Under the pieces are notes generated by a model that did not search any database, was not told the origin of the DNA, and saw only the letters and a list, made by a program, of their open reading frames with translations. The position numbers and the translations under genes are program-made. 64,000 nucleotides of DNA, taken from assembly GCF_026210795.1 (NCBI RefSeq), contig NC_089439.1, positions 3,968,001 to 4,032,000 on the forward strand, in the 5' to 3' direction. The DNA is from Rhizophagus irregularis (Eukaryota; Glomeromycota; Glomeromycetes; Glomerales; Glomeraceae). Shown piece by piece: positions 1 through 64,000 of this stretch (positions are counted from its first letter, which is position 1; the number at the start of each line of letters is the position of its first letter).

Positions 1-439
1 TCAACTTCTCTTGTACAATATATCTTGATTATTAAATTTGTTTTTTTTTGTTATAAAAAACAAAAAAAAAAGAATTTATTATTAAGTTTGAAATAAATTT
101 TACTTGTTTAACAATTCAATTCAATATATCATATGTTTATATTTAGCAAAGAATCTTAAATTTTATTTTCTTTTAAAATTTTCAAAAATTTTCAAGTCAA
201 ATAGTTCAAAAAAAAAAAATAAAAGTTTTTGTTATATACATACATACATTCCTCCACCTTTTTTTCAAAAAAAAAAAAAAGTGTCCGATTTAAATCCTTT
301 CATTATATCAAAAAGATAATAAATTGTTCAATTGTATAGAAATATATTATTAATAAGACCTCTGAAAAAATACAATAAGATATATTTCTGATTTCATCTT
401 TCTTAACTTTTCTTTCCCAATCAATTTTTCTACAATCTC
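1..439. other. Intergenic, no gene seen
   Basis: AT-rich spacer with homopolymer A and T runs downstream of the C2H2 gene. The one short plus-strand frame here is low-complexity Lys/Phe/Ser sequence with no recognisable domain. I see no RNA gene. Confidence 0.6.
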
Positions 440-1407
440 TCAAGATCTTTGTTCATCTTCAACAATTCCATCTGTAAGAAAACATTTATATATGTATTTA
501 TATTAATAACAATTTGCACAACATACTACAATTTCAAATTCATCAACTTACCTTCAAAGTTAGGATGAGGATGAGTCATATTATGTTTTTTCCAATGGTA
601 AGTAGATTTAAATTCTTTACCACAATCTTCATATTTACATTTAAATTTGATGGCAGTACCATCACTCATTTTTTTATGAGTTTTAAACATATGTCTAGAT
701 AAGCTGTCTGGATGAAAAAATTTTTTATCACAACCAATTTCATTACAATTAAAAGTTTTATCTTTTGAATGTTTTCTATAGTGAGCGACCAAATGTTTAA
801 ATTTATCAAAAGACTTAGTACAACCAATTTCAGTGCATTTAAAAGCTTTATCTACAGTAGGCAAATTGATAATTTGTTTTTCGTGAGATTCTTTATGCTT
901 TTCTAAACTTGATAATAATGAAAATGATCGGACACATCCTGTTATGTCACATTGATATATAGGAGTTGCCCTTTCTTTCTTTTTATTACTGCTAGAAGAT
1001 GATGATGACGTATCATTTCCAGAAGAGTTATCCTGATTCGTCTGTGCGTGATATCGTCTGATATGATTGTTTAAACTATTCTGTGACTTGAATAATGTCC
1101 AACATTTTGGGAATTTACAAGCCCACATTATTTGACCTTCATGTACTACAACTTCTTTAAGATGTTGATCAGTATCTTCTGCTTGTTGAAGAGCTGATAA
1201 TGTTGTAGAAGGGTATGATCTTGTCATGGGTAAATTAATTAAAGTAGTAGGGAGTGTAGTCGAAGTTAATGGTGATTGTAGATAACTTGTAGCCGGAACA
1301 ACATTATTAGTGAAAGTATTAGTAATGGTAGGTGTAGAGTCAAATGATTGAGAAGCTTGCGAAGTAGTCATAGTCGTATTTGAACTTGTATTATTATTTG
1401 TACTCAT
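440..1407 (-). CDS. C2H2 zinc-finger protein, five fingers (TFIIIA-like)
   Basis: Two coding exons, complement(440..471, 552..1407), give 295 residues. The intron has a GTAAGT donor and a TTACAG acceptor and leaves the last codons in frame to a TGA at 440-442. Residues 1-95 are a Ser/Thr/Asn-rich linker. Five C2H2 fingers follow at about 97-120, 153-175, 191-213, 221-244 and 257-278. Each has the Cys pair, a central Phe/Leu and the His pair, and the C-x4-5-C spacing is typical of TFIIIA-like fingers. A nuclear DNA- or RNA-binding role follows from the fold; the target is unknown. The start is the ATG at 1407. The open frame runs on to 1629, but that stretch is low-complexity, contains a GTAAGT donor near 1588-1593 and a TGTCAG acceptor at 1440, and splicing these would not preserve the finger frame. 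I therefore read it as 5' UTR with an intron. Confidence 0.8.
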
Positions 1408-1629
1408 AATTTGTTTTTCCGTATTTATTATATTCTGACAATGATTCGATAATTCCCATACACGTTTACCCCTTTTTTTTTTAAAAAAAGAATTTAAGAT
1501 ACTCGAAATATCATTTCGGTAAATTTCGATAAAAAACAAAAAACTTTTTATTTTTTTCCTAAAAAAAAAAGAAAAAGAAAAAGAAAACTTACCTTTAAGA
1601 AATTTACTTAAAAAAATTTCATCATTCAA

Positions 1630-1969
1630 AAGAAGGGAGTTTTTTAAATCAAGAGTGAAATGTTAAAAAAAAATAAAAAAAGTAGTATCGAAAGAAAAAA
1701 ATTTGAGAGAGAAAGAGAGAGAGGGAAATAAACGATTCAAACGATAAAAAGCGTCATTGCGGCTGATTACATAATTTCGGCTAAAAAACGAGGTATAATA
1801 ACCGATATCACATGATATAACGTCATAAAATTATTTTCGCGTACATACAGTATATTTGTGCTTACTGTACTGTCTGTACATGTATTAATAATAATAATAA
1901 AATTATTTATTTTACCTCGGCCGGTAACAGGCCTTAAAAATGTTTTTTTTTTTATTAGGACATAATTTT
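1630..1969. other. Intergenic, no gene seen
   Basis: Spacer between the C2H2 gene's 5' side and the 3' end of the F-box gene. It holds a purine-rich GA stretch near 1710-1730 and AT-rich sequence. Confidence 0.6.
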
Positions 1970-3649
1970 TTAAATATCGTTAAATTCATCAATATTTTTT
2001 ATCCAATCACAAACATTAGTATGAAATTTTCCAATACTAGCATATTCTCTTAATAAATCAATTTTATCTTGACCCAACCATTCATTAGCATTATGAAAAT
2101 ATAATTCTAAACCAACAGCAGAAGAAGATAAATCATTTAAATCATAAGGTAAAATAGGAATATCATCAAGAAAATTTTTAAATTCTTTTAAATTACAAAT
2201 AAATTTACAATAAAAACCCAATAAAGATAATTTTGTAGTTAATTTTTTTGCAATTTTAGGTAACCAAATATTTAAATCTAAATTATTTACCAAAGAATCA
2301 ATTTCTAAAATTTCCAAATATTTAAAATTTTCCAAAAAATTAATTAAATAATTTACAGTATGAGGAGATACAGAAATAAAAATATCAATTAAATTTGGAC
2401 AAGAAGATAAAATAATTTCAAATAATAATTGAGCATGTTCAGGATCTTGTTCAATTTCCCATTTTAAGCATAAATATTTAATACTACCATTTGTTTTTAA
2501 TATAATATTTGATAAATGATATAAATTTATTTTAGTATCTACACATAAACTAAATTCCACAAGTTGAGTATATGCAGGACCATTAGAAAAAGGTTGTAAA
2601 GTATTTAATGACCAAAAAGATTTTGTTGTATTAGGAATATGAGAATCTGTTATCCTTAAATTTAAAAGATTCTTGCATTCAGAAAAAATATTTAAAGGTA
2701 TTGTTCCACCTTGTTTAATCCAAAGATATGTTAAATCTTCATAATTGGATTCTAAAAGATTTTTTAAAGCATTCGTTAAATTTGGCATTTGTTGATCGTT
2801 TAAACGAATTTTTAAGAAATGAATTTTTGGTAAAGTATTTAAAAAATTAGATAAATTTTCATCATCATCTTTACATTTAATCATTAATTTATCAATAATA
2901 TAAAAAAGATTTTTAAATTTATTAAAAAATGAATGAAAATTATTTGTAGTTAATTTTAATAATTCAAGATGTGATCTTTCTGGTAAAATTTCGTTTAAAC
3001 AATCAAGGTAAGAAAATGATCCAATTCCTTCCGGTATTGTTAATTTATATCGTTTTACTGAACTTTTTTTGGCAATCATTTTAATTAATTCTTGATAAAT
3101 AATTAATTGTGTATTAGAAACATGTTGATATTTTTTTAAAAAATTTTTCATAACTTGTTGCTGTTGATTTTGTTGCTGCTGTTGTTGTTGCCATTGTTGT
3201 TGTTGTTGTTGTTGTTGCTGCTGCTGTTGTTGTTGCCGTTGTTGTTGTTGTCGCTGCTCTTGTTCTTGTTCAATTATAACTTTACGAATCCAATTTGCTA
3301 CTGCCGTAAATAATGTTGTAAATTCTATTCCCTTTAAATATATTATATAATTACATAAAAGTGTATTGTTACTTTCTTTTAATATGTTAACTTTTTCTAA
3401 TCCATTTTGTCTAATAATAGATTTTGATTGTTGTGAGAGACATGAAACATATATTTCAATTATATTGATCGCTCTAAGATTTCTATCCCGATAAGTTTTT
3501 CCAAATGTTTTTTCTAACGGGTTTTCCCATAATATGGGTAATATATTTGTACACCAATATCTATTAACCAATAAACAATTAAATAAATCTGTGTAATTTC
3601 CAACTTCTTTAAATATATTTTGAAGAATTTCCGGTGGGAACTGTATCAT
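1970..3649 (-). CDS. F-box protein with Gln-rich tract and leucine-rich C-terminal region
   Basis: Single open frame of 559 residues. The first 45 residues match an F-box: MIQFPPEILQNIF start, Asp-Leu-Phe-Asn-Cys-Leu-Leu-Val-Asn-Arg core and a Trp near residue 41. The F-box binds Skp1 in an SCF ubiquitin ligase. Residues 128-165 (coordinates 3155-3268) are almost pure Gln with a few Arg, Trp and Asn. From about residue 190 on there are irregular Leu-rich repeats (for example LEILEID), the likely substrate-binding part. F-box/LRR proteins of this form are greatly expanded in Glomeromycotina (family knowledge). The start is the first ATG of the frame, immediately at the F-box. The polyQ tract is unusual and falls between the F-box and the LRRs. 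Confidence 0.82.
   Translation of the reverse strand: MIQFPPEILQNIFKEVGNYTDLFNCLLVNRYWCTNILPILWENPLEKTFGKTYRDRNLRAINIIEIYVSCLSQQSKSIIRQNGLEKVNILKESNNTLLCNYIIYLKGIEFTTLFTAVANWIRKVIIEQEQEQRQQQQRQQQQQQQQQQQQQQWQQQQQQQNQQQQVMKNFLKKYQHVSNTQLIIYQELIKMIAKKSSVKRYKLTIPEGIGSFSYLDCLNEILPERSHLELLKLTTNNFHSFFNKFKNLFYIIDKLMIKCKDDDENLSNFLNTLPKIHFLKIRLNDQQMPNLTNALKNLLESNYEDLTYLWIKQGGTIPLNIFSECKNLLNLRITDSHIPNTTKSFWSLNTLQPFSNGPAYTQLVEFSLCVDTKINLYHLSNIILKTNGSIKYLCLKWEIEQDPEHAQLLFEIILSSCPNLIDIFISVSPHTVNYLINFLENFKYLEILEIDSLVNNLDLNIWLPKIAKKLTTKLSLLGFYCKFICNLKEFKNFLDDIPILPYDLNDLSSSAVGLELYFHNANEWLGQDKIDLLREYASIGKFHTNVCDWIKNIDEFNDI
3155..3268 (-). repeat. CAA/CAG trinucleotide tract encoding polyglutamine
   Basis: Mixed CAA and CAG codons (ttg/ctg on the plus strand) interrupted by Arg, Trp and Asn codons inside the F-box gene. 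Codon mixing suggests an older tract rather than a very recent expansion. Length polymorphism between strains is likely. Confidence 0.85.
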
Positions 3650-5197
3650 TTTATTACTTTAAATAAAAGGAAAAGAGAAGAAGAAGAAGAAGAAAGAAGA
3701 AGAAAAAAAAATTTTTTTAAAAAAAAGGAAGAAAGCCAACTTAAATTAGTCGAGAAGCTTATTTTGGTGAAACTAAAAAGAAGAATGCGATTATTTAACT
3801 TATTGAACCTATTACACGTTACATATCAGGTTTTTTTTTTTCTATTTAAACCAATAAAAAAATTTAAAGTTTTTACCTTGTTCTCATTACTTTGTTCTAG
3901 GGTTTTAAATTTGGTAATTAATTCATGACAAATTTTGTTAATAATACAATACTTTATAATATAAAGATAATATTTTCGGCTTTAATAAAAAATTTTATTA
4001 TTAATCGTTCCGAGAATATATAATTATAGTTTAAAATTTTTTTTTTTTTTTCTGTGATCGAGATAAACAGGGGTTTGGTTTCGTTAGCAGGAGCCAATTA
4101 TTTGTATAATTATATAAATACGGTTTAGAACATTATAAATATAGTTTTATTGTGGCTCGGTATATTTAGAGAATTTGTCCGTTGGTGTAACATTATATCC
4201 CAATTTGTTGTATCAAAGATAATCAAAAAAGCAATTCAATAAATACGATTTTGATCTGTTTGTTGTTTCGTTAGCGTATTTCATTGTATTAATGAATTAG
4301 ATAATGTATATTATTATTATTATTATTAAAAAATGGTCATTAAAACAATACTTCCTTAGATAATATGGAATACTTCAATATTACTATGTTAAATAAATTA
4401 TTTGGATTTGCAATTTTATTTTTATTTGTGATTATTAAAATTTTTCAAGGGTTTAAAGTGTAAATCCATAATTCTGTAGTTTGAATTGGGTTAGTCGTTT
4501 GCATTGGGTTAGCTGTTTGGTCTTGCGTGATGGGCCATCTGTCATTCTGTCAATGATGTGGAATACTTCACTATTAATACGTTGAATTAATTATTTGGAT
4601 TCTCATTGAAAAATTGAAATCTTTCGTAATTTTAAAAGTGACAAAAATCGGTTTTTTTAGTTGCGTTGTCTACATGACATCTAAATAATTATTGTGGATT
4701 AGTAATCTCATTCTTTTTACCTTATGGAAATATAGGTTGATTCGTCTACATAGTATGCTTTTGGTTTGATTTGCGGTTTTCGAGTGAAAAGAGCCCTATA
4801 GTGGGGAGTCTTACAGTGATGAAAAATCAACACTGGTCAATGTCTCTTCTTGGAATACTTTTTAGAAACATCCATGAATATTACATTATCATAGGTGACT
4901 TCCATAAATCCTCAGATTTATAATAACTTTTTACATAGTTTTATCATATCAGATATGTGAGGTCAAATATACAGGTCACGATACTATTGATATGTACTTT
5001 CTCTTTTTTCTTTGTTGAAAATTCTTAGCTTTTATAAAAACTTACAAAAAATTCTTTCGCTTTTATTTAGTCTTTGATAATTCGATGCTGTAAAGCATAG
5101 ATTGTAAATACAAAGGTTCCGGCCATCGTTGTCTGCAACCTGTATAATGAATATGAAAGCAAAAAATTCACACTACTAGAGAATATTATGATTTAAT
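3650..5197. other. Intergenic, no gene supported
   Basis: Long spacer. A 102-residue plus-strand frame at 3620-3928 is Lys/Glu/Phe low-complexity sequence overlapping the F-box start and is rejected. No TIR element, tRNA or conserved frame was found. Confidence 0.55.
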
Positions 5198-5351
5198 TAT
5201 TTTGTAATTTAAAATCCATGATGCTAGGAAAACAACTGGGCGCTATAAGGCTATATAAAAGTATTTGTCCTCTTTATTTTGTAATTTAAAATCCATGATG
5301 CTAGGAAAACAACTGGGCGCTATAAGGCTATATAAAAGCATTTTTCCTCTT
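5198..5351. repeat. Tandem duplication, two copies of a 77-bp unit
   Basis: Unit 5198-5274 is repeated at 5275-5351 with only a few differences. Both copies contain tgctaggaaaacaactgggc and then gctataaggctatataaaag. No coding potential is apparent; the unit looks like a recent local duplication. Confidence 0.9.
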
Positions 5352-5710
5352 TTATGATTTAATTATTTTGTAATTTCTTAAAATCTATAATGCTAATTAG
5401 GATTAGGTGAAGAATCGCTAATACTCATTCTAACTTCTCCGACTCATGAAATAGAAACGTGATATTTCGTTGTCTCTATTGGAAGGTTTCGTACAAGTTG
5501 TAAATATGTAGAGTAATATTAGTTGGATCATTGGAAAGTGGACCGCACATGTTTTTCTGATCACTTTAAGTAGTTATCAGTTGTTGAATCGGCCAGCATG
5601 ATCTAAAGGTTCTTTATAAAGCTATCTAACGGATATGCTATAGAAAATCGAGAGAAATATCCGAAGTGATAAGAGAAATAAGTTCCAGTATTGGACCTGA
5701 CCGCCTGAGA

Positions 5711-5762
5711 ACTGAGTAATACTATTATGAACTACTGAGATCTGAGTAATATTATTATGAAC
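5711..5762. repeat. Short 30-bp direct repeat
   Basis: The phrase ctgagtaatactattatgaac at about 5712 recurs at about 5742 with one substitution. It is a minor tandem repeat next to the tRNA-like relic. Confidence 0.7.
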
Positions 5763-5867
5763 CTTACATACCTTGTTCTTATTATAACGAAACTTATAGG
5801 TAAATGCACGCATTATGTACTCTTTAAGTGCACACCTGATTCGGTCTCAAGTTTATATGACTTTTTC

Positions 5868-5936
5868 ACACATGTAGCTCAAAGGTAGAGCAGCCGCCTT
5901 TTAAGCGGTTTTGTTGGGAATGATCTATAGTCCCAA
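5868..5936 (+). pseudogene. tRNA-Lys(TTT)-like relic
   Basis: Position 5875 on reads tagctcaaaggtagagc, a good A box and D arm. It is followed by a 5-bp anticodon stem (5893-5897 with 5905-5909, one G-T pair) closing a 7-base loop with anticodon TTT at 5900-5902. The T arm is abnormal: ttggga and tcccaa can pair but enclose an 11-base loop, and there is no GGTTCGAATCC B box. No 3' partner for the acceptor stem lies at the right distance. It is best read as a decayed tRNA or tRNA-derived (SINE-like) sequence, not a functional tRNA. Confidence 0.45.
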
Positions 5937-6081
5937 GGAATGTTACATTTATAGTCAAAAATATGAAACTTGACCACACACATGTGACCTTCACATTATA
6001 TACTAATATACAATATAAATGGATCAAGAACAATATAATTATAGTGTATTCCTATTCTTTATAATTTTATAAAGTTTTACA

Positions 6082-6369
6082 TTAATAAGTCGATCCTGAG
6101 ACTTTGATATGATCGCGTATAACTGACGTAGCCCAACATTCCCCGAACATTCTCATCCATTGATCTTGATATCTCCTGCCACCATGTCCAGAGAGGGTCT
6201 TAAAGTGAACTCTGACGGTTCTAAGAGCCGCCGCTTGACTGGTTTCCCGACTGATTGCAAGTTTGCTTTTATACGATGAATCTTTTGTTGCACGATAGAC
6301 GCTTTGTGTGCGAGATGATTTAAATTGGTTAGACCGGCGTTTCTGCATTGAATAATTTGTTGGTTTCAT
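6082..6369 (-). CDS. Small ORF, 95 residues, function unknown
   Basis: An uninterrupted ATG-to-stop frame of 95 residues, rich in Ser, Arg and Lys in the first half, in a patch less AT-rich than its surroundings. No signal peptide, membrane segment or known domain is visible. The base composition and absence of low-complexity runs argue for past or present coding use. Nothing else supports it, and it could be a fragment of a larger decayed gene. Confidence 0.35.
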   Translation of the reverse strand: MKPTNYSMQKRRSNQFKSSRTQSVYRATKDSSYKSKLAISRETSQAAALRTVRVHFKTLSGHGGRRYQDQWMRMFGECWATSVIRDHIKVSGSTY

Positions 6370-7003
6370 TTTCTCTCCGTATGAACATTACCTTTCCTAA
6401 AAAATTTTTTATTATTTCTAATAAATAAAATTAATTCCATATGGATTAGTTCAGAAATATGTATTACTCCATTATATTCAATTTTTTGGCCGAGTGGCAT
6501 GAATGTAACTATGAAAATAATTGTGACAATAAATTATGTATTAAATTTTTATAGTCTAAACTTTAATTGATAGAATTTTAGCTGTCATTTCAAAAGGATT
6601 AAATAAGATTGATACGATTAATAATTACATAAATATGTTCCCTTATAAAGTAGTCCTATTCGATCGTACTACTTTTTGAAAAATTCAGTAAGCAAGAACT
6701 TTTTAAAAAAATTAACTAAAATTAAATCTTCTTGAATTAATATGAATATATTATGATACGATTGAATAATTATGTTTCTCTTATAAAATAGTAGTTACCT
6801 TTCTCTTCTTTTCGATCGTACTACTTGGATGATGACCTTTTTTGGCCTCGTCAACCTTTTTACTCATTCGATTACTATCAGTTAAGTTACAATATAATTG
6901 GTCAAAAAGGATATGATTGTTAAAATCCTTGTAATCCTTGTGTATCCAAAAGTTTACATTATTCATTATGAAATTTATTTATGGTTAGAAAAAAAATAAG
7001 ATT
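6370..7003. other. Intergenic, no gene supported
   Basis: AT-rich spacer. A 61-residue minus frame at 6781-6966 has no recognisable feature and was not accepted. Two similar phrases containing cgatcgtactact occur near 6661 and 6813 and suggest a small local duplication. Confidence 0.5.
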
Positions 7004-7169
7004 TAACCCAATAAAATCCGTTAAAATCCAATAAAATCCAATCGAATCCAATAAAATCCGTTAAACCCAATAAATCCTAATAAAATCCAATAAAATCCAA
7101 TAAAATCCAATAAAATCCAATAAAATCCAATAAAATCCGTTAAAATCCGTCAAATCCGTTAAAATCCGC
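7004..7169. repeat. Tandem array of a 10-bp unit (taaaatccaa)
   Basis: About sixteen head-to-tail units of taaaatccaa with variants ending in cgt or cga. This is a minisatellite in the 3' spacer of the next minus-strand gene. The unit does not match a known telomere repeat. Confidence 0.85.
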
Positions 7170-7553
7170 ACGCAACATAAATTCGCAACATTAAGATCAA
7201 AAAATTGTAATTTTTATTAAGTTCGCTTTAACTTCAATAAAAAAAAAAAATTTCTTAATTATTCTGTACTTTTAATAATGGATATTTAAGAACGATTATT
7301 TGATATTCAATATATATAGTTTTCTCATACAATCTTAAGAGCTTAAATGATTTGTGAATTACAATTTATTTTTAAGAACGATTATTTGACGTAATTTTAT
7401 AATTATGCCCATACAATCTTAATAAAATTTTTAATGATTGTAACCAATTATTTGATTACAATTTATTCATAAAGAATAATTATTTTCCCATATACAATCT
7501 TAAGAGCTAAATTTTCTTAAGAACAATAATTTTCCTATATAAAATCTTAAGAA
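7170..7553. other. 3' spacer of the C2H2 gene, repeated phrases only
   Basis: The phrase tacaatcttaagagct and variants recur several times between about 7320 and 7555, with aagaacgattattt. These are diverged short repeats with no coding frame. Confidence 0.5.
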
Positions 7554-9178
7554 CTAAATTTTCGTATTATTAACATTTCTTCTATTATTACTCATATATT
7601 TATGAGTACTTTTATGTATACCAAATTCTCTTCCTGTCTTAAATATTTGTCCACAACAGGAATAAGTACGAACGGTACCAGGATTTCTTTTTCTTTTCGT
7701 TTGTCTTGAAGTCCTCCTTTTCGGTTTCTTCTTAATATAATTATCATGAACTTTTTCATCATGAAGTTGTACTTTATTCGTATGGAATGAAACTCTATTG
7801 CTTAACTTGTAAATAAACTTATGATCATTTTTAATATGTTTCTCCCTAGAATTTATATCAGAAAATTCCTTATCACATTGAGTACATTTTAATAATTTAA
7901 CATTACTAATATCAAAAAAATCAACGTGATTAAAAGAATCCCTCTCATCATTTGAAGAATAATCATTATTATCTTGTATTTTCGTAAAATCCTTAGAAGC
8001 TGAATGATAAAATTCTAAAATTTTTTGAACTCTTTCCACAGTCAAAGTTGAAGATTTCGACTTAAATTTATAATCGGACAATCTTTCGTTATTATTATTA
8101 ATATTAAAATGATGATGAACGGATTCTTCCTTAGGTATGGACATATTAAGTAAGGTTACATTATGTATGGAAACATTACTGACATTAGGTATATTAGATA
8201 CATTAGGTAAATCTCCATCCAAAGGTTTATCCTCTAAAGGAATCGAAAGATTCCTAAGTTTGGTAAACTTATTTTGATCATCAACAGGTTTAGTCGAAAC
8301 ATCTTTGCTCGGTATGTTTTGTACGTTTTGTACGTTTTGTACGTTTTGTACGTTCAATCTTCTATTCTCAAATTTATTCAACATCAAATTATTATTTACA
8401 TTCTTCAAAGAATTATTAAATTCTAATGAAGATTTTTTGGGAATAGAACGTACATAAGAGAATTCATCATCCTTTTTGGTGATAATGGAATCATTTTGTC
8501 GTTGAATTTCACATGATGATTTTGTAAGATCAATAAAAGGACAACAAGAACGATTTTGGGATACTAACTTTTCTTTTTTGTTGATCCTATTAAACAAGAG
8601 ATCATAATGAAATAATGAATAAAATTGGTTGTTCCCATGAAATCTCTCAGTCGTATCTTTTTTAAGAATAGAATTCTCATGTATATGATTGATTCCTAAA
8701 TATGAAAATCCTCGATTAATTTCTCTCATTTCTTTTTGATTAGAAGAATCAAAAGTTTGACGATAAGAATAAATTTGATTCAATTCAAATAATGAAGGAA
8801 ATCCATATTGAAAACAAGAGTTATCAAGTTTAACGGGAGAACCATTTTCAGGAGATACCATCCTTTTAATAGAATCATTCGAATTATTTGATCGTAAAGA
8901 AGGTTTCTCTTGATTTTTCCATATTGAATCATTCAAAGTTAAACCAAAGATATCTTGCTTTTTCTAAAAAAGGAAGATTATATAATAACAAATAAATAAA
9001 AATAATATATTAACAAATAATTCCATTGAACAAATAATGACACTTTTTTTTTAAAAAAAAAAATAATAATAATAATAATAATAATAGTAATAATAAATAA
9101 AATAAAAATAAAAATTATAAACAAATAAATATAATAATTATAACTTACTCGTACAAAAGACATTTTTTTTTCCCCCAT
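7554..9178 (-). CDS. C2H2-type zinc-finger protein, low-complexity
   Basis: Spliced model complement(7554..8963, 9149..9178) gives 479 residues. The short first exon (MGEKKMSFVR) ends at a GTAAGT donor (9143-9148). The acceptor TTTTTTAG lies just above 8963, joining in phase 0. Without this exon the long frame has no ATG. A second in-frame ATG at 9163 could also start it. Visible parts are a four-fold Asn-Val-Gln repeat near residue 215, one canonical C2H2 finger at about 370-392 (CTQCDKEF ... H ... H), a basic NLS-like stretch at about 421-438 and a degenerate Cys-Cys finger at about 446-464 with two His. A nuclear regulator is likely; the target is unknown. It shares a 620-bp divergent promoter region with the DNA glycosylase gene. 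Confidence 0.7.
8312..8356 (-). repeat. 9-bp coding microsatellite (ttttgtacg)n
   Basis: Four exact units encode Asn-Val-Gln repeats inside the C2H2 gene. The near-identity of the units points to recent slippage. Confidence 0.85.
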
Positions 9179-9798
9179 AAAAAAAAAAAAAAAAGAGAAA
9201 AAATTTTTTTTTTAATGAAAAAAGTATTTATATATAAGAAAAAAGAGTGAAAGAGTGGGTAATTTACTCATTTGACTTGTAACCACTAAAACAGGTTATC
9301 AAAAATAGGAATATTGTAACACCATTTGTAGTTCGTGAGAAATTTTTTTATAATCATATGACCTTCCAAAGTAGTTTTTCCGCATCATAAAATTCATAGA
9401 TATTTCCTCTTTATTTTTTTCTTTGTAAACGTTAATAATAATTGTGTAAACCTTTCAGGTTTATTTCCAGTTAAATATTGTACTACTTTTTTTTTTTTTT
9501 TTTCATTACAATACAAAATTATAATATTCATATGAATATCCTTACATAAAAATATTTAGGTTGATCATGTCTATCATATCTTAATATGTAAGAATGAAGA
9601 AAATGAGACGAAGAGAGACAAATCATTTTATTTAATAAATAGCCTTTGAAAAATCAAAATATTTTTAATTTTTTTTTTTTTTTTAAAAAAAAAGGATATA
9701 AAAAATATATATAATAATTTTTTATTTTGTTTTGAATCGGAAATATATATAAAAAAACGCGAATTTTAAAAAAATCCTTTCACGTAAATTAAATAAAA
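9179..9798. promoter_or_regulatory. Divergent intergenic region, 620 bp
   Basis: It separates the start of the minus-strand C2H2 gene from the start of the plus-strand glycosylase gene, so both promoters should lie here. It holds poly-T runs and a tatatataaaa box at about 9745-9754, roughly 50 bases before the glycosylase ATG, a plausible TATA element. Confidence 0.45.
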
Positions 9799-9965
9799 AT
9801 GGGTAGATGTAAATCTTCCAAAAGAATTACCACTCATCGAAAATCTAAAAATTCCATTCAAGGCATTGAAAAGTCCAATAAGACTTCTAATACTAACGAT
9901 AAAGATGTTAAGGGAGTTTCTGACATCATAGATCACAATTTAGATGGTAACTTATACATATTCAT

Positions 9966-10004
<39 letters not shown>

Positions 10005-10803
10005 CATACATACATACATACTCATGTGTTTGACCTTATAATTGATCATTTTTATAGTAATCTTTGTTGGAGTAGTCCCATCTTGTAAGAATGCCGCGAG
10101 GAAGGAGCATTATTATTGTAGTTCAAGTAATCAGTTTTATAAATTATTGCATGAAAGTGGTAAGATATTGCGAACTTTCAAAATGCTTTTAATTTCAAAC
10201 TTTGAAAAATTTCATTTCTTCCGTTTTTCTTTTTTTTAAGGATTTACTGAAAGAAAACTTAAGCCTGAAGAAGATGGATCATTGTTAAATTATAAGATTG
10301 GATTGATGAATATTCGTACCAAATTCACTCAAAAGAATCTTGTAAATTATCTTTTTAATTATCTTATCTTTCGATCTCTGATATCTGATATACCTGATAA
10401 CTGATAATTTTGATAATTTGATATTCATTATTTTTAATAGATTGATCCTAAAGAAGAGATTAGAGAAGAAATCGAAACTTTTATTGAAAAAATAAGAAAA
10501 TACAAACCAAAATTCATTTGTTTTAATGGAAAAGATGGATTTGCCACTTTTATGTCAATTAAAAATGATGTGGCAATTAATAAAAAATATGAATTTGGAT
10601 TTAAAAATGATGATAAAATTGATTGGATTGATGAAAATGGTTTTACAAAGATTTATTTATTACCATCAACTGGAGGTTTAAATAGTTCTTTTCGTTATGA
10701 TGAGAAGAAAGAATTTGCAAAAGAATTAAAATCATTGATTAAATCTGATAACGATGACGTTGATGACGCTGATGACGTTAAAATTATTGATAATGATGAA
10801 TAA
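9799..10803 (+). CDS. G/T(U)-mismatch DNA glycosylase homologue (TDG/MUG family), catalytic Asn missing
   Basis: Four exons join(9799..9946, 10058..10159, 10241..10341, 10441..10803) give 237 residues. All junctions keep frame (phases 1, 1, 0). After a basic N-terminus of about 48 residues comes a full-length UDG-superfamily TDG/MUG fold. Evidence includes the HESGFTERKLKPEEDG segment matching the MUG GFTDRQLKP region, NGKDGF (146-151) matching TDG NGK, and LLPSTGGLN (190-198) at the MPSSSAR position. Family members excise T or U mispaired with G. The active-site GINPG motif reads GVVPS here (54-58): the catalytic Asn is Val and the second Gly is Ser. Activity is therefore doubtful, or chemistry has changed, although the fold is preserved. 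A TATA-like box lies about 50 bases upstream. Confidence 0.78.
9960..10022 (+). repeat. Microsatellite (tacata)n in intron 1 of the glycosylase gene
   Basis: About ten units of catata/tacata, ending in taca tetranucleotides, lie entirely within the first intron. Confidence 0.9.
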
Positions 10804-11360
10804 TGACTAAAAATATATATATCTTTTATTTGTATTATCATATAATAATTAATTTTTATAAGTATTAATGGTATAAAAGAATAAATCATATGAAAGTTGT
10901 CAGTTAAGTGACGAAATAAAAAATACACGTGATGAAACTTTAAAATAGTAAAATTTATTGTGTAAAAATGATGATTATCTTTTTTTCTTTTTTTTCTTTT
11001 TTTTTTTGACAATGGTGAATTGATCTATCATAAAGCTTCGAGAGAAAAAAAATTAAAGTAGTTTAAGACTAAAAAAAATTCTCATTTAACTTTCTATATA
11101 CAGATCAAATTAAAATAAATCTTATTTTTACGTCAAAGCTCAATGAAAGTTTCTTTTCAAGTAAACAAAATATCGTGCTTAAAAACGTAACCGTTACACG
11201 ATAAATTCTTCACGTTTTCTATTACCCTTCCTTTTTTTTTTAAAAAAAAATTTTTTTTTTTTTTTACACATCTTCCGTGTTTTATATCTTTTTCCTCATA
11301 TAAAAAGTGGCGATTTATACTCTCCCCCCAAAAAATTATAAAAAAAAAAAACGAATAAAT
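10804..11360. promoter_or_regulatory. Intergenic with TATA box before the next gene
   Basis: AT-rich spacer. The string tataaaaag at 11298-11306 lies 55 bases before the ATG at 11361 and matches similarly placed boxes before other plus-strand genes in this window. Confidence 0.45.
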
Positions 11361-11878
11361 ATGTCGGCGAAACTTTCTTTACTTAATCTTCACCTTCGTT
11401 TACTTCCAAGTAAAGTTGAGTCTTTTATAGACAAGACGAAAAAAGAATTTAAAGAGGTTGTAAATAGAGATGATTGTTCGGAAGAAGACGTACCACTTGA
11501 TTTTGATTTAATATTTAGTAATCCAAGAGTTGATTTGTATTCATTTGATATGGAAACTACTCAAAATGAAGTTATGAATGATCCTGAATCTATGGATAAT
11601 TATGATGATTCCAAGAAACAAAAAAAGGTGACATTATAATCATTTTTTTTTTTATTCTTTTCATATTAAAAATTTATTAAAATTTTTATTATCATTATTA
11701 GAAGACAATGTATAATCGTGTCAAGAAACGTATTATTGATCAACTATCCAAGGATAAAATGGATAAAATCAAATCAAAGGAACCCTCAACTTCCAGTAAC
11801 CTCCCTTCTAATCGTGTAACGTTAGTCAAAGGAATTCGCGTTCACGTTTATTGTGATGATGAAAATGTTAAATTGTAA
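11361..11878 (+). CDS. Two-exon hypothetical protein, 147 residues
   Basis: Exons join(11361..11627, 11702..11878), phase 0, with donor AAG|GTGACA and acceptor ATTATTAG. The protein starts MSAKLSLLNLHLRLLPSKVE. It has an acidic middle (residues 40-85, many Asp/Glu) and a basic second exon (KKRIIDQLSKDKMDKIK), then ends HVYCDDENVKL. No domain, signal peptide or membrane segment is recognised. The start was chosen at the ATG after an AT-rich leader and behind a TATA box; an in-frame upstream ATG at 11307 lies only one base past that box. It may be a small nuclear or cytosolic charged protein, but I cannot name a function. Confidence 0.6.
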
Positions 11879-12676
11879 ATATGTTATTTAAAATGATTGA
11901 TTCTTACATGATTGTAAATATTTTGTTGTAAATGTTTGAATCATTCATATACGCGTTTATATTTGATATTTGTTGAAATATTTGAATATTTGTGTAATAT
12001 ATGTACATAAAAAAAATTATTTTTGCTTAAAACAAAACCTTTTTTCCTTTTTTTTTTTTTACAAAATGTGATTATTGTGATATAAATAATTTTATCGATT
12101 CTTTTAAATCATGATCATTTTATGATTATTATTTTTAACTGGGCGAAAGAAAAAAATCATAATAATAATCGATAAAGTTTTTGAACCGTGATAATTTACT
12201 AGGTGATAAAGGTGATGAAACGAAATTTTTATATAATTATGTAAACATGATATAAAGTTATTATAATCAATAAATCAATAATGATTATGGGATCATTTGT
12301 TTTTCATTTTTTAATTATTGAAAATATCATATGATCTTAATAATTCTCTTATTTTATTAATATATTAATATAAGATCTCTTTTTTTTTTATTTCTTCATT
12401 TTCATATTTTTTAATATCTACAATTTTCAACAAAGTATTGTAAATCTTCGATATATAATATACATAATATACATAATATACTAAATTACTAATAAATATA
12501 TCTTATATATTCCTTTTAGGAAATATCCCTCGATCAATCGATTTAACTTAGGCATGTGCTCAAAGTTACACAAGTTAACCTATAAAAAGTAATTCTAATT
12601 TCATTCAATTTTCATTTTGTTTACTTTATACTTTCTTTTTCTTTTACTATTAAAGAAAAAAGAAAAAGAAAAAAAT
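11879..12676. promoter_or_regulatory. Intergenic with TATA box before the NTPase gene
   Basis: AT-rich spacer of about 800 bases. A tataaaaag box at 12581-12589 lies about 95 bases before the ATG at 12677. Nothing else is recognised. Confidence 0.45.
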
Positions 12677-13336
12677 ATGCCATCCCTTTTCTTAACAGGA
12701 AAACCCAGAGTTGGTAAATCTACTATAATTAGAAATTTGATAAAATATTTACAAACTACTTATTCGGAAACAATTTCAACTCATGGTTTTTATACATCTG
12801 AAGTATCAAAAGAACCAAATAATTTTAGGATAGGATTTGACATAATCACAATCGATGGACAAAAAGGTGTACTTTCACGTAAAAAAGAGTATTGGATAGG
12901 AAATCCTCCTGATAATAATACACCAAAAGTTGGAAATTATATAATTAATTTAAAAGAATTTGAAAGGTTAGCTATACCTTCAATTACTACTACTATTCAT
13001 AATAAGGAGAAAAAGATTGAAAAAAATAAATTAGATGTGATCATAATTGATGAAGTTGGTAAAATGGAATGTTTTTCAAATGATTTTAATGAAATTGTTA
13101 GAAATTTAGTATTAAAAGATAATGATAGTAAAGGAAATGAAAATATTTTTGTTATTGGTACTGTTGCGATGAATCATGATGGTTTAGCTAAAGAGATTAG
13201 AAATAAAGCTGGATTTGGAAATTTTTGTGAATCAAAAGATATAAATAAAAATCTTATAATTTGGGAGGTTACTTATGATAATAGGGATTATATAGTTGAT
13301 AATATTGTTTATGAATTAGAAAAAATGATTAAATGA
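12677..13336 (+). CDS. Nucleoside-triphosphatase, THEP1/NTPCR family
   Basis: Single exon, 219 residues from MPSLFLTGK. The P-loop GKPRVGKST (residues 8-16) and the Walker B box VIIIDEVGKME (121-131) are diagnostic of the THEP1-type P-loop NTPases. These include human NTPCR and the bacterial and archaeal THEP1 proteins, which hydrolyse NTPs to NDPs. Length is close to the family's usual 180-200 residues, with small insertions. The open frame extends 20 codons upstream as a Lys/Glu/Phe low-complexity leader, so the ATG right before the P-loop strand is preferred. The protein is probably cytosolic; no targeting signal is visible. It converges with the unknown gene at 13,621. Confidence 0.88.
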   Translation: MPSLFLTGKPRVGKSTIIRNLIKYLQTTYSETISTHGFYTSEVSKEPNNFRIGFDIITIDGQKGVLSRKKEYWIGNPPDNNTPKVGNYIINLKEFERLAIPSITTTIHNKEKKIEKNKLDVIIIDEVGKMECFSNDFNEIVRNLVLKDNDSKGNENIFVIGTVAMNHDGLAKEIRNKAGFGNFCESKDINKNLIIWEVTYDNRDYIVDNIVYELEKMIK

Positions 13337-13385
13337 CGGGAATTTTTAATGGGTAACTTTAATTAATAGGGTTCAATTTATCTAA

Positions 13386-13462
13386 ATTTAGTACATTTAG
13401 TTGTCAATTTAGTCAATTAAGTAAATTTAGTCAATTTAGTCGATTTAGTCGATTTAGTCGAA
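13386..13462. repeat. Degenerate short repeats (atttagtcga)
   Basis: Seven or so copies of a motif like atttagtc(g/a) lie in the 285-bp convergent spacer. Low-complexity minisatellite. Confidence 0.7.
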
Positions 13463-13620
13463 ATTTGTTACTGCGCCTCATTTATGGAAAATCGCGTTTA
13501 TTAGTAAAGTGTTTAATTGTCTTTTATAGCATTTATTATAATAATATTATTATTATTATTAAAAAAAAAGTAAAAAAAAAAATTGTACTTTCATCTATAT
13601 TTATTCTCAACCCGAATTAT

Positions 13621-14199
13621 TTATCCTTGACAATAAGCTTTTAAATATACTGAAACATCCTTTTCCTCCAAAATTCCCAAAGCTTCAGAAATAACATCTT
13701 CCCTACCATTAAATTGTCTAATAATATCTAAACAATGAATCATATCTCTTCTAAGATTAAGTTCTCTTGTATCTTCAGTCCAATACCCACTTCCCCAAGG
13801 ATCACATAACCAAATATCATCTTCAAAATCATATTTATTATGTCTATGTAAATAAGGTGCCATCCATCTCATAACTAATTCTCTTGTAGGTGTAAGTATT
13901 TCTGCTAAACATTCAAATGTTTGAAGATTATAAGAAACACTTGTTAATAAAGTAACAAAAGCATCCATACCACATGCTGAAGTTGGTGCTTCATCCCATA
14001 CTTTTAATGATAATTCTTCATTAAAAGGTGATGCTGTAGTTGCTGTTCTACGTTTATATGATAACCATAATTCTTGTCCTGGTAATATATTTGATTTTAA
14101 TATGATTAAAAAATTTCTTTCTTGATGTTCGTTTGGAGCTTGGTAAACTTGTACAAAACGTTCAACGAACCGTCTTAAATCAGCTCCTTTTGGATTCAT
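13621..14199 (-). CDS. Hypothetical protein, 192 residues
   Basis: Single exon from ATG at 14199. Composition is that of a normal globular protein: Trp-rich (seven Trp), with an acidic patch and motifs such as LPGQELWLSYKRR (residues 55-67) and WLCDPWGSGYW (129-139), ending in helical sequence. There are no low-complexity runs, unlike much of the window, and no membrane segment. I do not recognise the family. The first half, with an ILPGQELWLSY-like segment, recalls the end of SET domains (ILPGEELLLSY), where a conserved Tyr follows such a loop. That resemblance is short, and no catalytic NHS motif is present. A decayed or very divergent SET protein is possible but unproven. Confidence 0.6.
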   Translation of the reverse strand: MNPKGADLRRFVERFVQVYQAPNEHQERNFLIILKSNILPGQELWLSYKRRTATTASPFNEELSLKVWDEAPTSACGMDAFVTLLTSVSYNLQTFECLAEILTPTRELVMRWMAPYLHRHNKYDFEDDIWLCDPWGSGYWTEDTRELNLRRDMIHCLDIIRQFNGREDVISEALGILEEKDVSVYLKAYCQG

Positions 14200-14902
14200 T
14201 TAAAAAAGAAAATCACGGTTTGAAAATTATTTATTAAGATTATTATAGTTAATTATCCAAAGAGTTTAAAAAAAAATTATATATATTTGGTCCTTTTTTT
14301 TTTTACGGAAAAAATCTCAAATTATAAAGTATGAAAAAAAAGATTTACGAACTTTTTTTAGTAAAAAAATAAGATCAACAACGTAATACTAATGTAATGA
14401 AAGGTGGTACTACCCGTTTTTTTTTTATTGCCGAATCATGCGAATCATGCGATTATAATGACGATGATAGTGTTACCCAATTTATTAGTTTTTAACCATA
14501 TTTAGGTTGGCTTATTTACTATTTGAAGGAAATAACTTTTATTCGTCAAAAAAATTTATCAAAAAGTAGTATAATATTAAATATTTCTCCGGAATACAGT
14601 TTTTTTTTTAAAATTAAAATTTTTACTGACATGCCGATGCATCATTGTATCAATTGTACGACCACCGCGCCGTAATTCGGTAATAATAGTAATAATTTGA
14701 AACTTTAATTTCATGTAATAATTATATGACCCGCCACATGAACCTGATCTGAGGCACGATTACATCGGATTACCCTCCGTATTTTATTATATAAATATAT
14801 TAAATAAAATTAATAAAATTACAAATATAATATTAAATCTATATATAAATTATTATTAAGTTATACATAATAGAAGTTTTTGTAAATAATAAAATTCTTT
14901 TT
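14200..14902. other. Intergenic, no gene seen
   Basis: AT-rich spacer between the unknown protein and the 3' end of the glycosyltransferase. A duplicated 9-mer cgaatcatg occurs near 14434. No frame or RNA gene is recognised. Confidence 0.55.
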
Positions 14903-17078
14903 TTAATTAAGTTTTTTTCTTAATTTTAGTAAAGCCGTTCGATAAACTTTAATATATTCTTCAATAGGTCCACCAGGTCTATTCCATCCTAATTTTAATG
15001 CATCTTTAATTATTTTTCTAATAAAAATTTCTTTTTCTATAGGATTATTATTTAATCTTATCATATCATCTACAGAATTATTTAATGCTATTTTCATTTC
15101 GTTAATTGAAAGTTCGGAATTATTTTCATCTTTTAAATTATATAAATAAGAATTATAATTATTCATATTTGTCTTATTAACTAAATATTCTTTTAATTTT
15201 TCGGATCCAATACTAACTATTGGACTTCCAAATAATAATCCTTCAGCTGCTGCCATTAACCCAAAACTTTCCGTTTTACTTGGTACAAATAATATATCTG
15301 CTGCTGTTCTATATAAATTTCCCCAACTCAATTTAAAATCTACATCGTCTATAATTACAAGATTATTGGGATAATAGTTTACAAGATGTTTTAATGAACT
15401 TATAGGAAAACCACTATCTTCCATAATTATAAATTTAATATTTTTTGATACTAAAAGATCTATCGCCGCTTGGAAAAATTCTAATCCTTTAGTGTACTGA
15501 AAATTTCCAATAAATAAAACTATTGTACGATTTAAATCTTCCTTTAATAGTAATCCTTCTCTGACTAAATGAAGTTTTGCGTTAAATTTTGATGTGGTAA
15601 TAAGTGATTGTGTAGAATTTTCTATTGATTCGGCATATAAAAGAGCTGGATCAAAATTGTGAATGTTTTTTGGAAAATTCGAATTGGTTTCTACTAACAG
15701 TATATCATTAAATGGATTATATAAATTAAAATCAAGTCCATTTGAGATACCAATCCACTCTCCTTTAATAGCTCTTTTAAGAATACTTGGTATTATAAGT
15801 TCTTTTGCATAGAAATCCATCGAGTCTTCAACCATTTCTTGAGCGATAATTTTGGAAGTAAAAGTTACCATTTGTGCTTGATCGATTCCAATTGCTGATG
15901 TATACAATTGACGCCCATTAAAATATTGTGATCTTACTTTAGGATAATTTTTTAATTCTATAAATTTCTGTACATTAACGATCGAATTTGAATATAAATG
16001 TTCTTTAAGATGATCATGTATAGTATAAACAATTGATGGTGGTGCCATTTTAAATTTTCCTCCTACATATAATGATTTCATAAATTCAATTACAAGAGCA
16101 TTTGGTGATCCATGAAGGTGCACAACATCTACACCTCTAGCTTCCTTTAAATCAAAAAGTGGTGTATCGATATCCGTATTAAGATATGTAATCAGTTCAG
16201 CAGCTGCCTTACAAAAAAATATATCTTGCCAATCTTGTGATAATGGATATCGTGAAGAATAAATTCCCGTAGCATCATCAGCTATAAAAGATAAATCAAG
16301 AGGAAATACGCCTTTTGGTGATCCAATTAAGTAAACTTGAACCGAACGAGGTTCCGAAAGGTTCGTGATCTTACCATTTGGATCATCTGGATTACTCGTA
16401 ATATTCCACAAAAATCTGTGAACAAAAAATTTTACAGGTTTCCATTTTTGATGACTATCACGAATTTGTACTTCTAGTTGAGCAAATTTTTGTAACCTAT
16501 ATAATCTCTTTATAAAAGAATAATAAGGTATTATCACATTCACATCAAGTGAACCATTATTCGCTTGTGATGATGCCAAACTTGTTACTACTTGACCCAC
16601 ATTACTCAATGTTGCTGGTCCAAATTCTTTACTAACGTGATAAATTGTTGTACCTTCTATCAATTCAGCTGGTATATTTTGATCTAATCCAATATATGGT
16701 ATCGAATCATATTTCTGTTTTTCTATAAAAATTTAAATTTATTTAATATATATTTATATGTAATATATATTATATACATATAAATAAAAATATTTTTTTA
16801 AAATATTATATAATACTCTTACCTATTAAAAGTTGGTGATATTCCCCTCCAGGGAATATTGGACTTAAAATAGTATGAAATAAAGCAAGACAAAAAATTA
16901 ATAAAATAAAAAATATAATAGGTTTATATCTTCTTTTTTCAAATAAAGATGATATTTTATTAACGGTACGCTTAAAAAAAGAGGACCTATTCGCAAATGA
17001 AGATTTTAAAGGATTATGTTCAGATGGTACACGAATACTTGGTGAAACTGATCGTGTTCTAGCTTTCAAAGGTTTCAT
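14903..17078 (-). CDS. Membrane-anchored GT5-like glycosyltransferase (starch/glycogen synthase fold)
   Basis: Two exons complement(14903..16722, 16823..17078) give 691 residues; the phase-1 intron has GTAAGA and TATAG borders. The N-terminus is short and basic, with one transmembrane helix at about 53-75, the layout of a type II Golgi or plasma-membrane enzyme. After residue 90 comes a GT-B fold. The N-terminal domain opens IYHVSKEFGPATLSNVGQVV, matching the Glyco_transf_5 start (hxxxExxPxxKxGGLGDV). VVHLHGSPNALV stands where synthases have the HDWH loop. The C-terminal domain has a glycosyltransferase-1 acceptor/donor region with TESFGLMAAAEG. A nucleotide-sugar glucosyltransferase is likely; substrate and product (a glucan or a glycan) cannot be read. 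It is divergently arranged with the P-type ATPase. Confidence 0.78.
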
Positions 17079-17527
17079 ATTATTATTATTATTATTTTTT
17101 TTAAATTTTATATTAATTTATTTTAATAGTATATTCTTTTTTAATAAAATAAATAAAATAAGACCAAATACAGAAATATTGAGAAAAAAACTATAAAAAA
17201 TTATTTATTTTAAAAAAGAATGGGAGGTTTTTTTTTAAAGTGATGTTTAATATGGAAATCCAATTTATTTTATCGTCGTACCTATGAAAATCAGTGTAAA
17301 TCGTGACTAACCAATAAGAGATATAAAACGAAATCTAGAATTATTATTCAAGTTTGGAATTTGGGTACTTTCTATTTTTCTAACGTACATAAGATTAACC
17401 CAATTAACTAAATGATGTAATAATTTATGCTCATTACCACATCTGGCGCTTCCTGATAAATCTGGTACAACCCCATTTTTCGAATCTATAAAAGCAAGCT
17501 GATGTGCTGCTAAAAATCAATACAACA
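17079..17527. promoter_or_regulatory. Divergent promoter region with TATA box
   Basis: This 449-bp region lies between the glycosyltransferase start (-) and the ATPase start (+). A tataaaag box at 17487-17494 lies 34 bases before the ATPase ATG. Confidence 0.5.
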
Positions 17528-22281
<4,754 letters not shown>

Positions 22282-23777
22282 ATCTTAAAATATTTTATTC
22301 TTTAATAATTATAATTACTTGCTAGAATAATTACTTTTATAATTTTTTTTTTATCAGAAGGATAATTGTATATATTTTATTGTTGTTACTTTTTAAAAAT
22401 AAGTAATCAAATAATGACATTTGTAAAATTTTATATTTTTGTTGCAATTTTTCATATCGACATAAAAAAATAAATAAAGAAATAAAGAAAATAAAAAAGA
22501 AATCGACAGAAATAATAGATGGTTCTTTAACAATTAATTACCATAATAAAAGTCCCGCTAAATGTGGCTGGACCACACCTATAATTCGGAATACACGTGG
22601 AAATTTTTTAAATTTTTATATCTAACTATAACTTTTTTAACCAATCATTTTCTCAATCTACTCTAATAAAGTCCTAGTCTTTTTAAAAAATTTATCGAGA
22701 TTTTTTTATTGACTAGATCAACCACATGAAATCTGATCGATCTGATCGGGTTAGATTCGATTAAAAAAAATTAATTTTTAATCACCGATTCACTGTTAGT
22801 TAAAGTGATACTGAAGATTTTTATTACTGATTCTTCACGTTACTAGAATAATTCTTGATTGATCTATTGCAACGAGAAAATTATAATTGTGGCATTTCCA
22901 AATTGTAAAAAAAAAAAATTTTGAAAGCGAAGTTATTTAATAAATAATATTATAACTCATTCAAATAAGAAACCATTCATTTGTAACGTACCTGGACGCG
23001 GAATCGATGCTCTTTTAGTAAATTATTTAAGAAAAACACAATAAAATGAAACTTTTAGGCATTTGAAATTGGACCGCCATAAGAGATCATGTTGAGACAA
23101 CAGCCAATTGATAATCATAAAGTCCAATAGATGATGAGAAAAATGGTTGCAATAAAACAATAAAACAAAGAAAAGAGGTTTGATGGATCATTTAGCAATC
23201 AATAAAAGTGAAAAGTTTATCGTGGATGTAGAATAAGTTCGTAGTATTAGATTGCTTAAAAACATTAAAGACGATGAAACAATGACATTGAAAATCAATA
23301 GCTGGCGTTGTTAATAAATCGAAGAGACGATTCTGCAGAAAATATTAATATTTAACCAATGAACTACTTAAAGATCATAAGAATGTAATAAAAGTCTTTA
23401 TTTGTAAAGCGTGTCTTGTTAGACATTTTTACATATTCGGATGAATTTGGAATTACAACCGTTTTTAGATCATTCAAAGAACAATCTAATTCTTAGGTAA
23501 TTCTTAGGATAAAGGTAAAATACATTTACTATAACAAGATTTATTCTGATTTGTTCTTTAAAAAAAATTACTAATGTTAATTCTTGCTAAACATCGAAAC
23601 GAAATGATTTCGTGAATATTTATTAACATCTATTTTTTTTACAAACGTGTGGTATTTGCGTGACATTATTTACAATATAGATCACAAAAGAAAAATGTCT
23701 TCTATGAAATAAAAATAAAAATAAAAATTCTAAAGAAAAAATACAAAGAAAATTTAGGAGTATAAAACTCTTTTCTA
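22282..23777. other. Spacer at the left edge of the tandem array
   Basis: No gene is seen. The part at about 23,400-23,560 is similar to 36,735-36,930 downstream of copy C: a segment with tcttgttagac, then ttagatcatt, then ttctcaggataaggtaaaatac-like sequence. So 3' flank was duplicated with the array genes. Confidence 0.55.
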
Positions 23778-26320
23778 TCAAGTCTCGAATAATGCGTTCA
23801 TTTGTTCCCTATCTTCTTCAGATAATTTAGGTTTACTTGGATTACTGGATAATCTTCTCTTTTTTTCATTTTCAACAGCTGCTTGATGAGCTTTAGCAGC
23901 CTTATCAACTATATTTTCTACTTCTTTAATGATTTTTTTGAAAGTTTTGTACCATGATGGATCGTCATCTTCCACATTATTCTTCCCTTGTTGTATATTT
24001 ATTATATAATTGTTTTGAATAACATTAACTATGGTAACTTTGTCTAATTTATTATAATCGGGTGGCAACATATTTTTTAATGTACTTATATCATATTCAT
24101 TATAAGGAGAGGGTAATAATTCTTTTAATGCAATTAAATTCTCATCATCCTTTTCACTATAAGGGGGTGGTGGTGGCATTTCTTCACCATTGATTTCATA
24201 ATCATCTAGACACAATTCATCAACCAACTCTCCTGCAACATTATAACAATTATATAGATAATTTTTTGTTGAAATATTGAATAAAGTCTTCGTATCATTC
24301 GCATCATTCGCATCATTCGCATCATTCAAATCAGTTGCAATTTTAACTGCATTATCTGAAATAACTACATCATCCAAATAATTCTGATGTTTAAGTATTT
24401 CATCAATATCAAAAATTACTTCATAATTATCTAAATATAATGAATCGTCAAATTCTTCTATAAGTTTATAATAGTAATATTGATTTTCTGAAATTTTGGA
24501 CAAATCCTTCACATCGTTCACATCTTTCACAACTGTACCATTTGAAATAAATACATTATCATCTAAATGTTTCTGGTGATTAAGTATTTCATCGACGTCA
24601 AAAATCACTTCGTAATTATCCAGATACAATGCATCATCAAATTCTTCTATAAGATTATGATTACAGTACTGAAGTAAATCCTTTATATCCTTCGCATCAT
24701 TATTCACATCTTTTGTATCTTTTACAACTGCATTATTTGAAATAAATACATTATCATCTAAATGTTTCTGATGAATAAGTATTTCATCGACGTCAAAAAT
24801 CACTTCGTAATTATCCAGGTATAATGCATCATCAAATTCTTCTATAAAATTATGATTACAATATTGAAGTAAATCTTTTACTTCTTTCGCATCGTTCACA
24901 TCATTCATATTATCGTCATTTACATCTATTATATCTTTTACAACCGCATTATTTGAGATAATTACATCATTATCTAAATATTTCTGGTGATTAAGTGTTT
25001 CATCAACGTCAATATTCGCTTCAAAATTATCAAAAATATCTATATACAAATTCTGACGCTTAAATATATTCTCCTTAACAACTTCAATCTTCTCACTCTC
25101 AGCGTCATTATTCTCTTCAACTTCATTGTTATTTGTACCGTCAGTATCTTCCACCTCGATAGTTGGTACTTCCTCGATGGATGATTCCCCAATGGATGAT
25201 ACTTCCTCGAAGTTTGGCTCCTCCTCGATATTTCTCTCTAAAATTTCTTTTAGCTCCATTAAAATCGATCTAACTTCACTTCCGTCTCTAATTCCTTCTA
25301 AAATTTCTTTTAATTTCGATAAAATAGGTTCAATCTCGTCTTTTCTTTCGCTTTCTTCCTTTAACATTTCTTTTAATTTCATTAAAATCTGTTCATCAAT
25401 AGCTTTACCCCGTAACGATACAATATATTCAATTTGAAGTTTTCTTTCATTTTCTTTTCTTTCGATTTCCTTTCTTTCGATTTCCTTTCTCTCGATTTCT
25501 TTTCTTTTTTCTTCAAATATTTCTATTAGCTCTGAAAAAATATCCTCAACACTTTTATTCCTTTTATTATTTGATAGCTTACTATATCGTTCATTAATAT
25601 CATTAATATGCTCATCAATTTTACGTCGCTCTTCAAATAATTTGTTTACTCCTTCAACAATTTGCTTAATTTGCTTACGTTGTTGTTGATGTTCTTTTTG
25701 GGGATTCGTTAAAGTAGTTATTAATTTTTTAGAAAAACTCAATCTACGAGTTTTCTCCCCAGGAGAATTAGGAGGAGTAAGGTGAGTAGAGTCAATAGAG
25801 TGAGTAGAATGAGTAGAGTGAATAGTGTAAGTAGAGCGAGTAGAGTAAGTAGAGCATGAAGATAAAGGTCGTGAAGAAATATTCGTAGAGCTAGTCGTAG
25901 GGTCAGAAGAAATAGACCAGCTGTTGAATTTCGATTCGATCTACAAATAAAAATTTATTTCTCGTTATAAAAAAAGATTATATATATTTAGATTTTTTTT
26001 TTAATTTTACCTCTTCTTTGAATTCTTGTTTTGTGGTTTTTTCTTTTATAACATATAAAACTTCTACGGCCTTGAAAGTTAATTGTTTTTTTACGTGAGT
26101 TTCGATTATTTCATTACAAAAAGGAATTATTTTTTTAATATATTTTTTTATTTGAGGGAAAAATTCTTCAAGAATTCGTTGGATTAAATGTAAATATCCG
26201 ATTAAAAGAGTATCGATATTGTCAGGTAAAGAATATCCTAATAGTTCCCTAAAAAAAAAGAAGGAAAAAAAAAGGTATAATGGTTACCAATAATTATTAA
26301 CTTTTTTTTTAAAAAAAAAG

Positions 26321-26368
<48 letters not shown>

Positions 26369-27481
26369 ATTCATACATACCCTCCAGATTTAAGCACTTT
26401 ATATTCAATATTTCGGTAACTTGTATTCTTCTCTTTTACTCTTTCAAATTCTTTGATTGATAATTTAAATAATTTCTTGGAAAAATTTTTAATATGTTCT
26501 AAATTTGGTTGTTGACGTAATGTAAAGTACTTTTCGTGCATTTCTCTCCAATCATTATACCATTTCCCAGCGGAATATTCAAACTAAACGTTTTTTAAAA
26601 GTGGCGCAGCGTTAAAAATTTGTGGCGAAGTAAAATAAAATATTAAAAAAAAGATTTTTTTTTTTGTTACTTACGTCCAAAACATCAGTTAAGGAAGAAA
26701 GAGCGGAAAAATATTCACTATTCACAACATTAACAACAGTTTCTAAAACTTTACTACTTGTTGATACAAAGATATCAAGATTTGATTGATCATCTTTGAT
26801 TTTCCGCAAACAATTTCGAATTTCACGAAGTCTGAATATGACATTAGCATTAATGAATTTCGTATTTCTATACGTATTTCTATAAGTTGACCAAAATTTC
26901 GCGAGAGATTTATAAAAAGAAGTACGAATTTCTGTATTAATCATTTCAACAGATTGAGACAGTACGTATAATACTGATGACATAACGTTTCTACATATAA
27001 ATGTGATTGTGTTAAAAGGAAATGAATCGGTATTTGAACGACTTTACGTACTATAAAATTGTACTTACAGAAAAAGTTCCAATTGTGCTATAGTAGATTC
27101 ATCATAACATTCCCATTTATGATCCGAAAGATGTTTTGCCGCTTTAATAGCGAAATCTATCACTAAATAGAAAAAAAAACCAAAATTTAGAATAATTTTA
27201 AATGATAAAAACACACGATATAAAGAAACCATACCTTTCACATCTTCAATCCTCTCATTAGGACGACTTATTGAATCTTCCATTAACCGATTTATTTTAT
27301 GTAAAACATAATTATAAATTCTAAAATAGTATGTTTTCAAAAAATAAAAATTTAGTATATACGCTACCATTTTCTTAATCTTTTATTTGTATACTTACAA
27401 ACTATTTTTATCTGCCAACAATTTAAGAATTTCATTATATTCTTTAAATCGTGTTTCTGATATTATTGTGTTTGAAGACAT
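23778..27481 (-). CDS. Array copy A: seven-exon helical/acidic-repeat protein, unknown family
   Basis: Exons complement(23778..25940, 26011..26248, 26381..26583, 26675..26990, 27069..27162, 27235..27320, 27399..27481) give 1060 residues, intron phases 2,1,2,0,2,0. Exons 1-6 (1-340) are helical and conserved with the other copies, including MSSVLYVLSQ, LREIRNCLRKIKDDQSN, YKVLKSGG and YSLPDNIDTLLIGYLHLIQR. Exon 7 begins Ser/Thr-rich, then a Glu/Lys/Arg coiled coil, then four imperfect repeats of about 60-65 residues built on EEFDDALYLDNYEVIFDVDE ... HQKHLDD ... VVKD (about 24,220-25,060). Next come a PPPPPYSEK segment with a PPxY motif, an Ile/Val-Asn/Gln patch and the conserved tail SWYKTFKKIIKEVENIVDKA. 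There is no signal peptide or enzyme motif. Function unknown; a scaffold or signalling role is only inference. Confidence 0.8.
26321..26366. repeat. 46-base poly-A run in an intron of copy A
   Basis: An uninterrupted adenine run inside the intron between exons 5 and 6 (oligo-T on the coding strand, just before the polypyrimidine/acceptor side). It is one of the longest homopolymers in the window, and assembly length may be inexact. Confidence 0.85.
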
Positions 27482-29937
27482 TTTTTTTTTTTTCGAAAAG
27501 AATCTGCTACTGAATAGTATAAATAACTTTTTGACGTTGTTACACGAATGACACTATTGTTGTTTAATCATGCAGTTGACGTCGGGGTAAATTGACTTGA
27601 CTATAATTATTTTTAATTACCAAATGGCTATTAGTATTTTTAATAAACTTAGTAGCGTGGAAACTTATTTTGTTTTAGCATTGATAGGAGGAAAGTTCTC
27701 ACAGCAATAAAGAATTAGGAAAGAATAGTAAGCAATTATATGCACATTATCATAAACAATCTTGATTGAACCTTGATTAAATAAGTAAACTTGAAAGAAA
27801 TAAATATATGTATATAATTTAAATATCGGAATTTCGGCAATCCCCTACTTCTTATTGCATCTAAATTATTCTTTATTCTTATTATTATATCATTTTAAAA
27901 AATATATATAGTTATTCCTAAAAAAAAAAATATGCCCTGTAAATAAATACATTATAAGCGAATAAACGAATTCATTTTTTATTTTTTATACCTAGTTTCA
28001 AATTAAACTAAAAAAGGGGGTTCGAACCAAAATCAATTAATCAAACGCATATTTTTTAGATGAATTCTCCAAGAAAGATCCCATCAATAACATAAAGTAA
28101 ATCCATTATCCGAATAAGTTTGACTTACGCATATCTAATAATGTACAAGTATGTTTACATTGTGTACTACGTAATATTTTATGCAACTCGCGGCAGCATA
28201 CATATGAAAGTATAAGTATTAAAATATTAGATGCACAGACTTTTGATCAGAAAAAATTATTTGGTAAAAAAGTCTCAAAATAGCGGGATTTTTTTCTTAA
28301 AAAATAAAATTAAGTGGAGAAAAGATTCGATTTTAGACCCAAAAACAGGTAAAAAATTATACCACGAGCATCAATATTAAGTATAACAAAAAAAAATTCC
28401 CGAAACTTTGATTTTCAAAGTAATTATTAATTATAAAAACTTTTAAAGAACCCCTTTTCAGAACTGATGGGAAAAAAAAACTTTGCCTCCCTAAAATATA
28501 AACACTTTTCTTTATTTATTTCCCCATGCATAAAAATCATACGAAAATAATTTATCTATGAGTTGATTATTTCGTTCTAATGAACATAAATGGTAAGGAA
28601 GCCTTTTTTTTGTGTTTCATAATATCATGGGACTCGTGTTACATCAATTATAAAAAAATACGATTTCATAAGAATTACGTAGAACGTAGATAAGATTGGA
28701 ATCAAACATCTTACTAATCGAAAATTGAATCGAATCAATTTAAATTGATTATCTGAACCAAGAAAAATTAATTTTCTTTTTTTGAATGTTAATTTTAGAA
28801 ACTTTAAATGCACTATTTTTGAAGCAAAAAACTGATCGACGTCCGACATACTAACGCGCAGATATCTTTCATAATAAGTGTGCCATCAAAAATTCAGAAT
28901 ATGATTCCATTAAATTGGTTGATTTTTGACTGGATCGAATCGCGACTTTTAAAAAAAAAATGATAATTGAATTTTGTCGCAATTACACAAAATGTTTTTA
29001 TAAATCCCCACAAAACTTGCCATATTCTATGTAGAATCCAGATGAATGATTTGGTACTGCCAATTATAAATCATCACTAAATAATGTCAAAGTATAAATT
29101 ATTAGATTAGGATAAGATTCTTTTTACTCTATTTATATTTTTTAATGTTGAATCTTCTAAAATTTCACCTTCAAAGAGTACTGTATTTTCGATTTCATAA
29201 TATAATATACTGTATATATATAATATTACTTCAAATGAAATAAACGCACAAAAAAAATTTTACTTATTATTATTCGCAAATTTTTGTTTATATAAGTGTA
29301 GATTCAAAACATGCAAGATTTTAAAATTGAATTGAAGAGTTTTTCCTACTTTGTCATATGCAGTATTGTAAAAGTTTGAACTAAAATTAGCTTATAATGG
29401 TTACTACTAATTACAGTATAATATTTCTTTATTAATATCATTATTTCTTTTTTATTTAACTATTACTAATGTCTCTCTTACTTTATTTTTTTTATCTTAA
29501 TTATTTTATAGTGAATTGGCATATTTTTTCTCGTTTGTGCTTCAAAGATCAGTCTTCATGTCATTCCGACTTCCCGAGTTTACGAAAAGTCTCCAATGCG
29601 ATAAACGTGAAATATAATACGCACGCGAGAATGTCCGGTATGTCTAGGAAACGTTCGGGAAATATCTAAAATGTTCGGAAAATGTACCGAAACGTGAAAG
29701 ATTCCTTTCATAGGGATTTCATTATTAAAAAATAAAATCAATAAATTTTTTATATTACATCAAGAGATTAGTCAAATAAATTATATTGAGCAGTATACGA
29801 CGATTTTTTTTTATTTTCTATGGTTAAATTATTTATATCTTAAATCTACTTAAAAAATGATCTCTAGATTTAAAGTACTAAACAACTTTTTCAATTCAAC
29901 AATTATCTCTTTTCTCTTCACACTTCACTAATTATTA
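27482..29937. other. 5' flank of copy A, duplicated spacer DNA
   Basis: No gene is seen. Much of this DNA is related to the 5' flanks of copy C (41,037-43,330) and partly of pseudogene B (34,721-36,720). Shared phrases include tttacattgtgta, tagatgcacaga, a gttctaatgaacataaatgg-like stretch, ttattagattaggataggat-like sequence and a gcgaaaagtc...gataaacg block. Short frames here are not conserved between the flanks. Confidence 0.6.
28125..28260. repeat. Conserved upstream block, copy A version
   Basis: It carries tttacattgtgta at 28154-28166 and ttagatgcacaga about 75 bases on. The same ordered phrases lie upstream of copies B and C. It sits about 670 bases before the copy A start codon. Confidence 0.75.
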
Positions 29938-30126
29938 TTAACAGCAGCTTGATGAGATTTAATGATTTCATTAAAAGTTTTGAAAATGATTTTTCGTCAT
30001 ATCAGTTGCGCATTATCTAATTGTATATTATAATTATTTTGAATAATTAATTATGGTGAGATGTATCTAATTTGTATGCTATATTTACTAGTATAAGGAG
30101 AGGGCAATGATTCTTTTAGTGCAATT
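29938..30126 (-). pseudogene. Array fragment: 3' end of an A/C-type copy
   Basis: The plus strand reads aacagcagcttgatgag, then a mangled version of the tail-helix codons, then tataaggagagggcaatgattcttttagtgcaatt. This is the complement of the A/C segment ALKESLPSPYN. Deletions and frame changes remove coding capacity. It directly abuts the segmental duplication starting near 30,251. Confidence 0.7.
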
Positions 30127-30250
30127 GATATATTAGAATTCAAGTTTTCTAAAATCGAAATAAATTTTAATTGAACTACTTTACATAATAATAACTCATC
30201 ATACGAAGGTCTTTCAATATTTATTTGTTCTCGCGTTTGTAACGAGTGAT

Positions 30251-31015
30251 ATAACAAGCTCCTTTGATTCACTCTTGAATATATTTTACTTATCCTAACT
30301 CGTAGAATCAATTACCTAGTCACATGACATTGTCAATAGGAAAATTTCATCGCACGTGTATATAAATATTTTTTTCTTCACGCCACAATACCTACAATAC
30401 CTCCATTTCTTCCATCATTGCGATTGAAAATGCGCCACTCACCCATTTTAGAATGGCAGCTTACTGATACTTTTAATAATTTTACAAAAACAAGGGGTTA
30501 TTGGTTATCTTTAGGAAGAATAAAATAGCTAACAAGATAGGGAGACGAGATTGATAGAAGAAATGAGCTTCAATGCAATATTGAAGCAAGAAATAGTATT
30601 TAGGAATAAAATAAATAAATTGGGGTCTTTGCAATAGAAAGGTACGAAACTCAAAAAATATCAAAAATTAAATTAATATTAAATTTGCATTTATTTCAGT
30701 AAAAAAACATAATTAGCATATAAAGTAAAATTAAAATTTTTTTTGAGTTTCGTACCTTTCTATTGCAAAGACCCCTTAATTTAAAAATTAAAAGTGGTAT
30801 ATTGATTATTAATCAAATTTAAATTTACAAAGAAATTAATTAATAAAATTTTTTATACTGTATAAATTTAACATTTTAACTTTTTCATTAGTTACATTAA
30901 GCTTTAGCATAATACATTCAACCTTAAAGAATCATATTTCTAAGTATTTTTACTATATCTACTTTTTACGATATTTGTTCCTTTTCAACTTCAGGTATTA
31001 CATTAGCAGATGTAC
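30251..31015. repeat. Segmental duplication, left copy (matches 54,148-54,803)
   Basis: Colinear similarity begins at agctcctttgattcactctt and continues through cacgccacaatacctac, agatagggagacgagattg and aatattgaagca to the F-type gene tail. The left copy contains an extra 154-bp inverted-repeat element (30,622-30,775), and the right copy lacks it. Confidence 0.85.
30622..30775. mobile_element. MITE-like element, 154 bp with 37-bp perfect terminal inverted repeats
   Basis: The left terminus 30622-30658 starts ggggtctttgcaatagaaag and is the exact reverse complement of the right terminus 30739-30775. The 80-bp centre is AT-rich and non-coding. The paralogous segment near 54,540 has no such insert, so this is a filled versus empty site pair. 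A target-site duplication cannot be fixed because the flanks are A/T repeats. Superfamily unknown; it must be mobilised in trans. Confidence 0.88.
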
Positions 31016-34000
31016 TACGGTGCAGAACCTCTATAATAGGAACTTAAAAAAATTTAAATAAAATTTGATTCTATGATTGAATTTTAATTTTATAAAAAGA
31101 ATTAAACTTTATTTGTTAAAAGGAATCAATTTAAAAAATAAAAAAAAGTCTCAATTTTTTAGATTATGTAAGCATCACGTGATACATATATTAGCCAATC
31201 AGAAATTAGGATTTTATTAATTATATGATATAAAAATTTATATAATATATTTGTTTATTGTATTTCATTATAAACTGATGATTGATGAATCAGGTACATG
31301 ATAATGAGATTTATATTTTATTATATGCATTTTTTGGTAAAATTACTTAATTTTTGAATTCTTTTGTTTATAAATTTATCATCTGAACTGTCTTTTAAAT
31401 ATCATTATTTATAACATTAAATTAACCTATACTTAAATAATTTTGTTTATTAATTTTTTTTTTTTTGCAATATTAGAACTTTTTTTTCTTCTTAGCATAT
31501 TGAAAAAAAAATCTGAAGTAAAATAATAATTAATATTACATTAAATGTGGCTAAAAAAGATCTGTAAAGCAAAAATTAGACTAGTCTCAATTTTAACTAA
31601 ATTTTGTCAGTATATTTAAATTACAGATTTTTAAACAGCTAAAACTTAGCCAAAATTTAATTTAGAAAAAAAATAACCGATAATTTTTAAAGCTAATAAT
31701 CATATCTATAAAAATTATCGTTTAAATTTTTTACTTTAATATAAAAAATTTTTTTTTTAGAAATTTATAATCAATCAATTGTTACTATACATAAGTAGTT
31801 GAGTATAGAGGTTCTGCACTATAGAGATTATCTATTTCATCAACAAACTCTTCTGCAACATTATAATAATTATATAGATAATTTTTTGTTGGAATATTGA
31901 GTAAAATCTTCGTATCATTCGTATCATTCGCATCATTCAAATCGGTTGCAATTTTAACTGCATTATCTGAAATAACTACATCATTCAAATAATTCTGATG
32001 TTTATCACCATCAGAAATTACTTCACAATTATCTATATTATCATCCTCAACATCATATTTATCTTTATACAATGTATCATCAAATTCTTCCGTAAGATTA
32101 TAATTACTATGTTGAAGTAAGTCCTTTGAATCACTCACATCACTCACATTATTTACATCTGCGCATTTTGAAATAATTACATTATCATCCAAATTTTTCT
32201 GATGTTCTGTAAGATTATGAAGATTATGATCACTATAGTGAGATAAATCCTTAACGTCATTCATATCATTCACTTCATTTACATCGTTTACATCATTTAC
32301 ATCATTTGCAACTGCATTATATGAAATAATTATACCATCTGAATCATTCTGTCGTCTAAGCATTTCATCGTCAAAAATATTATCTAGACGATTCACATTT
32401 ACTACCGCATCTGTATTATCTGGAATAGCTACACCCCGATTAACAACTTCTACTTGCTCAGCATCATCTGCGTCATTTGTATTGTCAGTGCTGAATATTT
32501 CCTTCTCTGTGGACGGTTCTCCTCGATGGCTGGCGCCTCGATAATTGATACTTTCTCGGTAGTTGATGCCTCTACCTCGATAATTGATACTTCCTCGGTG
32601 GTTGATGTCTCCTCGATGATTGATACCTCCTCAAAGATCGGTTCCTCCTCGACATTTCTTTCTAAGATTTCTTTTAATTTCGATAAAATCGATCTAATTT
32701 CACCCCTTTCTATTTCCTTCTAAAATTTCTTTTGATTCGATAAAATCAGTCCAATTTCATCTTTTCTTTCACTTTCTCCCCTAATACTTCTTTTAATTTC
32801 AATAAAGTCTGTTCATCAATAACTTTATCCTCTAACGATTTGGTATATTCAATTTTATCAATTTTATCCTTTCTCTCGTTTTCTTTTCTTTTTTTCTCTA
32901 AAATTTTTTTTATTTTCGATACAATCGAATACTCGTTAATAGCTCTGTCCTCTAATAATTTACTATATTCACTTTTAGTTTCATTAATATTCTTGTAAAT
33001 TTTACGTCGTTCTTCAAATAACTTGTTACTCTTTCAATAATTTGTTTACGTTGTTTCTGAGGATCTTTTTGAGGATTAGTCTTTGGAACCGAAGTGGGAG
33101 GAGTATCAGGAGTAGTGTAAGTAGAGTAAACAGTGTAAGAAGATAAAGGTCGTGAAGGAGTAGTCATGGAAGTTGAAGTGACAGGAAAATTAGACCAGAT
33201 TTCGAAATTCGATTAAAAAATTTAATTTTGGTTATAAGAAAAACATGCATATACTGTATATATGTTTATTTATAATAAAAAGGATTTAATTTACCTCATC
33301 TTTGATTTCTACTTTTTGAGTATTTTCTTTTATAACATATAGAACCTCTACAGCTTTAAAAGTTAATTGCTTTTTCACGTGAGTATTAATTATATCATCA
33401 CAAAAAGGAGTTATTTTTTTAATATATCCTTTTTTCTGAAGGAAGAATTCTTCAAGAATACGTTGGATTAAATATAAGTATCCGATTAAAAGGGTATCGA
33501 TATTGTCAGGTAAAGAATATCCTAATATTTTCCCAAAGAAAAAAAAAAGAAAAAGAAGTTTTTAAGTAAAATTTGAAAAAAAGAATGATGAAATTTATTC
33601 TTACCCTCCAGTTTTAAGAACTTTATATTCAAGGTTTCGATATTTTGTATTTTTTCTTTTTACTCTTTCAAATTCTTTAGTTGATAATTTAATCAATTTC
33701 CTAATAAATTTTTTAATACTATCTAATTGAAGATTATTTTCCAAAGATTGTTGATGTAATTTAAAATAAATTTCATGCATTTCTTTCCAATCATCATACC
33801 AAATCCCAGCGGAATATTCAAACTAAATTAAAATGGCGCAGCGATAAAAAATTTCAATATGTGGCAATGCAAAATTAGATATAACATTTTGAAAGAAAAA
33901 AATTTTTTTTTTTTTGTTACTTACGTTCGTAACGGAAGAAAGAGCGGACAAATATTCGCTATTCACAACATTATAAATAGTTTCAATAGCTTTACTATTG

Positions 34001-34720
34001 ATACAAAATTTTCAAGATTTGATCAATTATTCGCAAGCAAGTTCGAATTTCACGAAGTCTGAACATAATATTAGCATTAATATAATTTGATTTTCTGTAA
34101 ACTTTCCAGAATTTTGAGACAGATTTATATAAAGAAATACGAGTATTTGAATGGATCATATTAACAGATTGAGAAATTATGCATAATGCTAAAGACAGGC
34201 GTTTCTAAATATATAAAGTGTTTAATGTGAATTGGTTAAGCATTTGAATAACTTTACGTACTATAATTTATAGTAGCATATTTGAAAAAAGTGTACTTAC
34301 AGAAATAATTCTAATTGTACTATAGTTGAGCCATTGTAATGAGTCCATTTATAATCCGAAAGATGGTTTGCAGTTTTAAGAGCGAATTCTATCACTAAAT
34401 GTATGAAAAAAAAAAGTTAAAATAAAGAACTAAAATGATAAAAATCGTATAATATAAACAAAATTACCATTCTTATCTTCAATTCTTTCATTAGGATGTA
34501 CCAAGTCTTCTATTAAATGAATTATTTCACTCAAAGCATAGTTATAAACTCTAAATAGGTAATGTTTTCAGGAAAGAAATTAATTTAGCAAATAGCACAT
34601 ACTCTCCATTTCTTTTTTTTTTCATTTGCATACTTACAAACAATTTTCATCTGCTAATAATTTGAGAATATCATGATATTTTTTACTTCGCGTGTCTAAT
34701 ATGGCCATGTTTGAAGTCTT
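30966..34720 (-). pseudogene. Array copy B: multiply disrupted pseudogene, chimeric 3' end
   Basis: The exon order matches A and C. Lesions: the start codon is AAG (34718-34720), with a later in-frame ATG at 34708. Small deletions of about 10 and 4 bases in exon 4 (33,990-34,030) shift the frame. Acceptor AGs of exon 6 (near 33,530) and exon 7 (near 33,213) are lost. One base is missing early in exon 7 (near 33,025). More frame changes lie before the acidic region, which stays open at 31,785-32,396. An 804-bp element (31,018-31,821) interrupts the 3' end. Beyond it, 30,966-31,015 encodes the tail of an F-type copy (VIPEVEKEQIS), not an A/C tail. The helical tail SW.KTFKK is absent. It is not expected to make a full product. 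Confidence 0.82.
31018..31821. mobile_element. Pogo-like non-autonomous DNA element, 804 bp
   Basis: The ends are inverted: cggtgcagaacctctata at the left and its near-complement tatagaggttctgcacta at the right. The core gtgcagaacctctata matches perfectly over 16 bases. TA dinucleotides flank both sides (31,016-31,017 and 31,822-31,823), as expected for a TA target-site duplication. The termini resemble the CAGT...AACCTCTATAA ends of pogo-type (Tc1/mariner) elements (established family knowledge). The interior is AT-rich and has no transposase frame. It interrupts pseudogene B. Confidence 0.65.
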
Positions 34721-35824
34721 TTTTTTTTTTTTAAAATAAGCAAAAATATTATTGGTTTGTCAGACTCATATAGTAATCATGCATTGCATTATATAAAATA
34801 AGTAATCTTGAATAAGGTATCAGATAAGTTTTCTTTTGGACATTTCCTATTGTGTTGCATATATAGTAATGTTCGGGCGAACCTCGGTTGTTCCGAAACA
34901 GCCGAAACCTGCTAATTTTCCGTTCAATCCACCAACTGAGCAGATTTACTCGAAATCACAAGTGTGATCAAGTCTTATACAACTTAACTAGTTATGATGT
35001 TTCTACGAAAATCATTTACTGTTATAAGAATCAACGGTAGATTGCAAATTATTTTTAAAATTCAAGCATCCGTATATATTTAGAAGTAAGATTTATATAA
35101 GTTCCCATTTTAATAACTTGCTCCCAAATATTAATCTTTTATTTTTAAATTATCCTATTTAATCAAAGAAATAAATAATTTTTGAAATAGAATGTTTTTC
35201 AGGTTGGTTTGACATAATATCTACGTAAAATTTTTAAACGTTATAATTAGATGATATGTTCTTTAATTTAATTAGTTTCATTTTTAGTAAATAATTAACT
35301 CTTTCTTGATGAATTAAGGTTTCAACCGCAACCAATAATTTGATTATATCCAAAGTCCAAAGCGTCAATTTTATTCAAGATAAGAATGTCGCCATAAATA
35401 TAACTATAATTACATTAATTAACTATGGGAAGTTTAATAATACTAAACAATTTACTTTATAACGATTTGAAAAATACCAGAAGAGATATTATGTAGTTTA
35501 CTATTTAAAAGTGTACTGCTGCCGAGGGGAAAAAGGAATTACTTTTACACTTTTGAATCATATGATTTATAAGCCAAATAAAAGTTTAATATTTGTGTTT
35601 GGTTTCGCCGGGTTTCGGAAGTTTCGGCGGATATTAAGTCAAGGTTTCACCAAAACCATTAACATATAACATTCAAAATAAATAAAAGAATAGTTATTAC
35701 ATTATTTAAAAAAAAATATGTCCTATTAATATATTATATAAGCGAATTTATTTTCTAATTTTTATTCGAATAAATTCACAAAGATCTATTTAATTTTCGT
35801 TTCACATAACTTGTATTCGAAGCA

Positions 35825-35960
35825 CATAGGACTACTAATAATTTACAAGTGTGTTTACATTGTGTACGACGTACGTAACATATTCAGGAACTAGAAGTAT
35901 TAGATGCACAGTCTAAGTCACATATAGTGAATTTTTTCTTTAAGAATAAGATTAAGATTT
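35825..35960. repeat. Conserved upstream block, copy B version
   Basis: It holds tttacattgtgta at 35854-35866 and tagatgcaca at 35901-35910, in the same order as the A and C flanks. A partial deletion between the two phrases makes it shorter. Confidence 0.7.
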
Positions 35961-36135
35961 CTACTGAGATCGACAAAACCGGTCAAAATATACCCCGAGT
36001 GCAGATCTCCCATTTTAACACAAAAAAAAAAATCATTTTCATTATGCATAAAAATCACATGAAAACTATTTATTGTTTCGTTCTAATGAACATAAACGGT
36101 AAAGAATCAATTTTATATGTTTCAGGACTTGTGTT

Positions 36136-36395
36136 ACTAGGGGGTGCTAACAACTGTGGTGGTGGTGTATAGGAATCGCGGGCTGTTCTTTGAGTGAGCC
36201 TATATACCTAACATACGACCATGGGAGCTTCCAATCCACTTGCTACTACATGGACTTGGATGTCACGTTAATAAATACTTGAGTCCAATAACCTTAAGGG
36301 CGGTGAGCAGTTAAGGGCACTAGCGCTGATCGGCTACCTTGAGGATGTAAAAGCTAGCAACATTACCAACCTTAATAAATACATTTCCAACGAAA
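36136..36395. other. GC-richer insert of about 260 bp in the B flank
   Basis: The sister flanks (near 28,640 and 42,200) run continuously where this stretch sits between ggacttgtgtta and atttgaacaaaatcttacta. It is visibly richer in G and C and contains gcttccaatcc, resembling a Pol III B box at 9 of 11 bases. No terminal repeats or coding frame were found. It may be a SINE-like or unclassified insertion. Confidence 0.4.
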
Positions 36396-37155
36396 ATAGG
36401 ATTTGAACAAAATCTTACTAATTGAATGATTTGAATCGATTTAAATCAATTTTATTTGAATTTTTAAATTTTAAAATTATTAGAGTAAAATATGTGCGCT
36501 GTAAGTTACAAGGATCTGTATTGATTGACGTACTGGAATGTCCATCATTATTACGCGCAGATATTTTATTGCATATAGAATAGATTTAGAGCGACCAGAA
36601 TCAAATATTTAGAATGGAAGATTAGAAGTATTTAAAACGATTAAATCGATTTCTTTAACTGATTTTTAAAGATTTGATTTTCAACTGAATCGATCCACAG
36701 CCTTTTTAAAAAAAAAATTCCGATAGAGTTTTTTTAGCAAAACGAGTCTTATTAGACACCAGTTACTTACGAATCTGGATATTAAAATGTGGGATTAATG
36801 AAAACTACAAACGCTTAGATCATTTAAAACACACGAAAGAGCAATTCACTTAAATCAAGTATACAATAATTCTCAGGATAAGGTAAAATACGTTCACTGT
36901 ACGAAAGTTATTCTTTTGTTCCTTGAAAAATCGTTTAACATTAAACTTCGGAATGAAATAATTTTCATGAAGACAACCAATATCCAAAGAGAGAAAATTA
37001 TACAGTATTTGCGCTTAATATTAGCGTGAATACATTAATTTTTATTAATAAATACAATAAATAAGATACAAAAAAAAAATAATAAATTTTTTCTATATCT
37101 TGTGTCGCGAGTAAATTAGTAAATTTTTTTGAATACATAAACTTAAAGTCTAGAT

Positions 37156-40100
37156 TTACATATGATTGTATTCCATAGGCATGCTTGCGTTTATAGCAGC
37201 AGCTTCCTTTTCTTTTTCAGATAATTCAGGTTTACTTGGATTACTAGATAATCTTCTTTTATTATCATTATCAACAGCAGCTTGATGAGCTTTAGCAGCC
37301 ATATCAACTAGATTTTCTACTTCTTTAACGATTTTTTTGAAAGTTTTGAACCATGATGATTCGTCACCTTGAACATTGTTCTCTTGTACACCGTTCTCTT
37401 TTACATTGTTCTCTTGTACATATATAATATAATTTTTTTGGATAATATTAATTATGATATTATTATCTAATTTATTATAATTAGGTGGTAATATATTTTT
37501 TAACGTACTTATATCACATTCGTTATAAGGAGAGGGCAACGATTCTTTTAATGCAGTTAAATTCTCATCATCCTTTTCACTGTAAGGAGGAGGTGGTAGT
37601 ATTTCTTCTCCAATCATTTCATAATCAATTAGACATAATTTATCATCAAACTCTTCTACGGAATTACAATAACTAAATAAATAATTTTCTGCTGAAATAT
37701 TGAGTAAAATCTTCGTATCATTCGTATCATTCGTATCATTCGTATCATTCGTATCATTCGTATCATTCGTATCATTCGTATCATTCGTATCATTCGTATC
37801 ATTCGTATCATTCGTATCATTCGTATCATTCGTATCATTCGTATCATTCGTATCATTCGCATCATTCGCATCATTCAAATCGGTCGTATTATCTGAAATA
37901 ACTACATCATCCAAATAATTCTGATGTTTAAGTATTTCATCAACATCAAAAATCACTTCATAATTATCTAGATATAATGTATCATCAAATTCTTCTATTA
38001 AATAATGATTTCTGTATTGAGGTAAATCCGCCACATCATTCACATCATTCGCATCTTTTACAACATTCACATCGCTCACGACTACATCATATAAAATATT
38101 TACATTATCATCCAAATATTTCTGATGTCCAAGTATTTCATCAACATCAAATACTATCTCATAGTTATCTATATACAATGTATCATCAAATTCTTCTATA
38201 AAATAATAATTATTGTATTGAGGTAAATCCTTCACATCATTCATATAATTTACATATTTTACAACATTTACATCACTCTCGACTGCATCATATAAAATAA
38301 TTATATTATCATCCAAATTTTTCTGATGTCCAAGTATTTCATCAACATCAAAAATTATTTCATAGTTATCTAGATACAATGTGTCATCAAATTCTTCCGT
38401 AAGACCATAAATACTATATTGAAGTAAGTCCTTCGCATCACTCACATCACTCACATTATTTACAACTGCGCATTTTGAAATAATTATATTATCATCCAAA
38501 TATTTCTGATGTTCGAGTATTTTATCAACATTAACTATATTCACTTCATTTACATCGTTTACATCATTTACATTATTTACAACTACATTGTATGAAATAA
38601 TTATATCATCTGAATAATTCTGACGTCTAAGCATTTCATCGTCAAAAATATTATCTAGATGATTCACATTATTCATATCATTTACTACCGCATCTGTATT
38701 ATCTGGAATAACTATATCCCGATTAACAACCTTAATCTCTTCTATGACATTAGCATTTGTATTGTCAGTGCTGGATATTTTCTTCTCTGTGGGCGGTTTC
38801 TCCTCGATGTCTGGTACCTCGATAATTGATACTTCCTCGGCGGTTGATGTCTCCTCGATGGCTGGCGCCTCCTCAAATATTGGTTCCTCCTCGACATTTC
38901 TTTCTAAGATTTCTTTTAATTTCGATAAAATCGATTTAATTTCACCCCCTTTTCTATTTCCCTCTAAAATTTCTTTTAAATTCGATAAAATCAGTCCAAT
39001 TTCATCTTTTCTTTTACTTTCTCCCCATAATACTTCTTTTAATTTCAATAAAGTCTGTTCATCAATATCATTACCCTCTAACGATTTGATATATTCAATT
39101 TTATCCTTTCTCTCGTTTTCTTTTCTTTTTTTCTCTAAAATTTCTTGTAATTTCGATACAATCGAATGCTCATTAATAGCTCTGTCCTCTAATAATTTAC
39201 TATATTCAGTTTTAGTTTCATTAATATTCTTGTAAATTTTACGTCGTTCTTCAAATAACTTGTTTACGCTTTCAATAATTTGTTTACGTTGTTGCTGAGG
39301 ATCTTTTTGAGGATTAGTCTTTTTTATTTTTGGAAAACCTAATTTACGATTTTTTGGAATCGAAGTGGGAGTATCAGGAGTAGTGTAAGTAGAGTAAACA
39401 GTGTAAGAAGATAAAGGTCGTGAAGGAGTAGTCATAGGAGTTGAAGTGACAGGAAAATTAGACCAGTTATCGAAATTCGATTCAATCTATTATAAAAAAT
39501 TTAATTTTGGTTATAAGAAAAACATGCATATATATACGTTTATTTATAATAAGAAGGATTTATTTTTTTTTTTATTTACCTCATCTTTGATTTCTACTTT
39601 TTGAGTATTTTCTTTTACAACATATAGAACTTCTACAGCTTTAAAAGTTAATTGTTTTTTCACATGAGTATTAATTATATCATTACAAAGAGGAGTTATT
39701 TTTTTAATGTATCCTTTTATTTGAGGGAAAAATTCTTCAAGAATACGTTGGATTAAATGTAAGTATCCGATTAAAAGGGTATCGATATTGTCAGGTAAAG
39801 AATATCCTAATATTTCCCTAAAAAAAAAAAGGTTTTTAATGGTTTCAGTAAAATTTGAAAAAAAAAGAACGAAAATGAAATTTATTCTTACCCTCCAGTT
39901 TTAAGAACTTTATATTCAAGGTTTCGATATTTTGTATTTTTTCTTTTTACTCTTTCAAATTCTTTAGTTGACAATTTAATTAATTTCCTAATAAATTTTT
40001 TAATACTATCTAATTGAAGATTATTTTCCAAAGATTGTTGACGTAATGTAAAATAAATTTCATGCATTTCTTTCCAATCATCATACCAAATCCCAGCGGA

Positions 40101-41036
40101 ATATTCGAACTAAATTAAAGTGGCGCAGCGATAAAAAATTTCAATATGTGGCAATGCAAAATTAGATATAACATTTTGAAAGAAAAAAAATTTTTTTTTT
40201 TTTATATGTTACTTACGTTCAAGACATGAGTAACGGAAGAAAGAGCGGACAAATATTCGCTATTCACAACATTATAAATAGTTTCAATAACTTTGCTACC
40301 TGTTGATACAAAATTTTCAAGATTTGATTGATCATCTTCAATTATTCGCAAGCAAGTTCGAATTTCACGAAGTCTGAACATAATATTAGCATTAATATAA
40401 TTTGATTTTCTGTAAACTTTCCAGGATTTCGAGACAGATTTGTATAAAGAAACACGAGTATCTGAATGAATCATATCAACAGATTGAGAAAGTATGCATA
40501 ATACTGAAGACATGGCGTTTCTAAATATATAAAGTGTTTAATGTGATTGGTTAAGCATTTGAGTAACATTACGTACTATAATTTATAGTAGCATGTTTGA
40601 AAAAGGTGTACTTACAGAAATAATTCTAATTGTACTATAGTTGAGTCATTATAATGAGTCCATTTGTAATCCGAAAGACTTTTTGCAGCTTTAAGAGCGA
40701 AGTCTATCACTAAATATATGAAAAAAAAGTTAAAATAAAGAAGAATTAAAATGATAAAAATCGTATAATATAAACAAAATTACCATGCCTTTCTTCAATT
40801 CTTTCATTAGGACGTACCAAGTCTTCCATTAAACGAATTGTTTCACTCAAAGCATAGTTATAAGCTCTAAATAGGTAATGTTTTCAGGAAAGAAAGAAAT
40901 TTAGCAATTAGCATATACTCTACATTTCTTTTTTTATTCATTTGCATACTTACAAACAATTTTCATCTGCTAATAATTTGAGAATATCATGATATTTTTT
41001 ACTCCGCGGGTCTAATATGGCTATGTTCGAAGTCAT
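37156..41036 (-). CDS. Array copy C: seven-exon helical/acidic-repeat protein, unknown family
   Basis: Exons complement(37156..39486, 39580..39817, 39892..40109, 40217..40520, 40616..40709, 40784..40866, 40954..41036) give 1116 residues, with the same phases as copy A. Exons 1, 3 and 6 have identical lengths in A and C (83, 94, 238). The N-terminal 340 residues are close to A. Exon 7 has a Ser/Thr/Pro start, a coiled coil and about five acidic repeats of the EEFDDTLYLDNYEVIFDVDE ... HQKYLDD type. A 9-bp VNTR follows, encoding about sixteen Asn-Asp-Thr units, then LPPPPYSEK (PPxY), an Ile/Val-Asn/Gln patch, SSWFKTFKKIVKEVENLVD, and a different terminal extension ending YNHM. This is the closest intact sister of A; it is very acidic overall and of unknown function. 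Confidence 0.8.
37711..37876 (-). repeat. 9-bp coding VNTR (attcgtatc)n, about 17 units
   Basis: Nearly identical units encode (Asn-Asp-Thr)n, followed by two Asn-Asp-Ala units. Copy A has only three Asn-Asp-Ala and one Asn-Asp-Thr, and pseudogene B has two Asn-Asp-Thr. The expansion is therefore recent and specific to copy C. The unit keeps the frame whatever its number. Confidence 0.93.
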
Positions 41037-43863
41037 TTTTTTTTTGAAAAAAAAGACAACTACAGTAGCTATAATGTCTTGGTAAAAATGATACGATAAA
41101 ATAAATAGCTTTTTGGGCTTGTTACACAAATGACGCTATTGTTAATGAATCGTGCTGGGTATATTGACCTTCTTATTCTACAATAGTTTTTAATTACCAA
41201 TCATATATTAAAATTTTTTAAAAAAATAAAAAGCATGTAAACCATGTTTTATTTTTTAGGTTTGAAAGAAAAATCACATATTAATTGGGAGAAAAAAATA
41301 ATAAAAAATTAAAATATATTAATAGTTCTTCCGACAATCGCAATCGTAATCATGCAAGTAGTATGCGAATCATATTTAATCATACATGATCTTAAACAAT
41401 CTTAAAAATATTTCTGATTAAATGATAAAATAGGTAGTCTTGAATGACAAAAATATATTAATTCTATTTTTTTTTGGCAACTATACACATCGTATTGTAT
41501 TATATTATTCTTATTAATATTATCGTTATATATATAGCATTAAAAAAAAAAGACCAATAAAAAAAAATATACATATTAAGTTACTAATATGACCTAATAA
41601 TAAATACTAAAAAGTGATTTGAACAAAGTTCACCTATTATCCTAAGTAAAAACCTATTATCCTAAGTAAAATTATAACTTTATGATATATGAGAGATTTT
41701 CATTTTGCTTATCTAATAATAATGTACTATTCCGTTTACATTGTGTACGGAGTACATAACATATGCACTCACGGCGTTACGCATTAGATGCACAGACTTG
41801 ATAAGAAATCCTTTGCAAAAAACATCTCAATAGTGGAATTTTCGTAAAGAATAAATTAAGCAGAGAAAAGATTTCCTACAGAGATCGATACTAGTCTAAA
41901 AAACGGTCAAAAAATACCACGAGTGTAGATATTGAATATCATAAGAAAAAATTCTCCGAACTGTGATGTAGCTGTGATGTCAAAGCTAACTATTTTTAAC
42001 AAACTTAAAGAACCCTTTTTCAGATTGATAAAAAAAAACTTTGAAACCATTTTTCTTTATTTATATTTCCATGCATAAAAAATCACACTAAATTGTTTTT
42101 TTCTATGACTGTTTGATTGATATGTTCTAATAAGTATAAATGGCGAAGAATCAGTTCTTGTGTTTCTTGTGTTTCTTGTGTTTCAAAACGGATAGGCTCG
42201 TGTTACGTGCTACGTTCAATAGAATTTACGTCAAAATCCGACTAATCGAAACTCGAATTCCGAACTCTTAACATCAATTACATCAATTTTTTTTTTGATT
42301 TTTTTATAGTAAAAGACAATTGATGCGCTATTTTATTATTTATTTTTGAATTTGAAGCTAGAAAATAATTATAGTAACAGATATGCTAAAATAAAATTGC
42401 AAAAAAAATTGATCGACGCCCGACATGTCTACCGTCTAATATTAATTGCATGTAGAAATCGATTTAGAATAGCCGGAATCAAATATTCAGATTATTCGGA
42501 ATTAGAAGATTAAAAACCAATTAGAAACGATTAAATCGATTATTAAATCGGATCTTAAAGGTTTGATTTTCGACTCGACCTTTAAAAAAACATGATAATT
42601 GAATTTTTGTCGCCATATTTAAGAATTCAGACGAAGGATTCTTCATAAATCATTATAACTTATTATTAAATATGTCAAAATATGAAATTATTAGATTAGG
42701 ATAGGATTCTCTTTACAATTTTTAAATATTTAAAATGATTATTTTATATCTTCTATATCTTCTAAAATTTCACCTTCGTACTTTATAATATACTGTATAT
42801 ATGTATGTATAAAATTATTACAAATAAAAATCAAAGAAAGAAATACTTGTACTTATTATCATTCGCAAATTCGGAATGAAAAGAATTCAATACTGAATTG
42901 AAGAATTTTTCCAATTTTCCACTACTTTGTCACATAATGTAAATGTTGAATTAAAGTAGTTTTTAACGATTGTTACTAACTATAATTTCTTATTATTAAT
43001 ATGTAGAGCTACTAGAGTGCTACTAGGTTTGATTGCTGTAGGTATATAGCTACTTGCTGCTTTTTTTTAAAATATTATAAAAATTATAATTAGTATTTTA
43101 TAACATATCGGCATATTTCTTAATTGATGATTGCTGTGGTTGATTATATATTAACGAATTTATTTCTTTCATATTCTTAAATCAACATACGTAACGGATA
43201 CTTTCAGTAGTGCGAGTAGTGAAATATATAAATATGCTTCTCCTGAGTTTGCGAGTTTGCGAAAAGTCCATGATGTGATAAACGCATGCACACAAAGATT
43301 TTTACGTTCATGAGAACGGTGAGAACAGAACAGGCTTAAAGAAGTCGTTATAAGGAGCTAAATTAAAGAGATAAAGAGAGGCATAAGCAACTTAAAATCA
43401 ATACCAACTTGAAAGCAGATGAAACATCTACTGAAGATCAGGATTATCAAAATTTCGCGGAATTTTACTTTATATTTACCGATACTCCAATAGTACATGT
43501 ACTGATAATTTTTGGCTATTTTATTTATTAAAATTCAGCTAATAAAATCATCAAATATCGAGTAACTTTTAGCAGTTAAATTATAAATTTCTTACGAAAA
43601 TTTCTTAGGTTAGAGTAACGTCCCTCGTACATTATAGAGTATCGTACATTGAAAAATAAATTATAAATTATTTATTTTATTTATTTTAATAAATACAGTA
43701 TATTATATATGATCTGAGAATAAATTACATAAAAGAAATTAAAAGAAATTAAATAGTTATATTGAACACTACATGATGAATTTTTTTTTTTTGATGGTTA
43801 TTAAACTACATAAAATTATCTTAAATTTACTTAGAAAAAAAAAATTTTTTCTTAGATTTTTTC
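41037..43863. other. 5' flank of copy C and 3' flank of copy D
   Basis: No gene is supported. The first 2.3 kb is related to the copy A flank. A triplicated gtttcttgt phrase lies near 42,162-42,185. Direct duplicates of acctattatcctaagtaaaa occur near 41,633 and 41,651. Confidence 0.55.
41706..41850. repeat. Conserved upstream block, copy C version
   Basis: It has tttacattgtgta at 41735-41747 and ttagatgcacagac at about 41,784. The distance to the start codon (about 700 bases) is nearly the same as in copy A. Confidence 0.75.
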
Positions 43864-46800
43864 TTAGATTTGAAGTGCAACTTCTTCCTTTTCAATTGTT
43901 TTTTCAATTATTTCTTCTTTTTCTTTTTCAACCATTTTTTCAATTATTTCTTCTTTTTCAACCATTTTTTCAATTATTTCTTCTTTTTCAACCATTTTTT
44001 CAATTATTTCTTCTTTTTCAACCATTTTTTCAATTATTTCTTCTTTTTCAACCATTTTTTCAATTATTTCTTCTTTTTCAACTATTTCTTCAATTATTTC
44101 TTCATCTTCCTTTATTTCATTAACGGATAAACTAGAATTATTATCATATAAACTAGATCTTAAAACAGCCTCCCTGTGAGCTTTAGCGGCTTTATCAACA
44201 ATATTTTCAACTTCCTTAACTATTTTCCTAACGGTTTTTAAGAATACTGAACCTTCATAATCATCTGGTTGTTGCGGTTGTTGCACATTATTTACATTTT
44301 GGACATTTTGGATAATATTATATTGATTTATTTGATTTATTTGATTTATTTGATTTACTTGATTTACTTGATTTACTGTAACAATATTTTCTATGTTCGG
44401 ATTATTGCTTTCCTTCACTACTGAATCTTCTGAATGAGTTAAAATTATTTCAGGAAGGATTACTTTCTCACTAACACTATGTACACTGTCCCCATCATCA
44501 CATTTTCTACATTCTTCTTTCTCATTCTCTTCAACATTCATATTAATTTCGTCTTTCTTAAGTTGTTGTTCTTCTGAATGAGACTCGGACGAATTTATAT
44601 TCTCAACAACAACATTATTTTCATCATTTTTCTCTTTCTTATTCTCCTCAACATCTATATTATTATCTTTCTTAGGTTCTTCCTCTTCTGAATGAGACTC
44701 GGATGAATTTATATTCTCAACAACAACATGGTTTTCATCATTTTCCTCTTTCTCGTTTTCCTCAACATCTATATTATTATCTTTCTTGAGTTCTTCTTCT
44801 TCTGAATGAGACTCGGAAGGATTTATACTCTGAATATCAACATTATTTTCATTGCTTTCCTTTTTCTCGTTCTCTTCAATTTCTAGATTATCGCTTTTCA
44901 CTTCTTTTAAATGAGGATTCATTTCATTTTCATTAATTTCTCTAGTCAAAATTGTTTCAAAAGGTTTTACTTCGTCTTCTTCCTCTTTAGTATTGTCTAC
45001 ACTCTTATCGGGATTCATTTCAACTTCACTAATTTCTTTAGTCAAAACTGTTTCAGCAGAAGATTCTACATCGTCTTTAGGTTTGTTTATATTCTTATTA
45101 ATGACTTCCTCGTTATTATCGTTTTCTTTATGTACATTAATTTCACGAGTATTTTTGTCACAACTCTCTTCAATTTTTTTACTTTCTTCTTTTATTTCAA
45201 AATTATTTACATCCTTATTAGTGATTTTCGCGTTATTATCACTTTCTATATATTTATATATAATAATTTCGCGAGTTTCTGGAGTATTATATATATTCTT
45301 GATCTCGTAATTATTATAAATAATTGGTTCAGGTTCAGAAACGAATGGAATTTGTGGTAATGAAGGTGATGATGCTTCTTTTCTTTTTTCCTCTAAAATT
45401 TCATTCAATTTTGCCAAAATTGAATCTGAAAAATTATCAGAATTTTTATCAATAGCTTTATCTTCATCTTTAGTATTCACTAGTAATTCGTTATAATGTT
45501 TCTTAGTATGCTCAATATCTTTTTTAATCTTAAGTCTTTCTGCAAACAATCTTTTTACGTCATCGATTATACGTTTACGTGTACATTGTTGTTTTAAACT
45601 TGATAAAGATCTCGTTACTTTTGTTGGAATTTCTCGAACGCTTATTCTACGACGTTTTTTTGATTTTTCCTCTTGGGATAAAGGAGTTTTTTCCTCTTTG
45701 GATAAAGAAATCTTTTCCTCTTGAGATAAAGGAGTTAAAGTACGAGTTGGAGTATTTGAGGCAGGATTATAAATAGATTGTGGTGGGGAAGAAAATGAAG
45801 TATATGCCGAAACAGGAGTATCAGGAGGCATGTTATATTGAAAAGGTTCTCCATTAGGCGAAGAAGTAATGATGTCATTAGGTTTATTTTGTGAAGAAGC
45901 ATAATGAAAAGAAGGAGGAGCGGATAAAGATCGTACAGGAGGAGTTGGTGGAGGAACATGATAACTGGACCATGTTTCGAAACTTAATTCAATCTAATGT
46001 TGTTTAAATTTCGTATGTTAATAAAAAAAAAAAAGTTTTAATAATTTAATACATGTAATCAAATATTTACCTCGTTTTTGATTTCTACGTTTTCAGTACT
46101 TTCTTTTATAAAATATAAAATTTCTATAGCTTTAAATGTTAATTGTTTTTTCACATGAGTTTCAACTATTTCATTACAGAATGAAATTAAATCTTTAAGA
46201 TATTTATTTAATTGAAGAGGGAATTTTTCGAAAAGTTTTTGAATTAATTGTAAGTATCCAAATAAAAGAGTTTCAATATTATCAGGTAAAGAATATCCTC
46301 CTATTAAGCTGTAAATAATTAAATAAATAATAATTAATTAATTAATTTTATAAAAAAAAAAGTATATAAACATATTATAACTAAAAAAAAAAAAAGTATT
46401 TACCCTCCAGATTTTAGCATTTTGTATTCAAATTTTCGATACTTAGTATTCTTTCTTTTCACTCTTACGAATTCTTTCTTTGATAATTTCATTAAATTTC
46501 TATAAAACTTTCTAATGGATCTTGATTCGGAAATATTTTGTGAACATAATAAAAAAAATTTTTCACGTCTATCTATCCAATCGTAATACCATTCCCCAGC
46601 AGGATATTCGAACTATTGATGTAGAGAATAAAATAAATAAGTAAATAAAAATAAATAAAATTTATTTATATAAATAAGTAAAAAAAGTTGTGTAAGTAAT
46701 ACTCACATCTAAAACTTTAATAAAGGAACCAAAAGCGGCCAAATATTCTTTTTGAGCAACGCTAACGACAACATCAAAAAAATTACCGCCTATCTTGAAT

Positions 46801-47612
46801 GCTAAATCAGCATTAGATTTGTCATCTTTAATCTTTCGTAAACAATTTCTAATTTCACGAAGACTGAATATGATATTTGAGTTAATTATTTTCGTATTCC
46901 TATAAATTGCCCAAAATTTTGAAATTGATTTATAAAAAGTAGCACGAGTCTTTGAATCTATCATTTTAATAGATTTGGAAAGTATATGCAACACTGAAGA
47001 CATGGCGTGACTACATAAATAAATTGAAAAATGATTAAACGATTAGTAAAAGTGAAATGAGTCAACATAATGAATTATTTTGTTAAATTAAACTTACAGA
47101 AAAAATTCTAGTTGCGCTATAGTTGAATTATCATAACAAATCCATTCATAATTTGAAAGATGTCCTGCTGCTTTAAAAGCAAAGTTCACCACTAAAAAGA
47201 AAAAAAAAAAATAGTTAGGTTAAGCGAAGTAAATCACGTGATATTAAAACGAAGGGGTAACGAGAAAACCATACCTATCTTATCTTCAATATCCTCTTTA
47301 GGACAACCAACCAAATTATCCATTAAACGAATAGTTTCTTCTAATGCATAATTATATGCTCTAAGAAGAGATAATATTTTAAGAGAAAATTTAGTGTGTG
47401 TGCGCATATATATTATATTTTTCAAAAAAAAAAAAAAATCAAAATCAAAAAAAAACCTATAAACACACTTACAAACTATGGTCATCTGCCAATAACTTGA
47501 GAGTCTCATCATATTCTCTAATTTGTATATCCGATAATCTAGTTTCTAAAATAATTGAATTATCATCATTTAAATCTGAATGTTCACTATGAATGCTATG
47601 GATTGAACTCAT
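43864..47612 (-). CDS. Array copy D: seven-exon helical/repeat protein, unknown family
   Basis: Exons complement(43864..45993, 46071..46308, 46404..46612, 46707..47010, 47098..47191, 47275..47360, 47473..47612) give 1066 residues; phases are as in A and C, and exon 1 is longer. Exons 2-6 keep the family signature (LREIRNCLRKIKDD; YSLPDNIDTLLFGYL-like). Exon 7 has diverged: Ser/Pro-rich start, coiled coil, then three 38-residue Glu/Asn-rich repeats (NINSSESHSEEEE ... DNNIDVEEN). A run of Val-Asn-Gln and Ile-Asn-Gln triplets follows, ending in NIIQNVQNVNNVQQPQQP. The family tail TVRKIVKEVENIVDKAAKAHREAV comes next (positions near 44,165-44,240), then a C-terminal extension of five 10-residue units (MVEKEEIIEK). 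No PPxY motif is seen. Function unknown. Confidence 0.8.
43913..44102 (-). repeat. 30-bp coding tandem repeat at the 3' end of copy D
   Basis: Five near-identical units encode MVEKEEIIEK, a heptad-like charged helix extension found after the conserved tail only in this copy. Confidence 0.9.
44313..44379 (-). repeat. 9-bp coding repeat (gatttattt/gatttactt)n in copy D
   Basis: It encodes (Val/Ile-Asn-Gln) triplets, six in a row, extending the Asn/Gln-aliphatic patch that precedes the tail in all copies. Confidence 0.88.
44530..44835 (-). repeat. 114-bp coding tandem repeat in copy D
   Basis: Three units of about 38 codons, each with SESHSEE, DNNIDVEEN and DENxVVVENIN phrases. High similarity between units suggests recent unequal exchange. 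Confidence 0.85.
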
Positions 47613-49439
47613 GTTTATGTCTAAGGAAAGTTTTTTGAAATTTTTTTGATGAAAAAAAAAAATAAAATAAAAGATAAAACGTGCTTTTTAAAAAAAAATT
47701 TCGATTATGAATGTAACATTTATAAAACGGAGTTAATAAACCGAAATTTGAAAAAAAGAGTCGTTTTTTTAACAAGGAGATAGGATTTACAATTTTTAAT
47801 TGTGTTTTAAATAATTTATTCACCCTGTATGGGTATTTAAATTGTCACAAATAATACTAAATGTTTACGCATAATCGAAAAAGAAAAAAAATAAAGAGAT
47901 GGACATAATCATACAATACATGAATATTTATTTATTACACAAATTATTTTGTCCAATGTAATACATAATAATTGAGATATAAACAATAATAATATAATGA
48001 TTAATAATATTATATGTAAATCTATAAAAGAAAAAGGAAAAGTTAACATGGTCGCACTGATATAAAATCTTATTTCACAAGATTTTCTTGAGAAAATTTT
48101 AATAAATTTTATAAAACTGTGTTTGATCAAAATTTCTTTGTTAAAGTTTTAAAAAATTCAATTTGGAAATTAATTCAATCCCATAAAGTCCATCAATATG
48201 TAAGAATAAATAAATAAATTAATTCCGCATAAGCCCTGAATGTTTTAGCTTTTTAATAAAGTATTTCCGGTTAATCTGCATCTCCGGTACATATACCCAA
48301 AAATAATATTATAATTGTTTCTAAAAACATATTTATGGAGAATATTATTGGTTAATTTCCATATTGTGTAATTTGTGCAACGTCACATTCGGTATATACT
48401 ACTAAAAAATCTGGACATGGACTGTTTTTATGAAAGTTACACTTCATTTAGTTATTTTTGTTTCAGATTTATTTTTATTTATAGTACAGTACATTTAGTA
48501 CATTTATATATTTTGTGTTTCATGGTTTATTAATTTTAATTTATAATTCACGTTCAGTCCTTGTTCTAAGAAATTATATTGCGAAAATAAACTCGAAAAC
48601 GAAAAAAATATTTGGGATTCAAGAACTTATTCCACTGTTTGAAAAATTATTTTAAGTTCGGAATATTCTATTATTGTCTTTCCGCGCCAAGGCTCTACTG
48701 GCTCTACGTAATATGTGTTATGACGCATTCGATCAACAAATGTGCAGTATCATGGACATGGACATACCCGCGCCGATACACTACAATAAACTACTTGATA
48801 TCGATATACTAGTTATTATGCAGCCAAAAAGGATCATGCATTCATGCTGTTTTTGACGTTTATTTAGATTAAGGTACTATTACATAATATTTTTACGCAT
48901 TACATCATATATTGAATTTTATAGGTAAAATACTAAATAGCTTATTGGTTTATTTATATGAAGCATGATTAGGAATGTTAGAATATCAGGGACGTTAGAA
49001 TATCACCAAACCGAGAAGCAGTTCGGTGAATAAGGTAATATCTATAATATATATTACCCAAAGTTCAACTTTGAGATATTATATATCGTAACTCATTTAT
49101 TGTTTACAGTTTTGATCGAAAATTATGTGACCACATGATTTTTGTTTGATTTTCATAAGTCAATTTCATATACAACTAATCGCACGCGACTGATCGTTGA
49201 TTTCATAATAAATTTCATAATAAAGTTGAGGCAATTTATTGGACAAATTTATGCTAATCAATACATTCGTGTAATTGTATGCAATTAGAATATAATATTT
49301 ATTTGTTTGATTTAAAGAATAAAAGTACAAAGTGTTATACAAAATTACTTACACGATGCAATAATTATCTAAAGATAATCTAAGTGTTTCCTTCTCTAAC
49401 ATTATGTTTTTTTTTAATAGTCATCCGAATGTTCGTTCT
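47613..49439. other. 5' flank of copy D
   Basis: No gene is supported. The shared upstream block of A-C was not found here. Two overlapping frames of about 60 residues at 48,612-48,856 lie in a short GC-richer patch (with ctctactggctctacg) that may be a decayed insertion. Confidence 0.5.
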
Positions 49440-50290
49440 CGTTCTAAACTATCTTTCTTCTTCGTTCCAAAATTGATTACGTCATTAATAATACGCTTTC
49501 GTTTTCGTATACGTTGTTGTTGCTGAAAAGATCTTGCTGCTCTTGTTAGAATTTTCCAAACATTTCATTTTATTCCATTGTTCTTGTTGTTTACTCTCGA
49601 AATGAAGAAATAATGTGGTAGTGAGGAAATCAGGAAAATGCCGAAATAAGGGAAAGTGAAATGTCATCAGATTGATGTGGATCAGAAGGTAAAGGGAGTA
49701 CTAATATTAAATCAATTCAATATAATGTAGTATTGTATCATATGCATTTTTTTAGTTAAAATATAAACAGGCCTCATGAAATTATTTCTTTAAAATATTG
49801 TTCATGTTAGAAAAAATTCTCAAGAAGTCGTTGAATTAATTACAAGTACCCGAGCAAAAGAGTATCAACATGATCAGGTAACAAATATCAAATCAAGAAA
49901 ATTTTATGAGTAAATTAATTTAAAGCAAAAGAATAAAGAATATTACCCTCCAAATTTGAATATTTTATATTCAAAATTTTGATATTTTTTTTTTTGCCCT
50001 TTCAAATTTTTTAGTCGATAATTTAAATGAATTTTTAATTTTCGCGCGTGTCTTCCTATCATAATCCATTCACTGGCAGAGTATTCATAAAAAAATTCGT
50101 CATTGAAGTGGCGCAGAATAAAAACTTTTGTGTCACTTACATTCAAAGTAGTTAAATATTCACATTGTACAATGGGAAAAATTATCGATTACTTTACATA
50201 TTTGGTTAATAAACAATTCAACGACTAAGATTCAAAGATTCTTGTTACTATAAACTTCTGCATCAATCAATTTATATTTAGTAATTAATA
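49440..50290 (-). pseudogene. Array copy E: degraded fragment (parts of exons 4-7)
   Basis: In minus-strand order, it keeps pieces of exon 4 (near 50,134-50,290, including the donor cacttacattcaaagtag), exon 5 (49,945-50,100, ending in accctccaaattt, the family GGA-GG donor) and exon 6 (49,787-49,890, tcaagaagtcgttgaattaa). It also keeps the start of exon 7's coiled coil (49,475-49,560, aataatacgctttcg ... ttgttgttgctg). Frames are broken, and exons 1-3 and the rest of exon 7 are gone. The exon 6 and exon 7 pieces look closest to copies D and F. Confidence 0.75.
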
Positions 50291-53200
50291 ATTACAAAAA
50301 TGAATATACCCATAAGTATTGTTTAAAAACGGGAAAATGTTGATTTTGTTTTGTTGCACGATATTTATCTATATCGGAGATCATTAAAAATCATATAATA
50401 ACCAAAAAAGTCCAAATTAAACAAAAAAAAAAAATTAGGTTCTGGCACTTTCTCGGCCGATAAATGCACTTAGATTCCTATGATTAGAATTATAATTATA
50501 GATTAGAATCAAGATGTAAATATAATGCGAATTCCAATTCCCGTTACGTAAAAGAAACACAGTAGTTGCACGTATTCAAAACAGATATTGATATAATGTG
50601 TGTTATTTATATCCATAAATATTCTCCTAACAAAAGTCCAATCAAATCCGCTGTTCATTCGATTATCAACTAGGTTAATTTAATTTTTTTAAATAAGAAT
50701 TTTAAAATATCACAATAAATCAGTATGATTTAATTACACGAATTTGCCAAGGAAATCAGATTGGACACAATATGCATAGTTAGAAAAAAAAGGATAAAAA
50801 AAACCCTCTATTACGATGGATATAAATGGGTTGTTGCAATGTTACATCACATCAAAATGAACTACTTAAATTGATTATCTATTCATGTTCATTTTTCATT
50901 TTGACCCTATATTTGATATCATGTCCTGCCGATCATTAAATTTTAATCGATAGAATTTCCGAAGCGCCAAATCGACGATAGGTTCATTTGCATGCAACGC
51001 AATGTAAAGTATCTTTAGTAGTGCTCTTTCATCCATACCACATGGATACTATAAGTAGGCGTCAGATCTTCCGCCTTCGTTATGAGACAATTCGTTAATG
51101 CCGCCGATAACGAATTATTCGGTAAAGTGTATAATGCGGTAAAATATAGGAAAATCATGTTATTTGTAAAACTTCAGACAAATAAAACTGCGAAACATAA
51201 ATCACCATCTTTTGATAAAATAGTTTATAATAGTAAATTTGCTTATTTGAGAAAAATCAATATCAAATTACCCATTATGTTAGAATTTATTTTGCAAAAA
51301 ATCTTCGTTATATTTACTAAAAAAAAAAAAATTCTGGCAAGGTTGAGTTCGTCTGTCTGGGCAGTTTACTATGGTATATAGGGGAGCCAGTAGTTCTTTT
51401 AGTTTGTAATTTTTTGTATCAATGGTTTTTGTACTTACTTTAATAAATTGACTTACAATCTTAGATTGGTTAATTAGTGATATTCGGTATAACGAGAATT
51501 TTTTCATGATTTTTAGATCAAGAATTACAATCTTTTGGCCTATACATGAACTTTCTGAAGCATTTGATTTTTTAGTACCTTTTAAATGTAATTGATTCTG
51601 ATCAAAAGTAAATTGACTTGCATACCCCTAATTATCAAAATTTCTGTCTACACCTTCTATTGAATTGATCTGTTCCTCCACAATAGAGATGCAAACATAA
51701 CCTAATCAAAAATTCTATCTATTTCGCCTTTTATGAATAAGTTAAATTCTTTTTTTTTTTAAATTGAATCAGAAACTTAAAAATGGTTAGAAATGTTGTA
51801 CAACTGATTAAGACACGACGTTACAAGTTGTTATAAGATTTTTGCTGTCGACGTGTATACTGTATATACGACACTTAAAAGTTCTATCATCAGTTAAAAA
51901 TTGTATACGGGACGTTAGTCTCGTGGTATAAATCCGTCAGCCTTGATCTCATTCATTGTCATCAAGGCTCCCCCGTGATCAATGATTCTACGGTGATTGC
52001 ATAATAATATCTTTGTGTATTAAGTGCTCGATTCGATAATTTCTTTTCTATGAAATTTTATCTTTTTACCTTTTTAACATAATTTTACATATTATTTATA
52101 TCTTTAACAACTTTCTTTATCATTATTAAAAGATTTCAAAGCGATTTTTGATGTCATTAATAGAAGAAGTTGTTTTATCCGTGTTATTCATTTATTAATA
52201 ATGCCAAATAATATCCTATTCAGAATATTGAGAATAACCATATTACGAATGGATATGAAAATGGTTGATCCACTTACTCAAGATATGTCGAAAAGTTTAA
52301 TACTGAAGATGAACGTCTAACTAATTAGTTGAAGATCCGGCATCTGACGAGTCCGATGTATAGGTAATTAGGTATCAAAAGCCAGACGTGATTTCTTGTT
52401 ATCTCTAGAAACTAGATGAGTGTCAAAATGGTTTGAGCAACTATGAGAATTATAAAGATTGGGGAACCAATCAATTTCTATGTGGTTAAATGTTTTGAAA
52501 ATCATCTTTTCTAGCCTATTTAGACGAGCGATGATGTTGAATTGTTACACGAATCTGCACTATTGGCGCTTGAAATTTAGATCGTTTCAAAGTACGGTTA
52601 CCACTAGATATAACGAACCTCTATTCCAGGAGGTTTAGTTCGGTATAGAGTGAATTTGTTATATGATAGTTTCCTGTTTCGGGTGAAAAATTACCGATAA
52701 TTCCGGCCAGCACTACAAATTTGACCTTGATTATTATATAGTCACATGACCGTTTGTCATACAGTACATGAAAACCAAAATTCAGTAGCAATTGTCCATC
52801 CATAACAATTGCTCTGCTGGGTGTTCTTAGTTCGGTCTATCTGGAAAAGTAATAATTGATCACTTAATTACTTTCCTACCTTTAGTACCATTTCATCATT
52901 AGCAGGAGCGCACGATTATTCAAAGTATTATCCCGTGCATTTAATCATTTAAAAAGTTACTATGAAGAGAAAACATTAAGCGAAGATGGTAAATTTTCCT
53001 CTTCCTCAAGAATACCAAATAATATGAAGGTAAATATTTCGTTCACATATGATGACTGGCCTATAGATAATCACACCAAGTTCATGTGGGATCTAGATTG
53101 ATCCATGATCAGTTCTACAACAGATGATCAATGTAAAATCGTTGTAAAACTAGCCCAAACATATAATGTGTTTGCATATAAATAGTGTGTTGCTTACCAA

Positions 53201-54147
53201 AACAAACAAGATAGTGATTGATGGATGACAATTTGTTGTGATGAAGGTTGTGTGTCATTACACAATGCGAAATTACGGATGAGGAGTACTTGATAGTCAT
53301 GAATGATGTTGATGTTAAAAAGGCAATTCGATAAAAACCTTGTGTTTGGTGACCTTCGTACAAACATTACCGTTGAATTGATTGTTGCGGGAACATCAAA
53401 TCAGCCGTTATCAACCTTCGATGATCGACAATTGAATGCCTGAACGGCCACTCGGGGCTGGTTACTGGATAAATTTCACGATTTATACTGGCTGTAATTA
53501 TTTCGAGAGAAGAGGAGCTGGTTATTCTTCTAGCCGAGTAAATGATCTGTTGACTGAAGATTAGTTTTTATAAATTTTTATATATTAGAATAGAAGCCCG
53601 AAAAATTCTTGTAATATATTTTTAAATTTCTTAAATTAATTATTTTAGGACTGTCAACTGATATATGGGAACCGGCTCACGCCGATACTATTGTGAACCG
53701 ATTTGATTGGATGAAATGGTACTGGTTCCATAATGGTTTTTGGTCAGTTCGGTCCAGAACTGCGAGTTAATATCAAAATTTTATCAGAACATATCAGAAC
53801 CAAAGTATCGAACCGAACAAGAACGAACTGCTCAACCGCGAACATTTCCCATCCCTATATATAGCTGACAAATATAACCAAAGTTTCACTCACAATATGC
53901 TTTTTAATTTTTATACTTAACAATATGTATGCTTGAATACACACATATCTTGAAATTAAGAAAAATCGATTGACTTCACTAAATATTTCTATTTTTTTTC
54001 CAAAAAAACAATTCTCACCTAAAATTTTCGCAATTATTTCTTTCACTTACACAAATCATGTATATTATTTTGGTTAGTCAAGTTTCGATCAATTAAATTA
54101 TCCCGAAGCAAAAAATTAATGTATATATATATATATATAATAATAAT
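50291..54147. other. Long spacer between fragment E and copy F
   Basis: 3.9 kb with no supported gene. A 99-residue plus frame at 51,082-51,381 and several 60-80-residue frames at 52,600-54,050 show no domain. Patches of more balanced composition at 52,140-53,560, with short coding-looking runs broken by stops, suggest one or more decayed genes or elements. A 9-bp hairpin lies at 51,939-51,969. Confidence 0.5.
51939..51969 (+). other. Hairpin next to a tRNA A-box-like string
   Basis: agccttgat and atcaaggct pair perfectly over 9 bases around a 13-base loop. The preceding tagtctcgtggtataaatc resembles a Pol III A box. There is no cloverleaf and no B box, so it is at most a tRNA-derived relic. 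Confidence 0.3.
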
Positions 54148-54803
54148 ATAACTAGCTCCTTTGATTCACTCTTACTATTACGGAATATATTTTACTTATT
54201 CTAGCTCGTAGAATCAATCACCTAGTCACATTATTGTCAATAGGAAAATTTTCATCGCACGTGTATATAAATATTTTTTTCTTCACGCCACAATACCTAC
54301 AATACCTCTCGTTTCCGCCATTTCTTTCATCACTGCGATTGAAAATGCACCACTCACCCATTATAGAATGGCAGTACTGATACTTTTAATAATTTTACAA
54401 AAACAAGAGGTTATTGGTTATCTTTAGGAAGTGTATAGCAAACAAGATAGGGAGACGAGATTGATAGAAGAAATCTTATTTATCGAGTATACAGGAGCTT
54501 CAATGCAATATTGAAGCAAAAAAATAGTATTTAGGAATAAATTTAAAAATTAAAAGTGGTATATTGTTTTTATTAATCAAATTTAAATTTACAAAGAAAT
54601 TAATTAAAATTTTTAAATTACTATATACTGTATAAATTTAACTATTTTTTTCATTAGTTACATTAAGCTTTAGCATAATACATTCAACCTTAATTTTTTT
54701 TTTAAGTTATTTTAAAGAATCATAATTCTAAGTATTTTTACTATATCAACTTTTTACGATATTTGTTCCTTTTCAACTTCAGGTATTACATTAACAGATG
54801 TAC
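54148..54803. repeat. Segmental duplication, right copy (matches 30,251-31,015)
   Basis: This is the 3' flank and last codons of copy F. It aligns throughout with the left copy except for small indels and the missing 154-bp inverted-repeat element. Confidence 0.85.
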
Positions 54804-57800
54804 TAGAATTATTAGCAGATTTCAAAACAGCTTCTTTATGAGTTTTGGCAGCTATATCAACAATATGTTCAATTTCTTTAATAACTTTTTTAATTGTTTT
54901 AAAGATTGTTGATTCTGATTCTAGCTGCTCTGGCTGTTCTGGCTGTACTATTTGATTAACAGTGTAGTAGTTTATTATATTAAGGTAAGTTTTTTCATCA
55001 ATTTCCTGATTGAATTTTTCCACATTTCCTTTTTCAACTTCTTCATTTCCTTTTTCTTCTTTAATTATAATAGTAGGTATATTATTATTTTTACTTTCGC
55101 TATCTTCTGCATTTTCTTCTTCAACGTTATCACTCCCTTGTGCATTTTTTTCAGCTTTTTCACTTTCTTCAATTTCTTCAACTTTATTAATTTCTTCAAC
55201 TTTTTCAACTTCTTTAACTTTTTCAATTTCTTCAACTTTTTCTACTTCAACTTTTTCAATTTCTTCAACTTCTTCTACTTCTTCAACTTTTTCAATTTCT
55301 TCAACTTTTTCTACTTCAACTTTTTCAATTTCTTCGACTTCTTCTACTTCTTCAACTTTTTCGATTTCTTCGACTTTTTCAATTTCTTCAACTTTATTAA
55401 TTTCTTCAACTTTTTCAACTTCTTCAACTTTTTCAATTTCTTCAACTTTTTCTACTTCAACTTTTTCGATTTCTTCAACTTCTTCGACTTCTTCGACTTC
55501 TTCTACTTCTTCAACTTCTTCAATTTCTTCGACTTTTTCAATTTCTTCAACTTTTTCAATTTCTTCAACTTTTTCAATTTCTTCGACTTTTTCAATTTCT
55601 TCAACTCTTTCAATTTCTCCAACTTTTTCAATTTCTTTAACTTTTTCGTTTTCTTCTACATTTTCTTCAACTTTATCACTTTCTTTAACTTTTTCGCTTT
55701 CTTCTTTTTCAATTTCTTCAACTTTTTCACTTTCTTTAACTTTTTCGTTTTCTTTTACATTTTCTTCAACTTTATCATTTTCTTTAACTTTTTCGCTTTC
55801 TTCTACATTTTTTTCTTCAACATTTTCATTTTCATTTTCAAATTCCTCTGAAGATATAGAATTATTATCACTTTCCTTTCCATGTCTTTTAAGGATTTCT
55901 TTATCCTCTTTACTTTTCTTTTTCTTATCCTTTTTTTTAAGCGAAGGAAAATTTGAAAAGAGTGATATAAACCTCTTATTGGGTGAAGGTGGTGAAGGTT
56001 CATATGGTGGTGGTGCCTTCTCTTCTAAAATTGTTTTTAGTTTTGATAAAAGATCCTCATCAACGATTCTATTTTCTTTATTATCTAATAGCTTTTCAAA
56101 TTCTGTTTTAATTTCATAAATATTATTTTCGGTCTTACGTCGATCTTTAAATAACTTAATTACATCATCAATTATGTTATCAACGTCAATGGTATTTGTA
56201 ACACTAAATGATTGAACTCTTTGAAAATGTGCTGTAAATTTCCGAACACTCGATATTTTACTTTGTCGATCTTGATTTTCTTCTATAGATGAAGCAGAAG
56301 GGGATTGTGGTGGCGTAGAAAACGAAGTAAAGTCCGAAGCAGCAGAGTCAGGTGGGTTAAATTGAAACGAAGAAGGCGAGACAATGAGAATACTATCGGG
56401 TTTAAATTGCGGAGGTTGCGAAAGGTTATAAGTAATGAGACCTTTAAAATACTGAAAAGGTTTAATGAGTGTAAGAAATTAAAAATAATAAAAAAAAATA
56501 TACATATATAATAACATTAATAATAATAATAATAATAATAAAAGGTTACCTCATTGTTAACATTTCCTTTTACGACATATATGATATACAAAATTTCTAT
56601 AGCCTTAAATGTTAACTGTTTTTTTATGTTTGTTTGAATTATTTCATTACAGAATGAAACTATTTCTTTATCATATCCGCTTATATGAGGAAAAAATTCT
56701 TCAAGAAGCCGTTGAATTAAGTGTAGATATCCGAGTAAAAGAGTGTCAATATGATCAGGTAAAGAGCAATTAATCATTGCACTAAAATAGTAATAACAAA
56801 AAATTTTAGATGTTAAGTAAATTTAAAATGAAAAAAAAAACAGAAAAAAAAAACAAAAATTTTTAATTATTTACCCTCCATATTTTAACATTTTATATTC
56901 AAGATTACGATATTTCGTATTTTTTCTTTCTACCCTTTTAAATTCTTCATCTGATAATTTAATTAGTTCTTTACAAAAACTGATAGCTCTTTTTCCAAAA
57001 TTTTTTCTCGAAGATTTTTTGCGCAATTTAAAATATTTATTGCGAATACTTTTCCATTCATAATACCAATCCCCGGTTGCATACTCGAACTGAAAAAAAG
57101 TATGCATATATTATTATAACACGTTTTGAAGTGACACAATAATGTGCTAAGTAAATGAAAAAAAGGTGCGTGTTACTTACGTTCAAGAGTTGAATAAAGG
57201 TAAGAAAAGCAGACACATATTCTTCCTGGAGAACATTGATAATAGTTTCAAAACTTATTTGTACGTTAGACTTATACGTCTGATCATCTTTAATTAGTCG
57301 TAAGCAATTTCGAATTTCACGGAGGGAGAACACAATATTTGCATTAATACACTTCGAATTTCTATAAATTGCCCAGAATTTAGAAATGGACTTATAAAGG
57401 GAATCGCGAGTATCTGCTTCAAGCTTGTTAACAAATTTGGAGAGTATATGCAATACCGAAGACATGGCATGGCTGAAGAAAGAATTTTAGGAGTCGTTCG
57501 TTAATCACTACATGTATTGAAATTTAATAATAACGATAAACAATGTATATTTACAGGATAAGTTCGAGTCTCGCAGTAGAGTCTCCATAATATTGCCATT
57601 TGAGATTTGAAATATGTCCCGCCGCTTTTGGAACAAAAACTTCCATTCCTAAAAGGAAAAAAAGCTTTTTTAATCGTAAGGTTAAGATTACATCACGTGA
57701 CATAAGGAAGAAAGAAATCATACCCATTTTAATATCCTCTTTAGAACAATCAGCCAAGTTTTCCATTAACGTAATTGTTTCTTTTAGAGCATAATTATGT

Positions 57801-58019
57801 GTGCTAAAATTGATGAAATTTAGTTCATCATCAAACATATTCCCTAAACAAACGCTTGCAGAAAATATAATTAGAAACTCACATGTTACTTTCATTATCC
57901 CCTAATATTTTAAGAATATCTTTATATGTTTTGGTCGGTATTTCACCGATTAAATCTAAATGTTCATCGTTAGTAGAGGTGGATATTGAAAGAGCGTGTT
58001 TTATAGGTGAGGATGACAT
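54754..58019 (-). CDS. Array copy F: seven-exon helical/Lys-Glu-repeat protein, unknown family
   Basis: Exons complement(54754..56451, 56550..56781, 56875..57089, 57181..57472, 57555..57648, 57724..57803, 57883..58019) give 915 residues; phases 2,1,2,0,2,0 as in the others. The last exon (566 codons with stop) has no ATG over most of its length, so it is found only by splicing. I checked its repeat region codon by codon and saw no stop. Exons 1-6 hold the family helices (MSSVLHILSKF, LREIRNCLRLIKDDQ, CSLPDHIDTLLLGYL). Exon 7 has a Ser/Pro start, coiled coil, an APPPPYEPSPP segment with a PPxY motif, a basic KKKDKKKKSK patch, and more than 200 residues of EEIEKVEEVEKVE-type repeats. A short patch (LNIINYYTVNQIVQ) and the tail TIKKVIKEIEHIVDIAAKTH follow. 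The acidic EEFDD repeats of A and C are absent. Confidence 0.78.
55144..55830 (-). repeat. Degenerate coding repeats (ttcttcaactttttcaat)n in copy F
   Basis: Mixed 6-, 9- and 18-base units encode Val/Ile-Glu-Glu and Val/Ile-Glu-Lys triplets. All unit lengths are multiples of three and the minus frame stays open. The sequence also gives long but meaningless plus-strand frames (Phe/Asn and Ser/Thr rich). Confidence 0.9.
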
Positions 58020-60557
58020 TTTGAAGAAAAATAAGAAAAGAAAGGAGGATGGGAATTTTTTAATTTTGAGAAAAATGCCTAAGAAATAATATAAATATAT
58101 TTGTATTGTTACACGATAACACGAACACTACACATCAAAATTTGTCATCGAACTTTAATTTTTAATAAAACTAAAGGCATTTCCCGTACGGCCGATCATA
58201 CATGTGGGAATTATTTTAATAAAATATTTTTAGATTCTAACAAACTTACAAACTTGGAAATTTTGAATGCAAGGAATTTATTTAAGTTACTAAATTAACA
58301 TTTTAATACTCCGCGTTTCTTTTAGATCCAATATTCTAGAATTATTACCTATTTAATTATAAAAAGAACATCTAGGAAAAAAAAAATAAGAATGGCTCGG
58401 TTCATTCGTCACGTCTATCACATAGTTGCACAGAAATCACAGAAATAGCAAACATTTATGTAGTGTGAATGTTTTTTTTTTCTATAAAAGATCTTTAGAA
58501 TGATTGTCCAATCAAAATCCGATGATGATCCATAACAAAATTTTACGAGTATCATATTTTTCAAGAAAAAAAAAAAATCATTTATACTGCATTAAGTTAG
58601 AGATGCCGATTAACTATTCGCCTTGTTGGATTTTTTGAGAACCTATTGTAAATTATTAATAATACTATTATTCTATATTGACTTTGCCTAATCACAGATC
58701 ATGAGAATTTTTAAGAAAATGTTTTTTCCGAGATTAAGATTTTAAGGAGAGATTTTTTTTTTTAAAGATATTTTGAAAACAATTACCGGATATATACAAT
58801 GCGTTTCACACAATCTGCAATTCTATAAAATCCTATAAAAAAAACGAATCATTTTAATCATTGAGATAAATATAAAAGGTATATAATACATTATACGCAC
58901 TACAATATTAATAATATTACATGCTTAATCCCAGAACAAACCAATATATATATGAAAAGATGAAACAAAATCAAAAACAAAAAAAATTCAATGACTTCAA
59001 AAAACATGCCCAGAAATTTTTATTAATACATTTCTTTTTTTTACCTATTTATCCAACAGAAAGTATAGAAAGTATGATGTTGAAATATTTATCTCATATG
59101 AGTAAAAATTAATTTCCTTTTTTATTATATGCATTTTGAATTATGCTAATTATAGCAATAACTGAAAGGATTTGATTTTATAGGTTCTGAGATAATGTAT
59201 CTTGCATGTAACGAAATAAGTCACGTGGAGGTGGGAATTTGGGAATTTTTGATTATCAGTTTATCAGTTATCATGTCATATGGTGTTTCAATAGTTAGAA
59301 ATAGAAAAGGAAGAATCTCAAAAGTTTTACTTCTTGGCTACAACAAAAATGTAAAGAAAAGGATTTATCTGCAAGAAGACATAAAATTAAGTCTTTAAAT
59401 AAAGAATTAACCTTTTTATTATGATTTCTTTAATCTAACCTTGCCGCTTCGGCCCTCGACCTAACTTTCTTGAGGTTAGTTTGTTCGGAGACTTTTTGGC
59501 AAGGTTAAGTCTTTTTATAAGAAAGGATTAAAAACAAACTATTTAAGAATAGTATAAGCGACAAATATTTAAAAGTATGAAATAACAAGAGTAACAAGCG
59601 AGAAGAAAAGTTGTTATAAACGAGATGGTGGAGCTGTTCGTGAATTGGTTGTATAAGAGACTTTTGAAAGTTGCATTAGGTACTGGTTTTTTGATCTAGT
59701 ATGTAACAGCGGAGATACGTCTTAAATTAGAAAGTACATTTGGTGTTGTTACGGAGGCATCTTTCGTTATAACATAGTGTCTGGACATTTCTATAAAATA
59801 TATAATGATTCAATAATTAATGATCCGATTTAATGAATTATGTCATGAAGAATTGAATGGTACTATGGTAGTAATTTCAAATGGTCTAGAAGAGTTTCGA
59901 GTTGAAAATAAAAATATCGTTTACAAGCAACTTTACAAACAAGGTTACATAGAAAATGGTTTGGAAAAAGAAAACAGAGACATTTAACGAACAGATCACA
60001 TTTATTGGATGGGTCTATCTAACCTTCCTGTCTTTATATTTATGAAGAATATTATAGAGTGTGATAATAGTTGTTTAAGAATTTTGGGGAAGCACGAGTC
60101 TTACTGAGTCTTAATGGGATTGATGCTGCATGTTTTTGGGGAACATATGAATTTCTTGGTGGAATATGAGCAGTTATTTTGTATACCTCCCCAGATTCTG
60201 AATCTGCTCATCTTTAACAACTAGTTTAAAGGTAAGATTTGGATCTAAGTTTAAAAGATATGGAAGGGAAAGAATACAATCATATCCACCCCAATTATGA
60301 AAGTAACACGTTCTCCCCTCATTTTTTTCAAAGCATTTTGTGAGACGGTAAACTTTTAAATATTTTTTTTCTTTTCTTTTAAAGGTCTTATAACTTTCAT
60401 TGTAAAAATATATATATATATATTTGATTTTATTTTAAAAAAAGTAAAAATATACATGTCGAGATGAAACTAAAATATTATAATAAAAAAGAGAGAGAGA
60501 ATGTGAGTTTAAATTTAAAATCTTCTTTTCTTTTCCTTCAAGAACTATGTCTATTAA
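58020..60557. other. Gene-poor DNA right of the array
   Basis: No gene is supported. Frames of 60-70 residues at 58,101, 58,921 and 59,195 lack domains. A coding-like but broken stretch at about 59,600-60,230 (Asn/Glu/Lys codon-rich with stops) may be a gene relic. A 72-bp short-inverted-repeat structure lies at 59,436-59,507. Confidence 0.5.
59436..59507. repeat. 72-bp fold-back with 10-bp inverted ends
   Basis: taaccttgcc at 59436-59445 is the reverse complement of ggcaaggtta at 59498-59507. Inner ctaac and gttag also pair. The core is GC-richer than its surroundings (gcttcggccctcg). A related ggcaaggttgag phrase occurs alone at about 51,343. It may be a tiny MITE or repeat remnant; no target duplication is clear. 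Confidence 0.45.
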
Positions 60558-61409
60558 TCACATATTTGATTTAAACCAATCAGGTATTTGTTTCATACTA
60601 AAAGCTTTTATACCATGAATAGCTTCTTCAGAATTCATCATTTGTATAAATTGCTCTTTAATAAAATCTTTTTTCTTATCATCATTAATATCAGTACTAT
60701 TAATAATTTGTATCAATTTTTTTATTTTACCCATGGCTTTTGGTGCGCTACTTAATAACATTTTAGTATATTCTTCAACTTTTTTATTTAAATCATTATC
60801 ATCAGTTGCTGATGTACTAATAATTCCATCATTTAATGCTTGTTTAGTAAAAATTTTTTCACCCGTTAACATATATTGTTTCGTTTTAAATAATCCTAAT
60901 TCAGGTACAATATATTGTGATATAATCGCTGGTAATAATCCAACTTTAACTTCATTAAAACAAAAATAAAAATTTTTTTCATTACATATCCTTATATCTG
61001 TTACAAACATTAATCCTATACCACCACCTAATACTGGTCCATTTATTTTTGATATAATAACTTTTTTTGATGATTTTATAGTATTATAAAATAATGTTCC
61101 TATTTCATAGGTTTTTAATGAACCATTTTCAATTGAATCAATTTTATTGTTATTATTGTTATTTTTGGAAAAGGAAGAAGTTAAAGGGGTGGAAGTTATG
61201 TTTGTTCGTTGTAAATCCATTCCTGTACAAAAATATTTCCCTTTCCCTGTTATAATTATTATACTAATAGAAGAATTATTTTCTAATTCTCGAAATATTG
61301 AAAGGAATTCATTTATCATTGAAAGTGTTAATGAATTGCCACGTTCTGGCTTATTTAAAGTTATCGTTGCTACATGCTTATTAATTTCTAAAAGAATTTC
61401 CTTACTCAT
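60558..61409 (-). CDS. Enoyl-CoA hydratase/isomerase (crotonase) family protein
   Basis: Single exon, 283 residues, near the family's usual 260. The crotonase fold is clear: ITLNKPERGNSLT at residues 16-28, KYFCTGMDL (58-66) forming the first oxyanion-hole segment, INGPVLGGGIGLMFVTDIRI (122-141) with the Gly-rich second segment, then NEVKVGLLPAIISQYIV (152-168). The SEVxLGxxPAxISxYV form of the last motif is typical of 3-methylglutaconyl-CoA and related hydratases, with a Glu at the position of the first catalytic acid. A leucine- or acyclic-terpenoid-type CoA hydratase is the best guess; substrate is not provable here. An Asn-rich insert (residues 80-98) is lineage-specific low complexity. 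There is no peroxisomal SKL end and no obvious mitochondrial presequence. The start is the first ATG at MSKEIL. Confidence 0.85.
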   Translation of the reverse strand: MSKEILLEINKHVATITLNKPERGNSLTLSMINEFLSIFRELENNSSISIIIITGKGKYFCTGMDLQRTNITSTPLTSSFSKNNNNNNKIDSIENGSLKTYEIGTLFYNTIKSSKKVIISKINGPVLGGGIGLMFVTDIRICNEKNFYFCFNEVKVGLLPAIISQYIVPELGLFKTKQYMLTGEKIFTKQALNDGIISTSATDDNDLNKKVEEYTKMLLSSAPKAMGKIKKLIQIINSTDINDDKKKDFIKEQFIQMMNSEEAIHGIKAFSMKQIPDWFKSNM

Positions 61410-61651
61410 TCTTTTTTTTTAAAAAAAAAAATAAAAAATAAAAAAAAATTTTTTTTTTCCAAATATGTAAGATTGACAAATGTGGCTAAAAAAAAAAGGA
61501 TAAAAAAAAAATTTTTTTTTCCAAATATAAGATTGACAAGTGTGGCTTAGACAATTAAATTTTTATTTCAAAATTATTATTATATTTGGAAATGTGAGAA
61601 CTTTTTTTTTTTGACTTTGCCGCAGTATCAACTATATTAACAAAATTAAAG

Positions 61652-63319
61652 TTATTTGGTAATATCTTTCAATTGTTCAATTATCTTTTTGCATTTACGT
61701 TGAGTATTTTCAACCTCTTGAAGTACAATCTTTACTTCTTCGTCAACTTTGATTCTTTTTGATTGCCGAAACGAAGATATTCCTTCAATACCGTTAAGCT
61801 CATCAAAACTTGACGGTGTAGGTGAATTTGGTGATGATGTTTTTGGTACCAATGAATGATCCTCCGAATCTTCCTCTGATATTTCAATTTGCGAATTTCC
61901 AGCTACCTCTTCATCTTTATCATTAAATTTCCTTTTTAATGTTGGTATTGAATTAGCAGATAATTTAATAGTTTTATTACTCGTAATAACTTCATCACCA
62001 AATATCTCCTTCATCTCATCATAATAATCGAAATCCATAGGTTCAACACCTGATTTAATGCAACCATATACCGAACTATAATCTGCAGCCAATCGAGCCC
62101 ACCTTTTTATATAATTAATATAATATAATTTATTAAATATAATTTATTAAATATAATTTATTAAATATAATTTATTAAAAGTATATACAGTATAAACAAT
62201 AAGAAAAAGTCAAGACTAAATTTACCTTAATTTGAAGGCTTTCAAAGTTCTTCCCGAAAATCTTGTGCAATGATCCGAAAACATATCACTCCAAATCCTA
62301 GATTTATCGGCATTACGTTGTGCCGCTAACAGCAACTTATGCTTTAATTTAACAGCGGAGATCAATGATCTGGTTTCCTTTCTAGTCCAATTCGAACGAC
62401 ATTTCTTCTTTTCTTTGCCTCCCTCAGTTTTAGGTGTCTCATCATAATTTTCTCTCTTTATAGTTTCTTCTGGGAGAAGACCTAATAAAATTGAGTCTTA
62501 AATACAAAATACAACTTTAAATGATTTTTTTTTTTTTTAAAAAAAAAAAAGAGAGAAAGAAAATATATATTAATGTTACATACCAATATTTTCTTGAATA
62601 AAAGGATTATCAAACTTTATGTTAGCATGTTGAATCTCCGGTAAGTTGTTATTACCTTCAAGAACTCCATTTCCAAATTTTGAGGGTTGATCTTCAATAA
62701 TATCGGATTTTCTTCGTTGTACATTGGTAAAAGCAGAATTACGACCCAAATGATGAGATGATGGTGCAGAATTAATAATAGAATGAAAATTCGGAGTAAG
62801 AGGTGGTAGATATCTACCATCATTATTATTGTTGTTATTATTATTATACGAAATAAATGAACGCGTAGGAAGCGGGCTTTCTAAACATTCCTGTCTATTA
62901 TTATTATTATTATATGATGACATATTGTCGCTTGAAGACCATGTTGATACGTTATACGGGGGACCAGTTGAACCATTGATATCCCTATTAGACTGATAAT
63001 TATTAGAATAATACGTCGGCCAATAAGTTGTCGTATAAGACGTACTATTTGGATCATAATTTATATTTGGTGCATAAAATTTAGGAATTGAAGTATTAAG
63101 TTCTTGTTTTATAGTAGAACCTTCAAAAGGTTGAGTAGGACTTCTCGCACTCAAAGGAGATTGATTAGGAAAATTAACTTGGGCGAAGCTTCCACGAAAA
63201 ATAGCGTCCGTACTTTCATGATTATGAAAGGAAGTTAAAGGGTTTGGTAAATTAGATATTGATGGTAAAAGAATTTTTGGACGGTAAATATCATTATTAG
63301 CATTTTCTTTATTTTCCAT
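61652..63319 (-). CDS. Trihelix/Myb-like DNA-binding protein
   Basis: Three exons complement(61652..62102, 62226..62481, 62584..63319) give 480 residues, phases 1 and 2, with standard borders (GTATGT, GTAAAT; TTAG, AAAAG). Residues 1-245 are a disordered Asn/Ser/Pro-rich region with runs of Asn. Residues 276-340 form a SANT/trihelix-like domain split by the second intron: NWTRKETRSLISAV, then RIWSDMFSD, then GRTFKAFKLRWARLAADY. These are the spaced aromatic residues of Myb_DNA-bind_4-type domains. The C-terminal 140 residues are acidic and Ser-rich, with a basic KRKF patch, and end in a coiled coil (VKIVLQEVENTQRKCKKIIEQLK) suited to dimerisation. It is probably a nuclear transcription factor; its target is unknown. 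The minus-strand tataaaaag at 63,408-63,416 lies about 90 bases upstream. Confidence 0.78.
62118..62181. repeat. Short tandem repeat (tttattaaatataa)n in intron 2
   Basis: About four direct copies of a 15-base AT unit lie inside the second intron of the trihelix gene. Confidence 0.75.
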
Positions 63320-64000
63320 TCCTACTTTATCGAAAAAAGCTAAAGTACTCTAGTCTAGTTTATATTAAAGAAAAGGGTAAATAAGTAAATGTTTTGACGC
63401 GATGAACCTTTTTATAGTTATCTAAGAATAACGTGACGTACGTGACGTAACAATAATTCCTAAAAAAAAAGACGTGTTTTTATATATGCAAACAAACTCA
63501 AGTGTCTGATGTCACACAGATTTTATTGATTCTCGTGTTCTCGTGACTCGTGCTCTCGTGTGCCCTCGTGCCCTAAGGAGTTTGAGAGTTTTGAGATACT
63601 TCATCAGCTACTAAATCTGTTCAATAATACAGTCAGACTTCTATTAAAATTTATTTTCCCACTATGAGAACATATAAATATAATATGCGGTTACTACGGT
63701 ATTTTTGTAAGTGACTTTAATCTAATTTAAAAATTGTTGAGCTTTTATAAAATTTAAACAAACGAAACTTCAATGATAATAGTAATAGTTCGAATTTTAA
63801 AATTTTTATTGTAGATATAAAATTATAAAACTTTATAAAAAAATTTTTAAATTTTATTAAGTATTTTAATTTTAATTAAAAAAATTTTTTATACATAATT
63901 AACTTATATAAAAATTTTTAAATGCTCTTGTAAAAATCGTAACTAGTAGGTAAATTATGAGATGATTATCAAAGAGCCAATCAAAAATTTTGGTGGATAA
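63320..64000. promoter_or_regulatory. Promoter-side spacer of the trihelix gene
   Basis: It contains the minus-strand TATA-like box at 63,408-63,416, repeats of acgtgacg near 63,430, and a run of gtgctctcgtgtgccctcgtg-like ctcgtg repeats at 63,534-63,570. The remainder is AT-rich and no gene is seen. Confidence 0.45.

Follow-up and report, generated by a model that had tools for sequence, protein, structure and literature searches.

Four intact genes, arranged head to tail on the minus strand of contig C11 of Rhizophagus irregularis, encode proteins that we regard, with moderate confidence, as cytosolic scaffolds or adaptors and as an offshoot of a RING-like/TPR family (RT family) of the same genome. 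The window analyzed was a 64,000-nucleotide stretch of this contig, and positions without a contig name refer to it. By hhalign, the N-terminal ~340 residues of the array proteins and the N-terminal domain of the RT family are remote homologs. An orphan array is thereby tied to a large ligase-like TPR family, and a testable module emerges that consists of this domain, an acidic spacer, and a tail helix. No recognized description of either the array or the RT family was found in the literature.

Gene models and decay within the array

Splice models built from the sequence reproduced the array of four intact seven-exon copies claimed in the preliminary description of this DNA, each with an open frame, seven exons on the minus strand, and a dN/dS below 1. 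Copy A (23778..27481) encodes 1060 aa through exons 27481-27399, 27320-27235, 27162-27069, 26990-26675, 26583-26381, 26248-26011, and 25940-23778, which are separated by 6 GT-AG introns. Copy C (37156..41036) encodes 1116 aa and comprises exons 41036-40954, 40866-40784, 40709-40616, 40520-40217, 40109-39892, 39817-39580, and 39486-37156. Copy D (43864..47612), with 1066 aa, is composed of exons 47612-47473, 47360-47275, 47191-47098, 47010-46707, 46612-46404, 46308-46071, and 45993-43864, and copy E (54754..58019), with 915 aa, of exons 58019-57883, 57803-57724, 57648-57555, 57472-57181, 57089-56875, 56781-56550, and 56451-54754. All 24 introns predicted across these copies begin with GT and end with AG. 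The predicted models share the intron phases 2,1,2,0,2,0 and an exon 3 of 94 nt in 4/4 copies, and exon 6 measures 238, 238, 238, and 232 nt, exactly as first described. The protein encoded by exons 1-6 of the other three copies is 58, 56, and 54% identical to that of copy D, far above chance. In all six pairs of intact copies dN/dS was 0.31-0.43, at a dS of 0.40-1.04, from which purifying selection is judged to act on the array.

A fifth copy, B (about 31827..34729, minus strand), aligns to copy C with 91% and 93% DNA identity in two main blocks. Its exons 1, 3, 5, and 6 align to C gap-free, while exons 2, 4, and 7 contain gaps of lengths not divisible by three, with stops in addition in exon 7, which bears out its earlier designation as a pseudogene. 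Two fragments had been claimed besides. One of them stands, namely fragment F (49777..50188, minus strand), in which parts of exons 5 and 6 survive, interrupted by stops; the other, two small pieces at 29931..30123 on the minus strand resembling the 3′ part of exon 7 of copy C (its PSPY region and tail), is more likely the detached 3′ end of copy B itself. Together with the conserved ends and the repeat-bearing middles described below, the pseudogene and the remnants uphold the proposed picture of a birth-and-death array with fixed ends and a variable center.

The N-terminal domain and its relatives

The four N-termini of the array were compared by hhalign with an RT profile of 10 rows from 9 loci, giving a probability of 98.0 and an E-value of 2.4e-13 over 305 columns; reversed columns gave 0.2, and the best of 30 column shuffles gave 2.2%. 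The same relationship appeared in a single-sequence search with copy E (E ≤ 10), which located 42 places; half of them, 21, belong to the array, and the other 21 (E 0.0095-1.54) lie outside it. Each outside match is weak when taken alone, and all 21 coincide with rows of the RT search, the query of which was itself one of these 21 matches. In that RT search, 49 of the 95 rows aligned over 420 or more of the 460 residues; these long rows are dispersed in the genome, 45 of the 49 are without a stop, and 41 of those 45 lie in open frames of at least 900 aa. In a tree of 12 rows the array formed one group; as 7 of the 9 inner branches were open and two of the RT rows very long, no finer grouping was drawn from it. 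AlphaFold predicted exon 4 alone to be helical at low confidence (mean pLDDT 46.5).

Strong Pfam matches to TPR were obtained for 5 of the 6 RT open reading frames scanned, the exception being L065, scanned over part of its sequence and without a match, and generic TPR-type NCBIfam matches were obtained in two RT proteins and none in exon 7 of copy D. Following the domain, a RING/U-box-like CPI...CxH...CxxC motif was seen by eye in 5 RT frames. Two of the RT frames, L059 and L060, matched RING at an E-value of 0.04-0.05, under the Pfam cut-off, and four further RT proteins gave no RING match at E ≤ 0.01. Since this motif is degenerate and subthreshold, the ligase activity of the RT family is only putative. 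Pfam searches of exon 7 of A, C, D, and E detected neither a RING/U-box nor a TPR match. The array had been called unrecognized; this is correct in that no named domain was matched, with no Pfam family above the curated cut-off and no PDB match, but is no longer so for the N-terminal domain, given its homology to the RT family. Nor did the domain searches return any well-known housekeeping family. Subthreshold Pfam candidates, such as Cut8 (E 0.006) and Tti2 (E 0.016), appeared in one member each and inconsistently, and were rejected. Among viral contigs 90 pattern stretches were found, and among bacterial and archaeal contigs 25, of which none was confirmed as a relative. Linkage to the mating type was also considered and found no support, as both Homeobox_KN (PF05920) matches lie on C12 and the array on C11; PMC11414155 places HD2 on chromosome 11, but the contigs used here may be numbered differently.

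Acidic middle and tail helix of exon 7

Near the start of exon 7, a coiled-coil-like stretch conserved among the copies was noticed by eye, a feature absent from the preliminary description. It is followed by the middle, where a repeat scan located on the minus strand a 195-bp tandem repeat (65-aa unit) in copy A (24345..24893), a 201-bp repeat (67-aa unit) in copy C (37906..38466) with a further 9-bp array at 37712-37876, a 114-bp repeat with a 38-aa acidic unit in copy D (44512..44891), and 39.7 copies of an 18-bp, KVEEIE-like repeat in copy E (55147..55833). The repeats of D and E are indeed distinct, as had been stated for every copy, but A and C carry related repeats. The net charge per residue of the middle is −0.17 (A), −0.18 (C), −0.17 (D), and −0.24 (E), the last counted from a fixed offset since the coil pattern failed to match in E, versus +0.01 to +0.02 for the N-terminus. 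Exon 7 also contains PPxY motifs, two each in A and C, one in E at a different position, and none in D. Such counts were reached in 2 (A), 3 (C), and 30 (E) of 5000 shuffles of exon 7, a test that is generous because prolines cluster.

The tail of copy D contains a conserved C-terminal helix at 44164..44244 on the minus strand, and sequence matches to this tail were located at 23957-23811 in A, 37356-37216 in C, and 54909-54826 in E, all on the same strand. The helix was predicted with pLDDT block means of 83-94 over its core, and the model is without a strand; amyloid-type motifs often escape structure prediction. In the 45 residues preceding the helix, the N+Q fraction is 0.22-0.51 in the four copies, versus 0.10-0.15 over exon 7 as a whole.

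The preliminary description also did not include the tail-bearing pieces of exon 7 that lie elsewhere in the genome, at C11:4190025-4190189 and, on C22, near 135.1 kb. A further weak match at C7:2738515 (E 0.71) was taken as chance. The piece on C11 is predicted to belong to a kinase/MACPF-like gene, L057 (C11:4.19 Mb), whose kinase/MACPF frame would connect to the tail exon by way of a 21-nt mini-exon within C11:4.190-4.194 Mb, and at the 3′ end of which the 3′ part of exon 7 of copy D recurs as a shared block of 741 bp with 92.4% identical DNA. This tail copy, which lies past copy E at a distance of 164 kb (178 kb from the tail of D and 158 kb from the end of the window), is predicted to be in frame and covers the tail of D and part of its middle. 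Over 231 codons, dS is 0.090 and dN 0.019 (Fisher p 0.0003-0.0014, depending on rounding), and this synonymous excess suggests that the tail copy is under constraint. The low dN of the block is partly owed to the constraint on D itself. The ends of L057 and copy D diverge past the helix, and genome searches located the tail in one kinase gene only; the tail copy could be a chance fusion made by one event at a breakpoint.

Proposed role, alternatives, and comparison with known systems

In the scaffold or adaptor reading, the N-terminal domain would dock to a partner, which may be itself, the RT proteins, or a ligand shared with them. The middle would serve as a charged spacer in which length and charge outweigh the exact sequence, and the tail as a second docking or oligomerization element. 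An array protein, being a RING-less relative, might then act as an adaptor of the RT proteins or compete with these ligase-like proteins, and the PPxY motifs of A, C, and E, absent from D, might attract a ubiquitin ligase with a WW domain. The middle would change through turnover of copies and slippage of repeats, with the two ends remaining constant.

The PPxY motifs also allow a narrower interpretation, in which the proteins are RING-less ubiquitin adaptors that bring an Rsp5/Nedd4-type ligase to the target of the N-terminal domain in the manner of alpha-arrestins. The rarity of the motif counts in shuffles and the RING-like motif of the related RT family, seen by eye, speak for it, but copy D is without the motif, its position differs between A/C and E, and the shuffle test ignores proline clustering, so that we consider this unlikely. 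Of the recognition, self/non-self, and host-interaction roles suggested in the preliminary description, self/non-self recognition through templated assembly, on the model of HET-S/NWD2, appears improbable. Here, the N/Q-rich aliphatic stretch before the helix would be an amyloid-like motif common to an executor, L057, and the N-terminal domain would be the effector or sensor part. The N+Q enrichment in all four copies and the stretch that copy D has in common with L057 are consistent with this, and PMC4344463 and PMC4518210 describe fungal signaling pairs with common C-terminal motifs. Against it, Pfam gave no HeLo or HeLo-like domain in the N-termini of A, C, D, E, and 4 RT rows and no other family above cut-off, no NLR was found among 10 flanking open reading frames scanned, the tail occurs in a single kinase gene, and its model lacks a strand, though such motifs often go unpredicted.

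Drift offers another account, namely that the copies are relics that the RING-TPR family left behind, without any selected function. One pseudogene, the remnants, and the divergent middles would suit such relics, but four full frames, 915-1116 aa long and with their junctions intact, and the dN/dS values given above make this doubtful. Repeat variation and tandem birth-and-death are features that fit effector families, and the proteins could on these grounds be effectors that are secreted to interact with the host and whose variable middles are rich in repeats. However, hydropathy alone revealed no signal-like hydrophobic N-terminal stretch in the array proteins, which counts against classical secretion: on the Kyte-Doolittle scale, the best 10-residue mean in the first 40 aa was 0.44-0.81; over the full length, the best 19-residue window reached 1.25-1.72. 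Since the homology of the array is moreover to a TPR family, this role is very improbable.

The scaffold or adaptor reading can be extended, though only as a long shot, to one modular network of intracellular recognition and cell death in arbuscular mycorrhizal fungi, of which the array, the RT family, and the kinase/MACPF-like genes would be three tiers. The RT proteins, as TPR sensors, would pair with array scaffolds through the common N-terminal domain, and the array would pair with kinase/MACPF proteins through the tail, a transferable plug leading from the sensor side to the executor side. If the domain and the tail are docking elements, they indicate partners for the expanded signaling-like families of this genome, for which we found no described role. 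If the array proves polymorphic between isolates, it would be a candidate locus for the control of hyphal fusion or nuclear coexistence.

Among the systems compared, the RT family (e.g., L060 735-3872, minus strand, 1045 aa) has an N-terminal helical domain collinear with that of the array. In most RT rows this part lies in one long frame, with a break in L064, whereas the array genes are divided into 7 exons, and in place of the RING-like and TPR parts the array proteins carry the coil-like stretch, the acidic repeat middle, and the tail helix. The predicted 3′ exon of L057 carries the 3′ part of exon 7 of copy D, like the array tail; its kinase and MACPF-like N-terminal part is unlike the array, making the tail module the sole common part. 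Arrestin-related Rsp5 adaptors have PPxY motifs, as do 3/4 array copies, for which an adaptor role is a proposal; they differ in their arrestin domain, which Pfam did not match in the array, and in that the intact copy D is without PPxY. HET-S-type proteins are distinguished by a HeLo domain and a recognized amyloid motif, neither of which was matched in the array, nor is an NLR present among the flanking frames scanned, but their overall plan of a folded N-terminal part, a long linker, and a short conserved C-terminal element that recurs in a second, dissimilar gene is the same as in the array.

Gene models and divergence of the array

The four intact genes of the array (copies A, C, D, and E) were each modeled from the sequence with seven exons on the minus strand and identical intron phases. 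Exon 3 measured 94 nt in every intact copy, exon 6 measured 238, 238, 238, and 232 nt, and GT-AG borders were found for 24 of 24 introns, so that the arrangement, phases, and exon sizes proposed in the preliminary description were reproduced. The open frames comprise 1060, 1116, 1066, and 915 aa for A, C, D, and E, respectively, and identity to copy D over exons 1–6 is 54–58% in an alignment of 390 columns. Copy B belongs to the C type but is disrupted, and F retains remnants of exons 5–6. The dS values over exons 1–6 ranged from 0.40 (A–C) to 1.04 (D–E), with dN/dS of 0.31–0.43 in all six pairs of intact copies (NG86); for exon 7, the A–C pair gave dS 0.55 and dN 0.23. The intact copies show both divergence and constraint, and the sole younger duplicate is B, which shows 91–93% identity to C.

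The window covers positions 3968001–4032000 of contig C11, and its GC content is 23–33% (2-kb steps). The array is flanked by an NTPase_1 gene (window positions 12599–13336, plus strand), a starch-synthase-like glycosyltransferase (14903–16732, minus), P-type cation ATPase exons (18364–20886, plus), and an enoyl-CoA hydratase (60558–61418, minus). Beside pseudogene B, at about 30618–30778, lies a ~160-bp dispersed repeat with inverted matches to itself; it is a foldback or MITE-like element with at least 81 genome matches, the same places often being hit on both strands. A 77-bp unit is present in two tandem copies at 5197–5352 (97% matches).

The N-terminal domain and the RT family

One genome of 146,748,485 bp (32 contigs) was searched, for which all match counts are lower bounds. 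Exons 4 and 6 of copy D gave at least 5 and at least 6 matches, respectively, at E ≤ 1, none of those listed being outside the array. Searches of Pfam and the PDB with the array N-terminus were empty or gave weak matches, in line with the earlier view of an unrecognised family, but profile–profile comparison matched this N-terminus to the RT family, a large family of the same genome. In the RT ORFs read so far, the N-terminal helical domain is followed by a RING/U-box-like motif and, after it, by TPR repeats. Comparison of 4 array sequences with 10 RT rows (from 9 loci, in a family with at least 49 long rows) gave a probability of 98.0 and an E-value of 2.4e-13 over 305 columns, collinear from residue 29 to 365 of copy D, while profile reversal lowered the probability to 0.2 and 30 shuffled profiles reached at most 2.2. 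When copy E alone served as query in a permissive search, at least 42 places were detected, with 21 rows in the array and 21 elsewhere (E-values 0.0095–1.54); all 21 listed matches outside the array overlap RT loci, though each alone is weak. The divergent RT members L063, L064, and L065 also possess the N-terminal domain. In a tree of 12 rows, the array formed a single group (100/100) with a long branch of its own; the majority of the remaining branches lacked resolution, and those of two RT rows were very long.

The RT search yielded at least 95 rows, and 49 listed rows cover 420 or more of the 460 residues; 45 of the 49 are free of stops, and among these, 41 belong to open frames of at least 900 aa. 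The RING motif was read by eye; Pfam RING models gave E-values of 0.04–0.05, under the cut-off, and a second scan, of four RT proteins, gave no RING match at E ≤ 0.01. At least 45 RT places have an N-terminal domain free of stops, many on contigs C14 and C23; on C14 the family lies at about 2.86–3.45 Mb, and it is also located on C4, C7, C8, C12, C20, C23, C24, and C28. No description of the RT family was found in the literature searched.

Exon 7 and copies of its tail elsewhere

Conservation of exon 7 is mainly in two parts: the first, close to the exon start, looks coiled-coil-like by eye, and the second comprises the C-terminal tail helix and the residues immediately preceding it. This helix is the sole piece modeled confidently; exon 4 modeled alone gave no confident structure. 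Tandem repeats with periods of 195 (A), 201 (C), 114 (D), and 18 bp (E) lie between them. The conserved ends noted previously stand, as exons 1–6 and the tail region. The claim that the repeats differ in each copy goes a little too far, since those of A and C are mutually related, unlike those of D and E. The net charge per residue of this middle, which takes the place of the RING-like and TPR parts of RT proteins, is −0.17 to −0.24 (that of copy E being delimited by a fixed offset), and the N-terminus is neutral. Since the middle is acidic in all four copies despite unlike repeats, it may be charge and length, and not sequence, that are preserved here. Copies A, C, and E carry PPxY motifs, whereas D has none, and hydropathy suggested no signal-peptide-like or membrane-spanning stretch in the array proteins.

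When the tails of D and A were used as queries, the matches beyond the array included C11:4190025–4190189, which is 96% identical over 55 aa to the tail of D and lies 164 kb past the point where copy E starts and 178 kb away from the tail of D. At this locus (L057), a block of 741 bp shares 92.4% identity with copy D exon 7 and starts within a few bases of a predicted 3′ splice site. Shorter matches, collinear with it, extend into the 3′ flanking sequence. A 966-aa ORF directly upstream contains a protein kinase domain (E-value 2.5e-12) and a weak MACPF-like match below the cut-off (9.7e-5), and is predicted to join the tail copy in frame through a donor, a 21-nt mini-exon, and an acceptor. 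Its relative L066 on C28, with a MACPF-like match above the cut-off, has the same donor and a 21-nt mini-exon, followed by other sequence that starts another kinase-like domain (by eye); judged from this one relative, the L057 tail therefore looks like an acquired replacement. Between the L057 tail and D, dS was 0.090 and dN 0.019 over 231 codons, a comparison that stops at the helix, beyond which the two sequences end differently; the frame was kept throughout, the method inserting gaps in whole codons. For the synonymous excess, Fisher p is 0.0003–0.0014, by rounding of 10.5 changes of each kind. These results support the view that the tail copy is translated at L057, although part of the signal comes from D's own constraint.

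PF22693, a fungal MACPF-like family, has at least 102 genome matches at E ≤ 10, not all above the cut-off. Several form opposite-strand pairs at a spacing of about 3 kb, as a ~660–700-aa MACPF ORF and an ORF of ~900 aa or longer, including C11:4192025/4195234, C28:2810655/2813735, C28:1799064/1802204, and C23:1508165/1511458. In the two pairs read (L057 and L066), a MACPF-like match is found in the longer ORF, which in L057 also contains the kinase domain. These pairs look like a repeated two-gene unit.

Another tail place, near 135.1 kb of C22, matched with E-values of 0.089 for the tail of D and 6.1e-9 for that of A. It is an A/C-type exon 7 fragment adjoining unrelated genes (L058, C22:131000–139000), with a glucosidase-like gene on one side and a transposase-like ORF on the other, both assigned by eye. 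This fragment and the L057 tail copy have similar ends (EIVDKKR) that differ from those of the array, so both may derive from a lost or unseen variant.

Proposed role of the array proteins

The array is best read as a seven-exon offshoot of the RT family that is RING-less and TPR-less and encodes scaffolds or adaptors. Both ends of the proteins would dock, with the middle as a charged spacer between them, and the proteins may oligomerise or have some connection with ubiquitin or cell death. A role in self/non-self recognition, as proposed in the preliminary description, would be a less probable reading that fits this architecture and the presence of the tail in a kinase/MACPF-like gene.
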